DNA from: Hemileia vastatrix
Lineage: Eukaryota; Basidiomycota; Pucciniomycetes; Pucciniales; Zaghouaniaceae
DNA: 64,000 nucleotides
Direction of reading: 5' to 3'
NCBI GenBank assembly: GCA_030280995.1
Contig: JASXTE010000012.1
Span: 10,396,001 to 10,460,000 of the forward strand
Shown here piece after piece: positions 1 to 64,000 of the stretch. The position numbers and the translations under genes were made by a program. The stretch's first letter is position 1; the number at the start of each line of letters is the position of its first letter. A model generated the notes under the pieces. It was not told where the DNA came from. It saw only the letters and a list, made by a program, of their open reading frames with translations, and ran no database searches.

Positions 1-2640
1 AAATGCCATTATAACACCATATATACACGCATATATCCACCTTTTATAAGTCTTATGTACTTAATATTAAGTTGGAATATGTTAGGGTAATCTTAAGAAC
101 TTTAAGTATAAGGCTACATAATTTTTAAGTACACTTAAAGCTGTTATATTCATTGTTTTACACAAAAAACAAGAAATGCGCTTTATTTCACTTAAAAGTT
201 GACTATATGCGCTATAAAATTGAGAATATCAAAATTGCGCTTTGACAGATCAATTGGGCTCATTTAGAACTATTGATTTGGCTATTTAAATGCATAAAAA
301 TAACACTTTTCAAATTTGGTGTTTTTTATGCCAGAAATGGCTTCTGTGTACTGGCTACATACTGCCTGCTTTTTTCCCGTGTGAATAGCTTCATTTTTAG
401 CAAAGTTAGCTTTTTCACACTATAATTACCCCACATTCTACGCCCAATGTGGGGAAACACACTAAAATAGGCAACAGTCGCTTATTTAGTGTCCTAGCTT
501 AATTAATAATGCATTGACCTTGTTTATATGCACTAATTTCACTAATAACCTCACTCTTGGCACCTTATTTCATCACCACGCTTAAATTTGCCTAATTTTA
601 GTCAAGGATTTACCCATGCAAGCGCCTGCCAAGGACTGCATGTAGTTACCCCACATCTCACGCCCTTTTTTAAGTTTTTGGGTGGTTTCTCAGTCAATTT
701 TGGTTATTTTTGAATGGGAATTTCACGTAGTATAATGTCAGGATTAGCCCCTCCATTTCTACTGTAGGTCCCCCTTATTATTAAGCTATAATTAACCTTA
801 AAAAGTCTCCTTTAAACTTTTCATAATATTGTTTTCCACGCATATACTCTCTTTTTGTCTTTTCTTTAATTTTGATGGATCTCCCTTATTATTAATAGGA
901 TTTTAGTGGTTGTTGTTTGTTTAATTATGTTATTGGTCACTAGAGGCGTTGATGAAGAGCTCTATAACTTTTTTAAGGCGTCATTAGCATTGTATTGGAT
1001 GGTACATCAAGATGTTTATTGGGAAACTTAGTGTGTATAAGAGGAGGGGGTTTTTGGTCTTGTTTTCGGCATTCTTTATCATTTACAATTTACCAATATA
1101 ACCAAATAAATTACAATACATATCAATTAGTACTTTTATAAGACTTTTGAATAGTATCTGAATTATAAAATCTATTTTTCTACCAACTACAAAGATTGTA
1201 AGCCATATATAAAAATAGTGAGAATTATATTACTGAGACCTTTAATTTTGATTATATTTTACTACTTATTGGATTTAGATTACAGTATTCATATAGGACC
1301 ATTAAAATCTTCTAGACAACTGACCATTCAAGCTAGTTCACGTCCTTGTACTTGACCTTAGCCTGACACTATTACTCTCCAACATTTCTCTTCACCACCC
1401 TTTCAAATTATTTTTTTGTACTCCCCAATTTTCAAGTTCCTTGTTTTTTTCATTTGTGTTATTTTCATGTTCCATGTTTTATTCACTTGTGTTGGTTATT
1501 TTTTTTGAACAACTACAATTTTGAATTAGCTGTCAATTCTCTTTTTTGGATGTCTCATTTGTTTCATTTTATCAGCTCAACATGAAATTGCATATTTTCT
1601 GCAATCACATAAATTTTCACTGTCTCATTTTTTCTTTCATCCCTCATATCCTTTCCTCCTCTCCTCAAACATCCCTTACACAATTTGGTTTTACTTATTT
1701 TCTCATCTCATCTCTCCAGGTAATTCATTTTTTGATTTTTTGATTGCTAATTATGTTTTTTTTGTTTTTTTTCTGTTTTTTTCTTCTTTGTATATAATTT
1801 TTTTGTAAGTGGTTACTTTTGATTTTTATGGTAAAATTAACCTTTTTTTTCTCTCCCTCTTTACTTTCTTTTTTAGCTCCATCACCCTACTCTTCATCTC
1901 TCCCTGGCATGGTCATCATCTCCCCTTCACCCTATTTCACTTTTTTTTGGTTCCATGTTATTAAAACCCATACATTTCTCATTCTTTATGCATTTTACTT
2001 ACTCCATATTCAATTTCCACATAATTCCAACATCTATCTTTCTCACTCTATTTTTCCTACTTTTCAATAATGCTAAGTTTCATCTCCTTTTTTCATGCCT
2101 ATATGATATCTCATTCCTTCTATGAAAATTTAATACTTAAATATATGTATGACTCTTATCTGGATAACAGTGAATTTTTGAAACTTCTTTTTTTCTCATC
2201 CCCATCACCACTTTTCAAGTTTTTCTAAAATTTTGAAAATCAGATTTGTAATTGGGGTTAGGTTTATTGAAATATAATTTCCTTTTTACTGAAGATTCTC
2301 ATGAAAACTTCCTCTTATTTCCCACAAACAGATATGAATTTGGTTTTGTGGTTGCTGAGATATTAAACGTTAAATTTTAGGCTTTTGTTTTCCAATTTAA
2401 TTTTTTTTTTTCATTTTTTTGTGTAACAAATTAGGGTTAGGTTTATTTAAATCTTATTTCCTTTAACTGACAGCTCTCCTGAAGCCTAACTTGTATTTCC
2501 CATAAATGGATTTGAATTTGGTTCAGTGGTTCCTAAGATATTAAACTTTAAAGTTGAGCCTTTTTTTCAAATATCACTTAATTTATTTTGTTTTTTTATA
2601 TTGCATAATTAGAGAATAAGGCTTCTGAAAGTCTTATCTG
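1..2640. other. AT-rich DNA, no gene seen
   Basis: No coding region can be supported here. The open frames at 1546-2070 lie in T/C-rich sequence and have the biased composition (Phe, Leu, Ser, Pro) expected from it. A 20-bp motif beginning TTACCCCACAT occurs twice (about 426 and 644); the first copy is followed by its partial inverse ATGTGGGG, giving a 9-bp foldback. The stretch 2190-2640 contains two diverged copies of a segment around GGGTTAGGTTTATT (about 2257 and 2434), so part of it is an old direct duplication. Confidence 0.5.
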
Positions 2641-3153
2641 ATGATTATCTTGGGTTTTTTCTCCCAGATCTTAGGATCACTCAATTATTTCTTAACCAAT
2701 AACTTGAAAAAATTATATATTTGTGCATTTAAATCTAATCATAAATTGGTCATGAAAGCTGGACTTCCCAATCGTAAAAATATAGAATGGGTTGAAATCA
2801 GTAATGATTATATATTTTATTCTAATGTTATCATCAACTATGGAGGATCTCATAGCCAGAGCCATGTTGAAAAAACTGATTCTAATATGCTTACTTTTTG
2901 CCTTTTCTGTTATATCAATCCTATTAATGGAAGACTAATCCCTTCACCTGCTAAAATCAAAGGCCATGGACTATACTTTCCTGATCATAAATTTATCATG
3001 GAATTCAGATTAGGAAAGAGGATTATGGAAGAAATTTGGAATTATTCAAGAGATAATTATCAAACTACTAAGGCACTTCCTGGATTGGAATCTTGAAAAA
3101 AGTTTACTCATTTTAGATTTTCTTTTCAGATCAATAAAAGTTTGATAAACTAG
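2641..3153 (+). pseudogene. TET/JBP-like 2OG-Fe(II) oxygenase, C-terminal fragment
   Basis: A 151-codon open frame ends at a TGA (3094-3096), and the same frame continues for another 18 codons to a TAG at 3153. The segment around residues 75-150 (GGSHS, DSNMLTFCLF, INPINGR, GHGLYFP) followed past the stop by THFRFSFQINKSL resembles the C-terminal half of the large TET/JBP-like 2OG-Fe(II) dioxygenase family that is expanded in basidiomycetes and especially rusts. These enzymes are thought to oxidise 5-methylcytosine. The match is from memory of the family, not from a search. The N-terminal part is missing, the stop breaks the frame, and a His I would expect near the TT-x-PP segment reads Gln (YQTTKALP). 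It is most likely a dead fragment. Nothing upstream looks like the missing half. Confidence 0.55.
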
Positions 3154-3379
3154 GTAAGTAAGGTAAGGGGTGAAGGGTACATAGCTATCAAAATATAATG
3201 GAGGTGTAGTAGATCTTTCAAGTATGGTAACTAAAATATTATAAAATTTTTTCTATCATTAAATATTTTCATCCATTTTTTTTCTTTTTTTTTCTCATTT
3301 ATTAAACTTTTTATTAAACTTTTTTAATTTTTCCTTTTTATATTTGCTTTTCTCAATTTTATTTTTTCCTTTAAATTTT

Positions 3380-3905
3380 TTTGCATTTGAATTTGGATTT
3401 TTCTCTTCAAATTATTTTTTAAAGTTATGTAAATATAGTTTTCTGGTTTTATATGATAGTGCATTTGGCCTTAGTTCATTCTACTGGCTATTATATAAAA
3501 TTGGAAAGCTTGATTTGGACTGGTGAAAATAATTTTTTGATAAAATTTTCATTTTCCATTTAAATTTGAACTTTTCTCTTCCAATTATTTTTTAAAGTTA
3601 TGTCAAGATAGTTTTCTGGTTTTATATGATGGTGCATCTGGCCTTAGGTCATTCTACTGGCTATTATATAAAATAAGAAAGCTTGATTTGGACTGGTGAG
3701 AATAAATGGTTGATGAAATTTCCATTTTTAATTTTTTTCATTTAGTTTTGGATTTTTTTCTTCCAATTATTTTTTAAATTTACGTCAAGATATTTTTCTG
3801 GTTTTATATGATGGTGCATCTGGCCTTAGGTCATTCTACTAGCTATTATATAAAATTGATAAACTTGATTTGGACTGGTGAAAATAATTGGTTTATGAAA
3901 TTTTA
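3380..3905. repeat. Tandem array, three ~175-180 bp units
   Basis: Three successive units share a core that reads CTGGTTTTATATGAT, then TGCATCTGGCCTTAG, CATTCTACTGGCTATTATA and TTGATTTGGACTGGTGA. The core starts at about 3442, 3616 and 3798, so periods are 174 and 182 bp. Units 2 and 3 are closer to each other than to unit 1. No coding potential. Confidence 0.8.
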
Positions 3906-3952
3906 ATTTTAATTTTTTTTTTCCATTTTATTTCTTTAATTCAATAATTTTC

Positions 3953-4115
3953 AGGGGGAGTTATTGCCAAATTTTCATATCAGACTTAAAAAAAAATTTG
4001 ACTTGAAAATTTGGTGATACCTTGCCCTTAATTCAATAAAATACAGGGGGGGGGTATTGCCAAATTTTCATATGAGACTTTCAAAAAAAATTGAATTGAA
4101 ATTTTGGTGATACCC
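3953..4115. repeat. Two ~72-bp foldback mini-elements
   Basis: Two adjacent copies (3953-4026 and 4045-4115) each begin with a G run followed by TATTGCCAAATTTTCA (first copy GTTATTGCC) and end with TGAAAATTTGGTGATACC or the equivalent, so each is a near-complete hairpin. The GGGGGTAT start recalls the termini of the TIR elements at 14273 and 21336, and they may be minimal derivatives of such elements. Confidence 0.6.
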
Positions 4116-4129
4116 ACTTCAATAAAATG

Positions 4130-4960
4130 TGCTTGAGACTTTTATGAGGAACGACTCACTTCTCTTAAATAAAAATGCACCTTACCAACTTCATATTGGA
4201 AAAGTGTCCAGCACAAGTTTGGCCAAACTTGTACCGGACACTTTGGACAAAACCAGTGACTAAAAATTGTAAGGAAAACCAAAAATAATAGGCCATATAA
4301 TGAACATAATTGATGGCATCAAATTTTTTTTGGTAAAAGTGTCCAGAACAAGTTGGCCCAAGCTTGTGCTGGACAATTTTATGAGGAACACCTCACTTTT
4401 CTTAAAAAAACATGCACCTAAACAACTTCATATAGCAAAAGTGTCCAGCACAAGTTTGGCCAAACTTGTGCTGGACACTTTGGTCTTGTAGAGCAACTTA
4501 TTACTTCAAGGAAATTAAAAAAAATAGGCCATTTAATGAACATAATTGATGGCATCAATCTGTTTTTTGGTAAAATTTTCCGGCACAAGTTTGGCCAAAT
4601 TTGTGCTGGACACTTTTGCTATATGAAGTTGTTTAGGTGCATTTTTTTAAAGAGAAGTGAGGTGTTCCTCATATAAGTGTCCAGAACAAGTTTGGGCGAA
4701 CTTGTGCTGTACACTTTTACAAAAAAACAATTTGATGCCATCAATTATTTTCATTTTATAGCCTATTTTTTTGGTTTTCCTTGCAATTTTTAGTCACTGG
4801 TTTTTTCCAAAGTGTCCAGCACAGGTTTTTCTGAACTTGTGCTGGACACTTTTCCAATATGAAGTTGGTAAGGTGCATATTTATTTAAGAGAAGTGAGGT
4901 GTTCCTCATAAAAGTGTCCAGAACAAGTTTGGCCAAACTTGTGCTAGACTCTTTTACCAA
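4130..4960. repeat. Palindrome-linked array with orientation reversal
   Basis: Seven copies of a ~42-bp palindrome (arm GTGTCCAGCACAAGTTTGG, followed by its complement) start near 4202, 4337, 4438, 4573, 4674, 4808 and 4912. Two different linkers alternate between them: X (ctcacttctcttaaa, then gcacc, then aacttcatat) and Y (aataggccat, then aattgatggcatcaa). Both X and Y are read in one orientation up to copy 4 and in the opposite orientation afterwards, so the whole block is an inverted repeat with arms of about 400 bp centred near 4.54 kb. Weak open frames across it are translations of the palindromes. Confidence 0.85.
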
Positions 4961-5039
4961 AAAGCATTTCTTCATTAATTTCCATAACAAACTTTCAAGT
5001 TATACACTTTTAAGATTTTATGTACAATTAATTATGAAC

Positions 5040-6430
5040 AGTTGAAGTGTGAGATAAATGAAACAAACTACTCATCAAAAAAATTCTTTAAAATTTCAAT
5101 TTCCTCAACAGATTTATTAGCTTTAACACATTCTATCATGAAATCTTTCTTTTTAAAATTTTCCTCATGATCATGCTTATACTTCATCTGTTCCATGAGG
5201 TTTTGATGCTCAAGTGTTTTCTCCTCTTTCTTTGATTTTTCAATACTTAGAGATAACTCGAGTTTTTCTCCTCCAAGTCTTGTTCCCTATCATCCTTCTG
5301 TAAAGAGAGTTCATACTTCTTCTCCTCCAAGACTTGTGCCCTATCATCCTTTTGTAAAGAGAGTTTGAACTTCCTCTCTTCCAAATCATGTACCCTGTCA
5401 TCCCCCCTTATAGAGAGCTTTTATTTTTGCTTTTCAAACTTTAGAGTCCCTTTAGAAACTTCCACTTATTCTATAGTGATAATAAATATTAACAAAAAGT
5501 AGAAGAAAAGCAGAGTAAAGTATTAAGAAGTATGGTATCCCTTACCAGCATCAAGTTCCTCCAAAAATTCTTTGATAGAAGAAAAAAAGGGTTTGAGATG
5601 AAGTATCACTTTTCTTCTTCTTTGAGAGAGGAAATTTAGACTACTTGAAGCCCTTTAATTTGTTTTCAAGGTCACATTTTTCTCCTCATCATTGTTTCTG
5701 GATTCTGACTCATTTGATTGTGGCTCCTGCGTTTTTTCTTCAGCCTTTTTATAAATAAGAAAATGTAAATAAAAAAAAGAACTGGTAAGATAAAAGAAAA
5801 AAAACATACTTGTGCTAGATCAGGTTGGTTTATATTGCCATAAGTATCTATTGAAAAAATATCTTGATTTGTGGAAGTTAAATGAGGGGAGAATTGAGTA
5901 GAAGAAGAAGGAAAAAGATTTGTTCAAAATCATTTTTGGAGATAGCATCTTCAACATCCTACATGTTTTCATGATTAACATCAGATTTCTCTCCAAAAAT
6001 ATCATCCATCTCTTTAAAGTAAGGACATAAAGAATCAAGTTTATTGTCTATGGATTTGATGCCCTTACTAATATCAAGGTCAGTAATACCAAAACCACTA
6101 GAAGATGAAAGAGTCTTTGCCTTCTTGTATTTGGCTCAATAATTCTAGAAGCGTCCAGACATCTTTTTAGGTAAAAGATATATTTTTCCCTTGGTCTTAT
6201 TCAATAATTTTTTGGCCATTAGAAGATAACCATTGACTTTTGATTATGGGGGCTGTCCTAATTTAGTAGCATTTTCAGTACCACACCAAGAATCATAGTT
6301 AGATTTACTTTTCAGCCAGTTGATAAGAATGAGATAATCATCTTTTTTTAATTGAATGGTATTTGATTTTATGGCTGAGTGGGGGAAAGAGGTAGTAGTG
6401 CAATTCAAAGAACAACTGGGAAAAGCCTGC
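5040..6430 (-). pseudogene. Myb/SANT-like DNA-binding protein with coiled-coil tail, decayed
   Basis: Reading the minus strand from about 6430, several frames together spell a recognisable protein: a segment with KKDDYLILINWLKSK and SWCGTENATKLGQPP, then NGYLLMAKKL, KKMSGRF, KYKKAKTLSSSSGFGITD and LDSLCPYFKEMDDIFG, ending with two repeats of ELSLQKDDR-x-Q-x-LEEK near 5240-5390. That resembles a Myb/SANT-like domain followed by a charged coiled coil, a gene type that in rusts is abundant and transposon-linked. Several stops and frame changes break it. Upstream sequence (6590-6680) matches the interior of the miniature element at 21336-21784 and DNA beyond element C at 14161, so this gene was probably carried by a TIR transposon later split by element C. 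Family identity is from pattern recognition only. Confidence 0.5.
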
Positions 6431-6684
6431 CTTTGAGAAGATCTATGATGATGGGGAATGTTAAGATAATTAAAGATGAAAAGGAGAAAAAACAAGTAGA
6501 TGAGATAGTGAGGTGTTTTGAATGGAGAGAATAGACAGAATGAGATGAGAATGGGAGTGCGCAGAAAGGTAGAAGGCATATACAGAGAGTAGTCAAAGAT
6601 GTGGTTATGAATAAAAGTAGGCCAAGATGTGGTTATGAAAAATTGAGTAGAAAATTTTTGGATAAGAGGTCAACTTTGACACAT

Positions 6685-7783
6685 GGTAGACAATCCTATA
6701 GTACTAGCTATAGGCCTTGACCAAGGGAGTTGGAGAAAACTCAGAGAAAATCCCCTGTCCCTTTAGAAAAATAAAGTGAGATTTACCTGCTACAGTAAAT
6801 TGGTTCATGTTTGCTAAAGCCCCTTTTCCAACACACTTGACTGCCTGATCAGCCAAGAAAGTAGTCTCCAGACAGACTACCAAACCAAGGAACTGAAATT
6901 AAGACCAATTTCCACACCAGAGAAAGCAATAATACTTGATGTAGGTTGAAAATCCACACCAGAGACAGAAATAATACTTGATACAGCTTGAAAGACTATA
7001 CCAGAGAAACTAGTTGCTAAGTTAAGTTAAATGAAGAACTCACCTTGCAACAAACACAGCCAATTGTGGCCAAATAAACAGTGAAAACTGAGTGAGGAAC
7101 AAGGATATCACCCCCGGATGGTTGTATGATAATTAAAGTTGCCCTAAACTGTCTTATTCACAATGTACACACAGACCACTATCTAAGAGCCCCTTCACAA
7201 CAACGAATTTGGTGTTTTTGAGCCCCAAATTGGATAAAACTCCTCTAGAAACGCTTCCAAGACTTCTAGCACCAAGGCAGGCCGTCCGCCTGACATCAGG
7301 AGGCCCGCCTAAGGTGGCTGGACCACCCTGAAGCCAGAAAACCACCAAAAACCTCCAAAAATACCCAAAATACTTAGAAAAATCTACTACAACTACTAAA
7401 ACCTTTTAAACACATAATTAGGCTATCACAACATTGTGAAATGAAATATAGAGAAAAATTAGCCCATTCTAACGGTACTAAGAGCTTAACCTTTAGACTT
7501 AAAGTTAGCCCTTAAAACACAAAAACAAAATCAAACAGCTATCTCTTTTAAATAAAAAATGAGAAATTATCCTCTTAATACTAAAAATCTGAAAAATGTC
7601 ATCAACACATAAAATATATAGAGATCCCGGGGCTATCCAATGGTAGTACCCACATCCTGGAAGTCCCAATATTTGCCAAATAATTCCATAAAAACACCCA
7701 ATTATTAAATAATGCCATTTAAGACATATCAAAACAACGCCAAAAAGACCAACAAAGGGCTCCTCCAATGTCTAAAGACCACA
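6685..7783 (-). repeat. 3' LTR of element C
   Basis: About 1.1 kb, aligning along its length with 12811-14156 once the inserted miniature element is removed. A TATATA at about 7612 (minus sense) could be the LTR promoter. Confidence 0.88.
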
Positions 7784-7793
7784 TCCTCCCTCC
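7784..7793 (-). promoter_or_regulatory. Polypurine tract of element C
   Basis: In minus-strand sense GGAGGGAGGA sits directly against the LTR start TGTGGTC, the expected position for plus-strand priming. Confidence 0.75.
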
Positions 7794-7831
7794 AATAGAG
7801 AATTTCCACATTCTCCTTCATCACAACCACC

Positions 7832-8456
7832 ATGTTCATCTTTCTTTCTAAATCTGCTACTGATATGGGTCCTTGCCAATATTGCATTGACAAAAATCTC
7901 ATCTGTACCATCACACCACTGGCTCATCCCTACAGAACCTCCTGTGATGCCTGTCACTCTAGGAAGAATACTTGTTTCAGACCTGGTCCATTGTCCTCTT
8001 CAACATCTTCTCCTCCTCCACAACTTGATCCACCTTATACCAGCACCAAAAGATCCAGACCATCCATCCTGATACCCAGACTGGTCAACAAAATACACCC
8101 TTCAAAAAAGAGTTCCAACCCCGCTACAACCACTAGCTCTACCATCCTTGGTCCTTCTGATGGTAATCCCAATACTTCTTCATACTGAAATTTAATCTGA
8201 CAAATTTCCAGTTCATTTCTATTCAGAGAGTGATGATGACAATGTGGGAACAATTGAAGCACCCCCAACTAATCCCATGCCCACCATCAAAGAGAAACAC
8301 CAACAACATTCTTCTCAACAGAAGCATCTCATTCTAAATAACTTCCAATCCACTCCTGCCAAGAATCCACAGGACCTTGAGAAAAGGAAGAACCCCATTC
8401 ACCAGTTCAAAGCCAATGCTGAACATTTTTTTACATCTCTTGATTCTTTTCTGTAA
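7832..8456 (+). CDS. Antisense Zn(2)Cys(6)-like cysteine-cluster protein of element C
   Basis: Two exons, 7832-8162 and 8212-8456, joined across a 49-nt intron (donor GTAATC, a CTGAC branch-like site, acceptor TTTCCAG), give an uninterrupted 191-codon frame. It starts 48 nt inside the 3' LTR and runs opposite to gag. Residues 16-38 carry six cysteines spaced C-x2-C-x6-C-x12-C-x2-C-x6-C. The second triplet (CDACHSRKNTC) fits the Zn(2)Cys(6) half-site pattern of fungal transcription factors; the first lacks its usual basic residues. A Ser/Pro/Thr-rich linker with basic stretches, an acidic patch (SESDDD) and a Lys/Gln-rich tail follow. ATG at 7832 is the first in frame; Met12 is an alternative. 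Seen: the frame, splice signals and Cys spacing. Inferred: zinc or nucleic-acid binding. Elements A and B carry counterparts, so this is unlikely to be chance. Confidence 0.65.
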
Positions 8457-8504
8457 TTGCTTCTTGCCTGAAAATCATGATTTAAAAATAAAAAAATAAA
8501 AAAG

Positions 8505-9965
8505 TCTCCTCAGTTTAAAGTCTTGGGGGACTAATCCTCAGTTTTAAGTCTTGGGGGACTAACAGCCCTCATTTTATAGTCTTGGGGGACTCAAAACCCT
8601 CAGTTTATTGTCTTGGGGGACTAAAAACCTAAATCAAATAGATAGAACCAGAGATCAAAACATTAAAGACCAAAGAAACAAACTAACATTCTGGGGTAGC
8701 TTTTCTAAAGAGCAGCCAACTCATCAGTTACCCCCACACTTGCCTTAACTAAATTCAGAGACTCCCCCTTTGGATGCCCTCTGCCAGAATTACACCAACA
8801 TCACATTATCAGTTTATAGTCCTGAAGGGCTCAACCATCAAACCATCCTCAGTTTATAGTCTTGGGGGACTGTAGCATTCTTTAGTCTAAAGTCTTGATG
8901 GAATGACCACAGTGTTCAGTTTAAAGTCTTGATGGAATTCAGAACCCAGTGTTCAGCTTAAAGTGTTGATGGACTTCAGAACCCATAGAGGATTCAAGTT
9001 CTTGAAATAAAATTGTAATAAGCCAGTTTAAAGTCTTGGAGGACTAGTAGATCCAAAAAAGCACAAGCCAAATTATTGATAAAATCTTGAAAACCAGCCA
9101 GTTTAAAGTCTTAGAAGACTAGCAGATCCACAGTAGTAACAAAATTAAAAATCTTGAAGCAATCTTAAAAAAAACCAGTTAGTTTTAAGTCTTGGAGGAC
9201 TAACAGAATATCTTGAAGTAGTATCCAACAGTTCTTGAGTTCCACTAGAACCTTCATCCTGTCTCAAAAATAATAAAAAATAAAAAAATAACAAAATGGT
9301 ATCCCCCAGTCAGTTGATGAGCTGATCCCCTGATACCATACCCACATCCAAGTGCACCTTGATGTGCTCACACCTAAAAAATTATTTTATTTATTTTGAC
9401 TTCTTCTTTGCTTCCAAAAAATATTTCCAGAGCCCTATCTTGAGCCTTTGAACAAACATAGCCTCCATAAAAAAATTAAAAGAAAAAAAGAGAAAAAAGA
9501 AAATAATCTTGAATACACAACTTTTACAGCCAACACCCTAAAACCACATAACAGAGCCAATTCCAGGTTCATAGAAAAGATCACTGGGTGGGCTCCCTCC
9601 AATAAGTAAAAATGATGGGAGACTTCCAGTGATCCACCACCAATCCAAATAAACTAAAGATAAAGAAGCCAGTCCCAAGCCATTTTAAAGTCATAGTGGA
9701 CTTGAAACCTGAATAACAGAAACCAGAACTAGGATTCAACTAGGACAAACAAAATAATTGAAACAGACATTATGGGGTAGCTGCTCTACAGAGCAGCCAG
9801 CTCATCAGTTACCCTCACACTTTCCAAAATAAAATCTAGAAGCCCCCCCTGGGTACCTTCTAACAAAAACACAACATCCAACACAATAAACCAAAATCAA
9901 TTAGCGTGAAGAGTATGGCACTTGAAGAACAAAAAAATTTCCAGTTTAAAGTCAAAGAGGACTAA
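8505..9965. repeat. Dispersed 21-bp hairpin repeats replacing pol in element C
   Basis: At least 14 copies of a motif like CAGTTTAAAGTCTTGGGGGA+CT occur between 8505 and 9965, first in tight tandem (8510, 8536, 8566, 8599), then spaced 30-100 bp. Most contain AGTC, six variable bases, then GACT (loops TTGGGG, TTGGAG, TTAGAA, AAAGAG, ATAGTG), so a short stem is kept while the loop changes. No coding frame is evident. Confidence 0.75.
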
Positions 9966-10135
9966 AACCTGTGAAGAAAACCAATACTAGGGTTCAACAA
10001 AATTAAGAGAAGGGGTTGGAAATAGAAAATATGGGGTAACTGCTATACAGAGCAGTCAGCCCATCATTTACCCCCACACTTTCCAAAATCAAATATAGAA
10101 GCCCCACCCTTGGATACCTTCTAACAAAAGGATTT
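8690..10135. repeat. Three copies of a ~100-bp structured box
   Basis: Copies start near 8692, 9773 and 10031. Each has GGGGTA, an inner inverted repeat (best copy: GCTGCTCT and AGAGCAGC around AC), a spacer, then TTACCCC pairing with the opening G run, followed by a shared tail around AGAAGCCCC and CCTTCTAACA. The layout suggests a conserved two-stem fold. They are interleaved with the 21-bp hairpin repeats. Confidence 0.7.
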
Positions 10136-10383
10136 TCCAACACAAATCTTCTCCCATAAAAAACCAAAACCATTAAAAAACCATTAAAATTCTTGAAAGC
10201 CAGAAAATCTTGAGAGAGAACAGATAGTTGATAAAAAACATGAAGAATTATTGCAGAGAAGAGAAACATTAAAAAGAGAAACTTGAAAATCCACTTGGTA
10301 TATCTCCAAGGGAGCTGACCTACTACAACCTGGGATTTCCTCATCTTGGGGAGAGGTTGTAGCACTAGGGCAACCAGCCCTCA

Positions 10384-11160
10384 TCACTCATAAAAAGAAA
10401 GACTCCCACTAAAGCCTGAGTCACCCTCCAAAAAACCAGAGGCAGCACCAACTTCTTTTCTTCTCCTACAACAATCCATGCACTGGCACATTGAAGAAAA
10501 GCCAGGCCTGGTCTCCCAACCATCATCTCCAGGAGATGACAACCTCATGTGAAGTCTTCTTTCATCTTCACCAGTCAACTCCAAACTGATTCCCATATCA
10601 AAATGATAACCAATTCTTGCCTAAAAATCCATCAAGAATGGTCCACTCAAAACAGCTTTTACATTACCTTTGGCAATGTAAAAATGAACTTTCCCTGAGG
10701 CTCCACCAACATCCAGCTTCACAAATTCAGCTGTTCCAATCAACTCAGTGACATGGCCACCAATCCCTCTTAAATTTCCACAAATTCCTGTTTTGATGGG
10801 GAGGCCCAGATGAGTAGCCTCAAAAAAAGAAATCAGGTTAATATGAGAACCTGAATCAGCCAATGCCCTAGCCTCCCTGCAATTCAGAGTGACATTGACA
10901 TAACCCAGAGGTTTCAGAAAAATGAGTCTCCAACCCCTCACCAAACTTCTCAGCAGAATCACAAATGTATTCCATCTCCCCAGAAGAAACCCTTCTCCTG
11001 GTCAACAACTTTTTCTGTCTATCAGCCAACCTAGGACTGATAGAATACAACTTCCCATAAGAAAGGGAAACCTGACCCTGATTCATCCTTTCCAGAACAG
11101 AGTACATAACATAAGATTGGTCAGAAACTACTGGCCTCTCAAAGTGAGCCCTTGGCTTCA
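10384..11160 (-). pseudogene. Retropepsin (aspartic protease) region of element C
   Basis: Minus-strand frames join around 10.9 kb with one frame change. The protease core reads REARALADSGSHINLIS (Asp-Ser-Gly instead of Asp-Thr-Gly) and continues through IGTAEFVKLDV, VHFYIAKG and VLSGPFLMDF. After a stop it goes on with GISLELTGEDERR and SSPGDDGWETRPG. The tail matches the element-B protein at 31569-31826 (GMPFLMDYSA, PKDSGWETK), which places C and B in one Ty3 clade. RT would be expected next, but the frame ends near 10384 and the repeat block begins. Stops and the frame change make it nonfunctional as read. Confidence 0.7.
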
Positions 11161-12750
11161 CTACCTTGGTCCTAGAAGATTCTTGAGGACCAGAACCACC
11201 AAAAGAATTAAAACAGATCCCTCACCAGAACCTCTAACTCCAGAAGGCTTTGGCAATGAAGCCAAAGGGACATCCTCCTCAGAGTCAGAATCAACGTCCA
11301 TAGGCATTGGCTCACCATTCATGTCCAATGCACCAAATCTAGGGGGGCCCATAATAGCAATCCCCTTCTACATCTTGTACAGCTCATCTTTGCTGTTATT
11401 CCTCCTAGCTGCACTCAGCTTAGATTCCAACTTTGAAGCTTTAGGCTTTGGTTGGGCCTGAGAACTGCTCTTAGGCCTTCCCACCTTTCCTGCTTCTACA
11501 TCATAAACACCAGCCAAGAATTCACCACTTGAATGTCCACCACAAGAATACAACTCCAATTCAACAAAGGAAGTAGAAAAAGAGACCTTATTAACCTCCT
11601 TACCTTTTCCCTTGACATCATCATCTTCCTTACCAGAAGACTTCCCCTGATCAGGAATTTCCTCAAACCTTGGCCTCCTCTGATTGAGACCACTCCTTCT
11701 CCTGACCAAATCAACAGGCTCCTGCCCCTCAATAAGCTTCACAAATGAACCATCAGGAACCTTGAACACCCTGCCATCAAACTCCACCTTTCCCTCTGAC
11801 ACATCTCTGTTCAAAGCCCAACAATCATTGGACTTGTGCCCTCTCCTGCTGCAATAAGAGCAGACCCAAGGATCACTCCTACCAGCCCTCCTATCAAAAT
11901 CTCTAGGCTGAGAAGGAGCCTTATTGGCCTTCTTAGCCTCCTGAACAAAAATATGTAGCTGTTTTGTTAGATCAGCCAACTGCTCCACAACTGGGTCCCT
12001 CTCCTGTTTGGGAACCTTCAACATATTCTTCTCTTCCTTCTTCACTCTATTCTCCTCTTCAGCCAAAGCATCACTGACTTTTCTGAAATATTTGGCACAC
12101 CCCTCCTGATAGGTGTCCACAGCCAATAGCTTCAAATGGGCCTCCACAGCCTCCTTCACCTTGTCTAAGGCAGGCAACTTCTGATCCCCATTGGAAAGAG
12201 TCTTCATAAAGTCCTTCCTTGACAGCTCCTTCAACACATCCATCCTGACATCTCTAGCCAAGGCAGACCAAAAAACATCCTTGGAAGCATTTTCATGTGC
12301 CAGCTCCTCCACTTCCACCAAATATTTCACCACAGGATCAAACTGTAGCAGAAACTTCCTGTAACTGTGCAAGTTACCAACACCACCATAAGACTGCCAT
12401 TCACTGAAAACCTTGTTCAGATCCACCATAGTGAAACTGACACCCCATCTATCCACCATCTCCCTACACAATAACTTCCAGTACCTCTTCTTGTAGCCAG
12501 ACATGGCCACAACCTCCTTCTCCACTGCCCTATCACCAATGAAGAAAATAATCTGCTTCACCATGTCCAGGTAAGAAGAACCATCCACTCCAGAAGCAGT
12601 TTCATACTTCTCCAGAAACCACTTCACATCTTCACCATTAAACTTGGCAACATCCCAAGATTTAATCCTAACACACTACCTAACCATCACAGCAGGAGAA
12701 CCTTCCCCCCCACTGACAGTCACCACAGGAATAGAAGAACCAGAAGCCAT
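11161..12750 (-). pseudogene. Gag polyprotein of element C
   Basis: One minus-strand frame runs from an ATG at 12750 to a stop at 11161 with two internal TAG codons (about 12676 and 11368); the central 419 codons are open. The N-terminal half has the helix-rich character of a Ty3 capsid (VKWFLEKYE near the start, SGYKKRYWKLLCREM). Near residue 250 of the open part lies a CCHC zinc knuckle, CSYCSRRGHKSNDC (C-x2-C-x4-H-x4-C), for RNA binding. The C-terminal part is Lys/Ser-rich, then acidic (DVDSDSEED). The ATG is chosen because it follows the primer-binding site by about 40 nt. The preserved length with only two stops suggests a fairly young element. Confidence 0.75.
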
Positions 12751-12788
12751 TCAAAGACAACAGAGATTCCAAAGAACTAGTAGGTTCC

Positions 12789-12808
12789 ACCCCATGTTGG
12801 GTGCTAGA
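12789..12808 (-). promoter_or_regulatory. Primer-binding site of element C
   Basis: Immediately after the 5' LTR (minus sense) the sequence reads TTTCTAGCACCCAACATGGG. The core GCACCCAAC resembles tRNA-3'-end complements used by Ty3/gypsy elements and parallels TGGTGTCCCAACAGTGG in element B. The tRNA is not identified. Confidence 0.55.
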
Positions 12809-12810
12809 AA

Positions 12811-14156
12811 TGTAGACAATCCTATAGTACTAGCTATAGGCCATTACCAAAGGAGTTGGAGAAAACCCAGAGAGAAAATACCCTGTCCCTTTAAAAAAAT
12901 GAAGTGAGATTTACCTGCTACAGAAAATTGGTTCCTGTTTGATAAAGCCCCTTTTCCAACACACTTGACTTCCTGATCAGCCAAGAAAGTATTCTCCAGA
13001 CAGACTACCAAACCATGGAAGTGAAATTAAGACCAATGTCCACACCAGAGAAAGCAATAATACTTGATGTAGGTTGAAAATTCACACCAGAGACAGCAAT
13101 AATACTTGATATAGCTTGCAAGACTCACTATGCAATATAGGGGGTGGACTTGCTAGCAAGTCCCCAACCTGAACTCAGATGGAACTCAGACTGAACTCAT
13201 ATTAAACCCATACTGAACTCTACTTGAACACCCACCTAAAACTGTTCTGCTGAGTGGTGTTCATCCCTGATTGTATGGTTCCTTTGTCAATAGCTCAATG
13301 TGTGTTCAATCTGGGGTGAGTTTGGGTCGAAGGTTGTGGACTCGCTAGCAAGTCCGCCCCCCATATTGTGTGGTGACTATACCAGAGAAACTAGTTACCA
13401 AGTTAAGTTAAATGAAGAACTCACCTTGCAACAAATACAGCCAATTGTGACCAAAAAAACAGTGAAAAATGAGTGAGGAACAAGGATATCACCCCGGATG
13501 GTTGTATGATAATTAAAGTTGCCCTAAACTGTCTTATTCACAATTTACACACAGACCACTATCAAAGAGCCCCTGCACAACAACGAATTTGGTGTTTTTG
13601 AGTGCCAAATTGCATTAAACTCCTCTAGAAACGCTTCCCAGCCTTCTAGCACCAAGGCAGGTCATCTGCCTGACATTGGCCTGAGGCGGCCAGACCACCC
13701 TGAATCAAGAAAACCACCAAAAACCACCAAAAATACCCAAAATACTTAGAAAAATCTACTACAACTACTAAAACCTTTAAAACACATAATTAGGCTATAA
13801 CAACATTGAGACATGAAATGTAGAGAAAAATTATCTATTTCTAACGGTACTAAGCTCTTAACCTTAAGATTTAAGGTTAGCCCGTAAAACGCAAAAAACC
13901 AAGTTAAACAGCTATCTTTTTTTAATAAAAAAATGAGAAATTATCCTCTTAATACTTAAAATCTGAAAAATGTCATAAAGACATAAAATAGAGAGAAACC
14001 CAGGACTATCCAATGGTAGTACCCACATTCCCACAGTCCCAATATTTGCTAAATATTTCCAGAAAAACACCCAATTATTAAATAATGCCATTTAAGAAAT
14101 ATCAAAACAACACCAAAAAGACCAGCAAAGGGCTCTTCCAATGTTGGAAGACCACA
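12811..14156 (-). repeat. 5' LTR of element C (with inserted miniature element)
   Basis: 1346 bp; removal of the insertion (13136-13375 plus a 3-bp duplication) leaves 1103 bp, against 1099 bp for the other LTR. The plus-strand boundary TGTAGACAATCC is intact here. Confidence 0.88.
13136..13375. mobile_element. CACTA-like miniature element, 240 bp
   Basis: Starts CACTATGCAATATAGGGGG and ends with the complement of CACCACACAATATGGGGG. Subterminal GGACTTGCTAGCAAGTCC is itself palindromic. Flanked by ACT on both sides (13133-13135 and 13376-13378); the empty site is visible in the other LTR. CACTA-type termini with a 3-bp duplication fit the EnSpm/CACTA superfamily. No coding capacity. Confidence 0.85.
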
Positions 14157-14273
14157 ACATAAAATGTATAATAACCCAACTATTAGCAAAAATAATTGCA
14201 GAAGATAATTGGGGTATAAGGATTTTTATCCGCATTTTATTTAATTGTGGATTGGTGAACTTTTATACCCCCT
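14157..14273. mobile_element. End of a TIR transposon split by element C
   Basis: Immediately beyond element C the sequence matches, inverted, the interior and terminus of the miniature element at 21336-21784 (taataaccca, attagcaaaaataattgc, gataattggggtataagg). It ends TTTTATACCCCCT at 14273, where the RT fragment resumes. Together with 5.0-6.68 kb it appears to be one transposon carrying a Myb/SANT-like gene. The opposite terminus was not located. Confidence 0.55.
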
Positions 14274-14598
14274 ATGAGGTATTGGACAGTTAATTATTTT
14301 ATCTATCTTAATCGGATTTGTTTTTAAACCATCCCTTTCTACAATATGTCCTAGAAATAGTAGTTTGTCTTTTTCCCATTTGCACTTCTTGACCAATAAG
14401 ATGAAGTTCTTTTGTTCCAGAAGCTTAAAAACTGTGTGGATATCACATAATTGTTGTTTTACATTAGTAGAATATATTATGATAATGTCCAAATAAAGCA
14501 AGGCCCATTTATCAATAACTGATTTCAATATTTGTATCATTACAGATTGAAATGTACTGGGTGCATTACATAGACCAAATGGCGTTACAGTCCAATGA
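14274..14598 (-). pseudogene. Ty3/gypsy reverse transcriptase fragment
   Basis: Minus-strand translation gives YHWTVTPFGLCNAPSTFQ, then ALLYLDIIIIYS and FLGHIVERDGLKTNP, i.e. RT motifs from the region before the catalytic box to just after it. The catalytic YxDD reads YLDI, so the enzyme is dead. It is truncated on one side by the CACTA-like terminus at 14603 and on the other by the TIR transposon end at 14273. It is not in frame with, and has a different character from, element C or B. Confidence 0.75.
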
Positions 14599-16808
14599 TA
14601 ATCACCACACAATATATTGGGGGGACTTTCTAGTAAGTCCTCAACTTGAACTTAGATGGAACTCATATGGAACTCAGACTGAACTTATAATGAACTGATA
14701 CTGAAATTTACTTTGAACTCATCTTGAGCTCTTAACCAATAATGGATGAGTCTTTTCTAGAATAATAGTGAAAGTTTAATGAATAATTTATAGAAATAAT
14801 AACAAGGGAAGATTAAGAATCTGATCCATTCACAGAATTTTTTTCATGAAATACAATTTAATTTTCATTTTGGATTTCACTTTATCATTAAAAATACTGA
14901 AAATTATACTATTTATTTAAAAGCATCACTTTTAACATCTCTAATGATTTTATTTTTTTTTTTGAAAAAAAATATAAAAAGATCAGTGGTTCTTTTTATT
15001 GATAACTCCTTTTAACCAAGATTTTAAAGATTTAATTTTTTAATTTAAACCATATTACCTGATTTTTTTTGTATTTTTATTATTTCTGATTATGCAATAT
15101 AAATATTTTCAGTTTAATGGACTTATTTATCAAACATATTGAGCCATCAGAATTCTCAAGTATTTTATTCTATAATACTGTGAATAGACTCATAATTAAA
15201 AAAATAAAATATAGCAATATGTTTTCTTAATTTCTGTTTCAATGAAGTCCTCTCCTAGATTCTTTAAACTAAGCACTAATAATAAATAAATTGTTTTATT
15301 ATAATTTCAGAAAGAAGTATAATTCTTATACCAGTGGATTTTAATCAATTTTTTACATTTTTATATGCAAGAAGATGATTAAAATTAAAAGAAAATATAT
15401 TTTTGATCTTTTTTTTGCTCTATTGAATATTCAACTACTAAGAATTCTTGCAATATCAATTTATTCAATGTAATACATATATGATATTCTGGAACTTTTC
15501 ATTATTTATTCCATAAAAATTGCATGTAAAAATGGTTATTTGGTAGAGTAATCTCATGAGTTGAAATAATAAATCACTACTCAGTAATTTTTTCACATGA
15601 AAAACTGAAATTAAAGCTAGATGTAAAAATTTAAAGATAATAAAAACAAAGTAGTATAAATTTATTTAAACTTTAATTTTAGTGCTTGATTTTGCTTCAA
15701 TGCTGTATTGTGGGATAATTTCAGTGTCAACTTGGGAATAAGCACTATATGTTTCACAAACTGTTATCATGTTAAAAAATTTTCTTCTGATAAAATTTTT
15801 GATTGTTTTATTGTTCAAGAACTGAATTAATTAGGTGGAAGTGGTATTTTGTTATAATTCTATCAGTTTCAAATTGAAAAACTATTATATGATATTTATT
15901 TTGTAAAAAAGACACAATAGGTACTTTATATTATGCCCATGTAGCAAAGCAGCTGTAAAGGCAATCATATTTTTATTAAAAATAATATTATTCCATATTT
16001 GAAATGAATAGAAAAAATATTTCAATTCTTTGGTGCTGAAAAATAATTTAAGTGATATTTTTCAGGTACACTTTTTTAGTCTTTAGAATAAAAGTTTTGA
16101 TAGGAGTAATTCACAACTGAACACTTACACATAATTTTAAAATTAAATATATGGGTTCAGGATCTATCAATGATTTATTGGAATAATGATATTCATGCTG
16201 ATTGGTAGATTTTATATGATGTTTCTATTCAATTTCTAAGTGTATGAAAAACAATCCCTTTGATATTTTATTTAAACAGAAGAATTTATAAATCTTCTTG
16301 AAATTGACCTTATCAGAAAGCAATACTAGAATGAGTATATTTTTATAAAAATAAATTTAAATAGCATTATTTCAAATCTTCATTACATATTTAAAACACA
16401 AAATAAATATTAAAATTTGACTTTTTATAGAAATATATATTGATTTAAAAGATATTTACTTATTTTTTTTACAAAACCACCAAGTTTATCCTGTGATGCT
16501 TCCCTTCAACTTATAAATATAAATCAAAAAGATTAATATGATGCTCTGATGACCCTATATGATGTGTGCCTTAAGCAATTTTTTCAAGTACTTCAAATCT
16601 AAGCAAAAGAGTTGATACTTTTTTTATATAATATAATTGTATAGAATTAATTTAGGTTATTTTCTTAATCTGCCATATGGAAAGAACTCATATCATTATA
16701 ATATATGATCAACTTAAAACTATTTTTAATATGATATTTATCAAAATGATTCTTAATTTTTACTTATTTTTCTAACTTCAAAGTATTTAATAAAAATATT
16801 TTGATATA

Positions 16809-17058
16809 CACCACACAATATGGGGGCTGGACTTGCTAGCAAGTCGGCAACCTTGGACCCAAACTCAGCACAGATTGAACACACATTGAGCTATTGATAA
16901 GGGAGCCATAAAGTCAGGGATGAAAATCACTCAGAAGAACAGTTTTAGGTGGGTGTTCAAGTAGAGTTCAGTATGGGTTCAGTATGAGTTCAGTCTGAAT
17001 TCCATCTGAGTCCAGGTTGATGACTTGCTAGCAAGTCCACCATCTATATTGCATAGTG
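16809..17058. mobile_element. CACTA-like miniature element, 250 bp
   Basis: Same family as 13136-13375, in inverted orientation: starts CACCACACAATATGGGGG, ends with the complement of CACTATGCAATATAG, and is flanked by ATA on both sides (16806-16808, 17059-17061). Confidence 0.85.
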
Positions 17059-19200
17059 ATAAAAATATAATTATTTTTAAATTTATAAATACATAATAAA
17101 AGTTCTAAAAAAGTATAAATTTTTTCATGGCTTGACTTTGCTTGAACAACACTTGGAAACAGAATTGCATTGAGAGTTCAATCTAAGTTCCACCAAAAAC
17201 ACAATAAATATTTTTTTTGAAAACATATTTAGTCATTGCAATGAATAAAACTAGTAAAAGAAAGGACTCTGAAATTTTTTTCTGTTACTGAATAGATTAT
17301 CATAAATATTTTGAGGCAGATAAATTATTAAATTTTCTTAAATTTGCAGTTATTACAGTCAATTATCTAGTTATATATAGTAATCACAAAATAAGAAATG
17401 GAGCTAAATGTTTAGATATGTAGATAGATCTTTTCTTCAAGCTTTACTAGAATTATTTAATTTAATTCAAAGATATTTTTTATCCAACAAACATATTTTA
17501 CCATTAAATTTAAAAATAAATACAATAAACTCATAAAATACATAATTTGTCAGCTGGCAGATTCCACTGGACTACCCACTGACAATATTATAAATTATTA
17601 TCAAAAATAACTTGACAAATAAAATAACAGAAAAATCTTGATATAGTATTTAAAATAATAAAAAATTATTATTATATAAAATAAAAATAAAAATGGTATA
17701 ATTATTTCTAGAAAGGGATAGAGTTTGGGCAGAATTTGTTATGTCCAATTAAAACTCAATACAAGAAAATAGTTAAAATAATTATCCACAAATATCCTTG
17801 GACAACTTAACCCCATGGAGCGCCAAACCACACTGGATATCAATCTCTACTCAACAACAGGGCACCCCAGGATTCTGGAAAATCTTACTTGGGCCCCTTA
17901 ATCTCATTCCTGGACCACCAATGGACCCCTCATGGCGCTTTTACAAGACTTTGTTGGATATATTTGATTTTTTATCTAATAATTAGTAAAATAACCTTTT
18001 TCTCAGTTTTATACATTCTTTTGATCTTATATTCCTTTTATATTTTATTCCTTTTATTTTATTTCCTTTTATTTCTTTCCCTTTCAAACTATACCTATAA
18101 AAAAGCTGTGATTCCTTATCAGTCACATTAAAATAAAAATATAGCTTAAAAATATTTAATACCTCATTATTACTATGTTTTTTATGGCGCTTCTCAGCCC
18201 TTTTTACAAAAAAAAACTGTCTAGAAAAATCTATATACATCTCTTTTTCTTATCAGTCATTTATCTGAGGCTATTTTCACTTTATCTTATCTTAAATATT
18301 GGTTTCTCAACATTTATTACTGTTTGACTTCCATTTATCTCATTTTCTCTTTTGTTAGCTCAGTGTGTCTCAGGCTTGAGAAAAGTTGTAAGCACATGGT
18401 GTGGGAGGCCAAAAAGGCTCTTGACTCATCTCATCCTGAGTAAGACTGAGGAATATGCAGTTACCGCAGCCTGAGGAACTGTTGGTACACTGCATACAGG
18501 GGGGGTCTGAAAGCCAGATAGTGGAGTCAAGGGTTTGGAGGCCTCTACTGCGCTGTGGGGCAGGTAAAGGTGAATTTTACTATATATATAGCTTTTTTCT
18601 GTCGAGTAAAAAGTATCTTTTTACCTCATATAAATATTTGCTAAGTTTCCATTTTCCAAAATAACTGCAGTAGAAAATAACCTTACCAATTGGATATAAA
18701 GTAAGTCTTATTGTTTGAAATTTTATTTGTCATTTTCGCCTCTTAAAAAATAATTATTATATTGTTATTGGGTCGAGTTCTCACTCTCTATAAGTGTTAA
18801 TTGTGGTATTAAATTATTTTTTATTATTAAATTTTGTTATCATCTTTAAAAGACATTACAATATTGTAATCTCTTATAACTTTCCTTATAGCTATTAGAT
18901 TGATCTCTTATCCATCTTTTAACTCCCTTACTTTATTAAGTGCTAGTTATTAGTTGTATTGTGATAGTTCTAGTAGTTATACTTAAGATTCAGATTATTT
19001 GTGTAGTGCTCCATTAGTGGTGTAATACATATAAATTTGTACACCTCAGCAAAACCCCCACTGATTCAAGGCTCATCACCCTGTTTCAGTGAGAAGAACA
19101 GCTGGCATTCCATTATCACTGTTCTTTTTACTCTGCGCTACTCTCAATTGCCTTGACTGCAACCCCTTAACAGCTATATCTCAGTAAGCTGTGTGGGAAG
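17059..19200. other. No recognised gene; GC-richer patch at 18360-18560
   Basis: Mostly AT-rich with short frames of no recognisable content. A patch at 18360-18560 has clearly higher GC and many CTGAGG/CCTCAGG-like words (gcctgaggaactg, ggaggcctctac) but no clear frame. It could be an LTR or noncoding-RNA remnant. Confidence 0.3.
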
Positions 19201-19204
19201 ATTG

Positions 19205-19301
19205 ATACTACAGAGACTGTAGTATTAATTCTTATTTTTTCTCAACTCACACCAATTAAGTTGCATGTGAAGGCCATATTCTACAGAGACTGGTAGACCT
19301 A

Positions 19302-19336
<35 letters not shown>

Positions 19337-19399
19337 TCTGAATCTTCTTTGTTCACTATTTTCATTGTGTGAACTATTCAGTCCCCACAGAGACTTGTG
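19205..19399 (+). other. Three hairpins with a shared CAGAGACT core
   Basis: Hairpin 1 (19205-19225): arms ATACTACAG and CTGTAGTAT around AGA. Hairpin 2 (19281-19296): CTACAG and CTG-G-TAG around AGA, with one bulged base. Hairpin 3 (19386-19399): CACAG and CT-T-GTG around AGA, with one bulged base. Loop and closing pairs are constant while outer pairs vary compatibly. A TA dinucleotide run (about 19305-19333) lies between hairpins 2 and 3. Confidence 0.5.
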
Positions 19400-19779
19400 A
19401 GGAGCTGACATAAGCTCATTTGTTTGAATTTCTTTAAATGTTTTGTTTTGGTTTTCAACTTTTTACTACAATTTTCCTATTTTATTATTTATTTATATCA
19501 TGTATACATATCAGAAGCATACTGTCAACTCTCTTGTAAAAAATTAAAAAATTATTTTGTTACCAATTATTTTATTATATTACTTTCTTAGTCTTAAAGT
19601 GCATGGTAAATAAAAAATGTTAAATAAAGATGTATAAACTATAGGTTTAAGTTTGAAAATATCAATAAAAGATAATTATAAATCATTTTTCATATTGGCA
19701 GAATAGAGCTTTAGATTGAGGGGGCAGACTCTGATGTTTGCCTGAAGAATAGAGTACACTCTCCATTTTTTCTACCTCA

Positions 19780-20500
19780 ATTGACAACCTCTCAATCTCT
19801 CAACACAACTTTCTCTACCTTTTATTTCTTTTAATTCTATTACCACCCCCCACCCTGTTATTGCCCTTCTGATACATTTGCTACACCCTCTAAGCTTCAA
19901 AATCCAAGTTTAAGCCCTCCTCAATATTCCCCTCCACTCTATTTTCACTTTTAACAGAACTAAACACCTTTTTCTACCACCCTCATCCCTCATCCCTCAC
20001 CACTCACTTCTTGCCTGTCCCTACCTTACCCCACCCCTTTAAACCTTACCCTATCTATTTTTGCCTCAACACCACCCCACTCCTTTTATAACTAATTAAA
20101 ATGATTTCGCTTTTGACCCCCTTTTTTTACTCTTCACTCCAGACATTCCCCACCCCACCCCAATCCACCCATTCAATTTTTATCCAACCTCTATGGCTTT
20201 AAAAATCACCCCCTTTTCTGCCTATAGTGTAAAAGGGGTTAGAAGCGGAGCAAAAGGAGTAATATCAAGAAATTTGGGGTGGAAAGTGGTGAAAAGGGGA
20301 ATAAATAGGGTGTTAAGGGGAGCAAAATAATTGAGGAGGGGTGTAATGGGATTATTAGGGGTGGAGAAGGGGGAATAAGGGTTTGGGATGGGACAGTTCT
20401 TAGTAGACTTAAATAAAATGTAATAGGGAGAAATTTTAGTTGGGAAAAGAATGAGATTTGAAGTCTGAGGGAGGAAAGTAATTGTAAGGAACATTTTAAA
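19780..20500. repeat. Pyrimidine-rich to purine-rich strand switch
   Basis: From 19780 to about 20210 the plus strand is C/T-rich (repeated ACCCC, CCCTC words). From 20222 to 20420 it is G/A-rich (GGGG, GGAG, AAAAGGGG). Open frames on the minus strand at 20222-20565 follow from this composition. It may be an old, diverged inverted duplication. Confidence 0.5.
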
Positions 20501-21335
20501 ACAAGGTAAGCACAAAAATTATATAATATATGTTGAGACTTTGAAATCATAATAGCATGAAACATCCCAAAAAAAACTAAAAAATATTTTTCAATATTTA
20601 TTAACCATAGATTTTATTCTCATAAAAATCGGATTTTTTATTCTTTTGATATAATGAAGATCATGATAAGTTATATTTTTAATAGAATTGGGCCCATTTC
20701 CTGTTTTGACTTATATAAATATGGGATGTAAATCAATCTTACAAATTGTTCTATTGACTAAATTTAATATTAAATTATTTTAAAGAGTGTTTCAACTTCC
20801 ACAAATGTTCTGAAAATGGATAAATAAATAATTATATTGATATATATAATGGGAAAAGGTATTTACTTCTCAATTTTTTACTGATAAAAATTTAATGAAA
20901 TATAGAAGTTCAATAAATATTTCTTAATGAATAATTTCTTAGAATATTGGATGTTTTATCAATATATTTATAGGGTGAATACCCTATAAATTTTTGTGAA
21001 ATCTCTTATAATTTAAAGAATCTGAGAGTTTTATTAGATTCAAAAAATAAAAAAATTTACAATTTTTCAAAATCTTATGAAGTGATAAGGCTAGATTGAT
21101 AGTGGGGCTCATTTATTTTTTATCCCTTCAACAAATCCTCTAATTCAAGTATAAATATTTTTTGAACTATTAATCAACTGTGGTTCAATGAAGGTTCAAA
21201 ATAGTTTCAAGGTGTTTTCAAAGTAAATTCAATATTTATTCATGATTGTCTCATCACCGACTCAATGTGTGCTCAATTAGATATAAATTAGGGTTCAAGG
21301 TTGTGGAATCACTAGCAAGTCTGCCCCCCATATTA

Positions 21336-21784
21336 AGGGGTATCAATGTTCAGGGATCTGCAATTAAATTAATTGTGGATAAAAATCCTTATACCCCAAT
21401 TATCTTCCGCAATTATTTTTGCTAATAATTGGGTTATTAGACACTTTACGTGTCAATGTTCAACTCTTATCTGACATTTTTCTACTCAATTTTTCATAAC
21501 CACATAATGGACAAATTTCTGTCATAACCACATGTTGCACAACTTTCTGTCATAACCACATCTTGGACTACTCTCTGGATATGCCTCATGGATATGATGA
21601 GTTTGGGATCAGGAATTAGGAATGGAAATCAGGGTATAAGAGGCGGGATAATGCATTATTGTGTATTCCTTATCCACTAGCCCCGGAGCTAGTGGATAAG
21701 AATCTTCCGCAATTAATAATGTCTGATCCTGGGAAAATAAATTCATGATCCCTAATTGCAGATCCCTGAACATTGATACCCCCT
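21336..21784. mobile_element. TIR miniature element, 449 bp
   Basis: Begins AGGGGTATCAATGTTCAGGG and ends with its near-perfect complement (five Gs on that side). Flanked by ATTA (21332-21335, 21785-21788). It lies inside a CACTA-like right terminus (21290-21335 continuing at 21785-21794). The interior has three ~33-bp repeats of CATAACCACAT and matches the DNA around 6600-6680 and 14161-14240, so it looks like a deletion derivative of the transposon carrying the Myb/SANT-like gene. Confidence 0.8.
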
Positions 21785-22925
21785 ATTATGTTGTGATATG
21801 CACCAATCAAGTCCCTTACTACTATTACTACCTTATTATTTACATATGGGTACTTCTAATATTTTAAAGTAATAATAATAATAATCTCCTACCTTTTCAT
21901 TGAGTATTAAAATATAAATAAAAATACATACTTCTTTTTGAAATCTTGACTTTTCCTCACCTTCCATTGCCGTTGGACCTCTGTAAAATGTTCTAGACCA
22001 AAAGCATCCCTTGAAAGTTGTACTTGTTTAATATATTTTCTTAAGTAATTAATCAATTATTTTATTTTATTTTATTAGTCCAATTGTCAGAAAAATGGAG
22101 TTCTAAATAAATTTGTCAAGTTTTTTTATTCCTATGGTTTAATTTACATAATAATTAATTCATTACTTTATAAGTTGATGTTTTTACATATAATATTTTG
22201 TAATTAATTAATTATAAATTTAAAATCATCAAGTACATAAAAAAATACTAATCTTTTTCTAGAATATAATTTTATTTTGTATTTAAATGAATATACATTA
22301 TATATAACAATAAAATTAATATAACAATTTATTTAAAAAATATTGTTATATAGTTTTATTTTAATATAATACTTAATTTGTATATATTTAAAGCAAATTT
22401 TTCTTATTGTATTTTCACATAAGATTTCACTTGACCTTCAATATAGCCTGGCTGACAAAACATATATAATGTCTTTAAATTTTTTCAAAACATTTTAACA
22501 ATGAATAAAATGGTAAATGCTGTAAATGATAAGCTTTATATTTAAGAAAATATGTAACTGAAAATGAAAAGACCTATTAAACTAATTTGTATTCAGTTTT
22601 TTTTAAATGAGAGTTATATAAGTGCACTTTTCATGATAAAGTATTTTATTTACCCCTATATATATTGATAAACAGCTTTCAGCCTTCAAGGCCTATCCCT
22701 AGTTTATATTTAATGCATTTGTATATCTTTATTCTTTCAACTACATTGAAAAAACCTAGCTCATGAAAAAAGTTAATTTTTTTAATAATGTTTCTTAATG
22801 AGTTAAAAATTACTTTAATTTTTATGATGCCTTTAGAAAAAAGATTTACTTTATTTTATTCCATTTTATTTGATATTATTTTACTTTATTTTATTCTATC
22901 ATACTATATAATACTGTATTAAAAT

Positions 22926-23125
22926 AGGGGGTATCAAAGTTAGAAATTTTTAATTCTTTAAAAAGTATTTCAAAACACAAAAAGAAATCCAAAAACTCAA
23001 CATTAACTCTCAGTAAAAAGGTATTTTTGTGGCACAATATGGCATATTCTAAAAAATAATCATTTTCAATTTGGTGGAGAAAAAAGGTATTTTGAGCTGA
23101 AAGGTTTCTAAATTTGATACCCCCT
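22926..23125. mobile_element. TIR miniature element, 200 bp
   Basis: Begins AGGGGGTATCAAAGTTAGAA and ends with the complement of AGGGGGTATCAAATTTAGAA. Flanking AAT occurs on both sides (22923-22925, 23126-23128). It shares the AGGGGGTATCAA start with the element at 21336 but has an unrelated interior. Confidence 0.75.
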
Positions 23126-23960
23126 AATGAGTATATTAAAATATAATAAAATCAAATCAATTTAAAAAATTACATAATATAACATAAAATCAATTTAAAC
23201 TGATTTTTTTTAAATATTTTATTCAATATAAACTTTAATATTTATATGCAATTTATTTTTTTGTATGCATATTAAATATGATATTGAATATGAATATGCA
23301 ATATGATTTTCTATATGCATTTTCAATATAAATTTTTTATGCATATTTTCTTGGTCAAACATTCAAAATTATTTTCATTATATATATGAATGATAATTTC
23401 ACATTAACATATTGAATACCACTCAAAAAGTGAATATTCAATTTCACTTTTTGTGACTCAAAATAATGTTACATGACTAAAAAGTATCAAAAAGTGAATG
23501 AAAAAATTCAATTCATTATAGTTCTCTGTAATGTGTAGTTTTGAAAATTCTGGTAATTTTTTTCAAACAATATTAAATATTTAAATATGATTTTTAATAT
23601 GTTTCAATCTATTTTAAATAAGTAATAAATTAGAGTAAAAATATCACTTGAAAAATTGAAAGTTTTAAATGAGTTTTCAAGTTAATCTTGAACTATAATT
23701 TGAAAATACTGAGTTAAAATTATGTGCCTATGGTGTACAGTGTTTGGAATGATTACTGAAACTTTTTTCATTCAAAATTTAAGATGAGTTAATTTCACTT
23801 TCATTATGATACCACAAAAGATTAAGCTAGGTTTTTACAATAGTTAAAGTTGTTTTCAAGCACATTTCAGTAGGAATACCATGAAAGTTCAGTCTGAGTT
23901 CCATCTCACTTCAAGTTGAGGACTTGCTAGCAAGTTTCCCCAAAATATCATGTGGTGAAT

Positions 23961-25330
23961 AAAGTTTCCCTCAGAAAATTTATCTAAAAGATTGACTTTT
24001 GTTTTTTTATGAAGTTTTGTTTATATGAACAGAGTTTATAAATGATTCCCTGGAGTAGAGACCTTTTCAATGATACCCTATAAGTATTTCTTTATGAGTT
24101 ATTTAATATTAATGATGAGTTATATAAAAAAGTGTTATTTCATAAGGGTATGAAAAAATATGAAAATTTTATGTAAATGTGATGATGGTAGTTGTTAATA
24201 TATCTTGTTAAATATATTGGGTATCCCTACTAATTTTGAGTCTACAGCCTTTATATTCATATTCAATTCTTGTGCCCCCCTTTTCCCTCCAGAGTCCATC
24301 CAGAGTATCCCAGAGCTTGTATGGACTTCCAGATTCAAATAGAACCTTAAAAAACTAAAGAAAATCTGCAAAAGTTACAGATGATAGCTTTACATCTTGA
24401 GAGCCTCACATTTAATTTTGGTAGCCAGAACAACTGTATTTACTGAGCTAAAAAACATTGAAGCTAAGTATACTCTTAAAAATCAGAAATAATCAAAAAT
24501 AATTTATAAAATTATTAAAAATATAGAAAATTTTTAAAAATTCGCCAAAAAATTTTAAAGGCTCTTGAGACTCCAGAATTTCATTTCCATGCACTTTTAA
24601 ACCTATACTTGCATTTCTTAACCATTAAATAAATGTTTCATCTTGACTTGTATAATTGACCCATTTTTTCCAATATTACCATCCATTATTTTAATTTTAA
24701 AAATTATATAAAAATATATTGGCCTTTCCAATCTCTATAAAATCATAAAAATTTAATAAATATTATTTATAAGTGCCATACTAAACTTCAGACTTCCACA
24801 ATGTGACTAGACTATGCATATAGAAGCTGTAGATTTGAATTAGAAAATAGCATACAACAGCAGGGAAAAGCATAAAAAACAATACAGTAATATAATGTAT
24901 AAAAACCATCTTTATGATAACATTTTACAATTTGTAATATTATTATAGATATAAATTTTTTTACTTAACACTCCATATATTTTACACAACAACTTACAGA
25001 TATAAACTCATAGGGTATCATTAGAAAGGTCTCAACTCCAGGGAATCATTTCTAACATCTTCTCAAAAAATTAGAAACTTTATAAAAACATATAAATTCA
25101 ATCATTTAAATAAATTTTCACTTGTACAAGTTTTTTTTGTATTTCTTCATATTAACATAAGAACACCAATTCTAATATCTCAAAACCTTTAAAAATAACT
25201 GTTAAAAAAGTCATTTTCTTATCAAGTAGACATTTTAGCTTAGTTTATTGTGAACTCCTATTTTACTTATAGGGAAAGGTTTTTCTCAGATTTATACAAC
25301 TCCCTTGGATTCTGCTTACAGAAAGGTGGA
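23961..25330. repeat. Inverted-repeat element, copy related to 28650-29740
   Basis: Sequence around 24040-24110 (aatgattccctggag, gagacctttt, atgataccctat) recurs inverted at 24990-25060, so the block is a foldback. Its right part (25240-25330, ending in the inverse of AGCAGAATCCAAGGGA) and its middle (24210-24600, with ccctactaattttga and cttgtatggacttccaga) both match 28650-29740. Interior has no coding frame. Confidence 0.55.
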
Positions 25331-25458
25331 TGTAATAGTATTTCTACAATGTAAAATATCCATGAGATCAAGGGCCTGAGCACTAGCAGTTGTTTGAAGC
25401 TTTTGAAAAAGTGAAAGACTCATTTTAGTGTTTAAGGAAAAAATATATGCGCAGGAGT

Positions 25459-26360
25459 AATAAAGGATGGGAGGAATTAAGGGTTGGAGTATGGTTTTAG
25501 GGAGGACTTAAGACTTAATTCATGGTGTACTGTGTGTGTATAAATAAGCCCCTAAGGATTAGGTGAAGAAAAATTTAAAGGTATGAGGGAGTGTGTACCT
25601 AATTCTGACTAATCAAGTAAAGTAGAAGAGGTGCTTGAAAGGCCTGGATGTACTCAAAAGTTGGCCTGTTAATGAAAAACAGGCTTTTGAAGTATACCCT
25701 TATTTATCATAGTAGGGGGTGACAAACATTACCATATAGGCCTGGAAGACTTCAGTCTCAAAACACCATTCTAAGAAGCCACCATAAATGGCATACTTGT
25801 GGTTAGACATGTCCGAAATTTGGTCAAATACTTCCTATTCTTGTGCCATAACCCCAACCAAAATTCAGGCCATGACCTGTTTTGCATGCAGAGAATTGTT
25901 ACTTGAAAAGAATAAATGAAACAGTTTTGCCTGAAGTATCATTATACGACTCAACTAGGTGAAAAATCTTAGAGATTACCAAATAAGTAAAACATAATGG
26001 ATCATATTTTAATAAAAATCTAATTAAAAATGATGAACATCAGAATAAGGAAAATAAATATTACCTAGCAGATAAGAAAGACATAATGTTTACCAGAAGC
26101 TGCAATTGATTCATCACTTTTACCCAAAGAGAGTTAAGTGTGGGAGGAATCAGGGATGGGATGAGTTAAGTGTTAGACTATGATGTTAGGGGAACTTAAG
26201 GCTTGATACACCATAATACTGTGTGTGTATAAATAAACTCATGCGGATTAGGTAAAGAAAAATTTTAAGGTATGAGCGTGTGTGCACCTAATTCTGACTA
26301 ATCAAGTTAAGGGTAAGAAGTGCTTGAGGGGCTTGGATGTACCCAACAGATGGTATCTGT
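25459..26360. repeat. Direct repeats ~230 bp, TRIM-like arrangement
   Basis: 25459-25685 and 26133-26360 are direct repeats (tgggaggaat, tgtgtgtataaataa, ctaattctgactaatcaag, ggatgtac) separated by about 450 bp. Each has a TATAAATA. Two short terminal repeats around a short non-coding interior could be a miniature LTR element, but no target duplication or clean TG...CA boundary was found. Confidence 0.4.
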
Positions 26361-26915
26361 AGGTAAAAGCACACTATTAAAGTGTAACAGTTAATGAGGT
26401 ATTTAACTCAAATTAAAATGACTTACTTGGTACCTTGTTTTAGGCTTGTTTGAATGGCATATATGTTAATGTTTGACACATTCTAATATTTTTCCAACTT
26501 TTGGTTGTCTCTTCAGATAAATTGCATCTTTTGTTTCTGAAACAATAGTTTTTTTTAGCCATTATATATTTTTTACATCAATAAATATTTATCTTATTCA
26601 CACATCACTAATTAACCAGATTCATGTCATATAAATATAAAATAAATACTAATACAAATATCTATATAAGTATATGTCATCTACTACAACTTCTAGCCCT
26701 ATAGTATTGTTTAAACTATCCTGGTCATAACAGATAGTATACATTGATTGAAACATTCATTTCTTATTTACCATCTTTGTTTTCTCCAATCAATCGCCAG
26801 GTAGGGCCTTATTTTTATCCTCATTTAAATTCAGTATAGTTAGCTCATTATACTTGATACAATCTTTTTTTCTCCAATCAATAACAAGCCTGAGACCTTT
26901 TTTTCCACTCTTCAA

Positions 26916-28227
26916 TGTGGTACACATCTTGAAGTAACACAATAAAATTCTCAGGAGCCCAGCAAAAGTCTCAATTCTCTAAAGTGCAACAATGGGGCTT
27001 CTAAGAAGGATGGTTACGGAAGCACAACTAAGGGGTTTAAAAGCGCAAGAAAAGATAGACTCTCTGCGCACACTTTTTTAAGGGATGTATGGATATACAA
27101 GCCATGGAAAGTAAAGAACAGAGGGAAATGCATACTGAATTATGGGATAAGAGGACATGGGATGTACTTGTGAAAGCTATGGTTAGTTCTAGACGCATAA
27201 TATGGAGTTAGGAAGCATCAATAAGCAATGGTATAAAAATCATTATTAGATAAGTGCAATGCCTTTTTGGGAAAATATGCATCCTCCCAAGGAGATGGAA
27301 AAACAATTCAAAGAGAAAAGGTAGCTCTAGGAAGACAAATAAATTGTGAGTAAGACTCAAAGAAGGGTTAAGCAAGTAATATCTGAAATAGGTAAGTCAT
27401 TTGCTTAGCACGGACTTTTTCACTATTAGTAGGGATTCATGTGGTGAGCATGGGTTATAAAATAGGTATGAAGGTGGTAAAGTACCTATTATTAAGTCAG
27501 GATTCTCAAGAAACATAGGGTATTTACAGGAAAGTGGTGCATCAGGAGCTAATAGTTGTTCTTGTCTAGATGTTTCAGGTGCTATTAGAACCAAGAATTA
27601 TGCTAACAAATTTACATAGCTTATTGAGATACATAGTTAGTGTTTGATATTTTGTATTAGCGCTAAAATTGTGTAAGAAAGCCAGTAGGGGAAGGAAACA
27701 TAGGAAAGGGGCTCTGAACATACAAATGTATATAAGATCACTCTCTTTTAAAAGTGAAGGAGGAAGAGAAAAAAATAGAGTAGATATTTTTGATATAGAT
27801 AAAAAATATAGAGTAGATATTTTTGATATAGATAGAATAGAAATAGATATATTTTATTTTTTTACATAATGGGTGTGCATACCAGAAGTAGCGCTGTAGA
27901 GTTATGTTATTGCTACAGTAAGGATAGTATTAGATATAGCTCTTCAAAGGGGAGTGATTGAGAATACTAGCACTTACTGTGAGTAGATATAGGCACCAGA
28001 TTGATTAATTATATTAAAGTATATTTCCCCTTTTTCATTTAAAGATCTCTACAAACTTATCCTACTTTATTCTCCAATAAATTTAGATAACCAAACTTAT
28101 AATATGTGCTTTCACTTTCTTTAAAATTAGAGTGGCAGGCACTTTTTTTTTATTCTTTAAAAGAGAAGAACCAACCCATCTTGGATTGTGTCTATAGCTT
28201 AATATTATAGAACAGTTTCCTTCTACA
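26916..28227 (+). repeat. 5' LTR of element B
   Basis: 1312 bp. TATA-like TATATAAG at about 27729. A 36-bp unit (agtagatatttttgatatag) is duplicated at 27778-27830 here but single in the 3' LTR. Open frames inside it are incidental. Confidence 0.85.
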
Positions 28228-28229
28228 AT

Positions 28230-28246
28230 TGGTGTCCCAACAGTGG
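28230..28246 (+). promoter_or_regulatory. Primer-binding site of element B
   Basis: TGGTGTCCCAACAGTGG begins three bases after the LTR, the usual place and form of a tRNA primer-binding site. Confidence 0.6.
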
Positions 28247-28649
28247 CAGCCATATTTTAAGCTTGGTTATTATTTTGTTTTTCAGGGTTTTTTCAAAGAG
28301 GATGTAATCAAGCCAGTGCTTCAAAGGAAGAGTCATAGGGTCTGCAACAATTGGATCAAGCTGTTATCAGAGGATAGCTTAGGGCTGTATTAGAGAATAT
28401 AGTCAGTATAATCTTTTAGTTCTTATTTGGTTTTTTTATTGTTTTAGTAGTTAAAAGGTAGAATGGAACCTACAGCTCCTACTTCTAAAGTCACTTGGGA
28501 GAGGGATATATTTCCCAATTCTACAGTGTTAATAATGCCTAAGGTTTCAAAAATTATTAGGTGCAAGGATTAAAGCTTGCGGTTTACTGGAATTAACACT
28601 CAAAAGTGTTTGAGGAGATTTGAGCATGCGGTGTTGTAGAAAGACTCTG

Positions 28650-29740
28650 AAAGTTTCCTTGCTTTAAGCAGAATCCAAGGGATTTGGATAAACCATAAAA
28701 ATATCTGTCCCTTTAAGTAATAAAGAGTTCACAATTATCTAAGCTATAACCTCTACTTTATATAAAATTACCAATTAACTATTTGTTATTAATGGTGTTG
28801 AGATGGAGAATAAGTGTTCTTTATAATGAGGTTGGAAAACACAACAGTGAAATTTTATTTTGAAAAGTTATATAAATGATTGAATAATATTTTTATGTAG
28901 CTTTTATTTGATAAGATTCAGTTGTTAAAATTTGATCCCTGTTTATGAGACCTTTATAATGGTACCCTAAATGTTAATATTTATGATGATAAGTGAATTC
29001 AATATATTGTTATGTAAAAGTGTTATATTTATAAGAGTATTACAATTTTATAATTTATTATGAAAATAATAAATGATTGTTATAATATATATTGCTGTGG
29101 TTGGTTGTTGTATTATGAATGTAAAGATACAAGTTTTTTGATCCTATTATGTCTAATTTTGAATCTACAGGATTTATATGCATAGTTTGTCATGTGCCCT
29201 ACTTTCACTAACTGGAACATTATGGAGCTTGTCTGGAGATCACTGGAGTTTGTACAGAGCTTGTACGGACTTCCAGACTCAATTAGAACCTTTAGAATAT
29301 CAATAAGAAATCTAGAAAAATTACAGATGATGTAGTTACTTCTCTTTTATATTCCATTATAAATTTTGTAGCCTGCGCAATCCTTATCACCTAGTAAAAA
29401 ATTATCAAAGTCAAGCAGATTATGAAAAATCAAAAATACTTTATAAAATTATTGAAAATAGTAAAGAAATAGTAAAAAATCCACAAAAACTCTCAAAGGT
29501 TCTTGAAACTCCTGAATTTAATTTCAATTCATTTCCTGTCTAGTAATTAATTTTTAAATCTTGACCCATAAAATTAACCCTTTTTAACCACTTTTAATAC
29601 TCAATTTATTTAATATAACTATTTTAAAATTTGATTTGAATTTCCAATCTAAACAATCATTCACCAAAAATCCATTTTTACTAAACTTAAGTGCCCTAAT
29701 AAACTTAGACTACCACAGTAGAAGTACATGGAGCATCAGA
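28650..29740. repeat. Leader insertion, copy of the 24-25.3 kb repeat
   Basis: About 1.1 kb between the LTR and gag matches the foldback block at 23961-25330 (aagcagaatccaaggga, agcttgtacggacttccaga, ctactaattttga-like words). It looks like an insertion in the leader of element B rather than part of it. Confidence 0.45.
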
Positions 29741-31090
29741 TTATGATATGGTGCACCAAGTGTTATTTTTTGTCACAGATGAATGTAAAGACAATCTAGA
29801 GGAGCTGAATGTTTATGAGAAACACAACTTGATGGCTCTGAAAGTGCATATGTTAAATATATGGCCTAAACTTACTGAGGAAACTAGGTATACAATCAAG
29901 GATCTAGATGTCTTGGTAACTACGGCAAAAGCTAAAGGATGTGTGAGAGACCCTAAATATTTTAAAAAAATTTGACAAGAATTTGATCAAGTAGTAGATT
30001 ATTTGGTCAGTAATGAAGACTTTAGTGATACTACTGCATTTTTACCTTGGTTTTGTGAGGTGCTAGTTCCTGAGGTTGAAGATTGGGTGAAAAGAAGCCT
30101 TGATAACAAAGGAAAATTGCTTAGGAAGAGGAACAGGGATTATAAGTATCCAGGGTTAGAGGAAGTGGAAATGGCTTTTGAAGCAGAAATGAAGTTGTGT
30201 AAGGTAGAGCTCCAAGAATCAAGGTTTTCTTTAGAGAATTTAGAGGTAATAGAGGTTTCTCCTAGTACTGGATCACCTTTATCAGTGTCAACTCCAAAAG
30301 AAAAGGCAATGTCACAGGATTAAAAATCAGTGATGGCAAGAATTGAAGAGTTGGAGAAGAATTTGAGTGAAGCAGCTAAACCCAAGCCTAGATTAACTCC
30401 TAAACTGTCATGGTTTTCTTCTATGATATGTCATTATTGTAATAAAGAAGGTCATACACAGATGAGGTTTAATGCGCTTCAGAAAGACAAAGTTGACAAG
30501 GCAGTCTTTGAGGTTGGTACAGATTTAATTTTAGAGGATTTAAAAAAGCTTGTTATGGAAAAGGATTGAGGGATGCAAGATAAGTTCATTTATCATATTA
30601 ACAAGAAATCTATGGAGGTCAAGTCTAGTAAGGGCAAGGAGCCTGCGGATAAAAACTCAAAGTCAGTAAACTTTGGAGTCACTTGTGCAGTATTGGATTT
30701 CAAGTTCAAAGAGGGGGCAGTTTCAGCACCACTCACTACAGCGCGGTTGGAGATGTTTTCAGCCAAACATAAGAAAATGGCTCCACCAACTGTTAGTAGG
30801 CCAAGAAGGGCTGGCTACAAGTATTAAAATCCAGTGGAAATGGGGGAAGTAGGGTATACTACATGAGAAAATACACCAGTACCACCTGAGGATGTGGAAA
30901 TGGAAGATGAATCTGCAAATAAAATGGATCATTATATTGATCACTATATTGAAGAACAACTGTTAGAGAAGCCAGAGGTAGTTCAGAAAAGAGCAGTACT
31001 GGAAGAAGGGATGCCTGGAGTGAAGCATAATACTCCAAAGAATTGGTCAGGTAGGGCCAAAGCTGGAGAAAAGATGACTAAACTAAAATA
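29730..31090 (+). pseudogene. Gag of element B
   Basis: One reading frame series broken by at least five stops covers a capsid-like region (EETRYTIKDLDVLVTTAKAKG, then SDTTAFLPWFCEVLVPEVEDW) and a degenerate zinc knuckle CHYCNKEGHTQMRF, in which the last Cys of C-x2-C-x4-H-x4-C reads Phe. Lys/Glu-rich tail follows. Homologous in layout to gag of element C. Dead as read. Confidence 0.65.
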
Positions 31091-31826
31091 GAGGATTCAG
31101 AACCCAGTTAATGCAAAATATCCTAGGGTAGCTGAAGATTTAATTTCAGAATGTCTTAAAACAACAGTTTAAGTGCCATTAGGGGTGTTAATGGCACTAG
31201 TGCTAGACATAGCAAATGGCATAGTAGATAGATGTAGGAAGAAAAGAGTTGTGAATTGTGTTTAGTATGATTTAGAAGAACATTAATTTCAACCAGTTGT
31301 GGGACTATCAAAGGTGCCACACTATGCAGGGCCATTAGGGTTTTTTATTGTTATCATTAATGGGAATCAGATCAGAGTAATAGTAGATACTGGTTCTCAG
31401 ATAAATGTAGTTTCTGCAGAGGATTCTGTGGATTAAGGTTTTTCAGTAAAAGATGGTGAAGGAACTGTGGCAGGTATTGGAGGTGGTATGTTACCCATTA
31501 TAGGGGTAGCTGAATATGTGAAGACGTGAGTTACAGGAGCGTCAAGAGATATACACTTTTATGTTCCTATGGGTGTAGTGAAACCAGTTTTGGGAATGCC
31601 GTTTTTGATGGATTATTCTGCAACAATATATTATTTTTTGAATAAGACTATAGGGATTAGGATTATGGGTGATGATAGTATTCCAGTAACAGCAGTCTTA
31701 GCAGTGCCTAAGGATAGTGGCTGGGAAACTAAGTATGTTGGATCTGTGAGTTTGGAGAAAGAAAGAGAGTTTTATGAGGATGAAAGGAATGGGAGACCAC
31801 CAGTGAGGCCCCAATCTTTTCATTAG
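31091..31826 (+). pseudogene. Aspartic protease of element B
   Basis: The frame shows GNQIRVIVDTGSQINVVSA (catalytic Asp-Thr-Gly at about 31385), VAGIGGG, GVAEYVKT and then GVVKPVLGMPFLMDYSA and PKDSGWETK. Four or more stops interrupt it. It is the counterpart of the element-C protease. Confidence 0.7.
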
Positions 31827-32101
31827 GGTCTGTCATTCTATGTATTACTATATCCCATAGTGAGAAGAGCCCTGATAGTGATCAGTCATACCAAGAAGGG
31901 ATACATAAATTGGGAGTTCACAGGTGTTTTGGTAATACTACTATAGAGTGTATCGTGCCTTGACTTTTTAATTTCTTTGATTATGTATTTTTTTATACTT
32001 CAATTAGGAAGAAAAGACAAAAATATGATGTAGTTACAACTTGGAGTTATATTAGAAAAGGTCTAATATTAATTAATGAAGGCAGCAGCTGGTTCTTTCT
32101 A

Positions 32102-33785
32102 GTGTCAAAGTATAAACCAGTAGCAGTTAAGGGTAAACCAGTAAATGTACCAATGCAAGATTTGAAACCTCCTTTTCAGAGGCCTGAGCTATCAAGAAAT
32201 TCTTATGAAACTCCTTTAAAAAAGTTTCCACTAGAATTTATGCCTACAGATAGGATAACTCTAGAAAGAATTCAGATGGTTAATTTTGGGCAAGAAGGTT
32301 GGTTGTTGCAGGAGGAAAAGAATTTACTGTTATATGTTATGGTACTTAGGGAAAAAGCTATTGTGTTTTCAGAAGAAGAAAAAGTTTCATTAAAGCACTC
32401 TTATTGGAAACCTTATGTTTTTCCAGTTATATTTCATGCGCTGTGGCGAAAGAAAAAATTTCCTATACCTGCAGCAATAAGAGTAGAATATACAGAATTA
32501 ATTAGGGAAAGTTTAAGTTCTGGCTTGTATGAACAATCAATGTCTAGCTACTCAAGTCCAGTATTTTTTTTGTCAAGCATAATGGCTAATTAAGGGTTTT
32601 TCATGACTTAAGAGAAATGTACAAGGTTACGGTTAAGGATGCAGGATTACCATCAATGCCAGAAGAATTTGTGGAATCTTTTTCAGGTCAAGCATGGTAC
32701 AGATTATGATATATAATGGGATGATATGATGAGAGCGAGTTAGATATGTTGTCAAGGCCAATGACTACATTTGAAAATCCATTGGGGAGCTTCAGGTTAA
32801 CAAGGTTACCACAAGGTGCTGCAAACTCAGTGGCAGTATATCAGGCACAAATGATGTGGATATTACAGGATAAAATTACAGATCATGTAGGAATTTTTAT
32901 TGACAATTGTGGTATAAAAGGAACAATAACTGACTATTACAGGGAGGTTCTAGAGGATAAACCAAGCATAAGGAGGTTTATTTGGGAATACACAATTACT
33001 CTTGAAAGGGTACTTTTTAGGATAGAAGAGGCTGGTTTGACAGTCTCAGGGTCAAAATTTTCTTGTTGCGTACCAGCGCTAAATATTGTTGGTCATGTTG
33101 TATGTAGGAAGGGAAGAATAATCACAGAGAAGCAGAAAAACAAGGAACTTATGTGGCCAAGACCAAGAAACACTAAAGAAGCTAGGAGGATTTTAGGTAT
33201 TTTCACCTATGTGATAATTTTCATTTGTGATTTTGCCTTGTTATCTTCTCAATTAAGGCATGTGACAAGAAGGATGTTTTATGGGATTGGAAAGAGGAAT
33301 GTGAAGAATCCTTTGAGTTGTTAAAAAGGATAGTAGGGAAAGAAATTCTTTTAAAGAAACTGGAATACAGGCAAGGTGCTGGAAAGATTACTCTAGAAGT
33401 AGATTCAAGTGTGTCTGCAGTAGGCGCAGTTTTGATGCAAGAGGACAAAGAAGGAAATGATAGAACTTTCCTTTATGAATCAAAGACTTTTAAAAAGGTG
33501 GAGTCTAGATACTCTCAATCTAAGTTAGAGTTGTGTGGGGTTGCAAAGATTTTGAAGAAGTTGAAATGGATGCTTTGGGGGCAACATTTTAAGTTGCAGG
33601 TTGATGCACTATCTTTGGTGCAAAAGATCAGTAGTCTAAGTTTACCAGATGTGCCAATGACTATATGGGTGGTGCAGATCAATTTATTTTATTTTGATTT
33701 AGTCCATAAACCAGGAGAATTTTTATCAATGCCAGACTCCTTGTCAAGAAGGCCATTTTGTAAAGAGGATTCTGAGGAAGAATAA
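32102..33785 (+). pseudogene. Reverse transcriptase and RNase H of element B
   Basis: Upstream fingers carry FPIPAAIRVEYTELIRE; the palm reads FENPLGSFRLTRLPQGAANS and GIFIDNCGIKG, where the FIDD-type catalytic pair has become Asp-Asn. RNase H follows from 33385 with LEVDSSVSAVGAVLMQEDK, ESRYSQSKLELCGV and LQVDALSLV. The LPQGAANS and FIDx-GIKG signatures mark a Ty3 clade common in basidiomycetes and distinct from chromoviruses. A stretch near 32593-32745 and another near 33320 break the frame. Confidence 0.75.
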
Positions 33786-34202
33786 TTTGAAGAAGATAAG
33801 AGGTGGATAAATGGAATAGATTGTTGTTATCAAAGGTTTAGAAATGGGAAAAATTTCATCCACAAAGATGTAAAATTAGATACTAGCATCTGGGAAAATG
33901 TGAAACTAGCAACTAATGTCCGCAAAGACGTAAAACTAATGGCCAATGTCTGAAAACACAAAAAACTATCATCAGTGTTTTTAGGCAGTGTCTGAAATGA
34001 CGTTAAACTAAGAAGGTTTAAGGAAAGTGATCATGATGAGATCAATGCGCAAGATTTTGATGTCGAAGCTAATGTATTAACAAGAGGAACTTCAGGTAAA
34101 GCAATTCAGGAATCAGAAAAAGAGGATAATGGATTGACATCAAGTAATGAATAATATACACTCTCAGAGGATGGGGATTTAGTCAAGGAGCCAATTGAGC
34201 AA

Positions 34203-35366
34203 ATGGATTGCCTGAGAAAGTATCTGGAAGAAGATAGTCTACCAGAAAATTGTGATGAAGACACATGGTGCAAAGTAAGGAAGCTTGCTAAATATTATTT
34301 TATTAAAGATGGATGGGTATTGAGGGAATGTTTTTCTACACCACAATTAGTAATAACAGATAGAGCTAGGAAAGAAAATATTCTTAAAGAATTACATGAG
34401 AATTCGGGACATAGGGGACAAGATGAAACTTCTAGAAGAATCAAAGAACAATTTTGGTGGCCAAATATGAGAGCTGAGGTAAAGGGTTGGGCTCAATATT
34501 ACCTGGAATGTAAGAGCAGAAGTTATAGAAAGCCTAAAGAAAAGGGGATGGCAATGAGAAAGGATACTGTTTTTGGTAGGATTAGATTGGATGCAGTTCA
34601 TATTAAAAAAGGATTCTTTAAGTACTTGGTTGTGGCCAGGGATGATCTTTCAGGATGGGTTGAAGCAGTGCCTTTAGTAAACCTTAAGGCCATTAATATA
34701 GCTGAATTTTTAAAGAAGGAATGGGTGTATAGATATGGAGTAATAAAAATGGTAGCTTTGGATGGGGGAACTGAATTTTCTGGTGAGTTTAAATAATTTT
34801 TGAAAGGGATTAGTGCTAAAATTCAAGTTGCTACACCGTATTATCCAGAGACAGAAGGTTTCATAGAGAGAGGGAATCAAGCGATAAAAGATGCATTAGT
34901 TAAGCTATGTGGAACTAATGGGGGAAAAAGGAAGAACTATTTGCCTTTAGTATTATTTACAGATAGGATTTCAGTGAAAAGGATGACAGGTTTTTCACCT
35001 TATGAAATTATGTTTGGTCAAAGGGTGGTAATACCTATTGAGCTGGAAGCTGGATCTTTTCCAGGATGTGATTGGGATAATATGTGCTCAACTGAAGATT
35101 TAGTTTTAGCAAGAGTAGCGCAACTTGAAAGAAAGGATGAATTTGTGGGAAAGGCATATGAAAGAATGATGCAAATTTGGGATAAATCAGTTAAATATTG
35201 GGATGAGCACTTAGTGCATAGGTTAAGGGAACCATTGAAACCAGGGGGCTTGGTATTAGTATACAACAGAAGTCTTGAAATTCAATGGGGTAACTGTTTG
35301 AAGACAGGTGGAACAGTCATTATAGCATCAGAAAACAAATTACTGGAGGAATTGGATGGTACTTAA
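34203..35366 (+). pseudogene. Integrase of element B
   Basis: Zinc-binding region: ELHENSGHRGQDETSRRI, FWWPNMRAEVKGWAQYYLEC (the second of the paired Cys reads Ser in CKSRS). Catalytic core: RLDAVHIKKGFFKYLVVARD, LDGGTEFSGEF, then a TAA at 34794-34796, then PETEGFIERGNQAIKD, so the D-D-E residues are present but split by a stop. C-terminal part continues to a TAA at 35366. No chromodomain follows. Confidence 0.75.
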
Positions 35367-36112
35367 TTGAAGTGACCTATAGTGGCTGATAAGATCAAAA
35401 GATTCTACTCAAGAGAGGTACCAGTGAGGCAAGAATAACCTCCAGAATGAGGTAAAACTATCAAAAAAATAACCTCCAGGAAAGGATGAACTAATAACAT
35501 TATTTACAGTTTCTCCAGAAAGAGTATAAAATATTATCACTATGTTAATTTTTTTTGGACTCATAGGATGTTATGAAACAGCTGTGATGTATAGGGCTCT
35601 AGCAATGGCAGAGCAACTATTTCTTAACAGGCAGTTGGCAATAGCTACTAGAGTAGATTTTTATGGAGTGGAGATTTAACGCTGTACAAGGGGATATGAA
35701 GAAGTGGATGAGCTAGATAGAGGAAAGGCTGTCTGGGCAAATCAGAAGGCTACCGGGGACTTAGTGGAAGGTGGTTACTTTAGCTGAAGAAGGTTGGAAG
35801 ATGGAGCACCCAAGATTTAGGCATCTAGTTTCTTGTAAAATCTCTTATGATGTAGGTTAATTTTTTTAAGATAGTAGAGGGAGCACAGTCAAGCGCTCTC
35901 TGACTCTCTAAGAAGGTGCTCATGGAAAAGGCAAGGGTGTTTCAAGTGCCACATGCTTTGCTCATGGTTTATGAAAAATTTAAAATTATTTTTTGAGGAA
36001 GTTTAGCATAGTTAATGAGGGAAAGTATGTACAAAGCACTAGAGTTGCAATGCTAATCAGAAGATAATGATTAATTGGAATCACCATCAAAACTGGAAGG
36101 GTATCCTTTCCA
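35367..36112. other. Element B, post-pol DNA without a frame
   Basis: No open frame of note. Scattered words such as ggagcaccaagattt suggest decayed coding sequence, but nothing can be assigned. Confidence 0.35.
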
Positions 36113-36870
36113 TTATTTGGGCATGATGAAGCTTTTGGGATCTTCAGGAAAACCATGGATTGATGTGGAGCTTATTTTGTTCATTAATTGATCAATAATT
36201 TCAATATGATTGTGACAAGAATTTAACTCATTTTCAGAAAGTTCAGAAGCACCACTGTAGGAAGATGACATGGTGTCATATATAAGGCAAAGGCACAAAA
36301 AGATTTTCATTGAATGCACAAATGGGAGAGGTTGGAGGACCCATCCTAAGAAAATATATTTTTTAAAACCCTTGAAGAAATTAAAATTAGAAACGATTGT
36401 GTGAAAGTAAGGGTGATGGACTCACTAGCTAAAATATTTGGAGGAGGTGCAGACGGGGATAGCACTCTCAAAGAGTTGGGAGCCTTTGAAGAGGATTGTT
36501 GTGATTCCACAATTTTTTCAGAAGATTAGGGAGATTCTGCCTTTGGATGTATGGAGATTTCTTGCCAACAGTATTTAGGGAGAGATGCGCTGTCAGGAGA
36601 CAAAGCTTCAGAGGAAGGATGAGTAGTGCTACTGGTACTAGCTATTATAGTAGAAGTGCTAGAATTATCTCTGGAAGGGAACTGGATATAGCCATTATGA
36701 GAAGTAGGGCATTTATAAGAAAAGGTGCAAGTCTTATGAAATTTGAAACATTTATCACAAGCACATCTAAAAGCAGAATAACCATGAGGCTTGGATAAAG
36801 TACAGTTAAAGTTGCAATGGTGGAAAAAAGTGCAATACTTATATCTAGGTAAAGTATGGCATATGGTCAT
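36113..36870 (-). pseudogene. Antisense cysteine-cluster gene of element B (asB2)
   Basis: Exon 1 runs from an ATG at 36870 to 36426; intron 36425-36346 (donor GTGAGT, acceptor TTCTTAG, 80 nt); exon 2 runs 36345-36113 and rejoins in frame (phase 1), ending at a stop. One in-frame TAA lies near 36526. Cysteines are spaced C-x2-F-x6-C-x14-C-x2-C-x6-C, where Phe replaces the second Cys; the second triplet is CDKCFKFHKTC. A Ser/Thr/Pro-rich linker and a helical C-terminus (SENELNSCHNHIEIIDQLMNK) follow. Same plan as asC and asA. The chromovirus target duplication ATGGC overlaps the start codon, so A cut the gene from its upstream DNA. Confidence 0.6.
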
Positions 36871-36873
36871 GGC

Positions 36874-37675
36874 TGTCACGCTCCACGTGACACTCGAGGC
36901 AAAAGCAGCTCATTAAATCAATAATAAGAGGCCCAAATCCATACTCGAAGCACAGAAAGCAATTCTCCATAGCAACTGCAACTTTCCTTTGTGTACTTGC
37001 TATTCAACCGCGCTAGCCTAAACTCTAAATCTAAATTAGTCAATCTCTCAATAGTGTGTCTTAGTCTTTTTCTCAATAAGCGACGCACAGCGCAATAGTT
37101 AATATAATAGTACATTAAAAGGTTTATGAAATGTCTGTGGGTTATTAAGGGGTAGTGAGCATGGACGGAATGGTTAGTGGAGAATTAAGGGGTTAACGGA
37201 TGTTAGTTAGGAGGGTCCAGGTGTAACGAATGTATTTTAATGGTCTGTGGTGTGCGGAATAGTGGATGGGTATGAGGTCAATGCGAGGAGGAGTAAAGGA
37301 TATAAAATGGGTTGGGTTTTCGGTTTGATATTCTTTAGAATTAAATTAAAAAACATATTTATAGTTAATAGTGGTAAAAGCTTTTAAGTTAAATCATTAT
37401 TATTGTATCTTTCTTTATTTTCTCAATAATCATTTCTAAATCCTAAATCTTTGATTTTTGAGTTTCCAACCCTTTGTGAGATCTTAAGAATTTTAATATT
37501 ACCTTTCAATTATATTAGAATCCTTCTCAAACATAACTCAAGGTAGTAGTTCTTCCTTTGACTCATCTTCAAATCACTTCCTCGAATCATTCCTCTGTGC
37601 TTCGAAGAAGTCTCTAAACTCCTCATCTCACTTACAGGAACATCCTCAACCTTGTGCATAGGTCTTCCAGTGACA
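36874..37675 (+). repeat. 5' LTR of chromovirus A
   Basis: 802 bp, TG...CA ends. Contains TATAAAAT at 37301 and a short minus-strand open frame that is incidental. Confidence 0.92.
37301..37348 (+). promoter_or_regulatory. LTR-A TATA box and predicted transcript start
   Basis: TATAAAAT at 37301-37308. About 36 nt downstream, AGAATTAAATTA (37337-37348) matches the complement of the primer-binding site, suggesting that transcription starts here as in Tf1-type elements. Equivalent bases in the 3' LTR are 46315-46328, a perfect 14/14 match; the 5' LTR copy matches 13/14. Confidence 0.55.
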
Positions 37676-37676
37676 G

Positions 37677-37690
37677 TATAATTTAATTCT
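37677..37690 (+). promoter_or_regulatory. Self-priming primer-binding site of A
   Basis: TATAATTTAATTCT starts two bases inside the 5' LTR boundary and is the exact reverse complement of 46315-46328 in the 3' LTR. No tRNA-like primer site is visible. Tf1/sushi-type chromoviruses are known to prime from the 5' end of their own RNA. Confidence 0.55.
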
Positions 37691-37752
37691 CCGTAGTTCT
37701 CATTCTTTGCACTACTACGTCCCTTTTCAGGTGTTTTCTCTAAATTCTTAAA

Positions 37753-38940
37753 ATGACACCTGTTCAACGTACTCCTCCTACAGGCGCTACTACTAGAGCT
37801 CGCGCCAGAGGCAGGCCAACAGCCACTTGGCCTGTTTCCCGCACTCACTCCTTAGAGCCACTCGACCTTAGGGAATGGCAACATTCAGTCCAATCTGTAG
37901 AAGACATCCCAGAAGATTTTGATGATTCTATTGATGATGAAGAAGGAGAGGATACAATGCACAAGGCACCATCCGCCCCTGCTAATCACCCTTCTGGTCA
38001 ACCTTCAGAACCTGGATCATCTAATTCTCTGGAAGATTTCATGAGACTTTTCATGAAGACCCTTTCAAATTCAACGTCTTCAGAGGGATCTAAATTCAAA
38101 ACTCCTTCTATGAAATCTCCTGATCAATTCAATGGAGAACATCCAGACAGATTGCAACCCTTCTTGCAAACCTGCAAGCTCCTGTTCCATAATGACCCTT
38201 GAACCTTAAATAACGACAGATCGAAGGTTGTTTACGCTTCTTCATTCCTAGCCGGAAAAGCAGCAAGATGGTTCAAACCTTATCTTCTCATGCTCTCCTC
38301 GACCAAAACCCACTTACTTATTAATAACTGGGAAAAGTTTGAAGACTAAGTCTTCACATTGTTTGGTGACCCTAATGAAACTGACAATGCAGAAATTGAA
38401 CTTGATTTTCTTTGCATGAGTGATAATGGAAAAGCCTCTGAATATATCTCAAACTTCAGAGCGCTTCAAACTCGAGTAGGTTGGAATGATGCTGCCCTCA
38501 AGTATCATTTCAAAAAAGGACTTCCTTCGAGGATTCTGGATCAGTTAAATCTTCACGGTCAGAAGATGACTACTTTAACAGATTTAATGGATCAAAACCT
38601 CAAACTCAAAGACGTTTACCAAGGAGGACTTCAACAACGTCGATACGCCAACAAATCTCAAGGCCTAAATTTTAAATCGGGACCTTCTTCACAACCACGG
38701 ACAACTCAATCCTCCTCAATTCAATCCAAACCCAATAAGGGAAAGGACAAACCTCAACTAAAAATCTCGACCCCAGGCAATATCAGTAAAGTACTGGATC
38801 CTAAAGGGGAACCTAAAGAAGCTGAGAGGAAGAGGCGAGCAGATAATGGGTTATGTATGTATTGTGGGGGTAAGCACAACCTAGAAGATTGTGTAAAGTT
38901 GAAGGAAAGAGAAGGTACTAGTTCAAAGTCAAAAAACTAG
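37753..38940 (+). pseudogene. Gag of chromovirus A
   Basis: A single frame of about 395 codons with two stops (38200-38202 and 38347-38349). Order: Arg/Thr-rich start, acidic stretch, capsid (FLAGKAARWFKPYL, ASEYISNFRALQTRVGW, FKKGLPSRILDQL), basic Gln/Ser-rich region, then the zinc knuckle CMYCGGKHNLEDC (C-x2-C-x3-H-x4-C). The first stop probably derives from TGG. Pol follows in a different frame after 14 nt. Confidence 0.85.
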
Positions 38941-38954
38941 TAGATAGTTTACTT

Positions 38955-41900
38955 GTGTGCAAAGCAAACTATCTTATCTCTCCCAGTGCACAGAACCTCC
39001 ATGTCTTAAGGACTGGAGTTGCCTTAAATCTCTTGAGATTCATTCTTTTCAAGGAGGATACACCCTTCAGTTGTCTTATAGACTCTGGAGATTCAATTTC
39101 TTTTTTCAGTTTATCTTTTGCCAAAAAGTTACAGATGACATTTACAGATATCAATCAAACTCCAATTTATTTGGTCGAATCAGAGGAACCCAAATATTGG
39201 GTCAGTAAGAAAGTTTTATGGGCTTTCAACTTTCTGAACTTTCCCCCCTTCGAATGGGAATTATCAGTCTTGGATGCCCCAAGGATGGAAGATACCATTC
39301 TTGGCCATGACTTTTTAATGCATTGGAATCCTGAAATTGATTGGACACGGGGATTGATCACCCCAAGCACTAAGTATATTTTTAATTCTTCAATGCAGTT
39401 CAATAGGGAGTTAAACAACTTGTCTGACAACGTCCTGCTAGAGGACAAATCTATGCCAGATGACTTGCAAGCATCTGATATTTCTTTAAATGAGCAATTG
39501 GCTAACCCTTCTAGCTCGATGACTTCACTCGAAGAGGAGTTAAATTTCCTCAAAGCAATTGAATTATGCTTCCTCAATTCTGGTCTTCCCTCGACAGATT
39601 CCCTCAAAGATGATGATGACAACCAAATCAATGTTGAAGCCATTAAATCAACTCTACCAGAAATCTATCATGATTTCCTTGATGTTTTTTCAATCCGCAA
39701 GGCCAATAAGTTACCACCTCATCAACCATACAACCATCAGATAGAGTTAATAGGTCCAGTACCTCCGGCAGGTCCTGTCTATTCTTTGTCGAAGGACAAA
39801 TATCAAGTTCTTTGAGACTACATTGCAGAGAATGTAGCCAAAGGTTTCATCAGAGCCAGTAAATCTCCAGCCAGCTCCCCTGTTCTCTTTGTAAAAAAGA
39901 AGGATGGTAGTCTTAGGTTGTGTGTTGACTATAGAAAGCTCAACACAGTCACTAAGAAGAATGCATATCCTGTTCCCCCTATGTCATTGCTTCTTACCCT
40001 TTTCAATGGTGCTAATTTCTTTTCTAAAATTGATCTTAGAGGTGCTTACAATCTTATTCGCATTGCGGAAAGTCATTAACCACTGACTGCAATGTGCACT
40101 AGATTTGGTAGTTTTGAATATTTAGTTATGCCTTTTGGATTGGGTAATGCACCATCTTCTTTTCAAACTTTTGTCAATGAAATATTTCAAGATGTTTTTG
40201 AACAATTTGTTGCCGTCTATTTAGATGATATTTTAATTTTCTTGAAGACACTAGACAAAAATATTCATCATGTTAGACAGGTTCTAAATCGACTTCAAGA
40301 TCACGGTCTCTACGCCAAGCACAATAAATGCGAATTCCACCTTAAATCTATTGATTTTTTGGGTTTTACATTATCCACTGACGGATTAGTCATGGAAAAT
40401 AAAAAAGTCCAAAAGGTCCTGGAATGGCCTGAGCCCAAATCCTTTAAATCCCTCCAGGGATTTTTGGGTTTTGCAAATTTCTATAGAAGATTTATTAAAG
40501 ATTGCTCTAAAACTATTTCCAATCTTACTTCTCTTCTTAGAAAAGATATTCCTTTTGTTTTTACTCCCACAGCACAAAAGGAATTTGAAGCATTGAAGAC
40601 GGCGTTCACCACAGCTCCGATTCTTTGACACTTTGATCCTTCTGCTTTGACAATAGTCGAGACAGATGTGAGCGATTATGCTATCGCAGGGGTCATTTCC
40701 CAATTAAATCCTGAAACAAAATTGTTTCATCCTGTTGCTTTTGAGTCACACAAACTCATTGCAGCAGAATTAAATTATGAAATTCATGACAAAGAGCTTT
40801 TAGCTATTATTCATTGTCTTAAAAAATGGCGCTCTTTTCTTCTCAGCTTAGATAGTCCTTTTCAAATTTTAACAGACAATAATGCTTTGAAATACTTTAT
40901 GTCTTCCAAAGTGTTAACCAGGCGTCAAGCCAGGTGGGCTGAATTTCTGTCTGAATTTTCTTTTTCTATTTCCTATCTCCCAGGTAAAAACTGCATTGTC
41001 CCAGATATCTTGTCACGTTGGGACGATGTTTACTCACAGCAGGGGGACGCATTTGCTGACAAGAACCCAGCAAATGTGAAATCAATCTTCAACGAATCAA
41101 TGTTAACAACTCATCAACTTAATTCGATGACAATTCAATCTTTTCAAAATGCACTATCCAACATCCTCAAAGCTCAGTCGAAGGACAATTATTGTTTAGG
41201 GTTAAAAGACAAAATACTCTCGAAGCAAAGGGCCAAAAGATTTAGTATTGAATCAGGTCTATTAGTTTTCGAGGGAAGAGTAGTCATACCCGACAACAAT
41301 GAAATAAAATTATGGATTTTCAATAGTCTACATGATTCTCCATTAGCTGATCATTTTGGGGTTGATAAAACCTACCAGTTAATAGCGAGGGATTTCTACT
41401 GGCCAGGTATGACCAGGGAAATCAAGGCCTATATAAAATCTTGTTACAAATGTAATAGGAATAAGGCTCCCCTTCACCGGAAGTATGGGTTGCTTCAACC
41501 ACTTCCTATTCTCTCTAAACCTTGGGAATCTTTATCGATGGATTTTATTTCTCTACTTCCTCTTTCTAATAATTTTGATGCTATATTAGTAATATTAGAT
41601 AGATTTTTCAAAAATTTCTATTTTTATTAAAACCACTACTACTGCTACAGCAGAAGATTTGTCAAAATTGTTTCTAGAATATGTATTTTCCAAACACAGC
41701 TTTCCTAATGATATTATTTAAGATAGAGGCTCATTGTTTGTATCCACATTCTGGACTCAACTGTGTCGACAAATCAATATCAGGTGGAACCTCTCCACAG
41801 CCTATCATCCTGAAACTGATGGGCAAACAGAAAGGGTCAACCAAATCCTCGAACAATACCTTCGAATGTATGTCAGTTACCAACAAGACGATTGAACCAC

Positions 41901-42587
41901 ATGGTTACCATTGGCCGAATTTGCTTATAATAACTCAACTCATTCTTTGGCACAATAATCTCCTTTCAAAACTGTTTATGGAAGACATCCTCGATTCAAC
42001 TCAATTCACGTAGGAACTAATCATCCTGTGGAACATTACCTTCGAACCATTTCATGACTCCAAGAAGAACTTAAATCAAATTTGGAATTAGTGGTTCGAA
42101 GGTACCAGGAACAGGCTGACAAACATCGACAAACTGCTCCTTCTTTTAAACCAGGCGAAAAAGTATGGCTTGATGCAAAAAACATTTGAACGACTCGACC
42201 ATCAAAGAAACTGGCTGAAAAACGCTTGGGACCATTTGCAATTGACTCTGAAGTCTCTAAAACTGCATTTTGACTCAAGCTACCTCCTAAATGGCAGGCT
42301 ATTCACTCTGTTTTCACGTATCTCTCCTGGAAATGGCTCGAGAAACATACCCGGGCAAGAACCAACCTCCTACGGAACCGGTCATAGTAGAAGACCATCT
42401 AGAGTGGGAAGTAAGCCACATCCTTGATTCAAGAATGCGCAAGGGGAAACTTCAATACCTCGTGGAATGGGAAGGCTTCCTCGATGACTCAGACAAAACA
42501 TCCTGGGAACCAACCATCAATGTTTCTAACGCCCCTGAACTCCTAAAATCTTTTCATCTTAAATATCCTTTAAAACCAAAACCTTAA
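38955..42587 (+). pseudogene. Pol polyprotein of chromovirus A with chromodomain
   Basis: Protease: FSCLIDSGDSISF (DSG) and [66 protein letters not shown], intact YLDDILIF (about 40219). RNase H: VETDVSDYAIAGVISQ, NYEIHDKELLAII, LTDNNALKYF. Integrase: [54 protein letters not shown]. Chromodomain at the end: HILDSRMRKGKLQYLVEWEG, TSWEP. At least eight stops (several where the family consensus has Arg, so CGA to TGA) and two frame changes near 41.61 and 42.31 kb, both in the integrase part. The chromodomain normally steers integration to modified histones. Confidence 0.9.
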
Positions 42588-43440
42588 AACCCTCTTTTAT
42601 TTTTTCCTTTCACTTTTTTTTCTTTCTTTTCTTTTGTTTTCTTCTTTTTAAAATCTAAAAAATCTTTACTTCCAAAAAATTCTTTAAATTTTGTTTTCTT
42701 CTTTATCCTTTTTCTTTTCAAAATTTATTAACCTGCTTTAAAATAAAATAAATTAACATAAAATAAAATAAAATAAAATAAAATAAAATAAAAATAAAAC
42801 CAAATAAAAATAAAATAAATTAAAACAAATAAAATTAAAATCTTTTTTCTTTTTTTCCTTCTCAAATTTTCTATATAAATTCTTTCTTTAAAAATTTCTT
42901 TTCTTCGAACTATCAAAAATTTTTACAAATGCAACACAACCATCTTCTCGAACTTCACTTCAACCTCTAAATCTCTCTTTTAAATCCTTCGAGCAAATTC
43001 CTTCTTTTCTTTCAAAACTTTTTTAAAAATTTATTTCTTCTCTTCTTTTCTTTCTTTTCTTTTTTCAAATAACTAAAATCCTCAAATATAAAAAACTTTC
43101 ATAAATAACAAATTGTTTCTTTTCATTAAATTTTATTTACAACAAAATTATTTCAATCAATTATTTCTTTCTTTCTTTCTTCTTACTTAATTCTTTTCTT
43201 TTCGAACTTTAAAACTAAAACTCCTTCAATCAAATATTCTTTCTTTTCCTCTCTCATTTAAACTTTTTCTTTCAAAATTTTAAAAAAAAACTTCTATTTA
43301 AATCTTTTTTCTGTCTTTTCCTTTTTCTCTCAAAATCTTATAAAAAAATAAAATATTAAAATTTTTAAATAAAACAACAAAATAAACATAACTAAATACA
43401 AATTATTTCTACATCTTTTTCTTTCTTTTCTTTTCCAATT
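42588..43440. repeat. T/C-rich spacer with AAAAT microsatellite
   Basis: The plus strand is dominated by TTTC/CTTT words; an AAAAT pentanucleotide run lies at about 42741-42836. No coding frame. Confidence 0.7.
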
Positions 43441-44415
43441 TTAAATTCTCTCTTTTATTTTATCCCGAACCAATCCCTTCATCTTCTTCAAAATCTCTCT
43501 TATTTCCTTTCTACATTTTTCAAAATTCTCCCCCTTTCCTACCAGAATCAATTCTCCAAGTTCCAATAGCTCCTCAGCCACGTCGAAGGAGGCAGCATCA
43601 ACAATCCTATCAATTTTGCCACTTAGGTCTTCAATAAATCTCATTCGTCGAACCGGGAAAGGCTTCTTCGACCATACCTGATCAAGGGTTTCTTCATTCT
43701 CCTCCCTTGAGGTAACCACTGGTAATCTATCTTTGATTGACACCGCCACTTCCACAGAAGTGGGTTCCACAAAGGTTGCTTCTGCATTCAAAGCTTCCGC
43801 CGTAGGGACTTCTGTGATGACGTCTGAATTCTAAAAACAAGATCATCAGTCATTAGATTTCTAAAATATCAGGGAATGGACTTACTTCGAAAATAGGGTC
43901 TGCTTCTAAAAATAATTTTGGAGTAACCTCCACCACCACTTTCTTCTCCTCTTTGTCATCCTCGATGACCACCCGTCACTTCTTCGGGGTCTGTCTTGAG
44001 ATGGAGACCTCCTCTTCCTCCTCAACTAACTTGTCGATTTCATCTTCGAACACTCGCTTCTTGCTTGTAGCCCAAGTCACCCATGTTGCTACATCAGCTT
44101 CAGCTTCTTTCTCATTTTCTCCCACCAAATGATCATCCCCAATGAACACATCTCAAATTTCTTGGGAATTACCCAATATTTTGTCTTAGTGAACTGACTC
44201 TTGATGTTGGCATTCTTTGACAAGGCGTCACACGCAACCCTTCTCCATCAGCAAAATTCGCACTTCTGGAGAGGACCTCGTGTCGCCATGCTTTCTACGC
44301 AAAAGTACTCCATTGACTTGCAGGCCGTGCAAGTCTTGGAATATTGTTGTGTAACCATGCCCCCATCTGCTTTAGGGTGTGGAGGCGTGGGAGTTGGAGT
44401 AGGGAGATCTGTCAT
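43441..44415 (-). pseudogene. Antisense cysteine-cluster gene of chromovirus A (asA)
   Basis: Starts at ATG 44415. Exon 1 (44415-43886) contains six cysteines spaced C-x2-C-x6-C-x12-C-x2-C-x6-C (CTACKSMEYFC; CEFC to WRRVAC), identical in spacing to asC, with a TGA inside the second triplet. It then needs a frame change near 44145 and passes one more stop; the middle is acidic (EDEIDKLVEEEEEVS). Intron 43885-43831 (GTAAGT donor, CTGAT branch-like site, TTTTTAG, 55 nt), phase 0. Exon 2 (43830-43441) is fully open: after ENEETLDQVW it forms a charged helical C-terminus (DRIVDAASFDVAEELLELGE, then a Lys/Glu coiled coil). Decayed in exon 1. Role unknown. Confidence 0.6.
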
Positions 44416-44496
44416 AATAAATTAAAGAATAATTAAATAAGGAGGGAAGAGAAATTAGTGCGGGAAGTATGTTTAATGCTCAACAGAGCTCGAGTT

Positions 44497-44502
44497 CTTA
44501 TA
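44497..44502 (-). promoter_or_regulatory. TATA-like box for asA
   Basis: Minus-strand GGGTATAAGAAC lies 82 nt upstream of the asA start codon, between it and the 3' LTR, in the place where a polypurine tract would be expected for the sense strand. Confidence 0.45.
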
Positions 44503-44512
44503 CCCGGGCATC

Positions 44513-46653
44513 TGTCACGCGCCACGTTGTGGTACGCGCCTTGCAGGAAGCGTGATATTAGACCAATCATTGCGCGTAGTCCAGGAAGAACAAAGGGGAG
44601 CTAGCGCAGCAGGAAATTTTAAAATATAATATGTATTTGCGTGTTTCAAGGAACAAAGGAAATGGAAGCGCGGAAAAAGATTGAGGGTCTGTGCGCTCAG
44701 ATTTTGTAGCAAAATGTGCCGCACAATGGGGAATTGTGTGTTATTGATTTAGGACCATAAAGCGCTAAACAATATGGATTTGGGCTTTCCAAAAAGTATG
44801 TGTTACACATTAAGAAGAAAGTCATGGATTAAGGACAACTCAAGTGCATGGTATGCTGTACCGCGGCCAGTTGGGAAACTTACTGAGACAAGTAATAAAG
44901 AAGGCTAACTAGTAAAGCGAGCTGTCAGAACTACAAACCTAGTATTAAAGCAAAGAGAGTGGAGACTCAATCCTAAAACTACCCAAGAGTTAAGGCAACT
45001 AGACGCAGAGTTAGGATAAGTCAAACCTGGAACTAGCACTGAAACAAAACAAGGTATAGTTAAAGGCGCATATGTGGAGAATCAGTGAAACAAGTTAATA
45101 CTAGTGTTAGTAATTATAGGGTCTGATTTAGGAGCTGTAGTTGTTGCAAGCAGTGTAAGTAGCATACTAATAAATTAGTTATTGTTTTACTAATGTGTCG
45201 CTAGAGTCAGCGCTGGAGATCCATTAGGGAACTGTGTCTTGAGCGCTGGAAGAATATAAAAGGAGGACTATTAGATAGGGACAAAAAGGAGAACTGGTCG
45301 ATCTATCTATTTAGTTAATAAAATAAGAAAAATCAAATTAGTTGTCATTTTAAAAAGCAGATCATAAAGAAAATCAATATAGAGATATACGTGTAGCTAT
45401 ATTCATAGTACCCAGTATAAGATATTAGATCATTTGTGTTTAATTGTTTGAGAGAATATTAAAAGGTATTTTCTGAGTCTTTAGAGTTTGTGCGTCTGTG
45501 TGTGTATTTCATATAGTATAGTGAAAGAGCGCAACATAGAGAGAATATATAGATTCAGTGGGATTAACTATTATTAGAGATATTTTATTACTATAATAAG
45601 ACAAATTCAAAGAGAGCGCTTCAAGAGGGAGTAGATGTGGATAATAGCGCTTGTTAAGAATAGAAATATCAGGATAGTAGTGCTTGTTTCCTTATCTTTA
45701 ACTCATCTCAACTTATAAACTTTCTAGTCAAATATTAGTGTTACACATTATTACACTGTCTTTAAAAAATAAGAGTGGCAGGCGCTTCTTTTTATAAATT
45801 AAAAAGGAGAACCAACCCATCTCGCATTGTGTCTACTGCTTAGTACTTTAGAACAGTCTACAATGTGACACTCGAGGAAAAAGCAGCTCATTAAATCAAT
45901 AATAAGAGGCTCAAATCCATACTTGAAGCACAGAAAGCAATTCTCCATAGCAACTGCGACTTTCCTTTGTGTACTCGCTATTCAACCGCGCTAGCCTAAA
46001 CTCTAAATCTCAATTAGTCAATCTCTCAATAGTGTGTCTTAGTATTTTTCTCAATAAGCGACGCACAGCGCAATAGTTAATATAATAGTACATTAAAAGG
46101 TTTATGAAATGTCTGTGGGTTATTACGGGGTAGTGAGCATGGACAGAATGGTTAGTGGAGGATTAAGGGGTTAATGGATGTTAGTGAGGAGGGTCCAGGT
46201 GTAACGGATGTATTTTAATGGTCTGTGGTGTGCAGAATAGTGGATGGGTATGAGGTCAATGCGAGGAGAAGTAAAGGATATAAAAGGGGTTGGGTTTTTG
46301 GTTTGATATTCTTTAGAATTAAATTATAAAACGTATTTATAGTTAATAGTGGTAAAAGCTTTTAAGTTAAATCATTATTATTGTATCTTTCTTTATTTTC
46401 TCAATAATCATTTCTAAATCCTAAATCTTTGATTTTTGAGTTTCCAACCCTTTGTGAGATCTTAAGAATTTTAATATTACCTTTCAAATATATTAGAATC
46501 CTTCTCGAACATAACTCAAAGTAGTAGTTCTTCCTTTGAGTAATCTTCAAATCACTTCCTCGAATCATTCCTCTGTGCTTTGAAGAATTCTCTAAACTCC
46601 TCATCTCACTTACAGGAACGTCCTTGACCTTGTGCGTAGGTCGTCCGGTGACA
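44513..46653 (+). repeat. 3' LTR of chromovirus A, interrupted
   Basis: Parts 44513-44527 and 45867-46653 add up to 802 bp, the same as the 5' LTR. The gap is the solo LTR-B with its target duplication. Confidence 0.92.
44528..45862 (+). repeat. Solo LTR of the B family inside LTR-A
   Basis: 1335 bp, starts TGTGGTACGCGCCTTGCAGG and ends AGAACAGTCTACA like LTR-B; TATAAAAG at about 45254. Flanked by ACGT (44524-44527) and ATGT (45863-45866); the uninterrupted LTR-A reads CCACGTGACAC, so this is a 4-bp duplication with one CpG to TpG change. It retains more CG dinucleotides than the other B LTRs, so it is the youngest B-family insertion here. Confidence 0.88.
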
Positions 46654-46658
46654 ATGGC

Positions 46659-47225
46659 TAATTAGAAATTGTGAAGTCTAATGGATTAGATAAGGTAGAA
46701 GAGTGGATTACAGGTGCTGTGAGGACGCAAGGAAAATGAAAGCGCTGAATAATATCCAAGTGGGAACCCCAATCAGAAGAAGAATATAGTGTATCAAGCT
46801 TTACAGGGCAAGAAGGTTAGCGCTAAGGAGCTCAAGATATTGGGAATATCTGAACTTACTTCAAGAATATGAGGATTAATCAGATGAGGCGCTAACAAAA
46901 TTAGTTATGTGGGGAAACTTTTATTGTCTCAAGGATATTCAGACAGAGTCAAAGAAGAGTTTTCAGGGGAAATTTTATTTTCCTAAGAAAAAAAAATCTC
47001 TCACTCGCACAGAATAATAATGGGAAATATTTGGCAACAGAATTTTTTTTTGGGGAAAAAGATTTTTTATTATTAAAAAGGAAATAATAATATACTAAAT
47101 AAGTTTTTTTACAGAGGAATTCAAATTAGGGAATCAGGAAAGGAGAGGAAAACGCTGAGGGGAATGAAGAAAGAAAAGAAAGGTTAGTGTTAGAATAGTG
47201 AATAAGGAGAAGTATATGACTTACT
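46659..47225. other. Element B remainder after the A insertion
   Basis: Resumes element B. No frame seen. On the minus strand, CTAATTAG just before the interrupted asB2 start could be a splice acceptor, so an upstream asB2 exon may lie here. Confidence 0.35.
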
Positions 47226-48272
47226 TTATAGCCTATCAAGGAAAGAGGACTCCAAGTCATTGTGAATATTATTGTAAGTTGAATTAAGGGTTTTGACTAA
47301 AGTGACTTGGTTTTGAACATCCTGCTCATCAAGAGCCAGAGTATTTTCAAGGTAGGTGAATACTGCATCAAAGAATGTATTGAACTGGTCAAAAGTGTGG
47401 TAATAGGGTTCTGCAACAACTCAATTTAGAACTTTCCAATCTTGAGGTAAAAGGAGGTTGATTCTAGGAGCATCTTCCTTTGATGTATTATTTGACGTTT
47501 GAGGGGCTGAGAACCAATCATTGGGAGTAAAAGGTGGAGGAGTGGACTCTTTTTTATGCAAGGCAATTTAATTTCATCCTTGATCCCAGGAGAGAATGTA
47601 GCACCAGGTACTATATCCCTGAAAGGATCTTCTTCTAGACCCAGGATGAGAATTTCTACATGAGGAGTTGGAGGAGTAGTGTTGTAAGGGGTATTAGGAG
47701 CCTCCTAAAAAGAGATAAAAAGAGAAGATTTTTTTAGAAATTAAAATAAAAAATTAGTGAAGAGAAAAGGACTTACGGTGTGACTTGACTCTTCAGAGAA
47801 GAGTGAACGGAGTATCATGTGTGATGCAGTGCTGGGCGTAGGCAAGCAATGGGTTTGTTTAGCTCTCTTAGGAGCTGGGCACTTGATGGCCAGCTGAACC
47901 ATTAGGTTTGACGTTGAAATGTTAGAGTTGACAACAGTAGGAGTGGAGGTTTCAGAAATGGCATGTGGACCATTGAGGCAGAATCTCTTTTTGTGACTTT
48001 TGAAAAAGTCACATGACTAGAAAAAGGAAGAATATGAGATCAGTAACAAAAAATTGGAGAATAAAGAAGAAAAAGAAAGGAATTACTGTAAAGAAGCTGT
48101 TACCACAGAAAGGCTTTGAGAAACAACACAGAGTGATTCCATTCTCTGTGCAGCACTAAGAATGCTTATCTCCAGTTAGAACAACCTTAATGACAGGAGT
48201 GGTAGCAATGGCTGTCTTCTGTGCATGAAAAAACTCTCAGATGGTTTTGGTGATATTGTTATTAGGATTCAT
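47226..48272 (-). pseudogene. Second antisense spliced gene of element B (asB1)
   Basis: ATG at 48272 (MNPNNNITKTI). Exon 1 ends at 48087; intron 48086-48017 (GTAATT to TTTCTAG, 70 nt); exon 2 48016-47777 contains KSHKKRFCLNGPHA and KCPAPKRAKQTHC; intron 47776-47705 (GTAAGT to TTTTTAG, 72 nt); exon 3 47704-47226 begins EAPNTPYNTTPPTPHVEI and ends in a helical segment (TFDQFNTFFDAVFTYLEN, then ALDEQDVQNQVTLVKTLNST). Two stops in exon 1, a frame change near 47.54 kb and a stop in exon 3 inactivate it. Exons 1 and 2 are Cys-rich, but the six-Cys spacing is not clean. Plan and position match asA. Confidence 0.55.
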
Positions 48273-48364
48273 AATAGAAGAAGATGTAAGAAGAGGGGAA
48301 GAGAAACTAGAAGATAGAAGAAGTGAAGAAGAAGGAATTTGAAAATAGTGCGAGATATTCATCT

Positions 48365-48374
48365 GGTTTTATAG
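48365..48374 (-). promoter_or_regulatory. TATA-like box for asB1
   Basis: Minus-strand CTATAAAACC, about 93 nt upstream of the asB1 ATG and 32 nt inside the 3' LTR of B. Confidence 0.5.
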
Positions 48375-48394
48375 CACCTGGGGACAGTTGCAAG

Positions 48395-48405
48395 TAAAGG
48401 GAGAC
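48395..48405 (+). promoter_or_regulatory. Polypurine tract of element B
   Basis: TAAAGGGAGAC abuts the 3' LTR start TGTGGTAC. Confidence 0.6.
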
Positions 48406-49666
48406 TGTGGTACACATCTTGCAGTAACACAGCAAAAGTCTCAGGAGTGCAGCATCAGGCTCAATTCTCTATATTGCCATAATGGGATTTCCAAAAAGGA
48501 TTTTTATGGAAGCGCAGGAAAAGATAGACTCTCTGTGAACACTTTTTTTAGGGGAAGTATGGATATATGAGCCATGGCAAGTAAATAATAGAGGGAAATT
48601 TGTACTGAATTATGGGATAAGAGAATATTTTATGTACTTGTGAAAGTTATGGTTAGAGCTAGAGGCATAATACAGAGTTAGGAAGCAGCAATAATTGATG
48701 GTAAGAAAATTATGCTTAGATAAGAGAAATGCCTTCTGGGAAAAGTTGTGTATTCCCAAGGAGATGAAAAACACATCAAAGAAAGAAGGTAGCACTATGA
48801 AGACAAATAGGTTGCAGGTAAGACTCAAAGAAGGGTTAAGAAAGTAAGATCCAATATAGGGAAGTCATTCACTTAGCAAGGAAGGTTACACTATTAGTAG
48901 GGACTCATGTTGTGAGCATGGGTTATACAATAGGTATGAAGGCAGTACTTTACCTAGTATTAAGTCAGGAATCTCAAGAAACATAGGGTATGTACAGGAA
49001 AGTGGAGCTTCAGGGGCTAATAGTTGTTCTTGTCTAGATGTTTTAAGCTCTATTAGAACCAAGACTTATTCTAAAAAATGCACATAGCTGTTTGAGATAC
49101 ATAGTTACCATTTGATATTTTTTATTAGCGCTAAACTTGTGTAGGAAAGCCAGTAGGGGAAGAAAAAATAGGAAAGGGGTGTTGAAGATACAAATGTATA
49201 TAAGAGCACTCACTTTTAAAAGAAAAAAGATAGAAGAAAATTGAGTAGATATTTTTGATATAGATAAAAGAGAAATCGATATATTTTATTTTTTTTGTAC
49301 ATAACAGGTGCGCATACCTGAAGAAGCTCTGTAGAGTTATTTAATTGCTACGGTAAGGATATTATTAGATAGAGTGCTTCAAGAGGGAGTGACTGAGAAT
49401 ACTAGCACTTACTGAGAGTAGATCTAGGCACCAGATTGATTACTTATATTAAAATATATTTCACTTTTTTTTCTTTTAAAGATCTCTACAAACTTATCCT
49501 ACTTTCTACTCCAATAAATTTAGATAACCAAACTTATAATATGTGCTTTGACTTTCTTTTAAATTAGAGTGGAAGGCATTTCTTTTTTTATTCTTTAAAA
49601 GAGAATAACCAACATATCTCAGATTGTGTCTATAGCTTAGTATTATAGAACAGTTTTCTTTCTAGA
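48406..49666 (+). repeat. 3' LTR of element B
   Basis: 1261 bp, collinear with 26916-28227, TATATAAG at about 49198. Open frames inside are incidental. Confidence 0.85.
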
Positions 49667-49684
49667 AAGTCATAGTATTATTTC

Positions 49685-49890
49685 AAAGTCAAGTAGAGTC
49701 ATTCCTCACTGCATTGTCCAACTTGAGTTTAGTTATTCCTAGTTGCATTATGAAGTTGGGTAGAGTTATTCACAAGCTCATCATTTTTTGTCAGGTTGAG
49801 TTATTCCCCATGTCTTAGCAATTCATTGGGTAGAGTTCTTCCCCATATCTTATTGTCTAATTTAGTAGAGCTATTCCCCACCTATTTTCC
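49685..49890. repeat. Minisatellite, six diverged units
   Basis: The word GGTAGAGTTATTCCCCA or a variant recurs near 49689, 49729, 49767, 49796, 49834 and 49864 with spacing 29-40 bp. Confidence 0.6.
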
Positions 49891-49946
49891 ATTTCCATCT
49901 TTTCTCAGTTTGAGTGAGTCCATAAAGCCTTCTTATCACATCTTGC

Positions 49947-50281
49947 ATTTTAAAATTTAACAGATTAAAATTATGAAGTCATTAAATTATAACATTATTC
50001 ACTGCTGTACTTCAAATTAAAAAGAACTACTTGGTACTTTTTTTGTGAAGTGCTTGAATGGAATATATGGTAATTTTCAGCACCCGTTAATATATTATAC
50101 ATATAAATAAAAAAAATATAATCATTAAATTATTTATTTAAAATGAATTTAAATTAACTAGTCATACAAGAATAATACAGGGTATTTTTTAGTGTAAGCT
50201 AGTATCTAAGTATGATTTAATAGTAAGTATTAATGGTCATACTACTTATTAATAAATGATTCAGTGATTAAATCTCAAGGG
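49947..50281 (-). repeat. Inverted copy of the 330-bp repeat
   Basis: This is the reverse complement, with scattered differences, of the units at 52371-52678 and 52701-53008 (ttgcattttaaaatttaac at its left edge; taatggtcatactacttatt at its right edge). Confidence 0.8.
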
Positions 50282-51444
50282 AAGACTAATAAAATATTTA
50301 TGCTCAATATTAACTCACAATATTTGGAATGGTGTGGGCTAGTGGTGGAAAATAGGTTAATGTGTTATAGTTATAGCTAATATAAAGATAATATCATTTT
50401 ATAAATGCTTTATAATATATTTTTATATTAAAATAATTGTATTATAATATTTATTTGATTTTAAGTAAGTAAATTATTGATTGATGTCCAATAACCTGTC
50501 AAATCCTCCCTTACTTATACAAAAATCCACTGGAGTGCACAGACCTTCAATCCAGATGCCATCACTGCTCTCCCCAGCAATTACAGCACTGTAAGGGCTC
50601 ATCACCTCCCCATGGCGTCCACTTTAAGCAGTTTTAACACTCAGCCCTCCAATAAGGACCATCCATCACAATCAATCATATCATAAACCCATACCATAAA
50701 TAAAGAAAACAGATTAAAGTTGATACCATAAAGAAACAGGTAAAATAACTCATCCAAAGAGTATAGAATGAAAACCAAAGCATATAAAGGAACCAAATCA
50801 ACTGTAAAAGCTCCCAATAACATCCCCAAGCATCCATATTAACCCATTAATCATATCCCAACCCATAAATCTGTGAAAATCTATCAAAGGAAGCAGATTA
50901 AGTTGTCCAAACTGGATATATGCGCCTGAAAAAGGTGTATATGCTTGTGTAGGTGTGGTGAGTCCATTGAATACATCCATATGACCTAAAATAAGTAGAA
51001 AAATTAAGCTTATAGGCTTTTTAGAGGTTTAAACCCACATATAGACCTATATATATATAATATAACTATATATTTCACTTAATATGAGGTTTATGCAGAC
51101 ATATAAGCTTATGTATGTCTATAATTAGTTAACATCACTTAAGATAAGTATATTATGACTCCATTAGCACGTTAATAAGTATTTTGGGGCTATGGATAGG
51201 CTATTTAAACTTATATAAGTCATTTAATAGTGTAATAAATATATATATAAGGATAATAAGCATATATATAATTATTATTATAACTATAATTTTTACATAT
51301 AAGCATGATTCCGTTAAGGTTATCTTATGTTAAAAATAAGAAACACTCAGTTGTGGGAATACCTCGGCTGACAGAACTAGAGTTGGAGAATCCGCATCTA
51401 TCTAAGTGTGTATTTCAGAAACATGCCAGCCCAAGTGCTAGTCC
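50282..51444. other. No recognised gene
   Basis: AT-rich. Short minus-strand frames at 50641-50980 have no recognisable content. A somewhat GC-richer stretch at 50520-50640 has no clear frame. Confidence 0.35.
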
Positions 51445-51525
51445 CTACACACCAAGTAAGATATCCCTGTTGGGGATATTTTAGGGAGGGACTTAAGGTC
51501 AGAAAAATAAATGTAAAAAAAGTAT

Positions 51526-52312
51526 TGTCACATGCCATGTGACACTCAAAGCAAAAATACCTCAATTACACCACTATTCCAGCCTAACTCCTAGCGATAT
51601 GCAAAAAGCGATATTGAAAAGATTACATTCTATTGTGTTCTCAAATTAGCTACACCATTCAAACTATAAATTATCCTAAATTTAAATATGCTTATACTTT
51701 TCAAACATAAGCAATCTATGTGTGCTATAGCGCTAAAGTCAAGGCAATATTCAGAAGGGGTAATTATGGGTCTGAGGGTAATTAGGAGGTCTGGGAAGTA
51801 GGAACAGGAAAGAAGGACTATAAGGTTAGATTAATTAGTAATTGGAAACTCCGGTGGATTAAATGGGTCTGTGTGTAATATGGTGGCTGGTTGGTTAATG
51901 GGTCAGTGTGAGGTGGAATAGGATATTTAAAGGGGGTCAATTTGGTTTGAGTTTCTCTATAATTAAATTATAAAATGTATTTGTTATAGTAGTTAAGCTC
52001 TTGTTAGGCTAATATTATATTTGTCCTTTTATTTCTTAATAATCAATTTTATTAAAATCCTAAATACTCAAATCTTCCCTTTGATTATTAAGTTACAACC
52101 CTTTAAGAGATTACCACAATAGTTAGTGTTCCTACATTACACACTAAACTATTCCTTGAAGAATATTAGAAACCAGTATAGTTACTCAGTTCTATCTTCA
52201 AATCACTTTCTCAAAGTAATCCTCTGTGCTTTGAAGTTGCAGTTCCCCTCATCCTTTTATCTCACTTACTTTGGGATCATCCTTGACCTTGTGCGCAGGT
52301 GTACCAGTGACA
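51526..52312 (+). repeat. Solo LTR of the chromovirus A family
   Basis: 787 bp, TGTCAC...GTGACA ends, flanked by AGTAT on both sides (51521-51525, 52313-52317). More diverged from the A LTRs than they are from each other. The predicted start-site segment reads ATAATTAAATTATA (13/14). Confidence 0.92.
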
Positions 52313-52370
52313 AGTATGTGCAAGAAAAATAAGTGCGAGAAAAGTAAGTGTAAAAAATCATATCATTTAT

Positions 52371-53008
52371 GAATAAGTAGTATGACCATTAATATTTACT
52401 ATTAAATCATACTTAGATACTAGCTTACACTAAAAAATACCCCCTATTATTCTTGTATAACTAGTAAATTTAAAGTCATTTTAAATAAATAATTTAATGA
52501 TTATATTTTTTTATTTATATGTATAATATATTAAGGGGTGCTGAACATTACCCTATATTCCATTCAAGCACTTCCCAAAAAAGGTACCAAGTAGTTCATT
52601 TTAATTTGAAGTACAGCAGTGAATAATGTTATAATTTATTGACTTCAGACTTTTAATCTGTTAAATTTTAAAATGCAAATTTAATCACTAAATCATGTAT
52701 GAATAAGTAGTATGACCATTAATATTTACTATTAAATCATACTTAGATACTAGCTTACACTAAAAAATACCCCCTATTATTCTTGTATAACTAGTAAATT
52801 TAAAGTCATTTTAAATAAATAATTTAATGATTATATTTTTTTATTTATATCTATAATATATTAAGGGGTGCTAAACATTACCCTATATGCCATTCAAGCA
52901 CTTCCCAAAAAAGGTACCAAGTAGTTCATTTTAATTTGAAGTACAGCAGTGAATAATGTTATAATTTATTGACTTCAGACTTTTAATCTGTTAAATTTTA
53001 AAATGCAA
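52371..53008 (+). repeat. Tandem duplication, 330-bp period
   Basis: Copies at 52371-52678 and 52701-53008 are almost identical (a few substitutions), joined by a 22-bp spacer. A long T run follows at about 53019-53045. Confidence 0.92.
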
Positions 53009-53018
53009 GCCATGAGAA

Positions 53019-53052
<34 letters not shown>

Positions 53053-53303
53053 AATTGTAAAAAATGAAATAAAAATCATTTTTTTTGAGAAAAAAAAAAT
53101 TAAAAAACAAAATTTCCCATGGTTGCAAGATATTTTTCTTACACTTATTTTCCTCAAATAATTTTTTCCCACATATTTTCCTGACACATATTTATCTCAC
53201 ACATATTTTTCTTGCACATATTTTTCTATCCTTATGTCCCTCCCTAAAATATCCCCAACTCGCGCCGGATATTCCCATCAGGGATATCCTACTTGGTGCG
53301 TAG

Positions 53304-53996
53304 TGAGTGTATTTTAAAACCGAAATATAACAACTATTTCACTCATATTCTCACTTTCTCAACCAATCTTGTGCTTTCCATTTCTTTCCAGATTTCTACC
53401 AGCTGATCGGGCATAGAAACCTGTGGTGAAGTGCTTCGCAAACATTAGATTTTTTTGATCTGTATCATTTCTACAATCAATGCTGATTTATTTCTGTAGT
53501 TAACTGTTAACAAAAAAATAGTATGTTGTAGATTGGACTATGTTAAGGATTTCACAATACGACATGGAGGAGAATAAGTTTATAAATAAGTAGAGTGAAA
53601 TGAACACATGTAGGATAATCTCTATAATTATAATTAAGTTTGTATACATAGATATCTAAAAAAAAAACTCTGATGGAAAATATATTCAAATTTTATTCCA
53701 AAAAGTGGTTTAATGTGAAACAATATATATAGTCAATAGAAAAACCGCTACAAAAATCTAACTTCGTTTTTGAGCGACCTCTGATAACATTACTGAAATA
53801 TTGAGTGTATCAGTAATCTTCACCTTTCATGGAAAATGATTCAGGATGATAATTTTATTTCAGAGTCATGAGGTGTAAAATGCTTTCAAGACCTGTGTAT
53901 ATCTCTCCTAAAAAAAATCTAACCTCAGTTTTCGATTTAGAATAATAATAATAAGAATAAATTTAAACGACTTACAGAGATAGCATTTTCATGTAT
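53304..53996. other. No recognised gene
   Basis: AT-rich, no frame of interest; CTGTAAGT (minus, near 53975) could be a splice donor of the gene at 53997-54263. Confidence 0.3.
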
Positions 53997-54263
53997 CTAC
54001 AAGAAACTTCGAATAGGAGGCTCTAGTATATTGGAATTGGAAAATCCATAAATTCCAATGGGATAGCTGATGGATGGCATTTCACGAACTGGAACAACCC
54101 GGGCAGAATCACAGATCCGTGTTAGACGATGATGAGAAGAAAGATGAATAGCTTGAGCTGATGGTGGTGAAGGAATAATAAATTTAGGGGCCCCACGTAT
54201 AAGTGGCACTGTAGCCGGAGTGAGAGTTAAAGCAGAAGGAACAGAAGCTCGACGGCGAGGCAT
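53997..54263 (-). CDS. Unknown 88-aa open frame or first exon
   Basis: Starts ATG at 54263 with MPRRRASVPSALTL. It is Pro/Ser/Ile-rich, contains no recognisable domain, and has distinctly higher GC than its surroundings, which is why I list it. It could be a complete small protein or the first exon of a gene continuing leftwards. I do not recognise it and cannot confirm that it is expressed. Confidence 0.3.
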   Translation of the reverse strand: MPRRRASVPSALTLTPATVPLIRGAPKFIIPSPPSAQAIHLSSHHRLTRICDSARVVPVREMPSISYPIGIYGFSNSNILEPPIRSFL

Positions 54264-55691
54264 AGTAAAGTTAAAAAATGAGAAACTGAATAAGAATTCA
54301 GAAGTTAGAATCTCAAAGAAAGGAAATTATGGCAGAAGGGAATTTGTGTTGGGTTGATGATTATAAGGGGCGAAAGAATGAGGCGGTTGCCAAATAACAA
54401 GAATAATTGATGTTTTGCTATTGGTACCTACCTATAATTATGATATTGGTTCATGTAGCAGTTGCTATCGTGTCATGGCTCATAGCCAATGTCCAGTACA
54501 GTAGCATTGCTGGTGAAATATGAAAGGCAAGGCATCAGTTTCATCGCGGCAAATTATCCTTTGTATTTTCGGCTTTACTATTGTTCACTATTCATTCTGC
54601 TCATCTCATCTCCCATTATCGTGTTATTGAAGTAAATTGTAAGGGGTTGAGGTCAAATGATTCTAATTCATGTCTAGAATATCCAATGAGCTAATTTGAT
54701 TCCACATTGTTGCCCTCGCCTTTGATCTCAAAGCTACCTATTCCTATTGACAAGTCGATGCCATTGCACGTTTTTATTTTTATTCTTATTTTTACATATC
54801 CTTAACACCTAAATAAACAAGGAGACGGAAGACAGATGAGGTACTATGATGTTTATACACCCGTGTATAAAAATGGCGGGCCCCAGTGTATTTGAAGGGA
54901 TGTAGGGCTTTGTTTCATTTTTTATTATCTAAACCAGTTGAAGAATATGAAAATGAAGCCGGAAAACAAAACAAAAAAAGGTATACAAGAAATCATGTCG
55001 AGAGGTGTCATGGTGAAGTGTGAACTGGGATGGAGTGTATGTGTAATACAAGTAACATGGACCAGTAGTGTTCGGGAAGGGTCGAGGTTTACCAACAGTT
55101 GAAACTTCCACACACCCATCCATTTACACAGGATGAGCTAAAGTAAAAAAGTAGTCAACTCATGATACGTGACAACTATACAAAAACTAGACAAGATAGT
55201 CCTCAACTTATGAGCCTACCAACATACCCTCACTCCTTCCCATCCCATAGCTTCCCTCTCTTAGCGCCTTGCCTACTCTTCCAGGCTCATGTCCTGCTAC
55301 CCTGCTAGCTTACTCACTTAAGGTGGCAACTACTACCGACATGGCATCTTTTCTCTCTTCTTCATTTACAACTATTTGTAAAAAAGCTTGCCGTCTCCTA
55401 ATCTTCCTTTCCCCACCAAAAAAAAAAAAAAAGAAATGAAATGAAAATGAAAATGAAAAAATGAAAAAGAAGAAAAAAAAAAAATAGAAAATGAAAAAAA
55501 AAGAAAAATAGAAAGAGTTTAGGTCAATTGACCTATGCTTTTGGTGGAGGAAAGAGGAAGACAAGAAACCCTGCAAGCTTTTTTCAAGTAGCTGTAAATC
55601 TTGTTTTGTATATACACCAACGAATCTGACTAGCTCTTACCGTGTGAAGTTTAAATGGCAGATATGCTCCTGGGGCTCGTTATTTTCTTCT

Positions 55692-55731
<40 letters not shown>

Positions 55732-55832
55732 TTTGCTTTTGACTGGCTCTCAACATCATTGATAATCAAATTTAGTGCTTTGGCCACTATGGTAGCACAG
55801 CTTAGGAAACAAAATAATGGACTTTCATGTCA
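54264..55832. other. Intergenic DNA with homopolymer tracts
   Basis: Frames at 54925-55123 (minus) overlap in two registers and look incidental; 55310-55576 (minus) is driven by GAAA/AAAT runs. A poly-T tract of almost 40 bases lies at about 55692-55729. Sequence is less AT-rich than the repeat part of the window. Confidence 0.35.
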
Positions 55833-56222
55833 ATGAATGCTGCCCCCTTGCTACTGCTTCCCTCACCCATTTTATCTCAGAAATTGATCCTTCACACCTT
55901 TCACTTACCTAAGAAGATTAACTCGATCATCAAACCCTAGCTTTCTATTGACCCTTCCCTTAATCTTATCAGCGCCAGGAGCCTTTTTTACCATTATGAC
56001 TATGAAGAGGATACCCTTTCCACACTAGCTCTCAACCTCCAATCTTATCTCACACCACGTGCAAACTGTGGAGGAATACGCGAATTTATTACCAGGAGGA
56101 TTAGACAGGGACTCAAAATCCAAACTAGGCACTTACGGATTCCTCACCGAGTTTTTTTTCGCTTCATCCTCCTCTTTTTGAATTCCCACCCGCACAAACA
56201 CTATCATCTCTCGGAAAACTGA
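55833..56222 (+). other. Exon-like open frame, product unknown
   Basis: From ATG 55833 one frame is open for 35 codons to a TAG (55938-55940) and then for another 93 codons to TGA 56222. The TAG could be the AG of a splice acceptor. The second part (LFYHYDYEEDTLSTLALN, then GIREFITRRIRQGLKIQTRH) has the mixed composition of real protein. No family was recognised and no other exon found. Confidence 0.25.
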
Positions 56223-57103
56223 GTATGACAATCGGCCTGCCATTTCAATTCTCGCATCTGCTTACTCCCAGCCATTTATCCCATTTTTTCTTGATTAAGA
56301 TTTACTCTTGATTTACATATCCTATACTTTTTCTCTTCATTTAGCTCTTACCATTTGAACAAAGTCTGGTAAAATTTTATATCGCATAGTAAAGAAAGGC
56401 AGAAAAAATAAGTGAAATATGTATATACAAATATCAAACTTTAAATTCAGAAAAACGACAGTAAAATAAATGAAATTGAAGTATAGTAATTCATTTTGAA
56501 TCAAATGATGAGTGAAGAGGCAACCCAGAAAATGGTGAGAAGGTTGTCGAAAGGTTGTCAGGCCAGGCCAATTGTGACTCGTGATTTCGGAAGTAGGATG
56601 GGTCGGAGGCAAATGGGATGACCTGTCGTCAGGTAGTGAAAATACTTGCGAGGGATGAATTAAAAACGGACTGGAGGCTTTCATAAATCTCAAAAACGTT
56701 GGCAGTGGGATTCAAATTCCCCTTCAAATCCTGTGGGTGATGAAATTTCCGAATCCTCCACACTTTGCACGTGGTGTCATTCATCTTCAGAATCTTCTAC
56801 CCTTCTCTCCTTCTTTTGTTGCATAAAATCCACTCTTGCCCCAACATATGTCGCTCTGTCATACTGACTACTCACTTTTCCAGCTTCCCATGTAACTAAA
56901 ACGGTTTTCAGGGATTATTTATCAATTAAATACTTCTCCTCTCATATTTTACCAAATAGCAGATTTTCTTATCAACACCAAAAGAAATAAAAAATGCATG
57001 AACTTCACCCACCGCCTCATTTATTTTTCATTTTTTACTTGGAAATATTTTTAAATTGGTCTTAAATGCGAAGAAAAAATACCACTAAATATTGCACTTC
57101 AGC
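56223..57103. other. Downstream of GPI18, nothing firm
   Basis: A minus-strand open frame at 56337-56693 (118 codons, starting MRFMKASSPFLIHPSQ) is possible but ends in hydrophobic AT-driven sequence. I cannot support it as a gene. Confidence 0.3.
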
Positions 57104-58826
57104 TCATGCAGGAGGATAAAAACCAACCCATAACCAAACACTTATCACACTCCAACCTAAACACCACCTCAACCACCAGCGGACAATCAGCTCTCTTGCC
57201 CGACAACTACTGCGCTCGTTTTTAATTCTACTTCCGTTATTACGTCTTTTTAAAGTCTGATTTAAATCTTCCTCTGATAAAATGAACCAAGCTAAGCCCC
57301 ACCAAAAAACAGGCATACAAAATATTTGCCTCAAGATGATTTGGACATGAGAATTGAAGAGTAATAAGGCAGTCAAGATTGAATGGTGAATCAAATAGGG
57401 CAGTCCTAAAGAAAGATAGACATTCTGTGACATCCAAAATGTGCGCGGTACTTTTGGATTGTCCTTTGAAGGGTGTTGACGTTGAATAGTAGTAATTTTG
57501 GATTGTGTTGTTTTTTGAGGGAGTTCATCGACTGGTTTTTTTGACTCAAAGAAATCTTTTATGACCCAAATGCAAACAAAATAAACAGGGAATGATATGA
57601 GAAATAATGGTGCCTGTTGCCAAGTCCAGTACCTTAGAAATCCAACATTCCTGAAAAAGTATATGTAATTAATGTCTTCTATTAAGATCCAACCTTGTCA
57701 CAGGAGAAATATGACACTTACCAATAATGGCGTTGGACAAAAAAATAAACCAAAGGAATCCGATCATTACACCAAGGTCTGGTATAATTATCTGGCTGAA
57801 GACAAAAGCGATTATATGCAAAATACTGAGAATGGACAAACGGAAAGAGAATGGCAATGGTAGCCAAGAAGGCTTCAAAACAATCTTTGATAAGGGCCTG
57901 TAGATTGAACAGTCAGAACCAAATAAAGTGGTTTCTTGTTTTAGATGATGATGTTCACTTTGAGAGTTTTCCCATTCCGTTTTCGAATTAATTCTAAAGT
58001 GCTTATGGCAGCCTGCCACCACCAAAATCCAATCTGCAAGACACCTAAATGCCGAAACCAAGTGCCCACACCAGCAAATCCGATTGCCAAGCATTTGCAA
58101 GCCAAAACTTCAACGACGTTTAAGGAAGGGCATTTCTTGGCATGCTCTTTTTGTTGAGGTTGAGAAATTTTGTGTGTTCGAGAGAGTTGGAAGAGATACA
58201 AGCTGGCCAAGGAGAAAAAAGCGTAAAAGGGTTCTGTATAAGGGACAACTAAAGTTGCGGGTGCAGGGGAAAAGACATGAAGCAAGCTAGCAAGGAGCGA
58301 GAAAGCAGGAGAGTGACTGAGCTGCAAGGATATTCTGGGCTTGGTGTAAATTAAATAAATGATAATTGAACCAAAGGTCGGAGAGATGATGAAGAGAAAG
58401 GACATACAGATATAGCAAAACAGAAGATGCAACGCTAGCAAGAGCAGCAAGAAGCGATGTAATGATGAGGAGAAGGAATTGTTGGTGAGATTGAGGAGAG
58501 TGACCAACAAAAAAGCGGATCAAGTAGCGAGAGAGAGAAAGGGTATGACGGATTGCATTACCAAAAGCATAGTGATGCTCAGAGATAAGGGGGGATGGAG
58601 GAGAAAGAAAGTGAATTGTGTCCCAGCGAGCGAGAGCAGTGTTGGGAGAGTGTGGGATGGCAAGAAGAGAGGAAGAATCAAATGGAGGGACAATAGATGG
58701 GAGGAGGATGAGTGCTAACAGGATAATCAGACGAAAGGTGAGGGCAGAGAAGATGAGGACATCAAGTGGCTTAGATATGGGAATAAAAGTGAGGATAGAC
58801 ATGTGTTGAGTGTCTTTAAAGAGCAA
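57104..58826 (-). CDS. GPI18: GPI mannosyltransferase 2 (PIG-V/Gpi18 family)
   Basis: Adds the second mannose to GPI-anchor precursors in the ER lumen. Exons 58826-58408, 58334-57959, 57897-57722 and 57650-57104 join across introns of 73, 61 and 71 nt (donors GTATGT, GTGAAC, GTAAGT; acceptors CCCAG, TACAG, TTCAG) into 505 codons. Family signatures in order: ALARWDTIHFLS with SEHHYAFGNAI (residues 65-92, the luminal catalytic loop with Asp69), SPAPATLVVPYTEPFYAFFS (162-181), GVGTWFRHLGVLQIGFW (228-244), DNYTRPWCND and VYFFVQRHYWNVGFLRYW (301-332), and a C-terminal PVFWWGLAW. Many hydrophobic segments indicate a polytopic membrane protein. Length is normal or slightly long for fungi. Met9 is an alternative start. 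No defect was seen; it is the one clearly intact host gene. It was identified from motifs, not a search. Confidence 0.93.
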
Positions 58827-59159
58827 AATTGTGTGTTTGTGTTGATGTAACTTCTGGTAGATATTTCAGATGAAGAATTAGCTTCAACCAGTAGTAGTGT
58901 CAAGTAATGATGATGAGAGTGTGAGATGGACTGAGATTCTCAAGGAAGTTTACACTCTCGCTGCACCTCCTCATTGTTTAGACAGCATCTGCAGGCAAGC
59001 AGTGATTACTCTACTATCAAAAACTTATGAGCTACTTCACAAATTATCTTTTCAAGTCACTATACTCACCACTCATCACCAAATTTCCTCTGTTTTGACT
59101 ACTACTATACACTACTTGCAACAAATTCTCAACTAAAAATACCAAAAAATGTAAACTAA
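58827..59159 (+). other. Short open frame divergent from GPI18
   Basis: 58897-59136 is open for 79 codons without an ATG near its start (SSNDDESVRWTEILKEVYTL, ending IHYLQQILN). It has a helical, host-like composition, but the frame upstream is closed after DEELASTSSSVK. It could be an exon or a decayed gene. The DNA at 58827-58896 would contain the GPI18 promoter; no clear TATA was seen. Confidence 0.3.
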
Positions 59160-60080
59160 TCGTAGGAAAAAGTGATCTCCAAACTGGAACCCCCAGGAAG
59201 AAGAACAACTAGCAACATCTTGGATATCAGTTAGCAAACAACCCATGTTTTCTACTTCACAATCAGGCAAAACATTTGACAAGAAAATAGAAGCACACTT
59301 TAATGCTCAAAGTAAACTGTACTACAGAGATTTTGAAAAGATTAAAATCAGGCCAGTAAAGTATTGATTATTACTACTACAAAACCTAACAACTGTATAA
59401 TGGCTAATAGCACTTCTATCTAACACTAGATGGCAAGCCTTGAACACAACAACTCTTAAATTTAGTGCTATATATCATGGTATCAAGAGTAATCCACCCA
59501 GTGGAACAAGCCCAAGCAATTGGATCCAAAGTGCACTTTCAATCTATCAAGATCAATCTAAAATTACATTCATAAGCTTATTAGCTTGGGAGAAACTCAA
59601 ATTTGCTCAAAGATGGCATTTAGAACCTGGCAGAAATTCACCTTTAGACAGTTATTCAAGTGCACAAAGACTGGCCCCTTTAGAAACCAGTTCAAGTACA
59701 AAAAGATTGCATGTAGATAGCTTTTCTAGTCAAACAAGCACCCAAGTGGAATCAAGCAGCTGTCCTACCTCACCTTCTTCATCATATAATGAACTTCCTC
59801 TTGGTCAGAAAGCAGCAAAAAAGCACCAACATGCAGAATCTTCTGAAGCAGAAATGAAACAAGGTTTTTCACATTACAATGACATGGCTGACTAAAGAAT
59901 TGAACCTATGTTTGACAGTAATGAGTTAGCTGAAAAAAAAATAGGTATATCAGAAAAACAACTTGACATACCTCAAGACCAACTTAAACTCACCAAAGAG
60001 TAAATCTTGATTCAAAAGGAAAGACTTGTTATTGACAAAAATTTTTTTGAATAAATCAGCAAAATATGAGAATAAATTTG
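59160..60080 (+). pseudogene. Myb/SANT-like (NAM-associated type) protein, decayed
   Basis: From about 59196 the frame reads EEEQLATSWISVSKQPMF, SGKTFDKKIEAHFNAQSK and RDFEKIKIRP, then stops and a frame change, then RWQALNTTTLKFSAIYHGIK, PSNWIQSALSIYQDQSK and LAWEKLKFAQRWHLEP (to 59622), followed by a Ser-rich linker to 59895 and a short coiled coil. The layout (paired Trp-containing helices, Asn/Ile-rich middle, Trp-Leu-Lys box) is that of the Myb/SANT-like proteins annotated as NAM-associated, often encoded by Harbinger-like transposons. Stops at about 59365 and 59400 break it. Confidence 0.5.
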
Positions 60081-60639
60081 GAAAAGTTAGACTGTGAGAT
60101 GAGGAGCAGTGAGATTAACCAACTTTTATTGCTGAAAAAAATAATTTATGTGATGCTGATGATATGGAGATTTGATATAAAATGAAAGAAGATTTAAAAA
60201 TAAGGTGGAGTGGTGGTAGGTCCTAATATGTTGGCTTTGTAAAACAAAATATATTTTTTTAAAAAAAGAATTTCTATAGAATATATGTAATGTTGAAAAA
60301 AAAACCTACAAAAACTTTATTTTTATTAGTCCTATGTTTTCTCCCATTTGAAAAATGTGTTCATATATTATTTTCAACACCCCTCTGCTCCTGGAAATTC
60401 AACTTATGGCCTTGATTCCATTTCAATTTTTTTTCTTTTGCCCAGATACACACATCTACAACCCCACCACTGTACCTTCCACAAATTAATAATATCGAAC
60501 CTGAATTTATGGCAAAAATATATATTGAGTACTGGTTTTTTCTTGAAGATGACTCAAAAAGCTCAAATTCTAAAAAGAAAAAAGGCTCTGCTCCTTGCTC
60601 AAGGGTTGTATTAAAACATTACAAAGTTTTTTTTCTTTG

Positions 60640-61720
60640 GTCATTCTCAAATAATGACTTAGAGAAATATCTAAAACTAAAGCAATAGAATCTATTTGTG
60701 AAAAAGATAATGAAATTCATGGTGAATATGTGGAGGAACTTGAGTATGATTCTGTGATTGAATGGTTGGTGAAGATAAACCAATCAAGAAACTTTCCTTT
60801 TTCACAAAAAAACCCACTTGAAAACCAAGAAGTTTTCAACCTGTTCTTGGACACTATCAAAGAGGGCCCTCAAAATTGAAAAATTATTTTGCACATTGAA
60901 AAAAATATTCCTATTGAAGAGGCAAAAGTGTGTATATTCAATTCACTTGTCAAATATTAATTTCACTGATTGCCATTTTTATTGCTTTAGAGGGAACAAA
61001 TTTTTAAAAGAATAAGACACAACAGGGTTTCAGATTCAAAAAACAGTTCTTCTTCTAAAACTATTCAGACTATTGAGGGAGCAATCAACAGTGCAAACTT
61101 TGAAAATGCTTTGACAAGCATTTGGTCTAGCTTTACTATATGTCCAGGCTTGACTAGATCAAATGAATCAAATGTTTTTGTTAATCCCAAGAATCCAAAA
61201 GAGTACTTTATTATTACTCCCAAAAGAGCTTGTATTTGTACTAAAGCAATAGTTTGTTTTTTCAATATTTTTATGAATAAATTTTATGATATGAATCAAT
61301 TAACTACAATTTTAGGGTGTTAATATAAAATCAAACAAATACAAATGCGGTTAATATTTTATGTCCACCTAAGACACCTCAATTTAAATATATTACTGGT
61401 TCTCTTCTGGTTTCATCCTGTGCTTTTAGAGGTGACAAGAAAAATAACATAAAACCAAGTGTTTATCCTCCTTCATCACCAACAGGATCAACATATCATG
61501 AACACACACTTCAAGAATTTTTGGTATTTGTGAACATTGACTATGCTGATCCTTGTAGTGAAAGATGTCTAGATAACTTTTAAATGAACCACTGGACATA
61601 TTTCAAAGGGTTTCCAGTTGGTTTATTGCTTAATAAAGGAATTCCTGATGGCCCTGCCTATGAAATGGTTAATTGAGCAAAAAAGTTGCATGCATATTTG
61701 AGAAGGAAGTAAAAAGTTAG
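60640..61720 (+). pseudogene. Rust-type expanded family protein with SAM-like C-terminus, decayed
   Basis: Discontinuous frames spell EISKTKAIESICEKDNEIHG and NFPFSQKNPLENQEVFNLFL, a Ser-rich stretch (about 61030), KTIQTIEGAINSANFENALT and FVNPKNPKEYFIITP, then STYHEHTLQEFLVFVNIDYA followed by MNHWTYFKGFP, LNKGIPDGPAYEMVN and AKKLHAYLRRK. The C-terminal pattern (LxFLxFxxI, THWTxF, GIPxGPAxxL) resembles a SAM-like module in a protein family I associate with rust genomes. At least five stops. Function unknown. Confidence 0.4.
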
Positions 61721-62274
61721 GGCAAATAATCAAATGATTAGTTTGGTTATATTATTTTATAATACAAATGCGTGAATATATAGGATGATAAAAATTACTT
61801 AAAATATTACAAGATACATCATATTGTAGTCTGATTTAAAATGATATTTTTGAAAACATGTTAAGAATAAATTATTTTCAATTGAAAATAAATAGTAGAG
61901 TAATTTAAAAAAAGATGTAGTCATCAGAAACACAGTCTTAGTTTTTGGAATAAAATAAATTTTTTATTTTTGTTTGGTTTAAAATTCATGTTTTTGAGAT
62001 GAGTATGAACCTTGCACAAATTTCTGTGCTACTAAATTTCAAAAAACTGGACTGGTGCGATAGCTGTATTTTTTTATTGTGAAAACTTTTTTTTACGAAC
62101 ATGGGTAACTGTAAAAATTCTATATTTTTAAAAATAACTTTTTGCCACAATTATTTTATTTTCCTTTTTTATTTCATTGTACAAGGTTACAGCATGTAAT
62201 TACAAGTAGCTTGATTTTATAAAAATGAAAAAAGTATGCACAGTAGTATACACAATATTCAGGGAATTTATCCA
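61721..62274. other. No recognised gene
   Basis: AT-rich DNA between the decayed gene and the transposase. Transposon ends may lie here but no terminal inverted repeat was identified. Confidence 0.3.
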
Positions 62275-63368
62275 CTAGAGAAAAATAATTTGTGACATAA
62301 AGAAGGAGTAAAAGTCATATGGAATTTTTTTTTGAATTATATCAAAATCACTTGGTCCGCCAGATAACCTTTCACAACTTTTCAAAAAACTTTTCAAATT
62401 GCTAAAACCCTTTTCAATTGGGTTAAAATCTGGAGAATAAGGTGTAAAATAGATAATGATACTACCAGACTTTTCAACTAGCTCCATTACTCTACAATTT
62501 TGGTGAATAGGTGCATTATCAATTAAAAGGAAACTTTAAGATCTAGGAGAAGGGTTCATTTGTGGAAGCCAAAATAAGAAATTAAACTTTTAACAAAAAA
62601 TAAGAAATATAGAATAAAGATGTTCTGAGTACTTAGCAATATTTTTTGCAAGTAATATACAAAATCTAAACATGTTACATATTCTTCTTGAATCGCCAAA
62701 GCAAGGAAACCTTTTAATGATATTGCATGAAAAACATTGAAAAAGTTTCTGGCGCAAGCCTGTTTTACACTTTGGTTCTTCTTCCTTTTTTTGCCCATCC
62801 ACACTTTTGTGCAGCTATGTCCATAGCAACCCCTGTTTCATCTATTGAAAAAATAAGCCAGATTTAGTAAATAATAATTTTTTTTAATGATAAAAGTTAC
62901 TCTTACCAGTGAAAACAAGCCATTCAGGCTTAAAGTGGCCTATGAAAGAAATGTAATTGATTCATTCAGCATCACATCAATTTGGGTGCACATTTTGAGT
63001 AGATTTGTTTGATAAATTCAAGTGAGTCCAGAGTTTCTGGTGTAATCTTGAAGTACTGATATCAACCCAATTCAGCTGGACTAAAGCATCTCTTAGCTCA
63101 ATAACATACATTGTTGGATCATCTTCTAAAAATCCAATAAAAACTCCTGTTGTTAATTGTTGTGATGAAGGGGACATCCATGTTGCAAATATTTTCTAGG
63201 ATAAATAACAACAGCTCTAGTAGTTTAATAGAGCTTGATTCATTGGCTTAAGGAGTCATTGCTGATAGAAGAGCAGTAGACTGAATTATTCTCAATCAAT
63301 GTCATCCTAGACAAAGCATCATTCACAGCTTTTACTTTAAGTGATGGGTGATATTTTCAAAACACCAT
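62275..63368 (-). pseudogene. Tc1/mariner-type (DDE) transposase, decayed
   Basis: Minus-strand frames from ATG 63368 read KYHPSLKVKAVNDALSRMTL (helix-turn-helix), VFIGFLEDDPTMYVIELRD and DISTSRLHQKLW (second helix-turn-helix), then the catalytic core: FSIDETGVAMDIAAQKCGWA with KKGRRTK (first Asp), FLLIDNAPIHQNCRVMELVE (second Asp), and FTPYSPDFNPIEKGFSNLK (Glu of the DDE triad). Full-family coverage at about 330 residues, but many stops and shifts. Transposases of this Tc1/IS630 group are common in basidiomycetes. Terminal repeats were not located. Confidence 0.8.
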
Positions 63369-63465
63369 ACTTGTATGAAAAAAAGAAAGAAAAATAAGAA
63401 TTAAACTTATTGAAAAAATTTAAAATTAAAAAGAAAAAAAGATCACTTACCAAAATAATTACAGT

Positions 63466-63560
63466 AAGGAAATGAGGTTGCTTGAGGAGGAAATGTGGTT
63501 GATCATGGAGGAAATGTGGTTGGTTAAGGAGGAAGTGTGGTTGGTCAAAAAGGAAACAGG
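63466..63560. repeat. Minisatellite upstream of the transposase
   Basis: Four diverged ~27-bp units of GGAGGAAATGTGGTTGGT. Located about 100 bp beyond the transposase start. Possibly subterminal repeats of that element. Confidence 0.65.
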
Positions 63561-64000
63561 GTCAGTGAAGCAAGGAGATAAAACTTAGGAATAGAGCAAA
63601 GGAAAAAAAATTAATAAAAAACTAACAAAATAATAAAAAACATACAAGAAAATTAAGGGGATGGAAATGAGAAAATGATGAAGAAACTGGAAGAAAGGAG
63701 AGGAGGTGGGCGAGGGCTCACAAAAAGTTTTTCCACACCTAGTTGCATATCTGATCATCAGATGAACAAGGTCAGATGACCCAAAAACACATTTTTTTAG
63801 GGGTGTGGGAGAAAGTAAAACTGCAAGCTTTACAGGATTAGCTGTAAGAAAAACAAATTTAAAATGCATGAAAAAAATTACTTACTTAAAAAGAAGAATG
63901 AGCCAATAGAAATAAAATTAGTTAAAAGAACAAATTAAAAATAGGAGAAAAAAGATTTACATACAGAAAAAAACAGGTAAGCAAATGGAAAAACTTTTTT
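63561..64000. other. No recognised gene at window end
   Basis: An open minus-strand frame (63585-63869) ends in Phe/Leu-rich, AT-driven sequence. Not supported as a gene. Confidence 0.3.

What the first reader, a model, noticed from the sequence alone, without database searches (positions are those of the whole stretch)
7832..48272. The same antisense cysteine-cluster gene plan in three retrotransposons of two Ty3 clades
Elements A (chromovirus), B and C (basidiomycete-type clade) all carry antisense, intron-containing genes between pol and the 3' LTR. asA and asC share identical Cys spacing; asB2 has it with one Cys replaced by Phe and x14. Common plan: Cys cluster, low-complexity linker, one or two introns, helical or charged C-terminus. 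This points to capture by modular exchange or an ancient shared component. I know of no named description of it.
Basis: partly seen in the sequence, partly recalled or inferred. Interest (0 to 1): 0.88.

Follow-up and report, generated by a model that had tools for sequence, protein, structure and literature searches.

The report
Antisense zinc-cluster genes in retrotransposons
Several jumping-gene families in this genome carry, on the strand opposite to their usual genes, small spliced genes for zinc-cluster proteins that selection has kept working, which suggests that the elements bring along their own gene regulators.

Summary
The three antisense cysteine-cluster genes are real and recur in the same 748-Mb genome. 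asA: 150 matches scored of 11,314 first-look candidates. asB2: 150 of 1,785. asC: 12 of 12 C-family copies with that region in view. asA and asC start 47-110 nt inside the 3' LTR, antisense to pol. Short introns are conserved and both genes show purifying selection: omega 0.40 (asA) and 0.21 (asC); older variants are more synonymous than singletons, p=8e-4 and 1e-6. The A/B-lineage clusters are related to fungal Zn2Cys6 (Gal4-type) domains with the halves apparently in swapped order; Pfam finds nothing in asC or asB2. Corrections: C, not A, is the chromovirus; A lacks RT and integrase and resembles B; the window's asC is broken. Kinship among the A/B-lineage genes is supported; kinship of asC to them is not, beyond Cys spacing. 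Antisense accessory genes are already known in plant Ty3 elements and Botrytis Boty, so this is a new variant of a known kind. The regulator role is inferred. I did not identify the organism.

The parts
6686..7783 (-). element A, 3' LTR
   Evidence: blastn LTR pair, 93.3% and 89.6% over two blocks
7832..8162 (+). asA exon 1 (antisense to A); cluster CX2CX6CX12CX2CX6C at 7874-7975; ATG 48 nt from the LTR
   Evidence: Pfam Zn_clus 22.1 bits (cut-off 21) on 7832-8008, 18.6 bits on the longer reading
8163..8211 (+). asA intron, 49 nt, GT..AG
   Evidence: donor GT in 20 of 21 and acceptor AG in 20 of 21 aligned copies, window included
8212..8456 (+). asA exon 2, with stop codon
   Evidence: frame-consistent splice; selection signal
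10624..11001 (-). element A protease
   Evidence: Pfam Asp_protease_2, 26.2 bits
11371..12675 (-). element A gag, 435 aa open
   Evidence: 26% over 285 aa to B gag, E=7e-14
12812..14156 (-). element A, 5' LTR (about 250 nt, 13126-13374, without counterpart in the other LTR)
26916..28222 (+). element B, 5' LTR
   Evidence: 82.3% to the 3' LTR
29709..35366 (+). element B gag-pol, broken into several open stretches (RT 32725-33321, integrase 34155-35366)
36529..36870 (-). asB2 (antisense to B); cluster at 36834-36727 with Phe at the second Cys position and x14 linker
   Evidence: 150 matches scored of 1,785 candidates in the genome
47190..48272 (-). asB1, degenerate antisense gene next to B's 3' LTR (several stops; helical-looking tail)
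   Evidence: six-frame reading; no tblastn match to asA, so kinship to asA not shown
48406..49660 (+). element B, 3' LTR
36874..37675 (+). element C, 5' LTR; target-site duplication ATGGC at 36869-36873 and 46654-46658
38350..41627 (+). element C gag, protease, RT, RNase H, integrase
42291..42584 (+). element C chromodomain
   Evidence: Pfam Chromo E=2.7e-12
43886..44415 (-). asC exon 1 (antisense to C); cluster at 44331-44230, interrupted by TGA in this copy
43831..43885 (-). asC intron, 55 nt
   Evidence: GTAA..TAG, 55 nt, in 12 of 12 copies
43441..43830 (-). asC exon 2, charged helical-looking C-terminus
44487..44513 (-). CCCGGGTATAAGAA box just inside the 3' LTR tip, candidate antisense promoter of asC
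   Evidence: CCCGGG in 11 of 11 and TATAA in 10 of 11 aligned copies (the eleventh reads TATGA), by my reading
45863..46653 (+). element C, 3' LTR; its first ~15 nt lie at 44513-44527, split off by a 1,335-nt insert

Best explanation
These are accessory protein genes of Ty3-type LTR retrotransposons. Each lies between pol and the 3' LTR on the opposite strand, starts within about 110 nt of the 3' LTR (the second-gene type lies about 1.4-1.8 kb further in), and is read inwards into a short spliced mRNA. The product has an N-terminal six-cysteine cluster, a low-complexity or acidic, NLS-like linker and a helical C-terminus. In the A/B lineage the cluster is related to the fungal Zn2Cys6 DNA-binding domain with the two CX2CX6C halves in swapped order. 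The most likely function is a small nuclear DNA-binding regulator of the element, for example tuning transcription from its own LTRs. Shown here: anatomy, recurrence, conserved splice sites, purifying selection, partial Zn_clus similarity. Inferred: antisense transcription, zinc binding, DNA binding, nuclear site, target.
For: Position and strand: asA ATG 48 nt from an A-type LTR in L014 and L049-L053, about 47 in L006; asC ATG 107-110 nt from the C LTR in 10 of 12 copies, 97 nt from the split LTR tip in the window, LTR not in view in L021. Copies. Selection on asA: omega 0.40 in 21 copies; shared variants 53 synonymous: 59 non-synonymous against singletons 74:183, p=8e-4; exon 2, which was not in the search query, p=0.0017. 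Selection on asC: omega 0.21 in 12 copies; 77:36 against 129:182, p=1.2e-6; shared changes by codon position 20:13:80. Splice sites. Zn2Cys6: asA first triplet to Zn_clus positions 18-33, 22.1 bits against a cut-off of 21; second triplets of L052 (21.0 bits) and L053 (15.5 bits) to positions 1-15; L052 to PPR1 E=4e-4. L022 reads open through both asC exons, 298 aa, with KKRR-type and acidic stretches.
Against: No expression data. Pfam finds nothing in asC, asB2 or the L006 second gene. asA exceeds the Zn_clus cut-off only as a 59-aa piece and stays below it in three longer readings. asA has no meaningful PDB match. The L052 gene has a stop in its first triplet and I did not see its element. 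In asB2 relatives the first triplet varies. asA exon 1 alone is not significant in the shared/singleton test (p=0.084), and the asA sample comes from a list ranked by similarity. The AlphaFold model is too poor to use (mean pLDDT 54). 0 of 16 RT loci of other families in my sample carry such a motif antisense and downstream, so the gene is not general to Ty3 elements here.
Confidence: 0.62

Rival explanations
1. The antisense RNA itself is the agent: a transcript from the 3' LTR edge makes double-stranded RNA with the genomic transcript and limits transposition, and the reading frame is incidental.
For: A TATA-like box sits next to the LTR in C. The review PMC7264820 (parts 1 and 2 of 3 read) raises this for plant elements.
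Against: Codon-position periodicity, omega 0.21-0.40, an excess of synonymous shared variants and a kept intron all point to a protein.
Confidence: 0.15
2. Recently captured host transcription-factor genes carried as passengers.
For: Zn2Cys6 factors are a common fungal family (recalled); the genes have introns, and host genes have introns.
Against: Same place and strand in many diverged copies, with selection acting through the element lineages. Each captured RNA passes through reverse transcription of the sense RNA, so antisense introns can persist and do not imply recent capture.
Confidence: 0.1
3. The antisense protein acts in integration or nuclear import (targeting) rather than transcription.
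For: C has a chromodomain and the antisense proteins carry basic stretches; PMC7264820 discusses nuclear import for plant antisense ORFs.
Against: Nothing here tests it; a DNA-binding-type cluster fits either role.
Confidence: 0.13

Closest known systems
brtn of Boty-like Ty3 elements, Botrytis cinerea (Zhao et al. 2011; seen only as cited in PMC7264820 and in passages of PMC8365987)
   Same: Fungal Ty3 element with an additional antisense gene between pol and 3' LTR.
   Different: Its sequence was not in hand, so protein kinship is untested. No zinc cluster, intron or selection was mentioned in what I read.
Plant antisense ORFs: maize Grande gene23, rice RIRE2, Retand TRP28 ORFs (PMC7264820, parts 1-2 of 3; PMC11963269, passages)
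   Same: [quoted passage not shown] nuclear or DNA-binding roles proposed; own promoter reported for Grande.
   Different: TRP28 (PF04195) did not appear in Pfam scans of the genes here. The proteins here have a cysteine cluster and conserved short introns.
Fungal Zn2Cys6 binuclear cluster (PF00172; GAL4, PPR1, LAC9)
   Same: Two CX2CX6C triplets; half-profile matches; PPR1 E=4e-4 for the L052 gene.
   Different: C-half comes before N-half; only partial profile matches; asC and asB2 not matched.
Additional ORFs shared among bdelloid rotifer LTR elements (PMC5408684; title and start of abstract in a listing only)
   Same: Accessory ORFs shared between diverse retroelement types.
   Different: No comparison of sequence or orientation made.
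Antisense genes of human T-cell leukaemia viruses (HBZ; as mentioned in PMC11963269)
   Same: A regulatory protein encoded antisense, transcribed from the 3' LTR side.
   Different: Different protein and host; analogy only.

Membership tests
Antisense additional ORF between pol and 3' LTR (aORF-3R) | Lies between pol and 3' LTR on the strand opposite to gag-pol | tested here: met
   Window A, B, C; L014, L015, L021-L028, L049 for asC and L050, L051, L053 for asA with integrase or RT on the opposite strand
Antisense additional ORF between pol and 3' LTR (aORF-3R) | Present in most copies and conserved like other element proteins | tested here: met
   asC 12 of 12 C copies in view (2 more, L013 and L019, not assessable); omega 0.21. 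For asA, omega 0.40, but the share of A elements that carry it was not measured
Antisense additional ORF between pol and 3' LTR (aORF-3R) | Antisense transcription from its own promoter | not testable with these tools
   Only a conserved TATA-like box beside asC
Zn2Cys6 fungal binuclear cluster (PF00172) | Profile match over the curated cut-off | tested here: inconclusive
   22.1 bits for a 59-aa asA piece and 21.0 for L052 (cut-off 21); 15.5-18.7 for longer asA readings and L053; none for asC, asB2, L006 second gene
Zn2Cys6 fungal binuclear cluster (PF00172) | Canonical order: N-half (CX2CRX2KXKC) before C-half | tested here: not met
   First triplet of asA aligns to profile 18-33; second triplets of L052 and L053 align to 1-15
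Zn2Cys6 fungal binuclear cluster (PF00172) | Binds two zinc ions and DNA | not testable with these tools
   AlphaFold model from one sequence unusable
Retand TRP28 antisense proteins (PF04195) | TRP28 domain | tested here: not met
   Not among Pfam hits of the scanned antisense readings
brtn of Boty | Sequence kinship to brtn | not tested
   No brtn sequence in hand; shared protein database off
Single protein family for asA, asB2 and asC | Similarity beyond cysteine spacing | tested here: inconclusive
   Yes among A/B-lineage genes (3, 7 and 15 of 2,000 cysteine-fixed shuffles reach the real score); no for asC (481 of 2,000)

The most novel reading that the evidence does not exclude
Retrotransposons of two separate Ty3 lineages each encode, antisense and spliced, a dedicated transcription regulator built on a half-swapped (circularly permuted) Zn2Cys6 cluster. 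It reads from the 3' LTR boundary, may bind the LTR-edge boxes next to its own promoter, and was acquired by the chromovirus independently or by exchange.
Probability: 0.35. Interest if true: 0.78.

Novelty: new variant of a known kind. Interest (0 to 1): 0.62.

Why it matters
Antisense accessory genes of LTR elements have no established function (PMC7264820). Here the coding signal is strong enough to say that the protein is what is kept, and in part of the family the protein resembles a well-understood DNA-binding domain. That turns an open question into a testable one: does the element bring its own regulator, and does it act on the LTR? A zinc cluster with swapped halves would also be a new arrangement of a textbook fungal domain.

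Tried and rejected
Considered and rejected: chance cysteine pattern; a gene broken everywhere (12 of 21 aligned asA copies read open across both exons by my reading; 131 of 150 listed asA exon-1 matches have no stop, my count); a single cross-clade family including asC (not supported); two tandem asC genes in L014 (the second lies beyond the 3' LTR and overlaps an A-type LTR hit); A as an element with RT (no RT or integrase match).

Led nowhere: viral-contig scan with asA (11 stretches matched a pattern, none confirmed); PDB with asA; AlphaFold on one sequence, so no fold search was run; papers on rust repeats (PMC12210899: no occurrence of six terms including antisense and zinc). A first shuffle test held two out-of-frame rows; repeated without them. 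The profiles used 10 of 21 asA rows and 7 of 12 asC rows because a fixed reading offset and a length filter dropped the rest.

Not achieved: a genome-wide count of asC; element context of asB2 copies; any other genome. A full-text claim of absence rests only (open-access library).
Full report
WHAT IS THERE. The window is C103:10396001-10460000 of an unnamed 747.6-Mb genome in 791 contigs. Three LTR elements matter. A (minus strand; LTRs 6686-7783 and 12812-14156) has gag and protease but no RT or integrase match. B (plus strand; LTRs 26916-28222 and 48406-49660) is broken. C (plus strand) is nested in B with a perfect 5-bp target-site duplication, ATGGC, that overlaps asB2's start codon. A and B are related: gag 26% over 285 aa, E=7e-14; protease 45% over 96 aa, E=7e-21. 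C has a chromodomain and its RT is only 23% identical to B's over 172 aa. So the two-clade statement holds with A and B on one side and C on the other.

THE CLUSTERS. A six-frame scan finds the six-cysteine pattern three times, each antisense in the pol-to-3'-LTR part of its element. asA and asC share CX2CX6CX12CX2CX6C. asB2 has Phe at the second Cys position and a 14-residue linker. Strict matches in 100 shuffled windows: 0; loose: 0.35 per window.

RECURRENCE. The own-genome search with asA exon 1 scored 150 of 11,314 candidates, 83-100% identical (19 of the 150 hold a stop by my count). asB2 scored 150 of 1,785, many with stops. No asC search was answered. Instead I fetched 10 kb around the first 20 of 150 RT places, then eight C-type copies chosen for long open RT frames, not for the antisense gene. 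C-family copies whose chromodomain-to-LTR region was in view, window and L049 included: 12; all 12 carry asC antisense at the same place. L021 lacks the cluster end of exon 1. L013 (masked) and L019 (out of view) could not be judged. Of the other 16 RT loci none shows the motif antisense and downstream (that scan misses copies with a stop in the cluster, as it missed L015). asA copies: 20 short and 5 long stretches, of which two long ones repeat short ones, plus L006 and L014, make 25 distinct copies, all abutting an A-type LTR end. B-type integrase or RT lies on the opposite strand in L050, L051 and L053. In L051 the extra 5 kb with RT could be the element's own pol or a nested insert. In L049 the A-type stretch is interrupted by a C element.

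A SECOND GENE. L053 and L006 hold, about 1.4 kb further in than asA and on the same strand, a second cluster gene (CX2CX6CX15CX2CX6C), 73% identical between the two. This matches B's layout of asB1 next to the LTR and asB2 further in. asB1 itself shows no tblastn match to asA.

CODING AND SELECTION. In 21 aligned asA copies the donor is GT in 20, the acceptor AG in 20 and the start ATG in 20. Omega is 0.40. Variants shared by two or more copies are 53 synonymous to 59 not; singletons, which mostly arose after insertion, are 74 to 183 (p=8e-4). Exon 2 alone, outside the search query, gives p=0.0017; exon 1 alone p=0.084. For asC in 12 copies omega is 0.21, shared 77:36, singleton 129:182, p=1.2e-6, shared changes by codon position 20:13:80, and the 55-nt intron is present in 12 of 12. 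Copies are related, so the p-values are guides. This is the pattern of a protein selected while elements are active and drifting after insertion.

START SITES. asA's ATG lies 48 nt from the LTR, so its transcript must start in the LTR or in those 48 nt (inference). asC's ATG lies 107-110 nt from the LTR in 10 copies and 97 nt in the window, where a 1,335-nt insert splits the LTR after about 15 nt. CCCGGGTATAA-type boxes stand just inside the LTR tip: CCCGGG in 11 of 11, TATAA in 10 of 11 by my reading. Two asB2 copies have a TATAAATA box upstream of the start (L054, L055, by my reading).

WHAT THE PROTEIN RESEMBLES. Pfam Zn_clus matches asA at 22.1 bits over the 59-aa piece (cut-off 21) with two stretches, the best being the first triplet on profile positions 18-33. 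Longer readings score 18.6, 18.7 and 15.5. The second triplet of the L052 relative matches positions 1-15 at 21.0 bits, that of L053 at 15.5. L052 also matches PPR1 at E=4e-4, and GAL4 and LAC9 at 0.3-2.5. So the halves appear in swapped order. L052's element was not seen and its first triplet holds a stop. asC, asB2 and L006's second gene have no Pfam match. By eye asC's second triplet (CEFCRWRRVAC) looks like the Gal4-type N-half. L022 reads as a 298-aa protein with basic and acidic stretches.

ONE FAMILY OR TWO. asA, asB2, the second gene and L052 resemble one another beyond the cysteines: blastp E=6e-10 to 0.002 without composition correction; 3, 7 and 15 of 2,000 cysteine-fixed shuffles reach the real score. 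asC does not: 481 of 2,000; hhalign E=0.031, probability 1.6%; best blastp 0.012 to L052. Independent capture and deep divergence are both open.

FUNCTION. Most likely a small nuclear DNA-binding regulator of the element (inferred from the domain type, basic stretches and selection). Autoregulation at the LTR edge is a speculation that fits the position. Nothing here shows expression, zinc or DNA binding.

COMPARISON WITH PRINT. [quoted passage not shown] PMC11963269 (passages) reports antisense TRP28 ORFs in 97% of Retand clusters with proposed DNA binding. PMC8365987 (passages) mentions brtn. PMC5408684 was seen in a listing only. My searches listed no paper on zinc-cluster antisense genes in LTR elements; the library is open-access only and two searches timed out.

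Noticed in passing
6686-14156: Element A looks like a gag-protease-antisense-gene element without RT or integrase, yet gag is open over 435 aa and asA is intact.
   Followed up: partly
44528-45862: A 1,335-nt insert splits C's 3' LTR after about 15 nt. Its ends (TGTGG..CTACA) and about 100 nt at one end resemble the B-type LTR, so it may be a solo LTR.
   Followed up: partly
8500-9250: Repeated units of the type CAGTTTAAAGTCTTGGGGGACTA between asA and the protease of A (seen by eye).
   Followed up: no
2629-3093: Reading frame matching the Tet-like 2OG-Fe(II) oxygenase family (PF20515, E=2e-14).
   Followed up: no
57107-58519: Minus-strand pieces matching GPI mannosyltransferase PIG-V (PF04188), probably a host gene with introns.
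   Followed up: no
59401-59892: Match to the NAM-associated C-terminal domain (PF14303, E=1e-6).
   Followed up: no
14244-14651: Fragment of another reverse transcriptase (RVT_1, E=3e-13) just beyond A's 5' LTR.
   Followed up: no
L052:8345-8728: Divergent relative of asA whose second triplet is the closest to PPR1 and GAL4; element context not seen, stop in the first triplet.
   Followed up: partly
L014:8485-8661: A second asC-like cluster beyond the C element's 3' LTR, overlapping an A-type LTR hit; its own element was not resolved.
   Followed up: no
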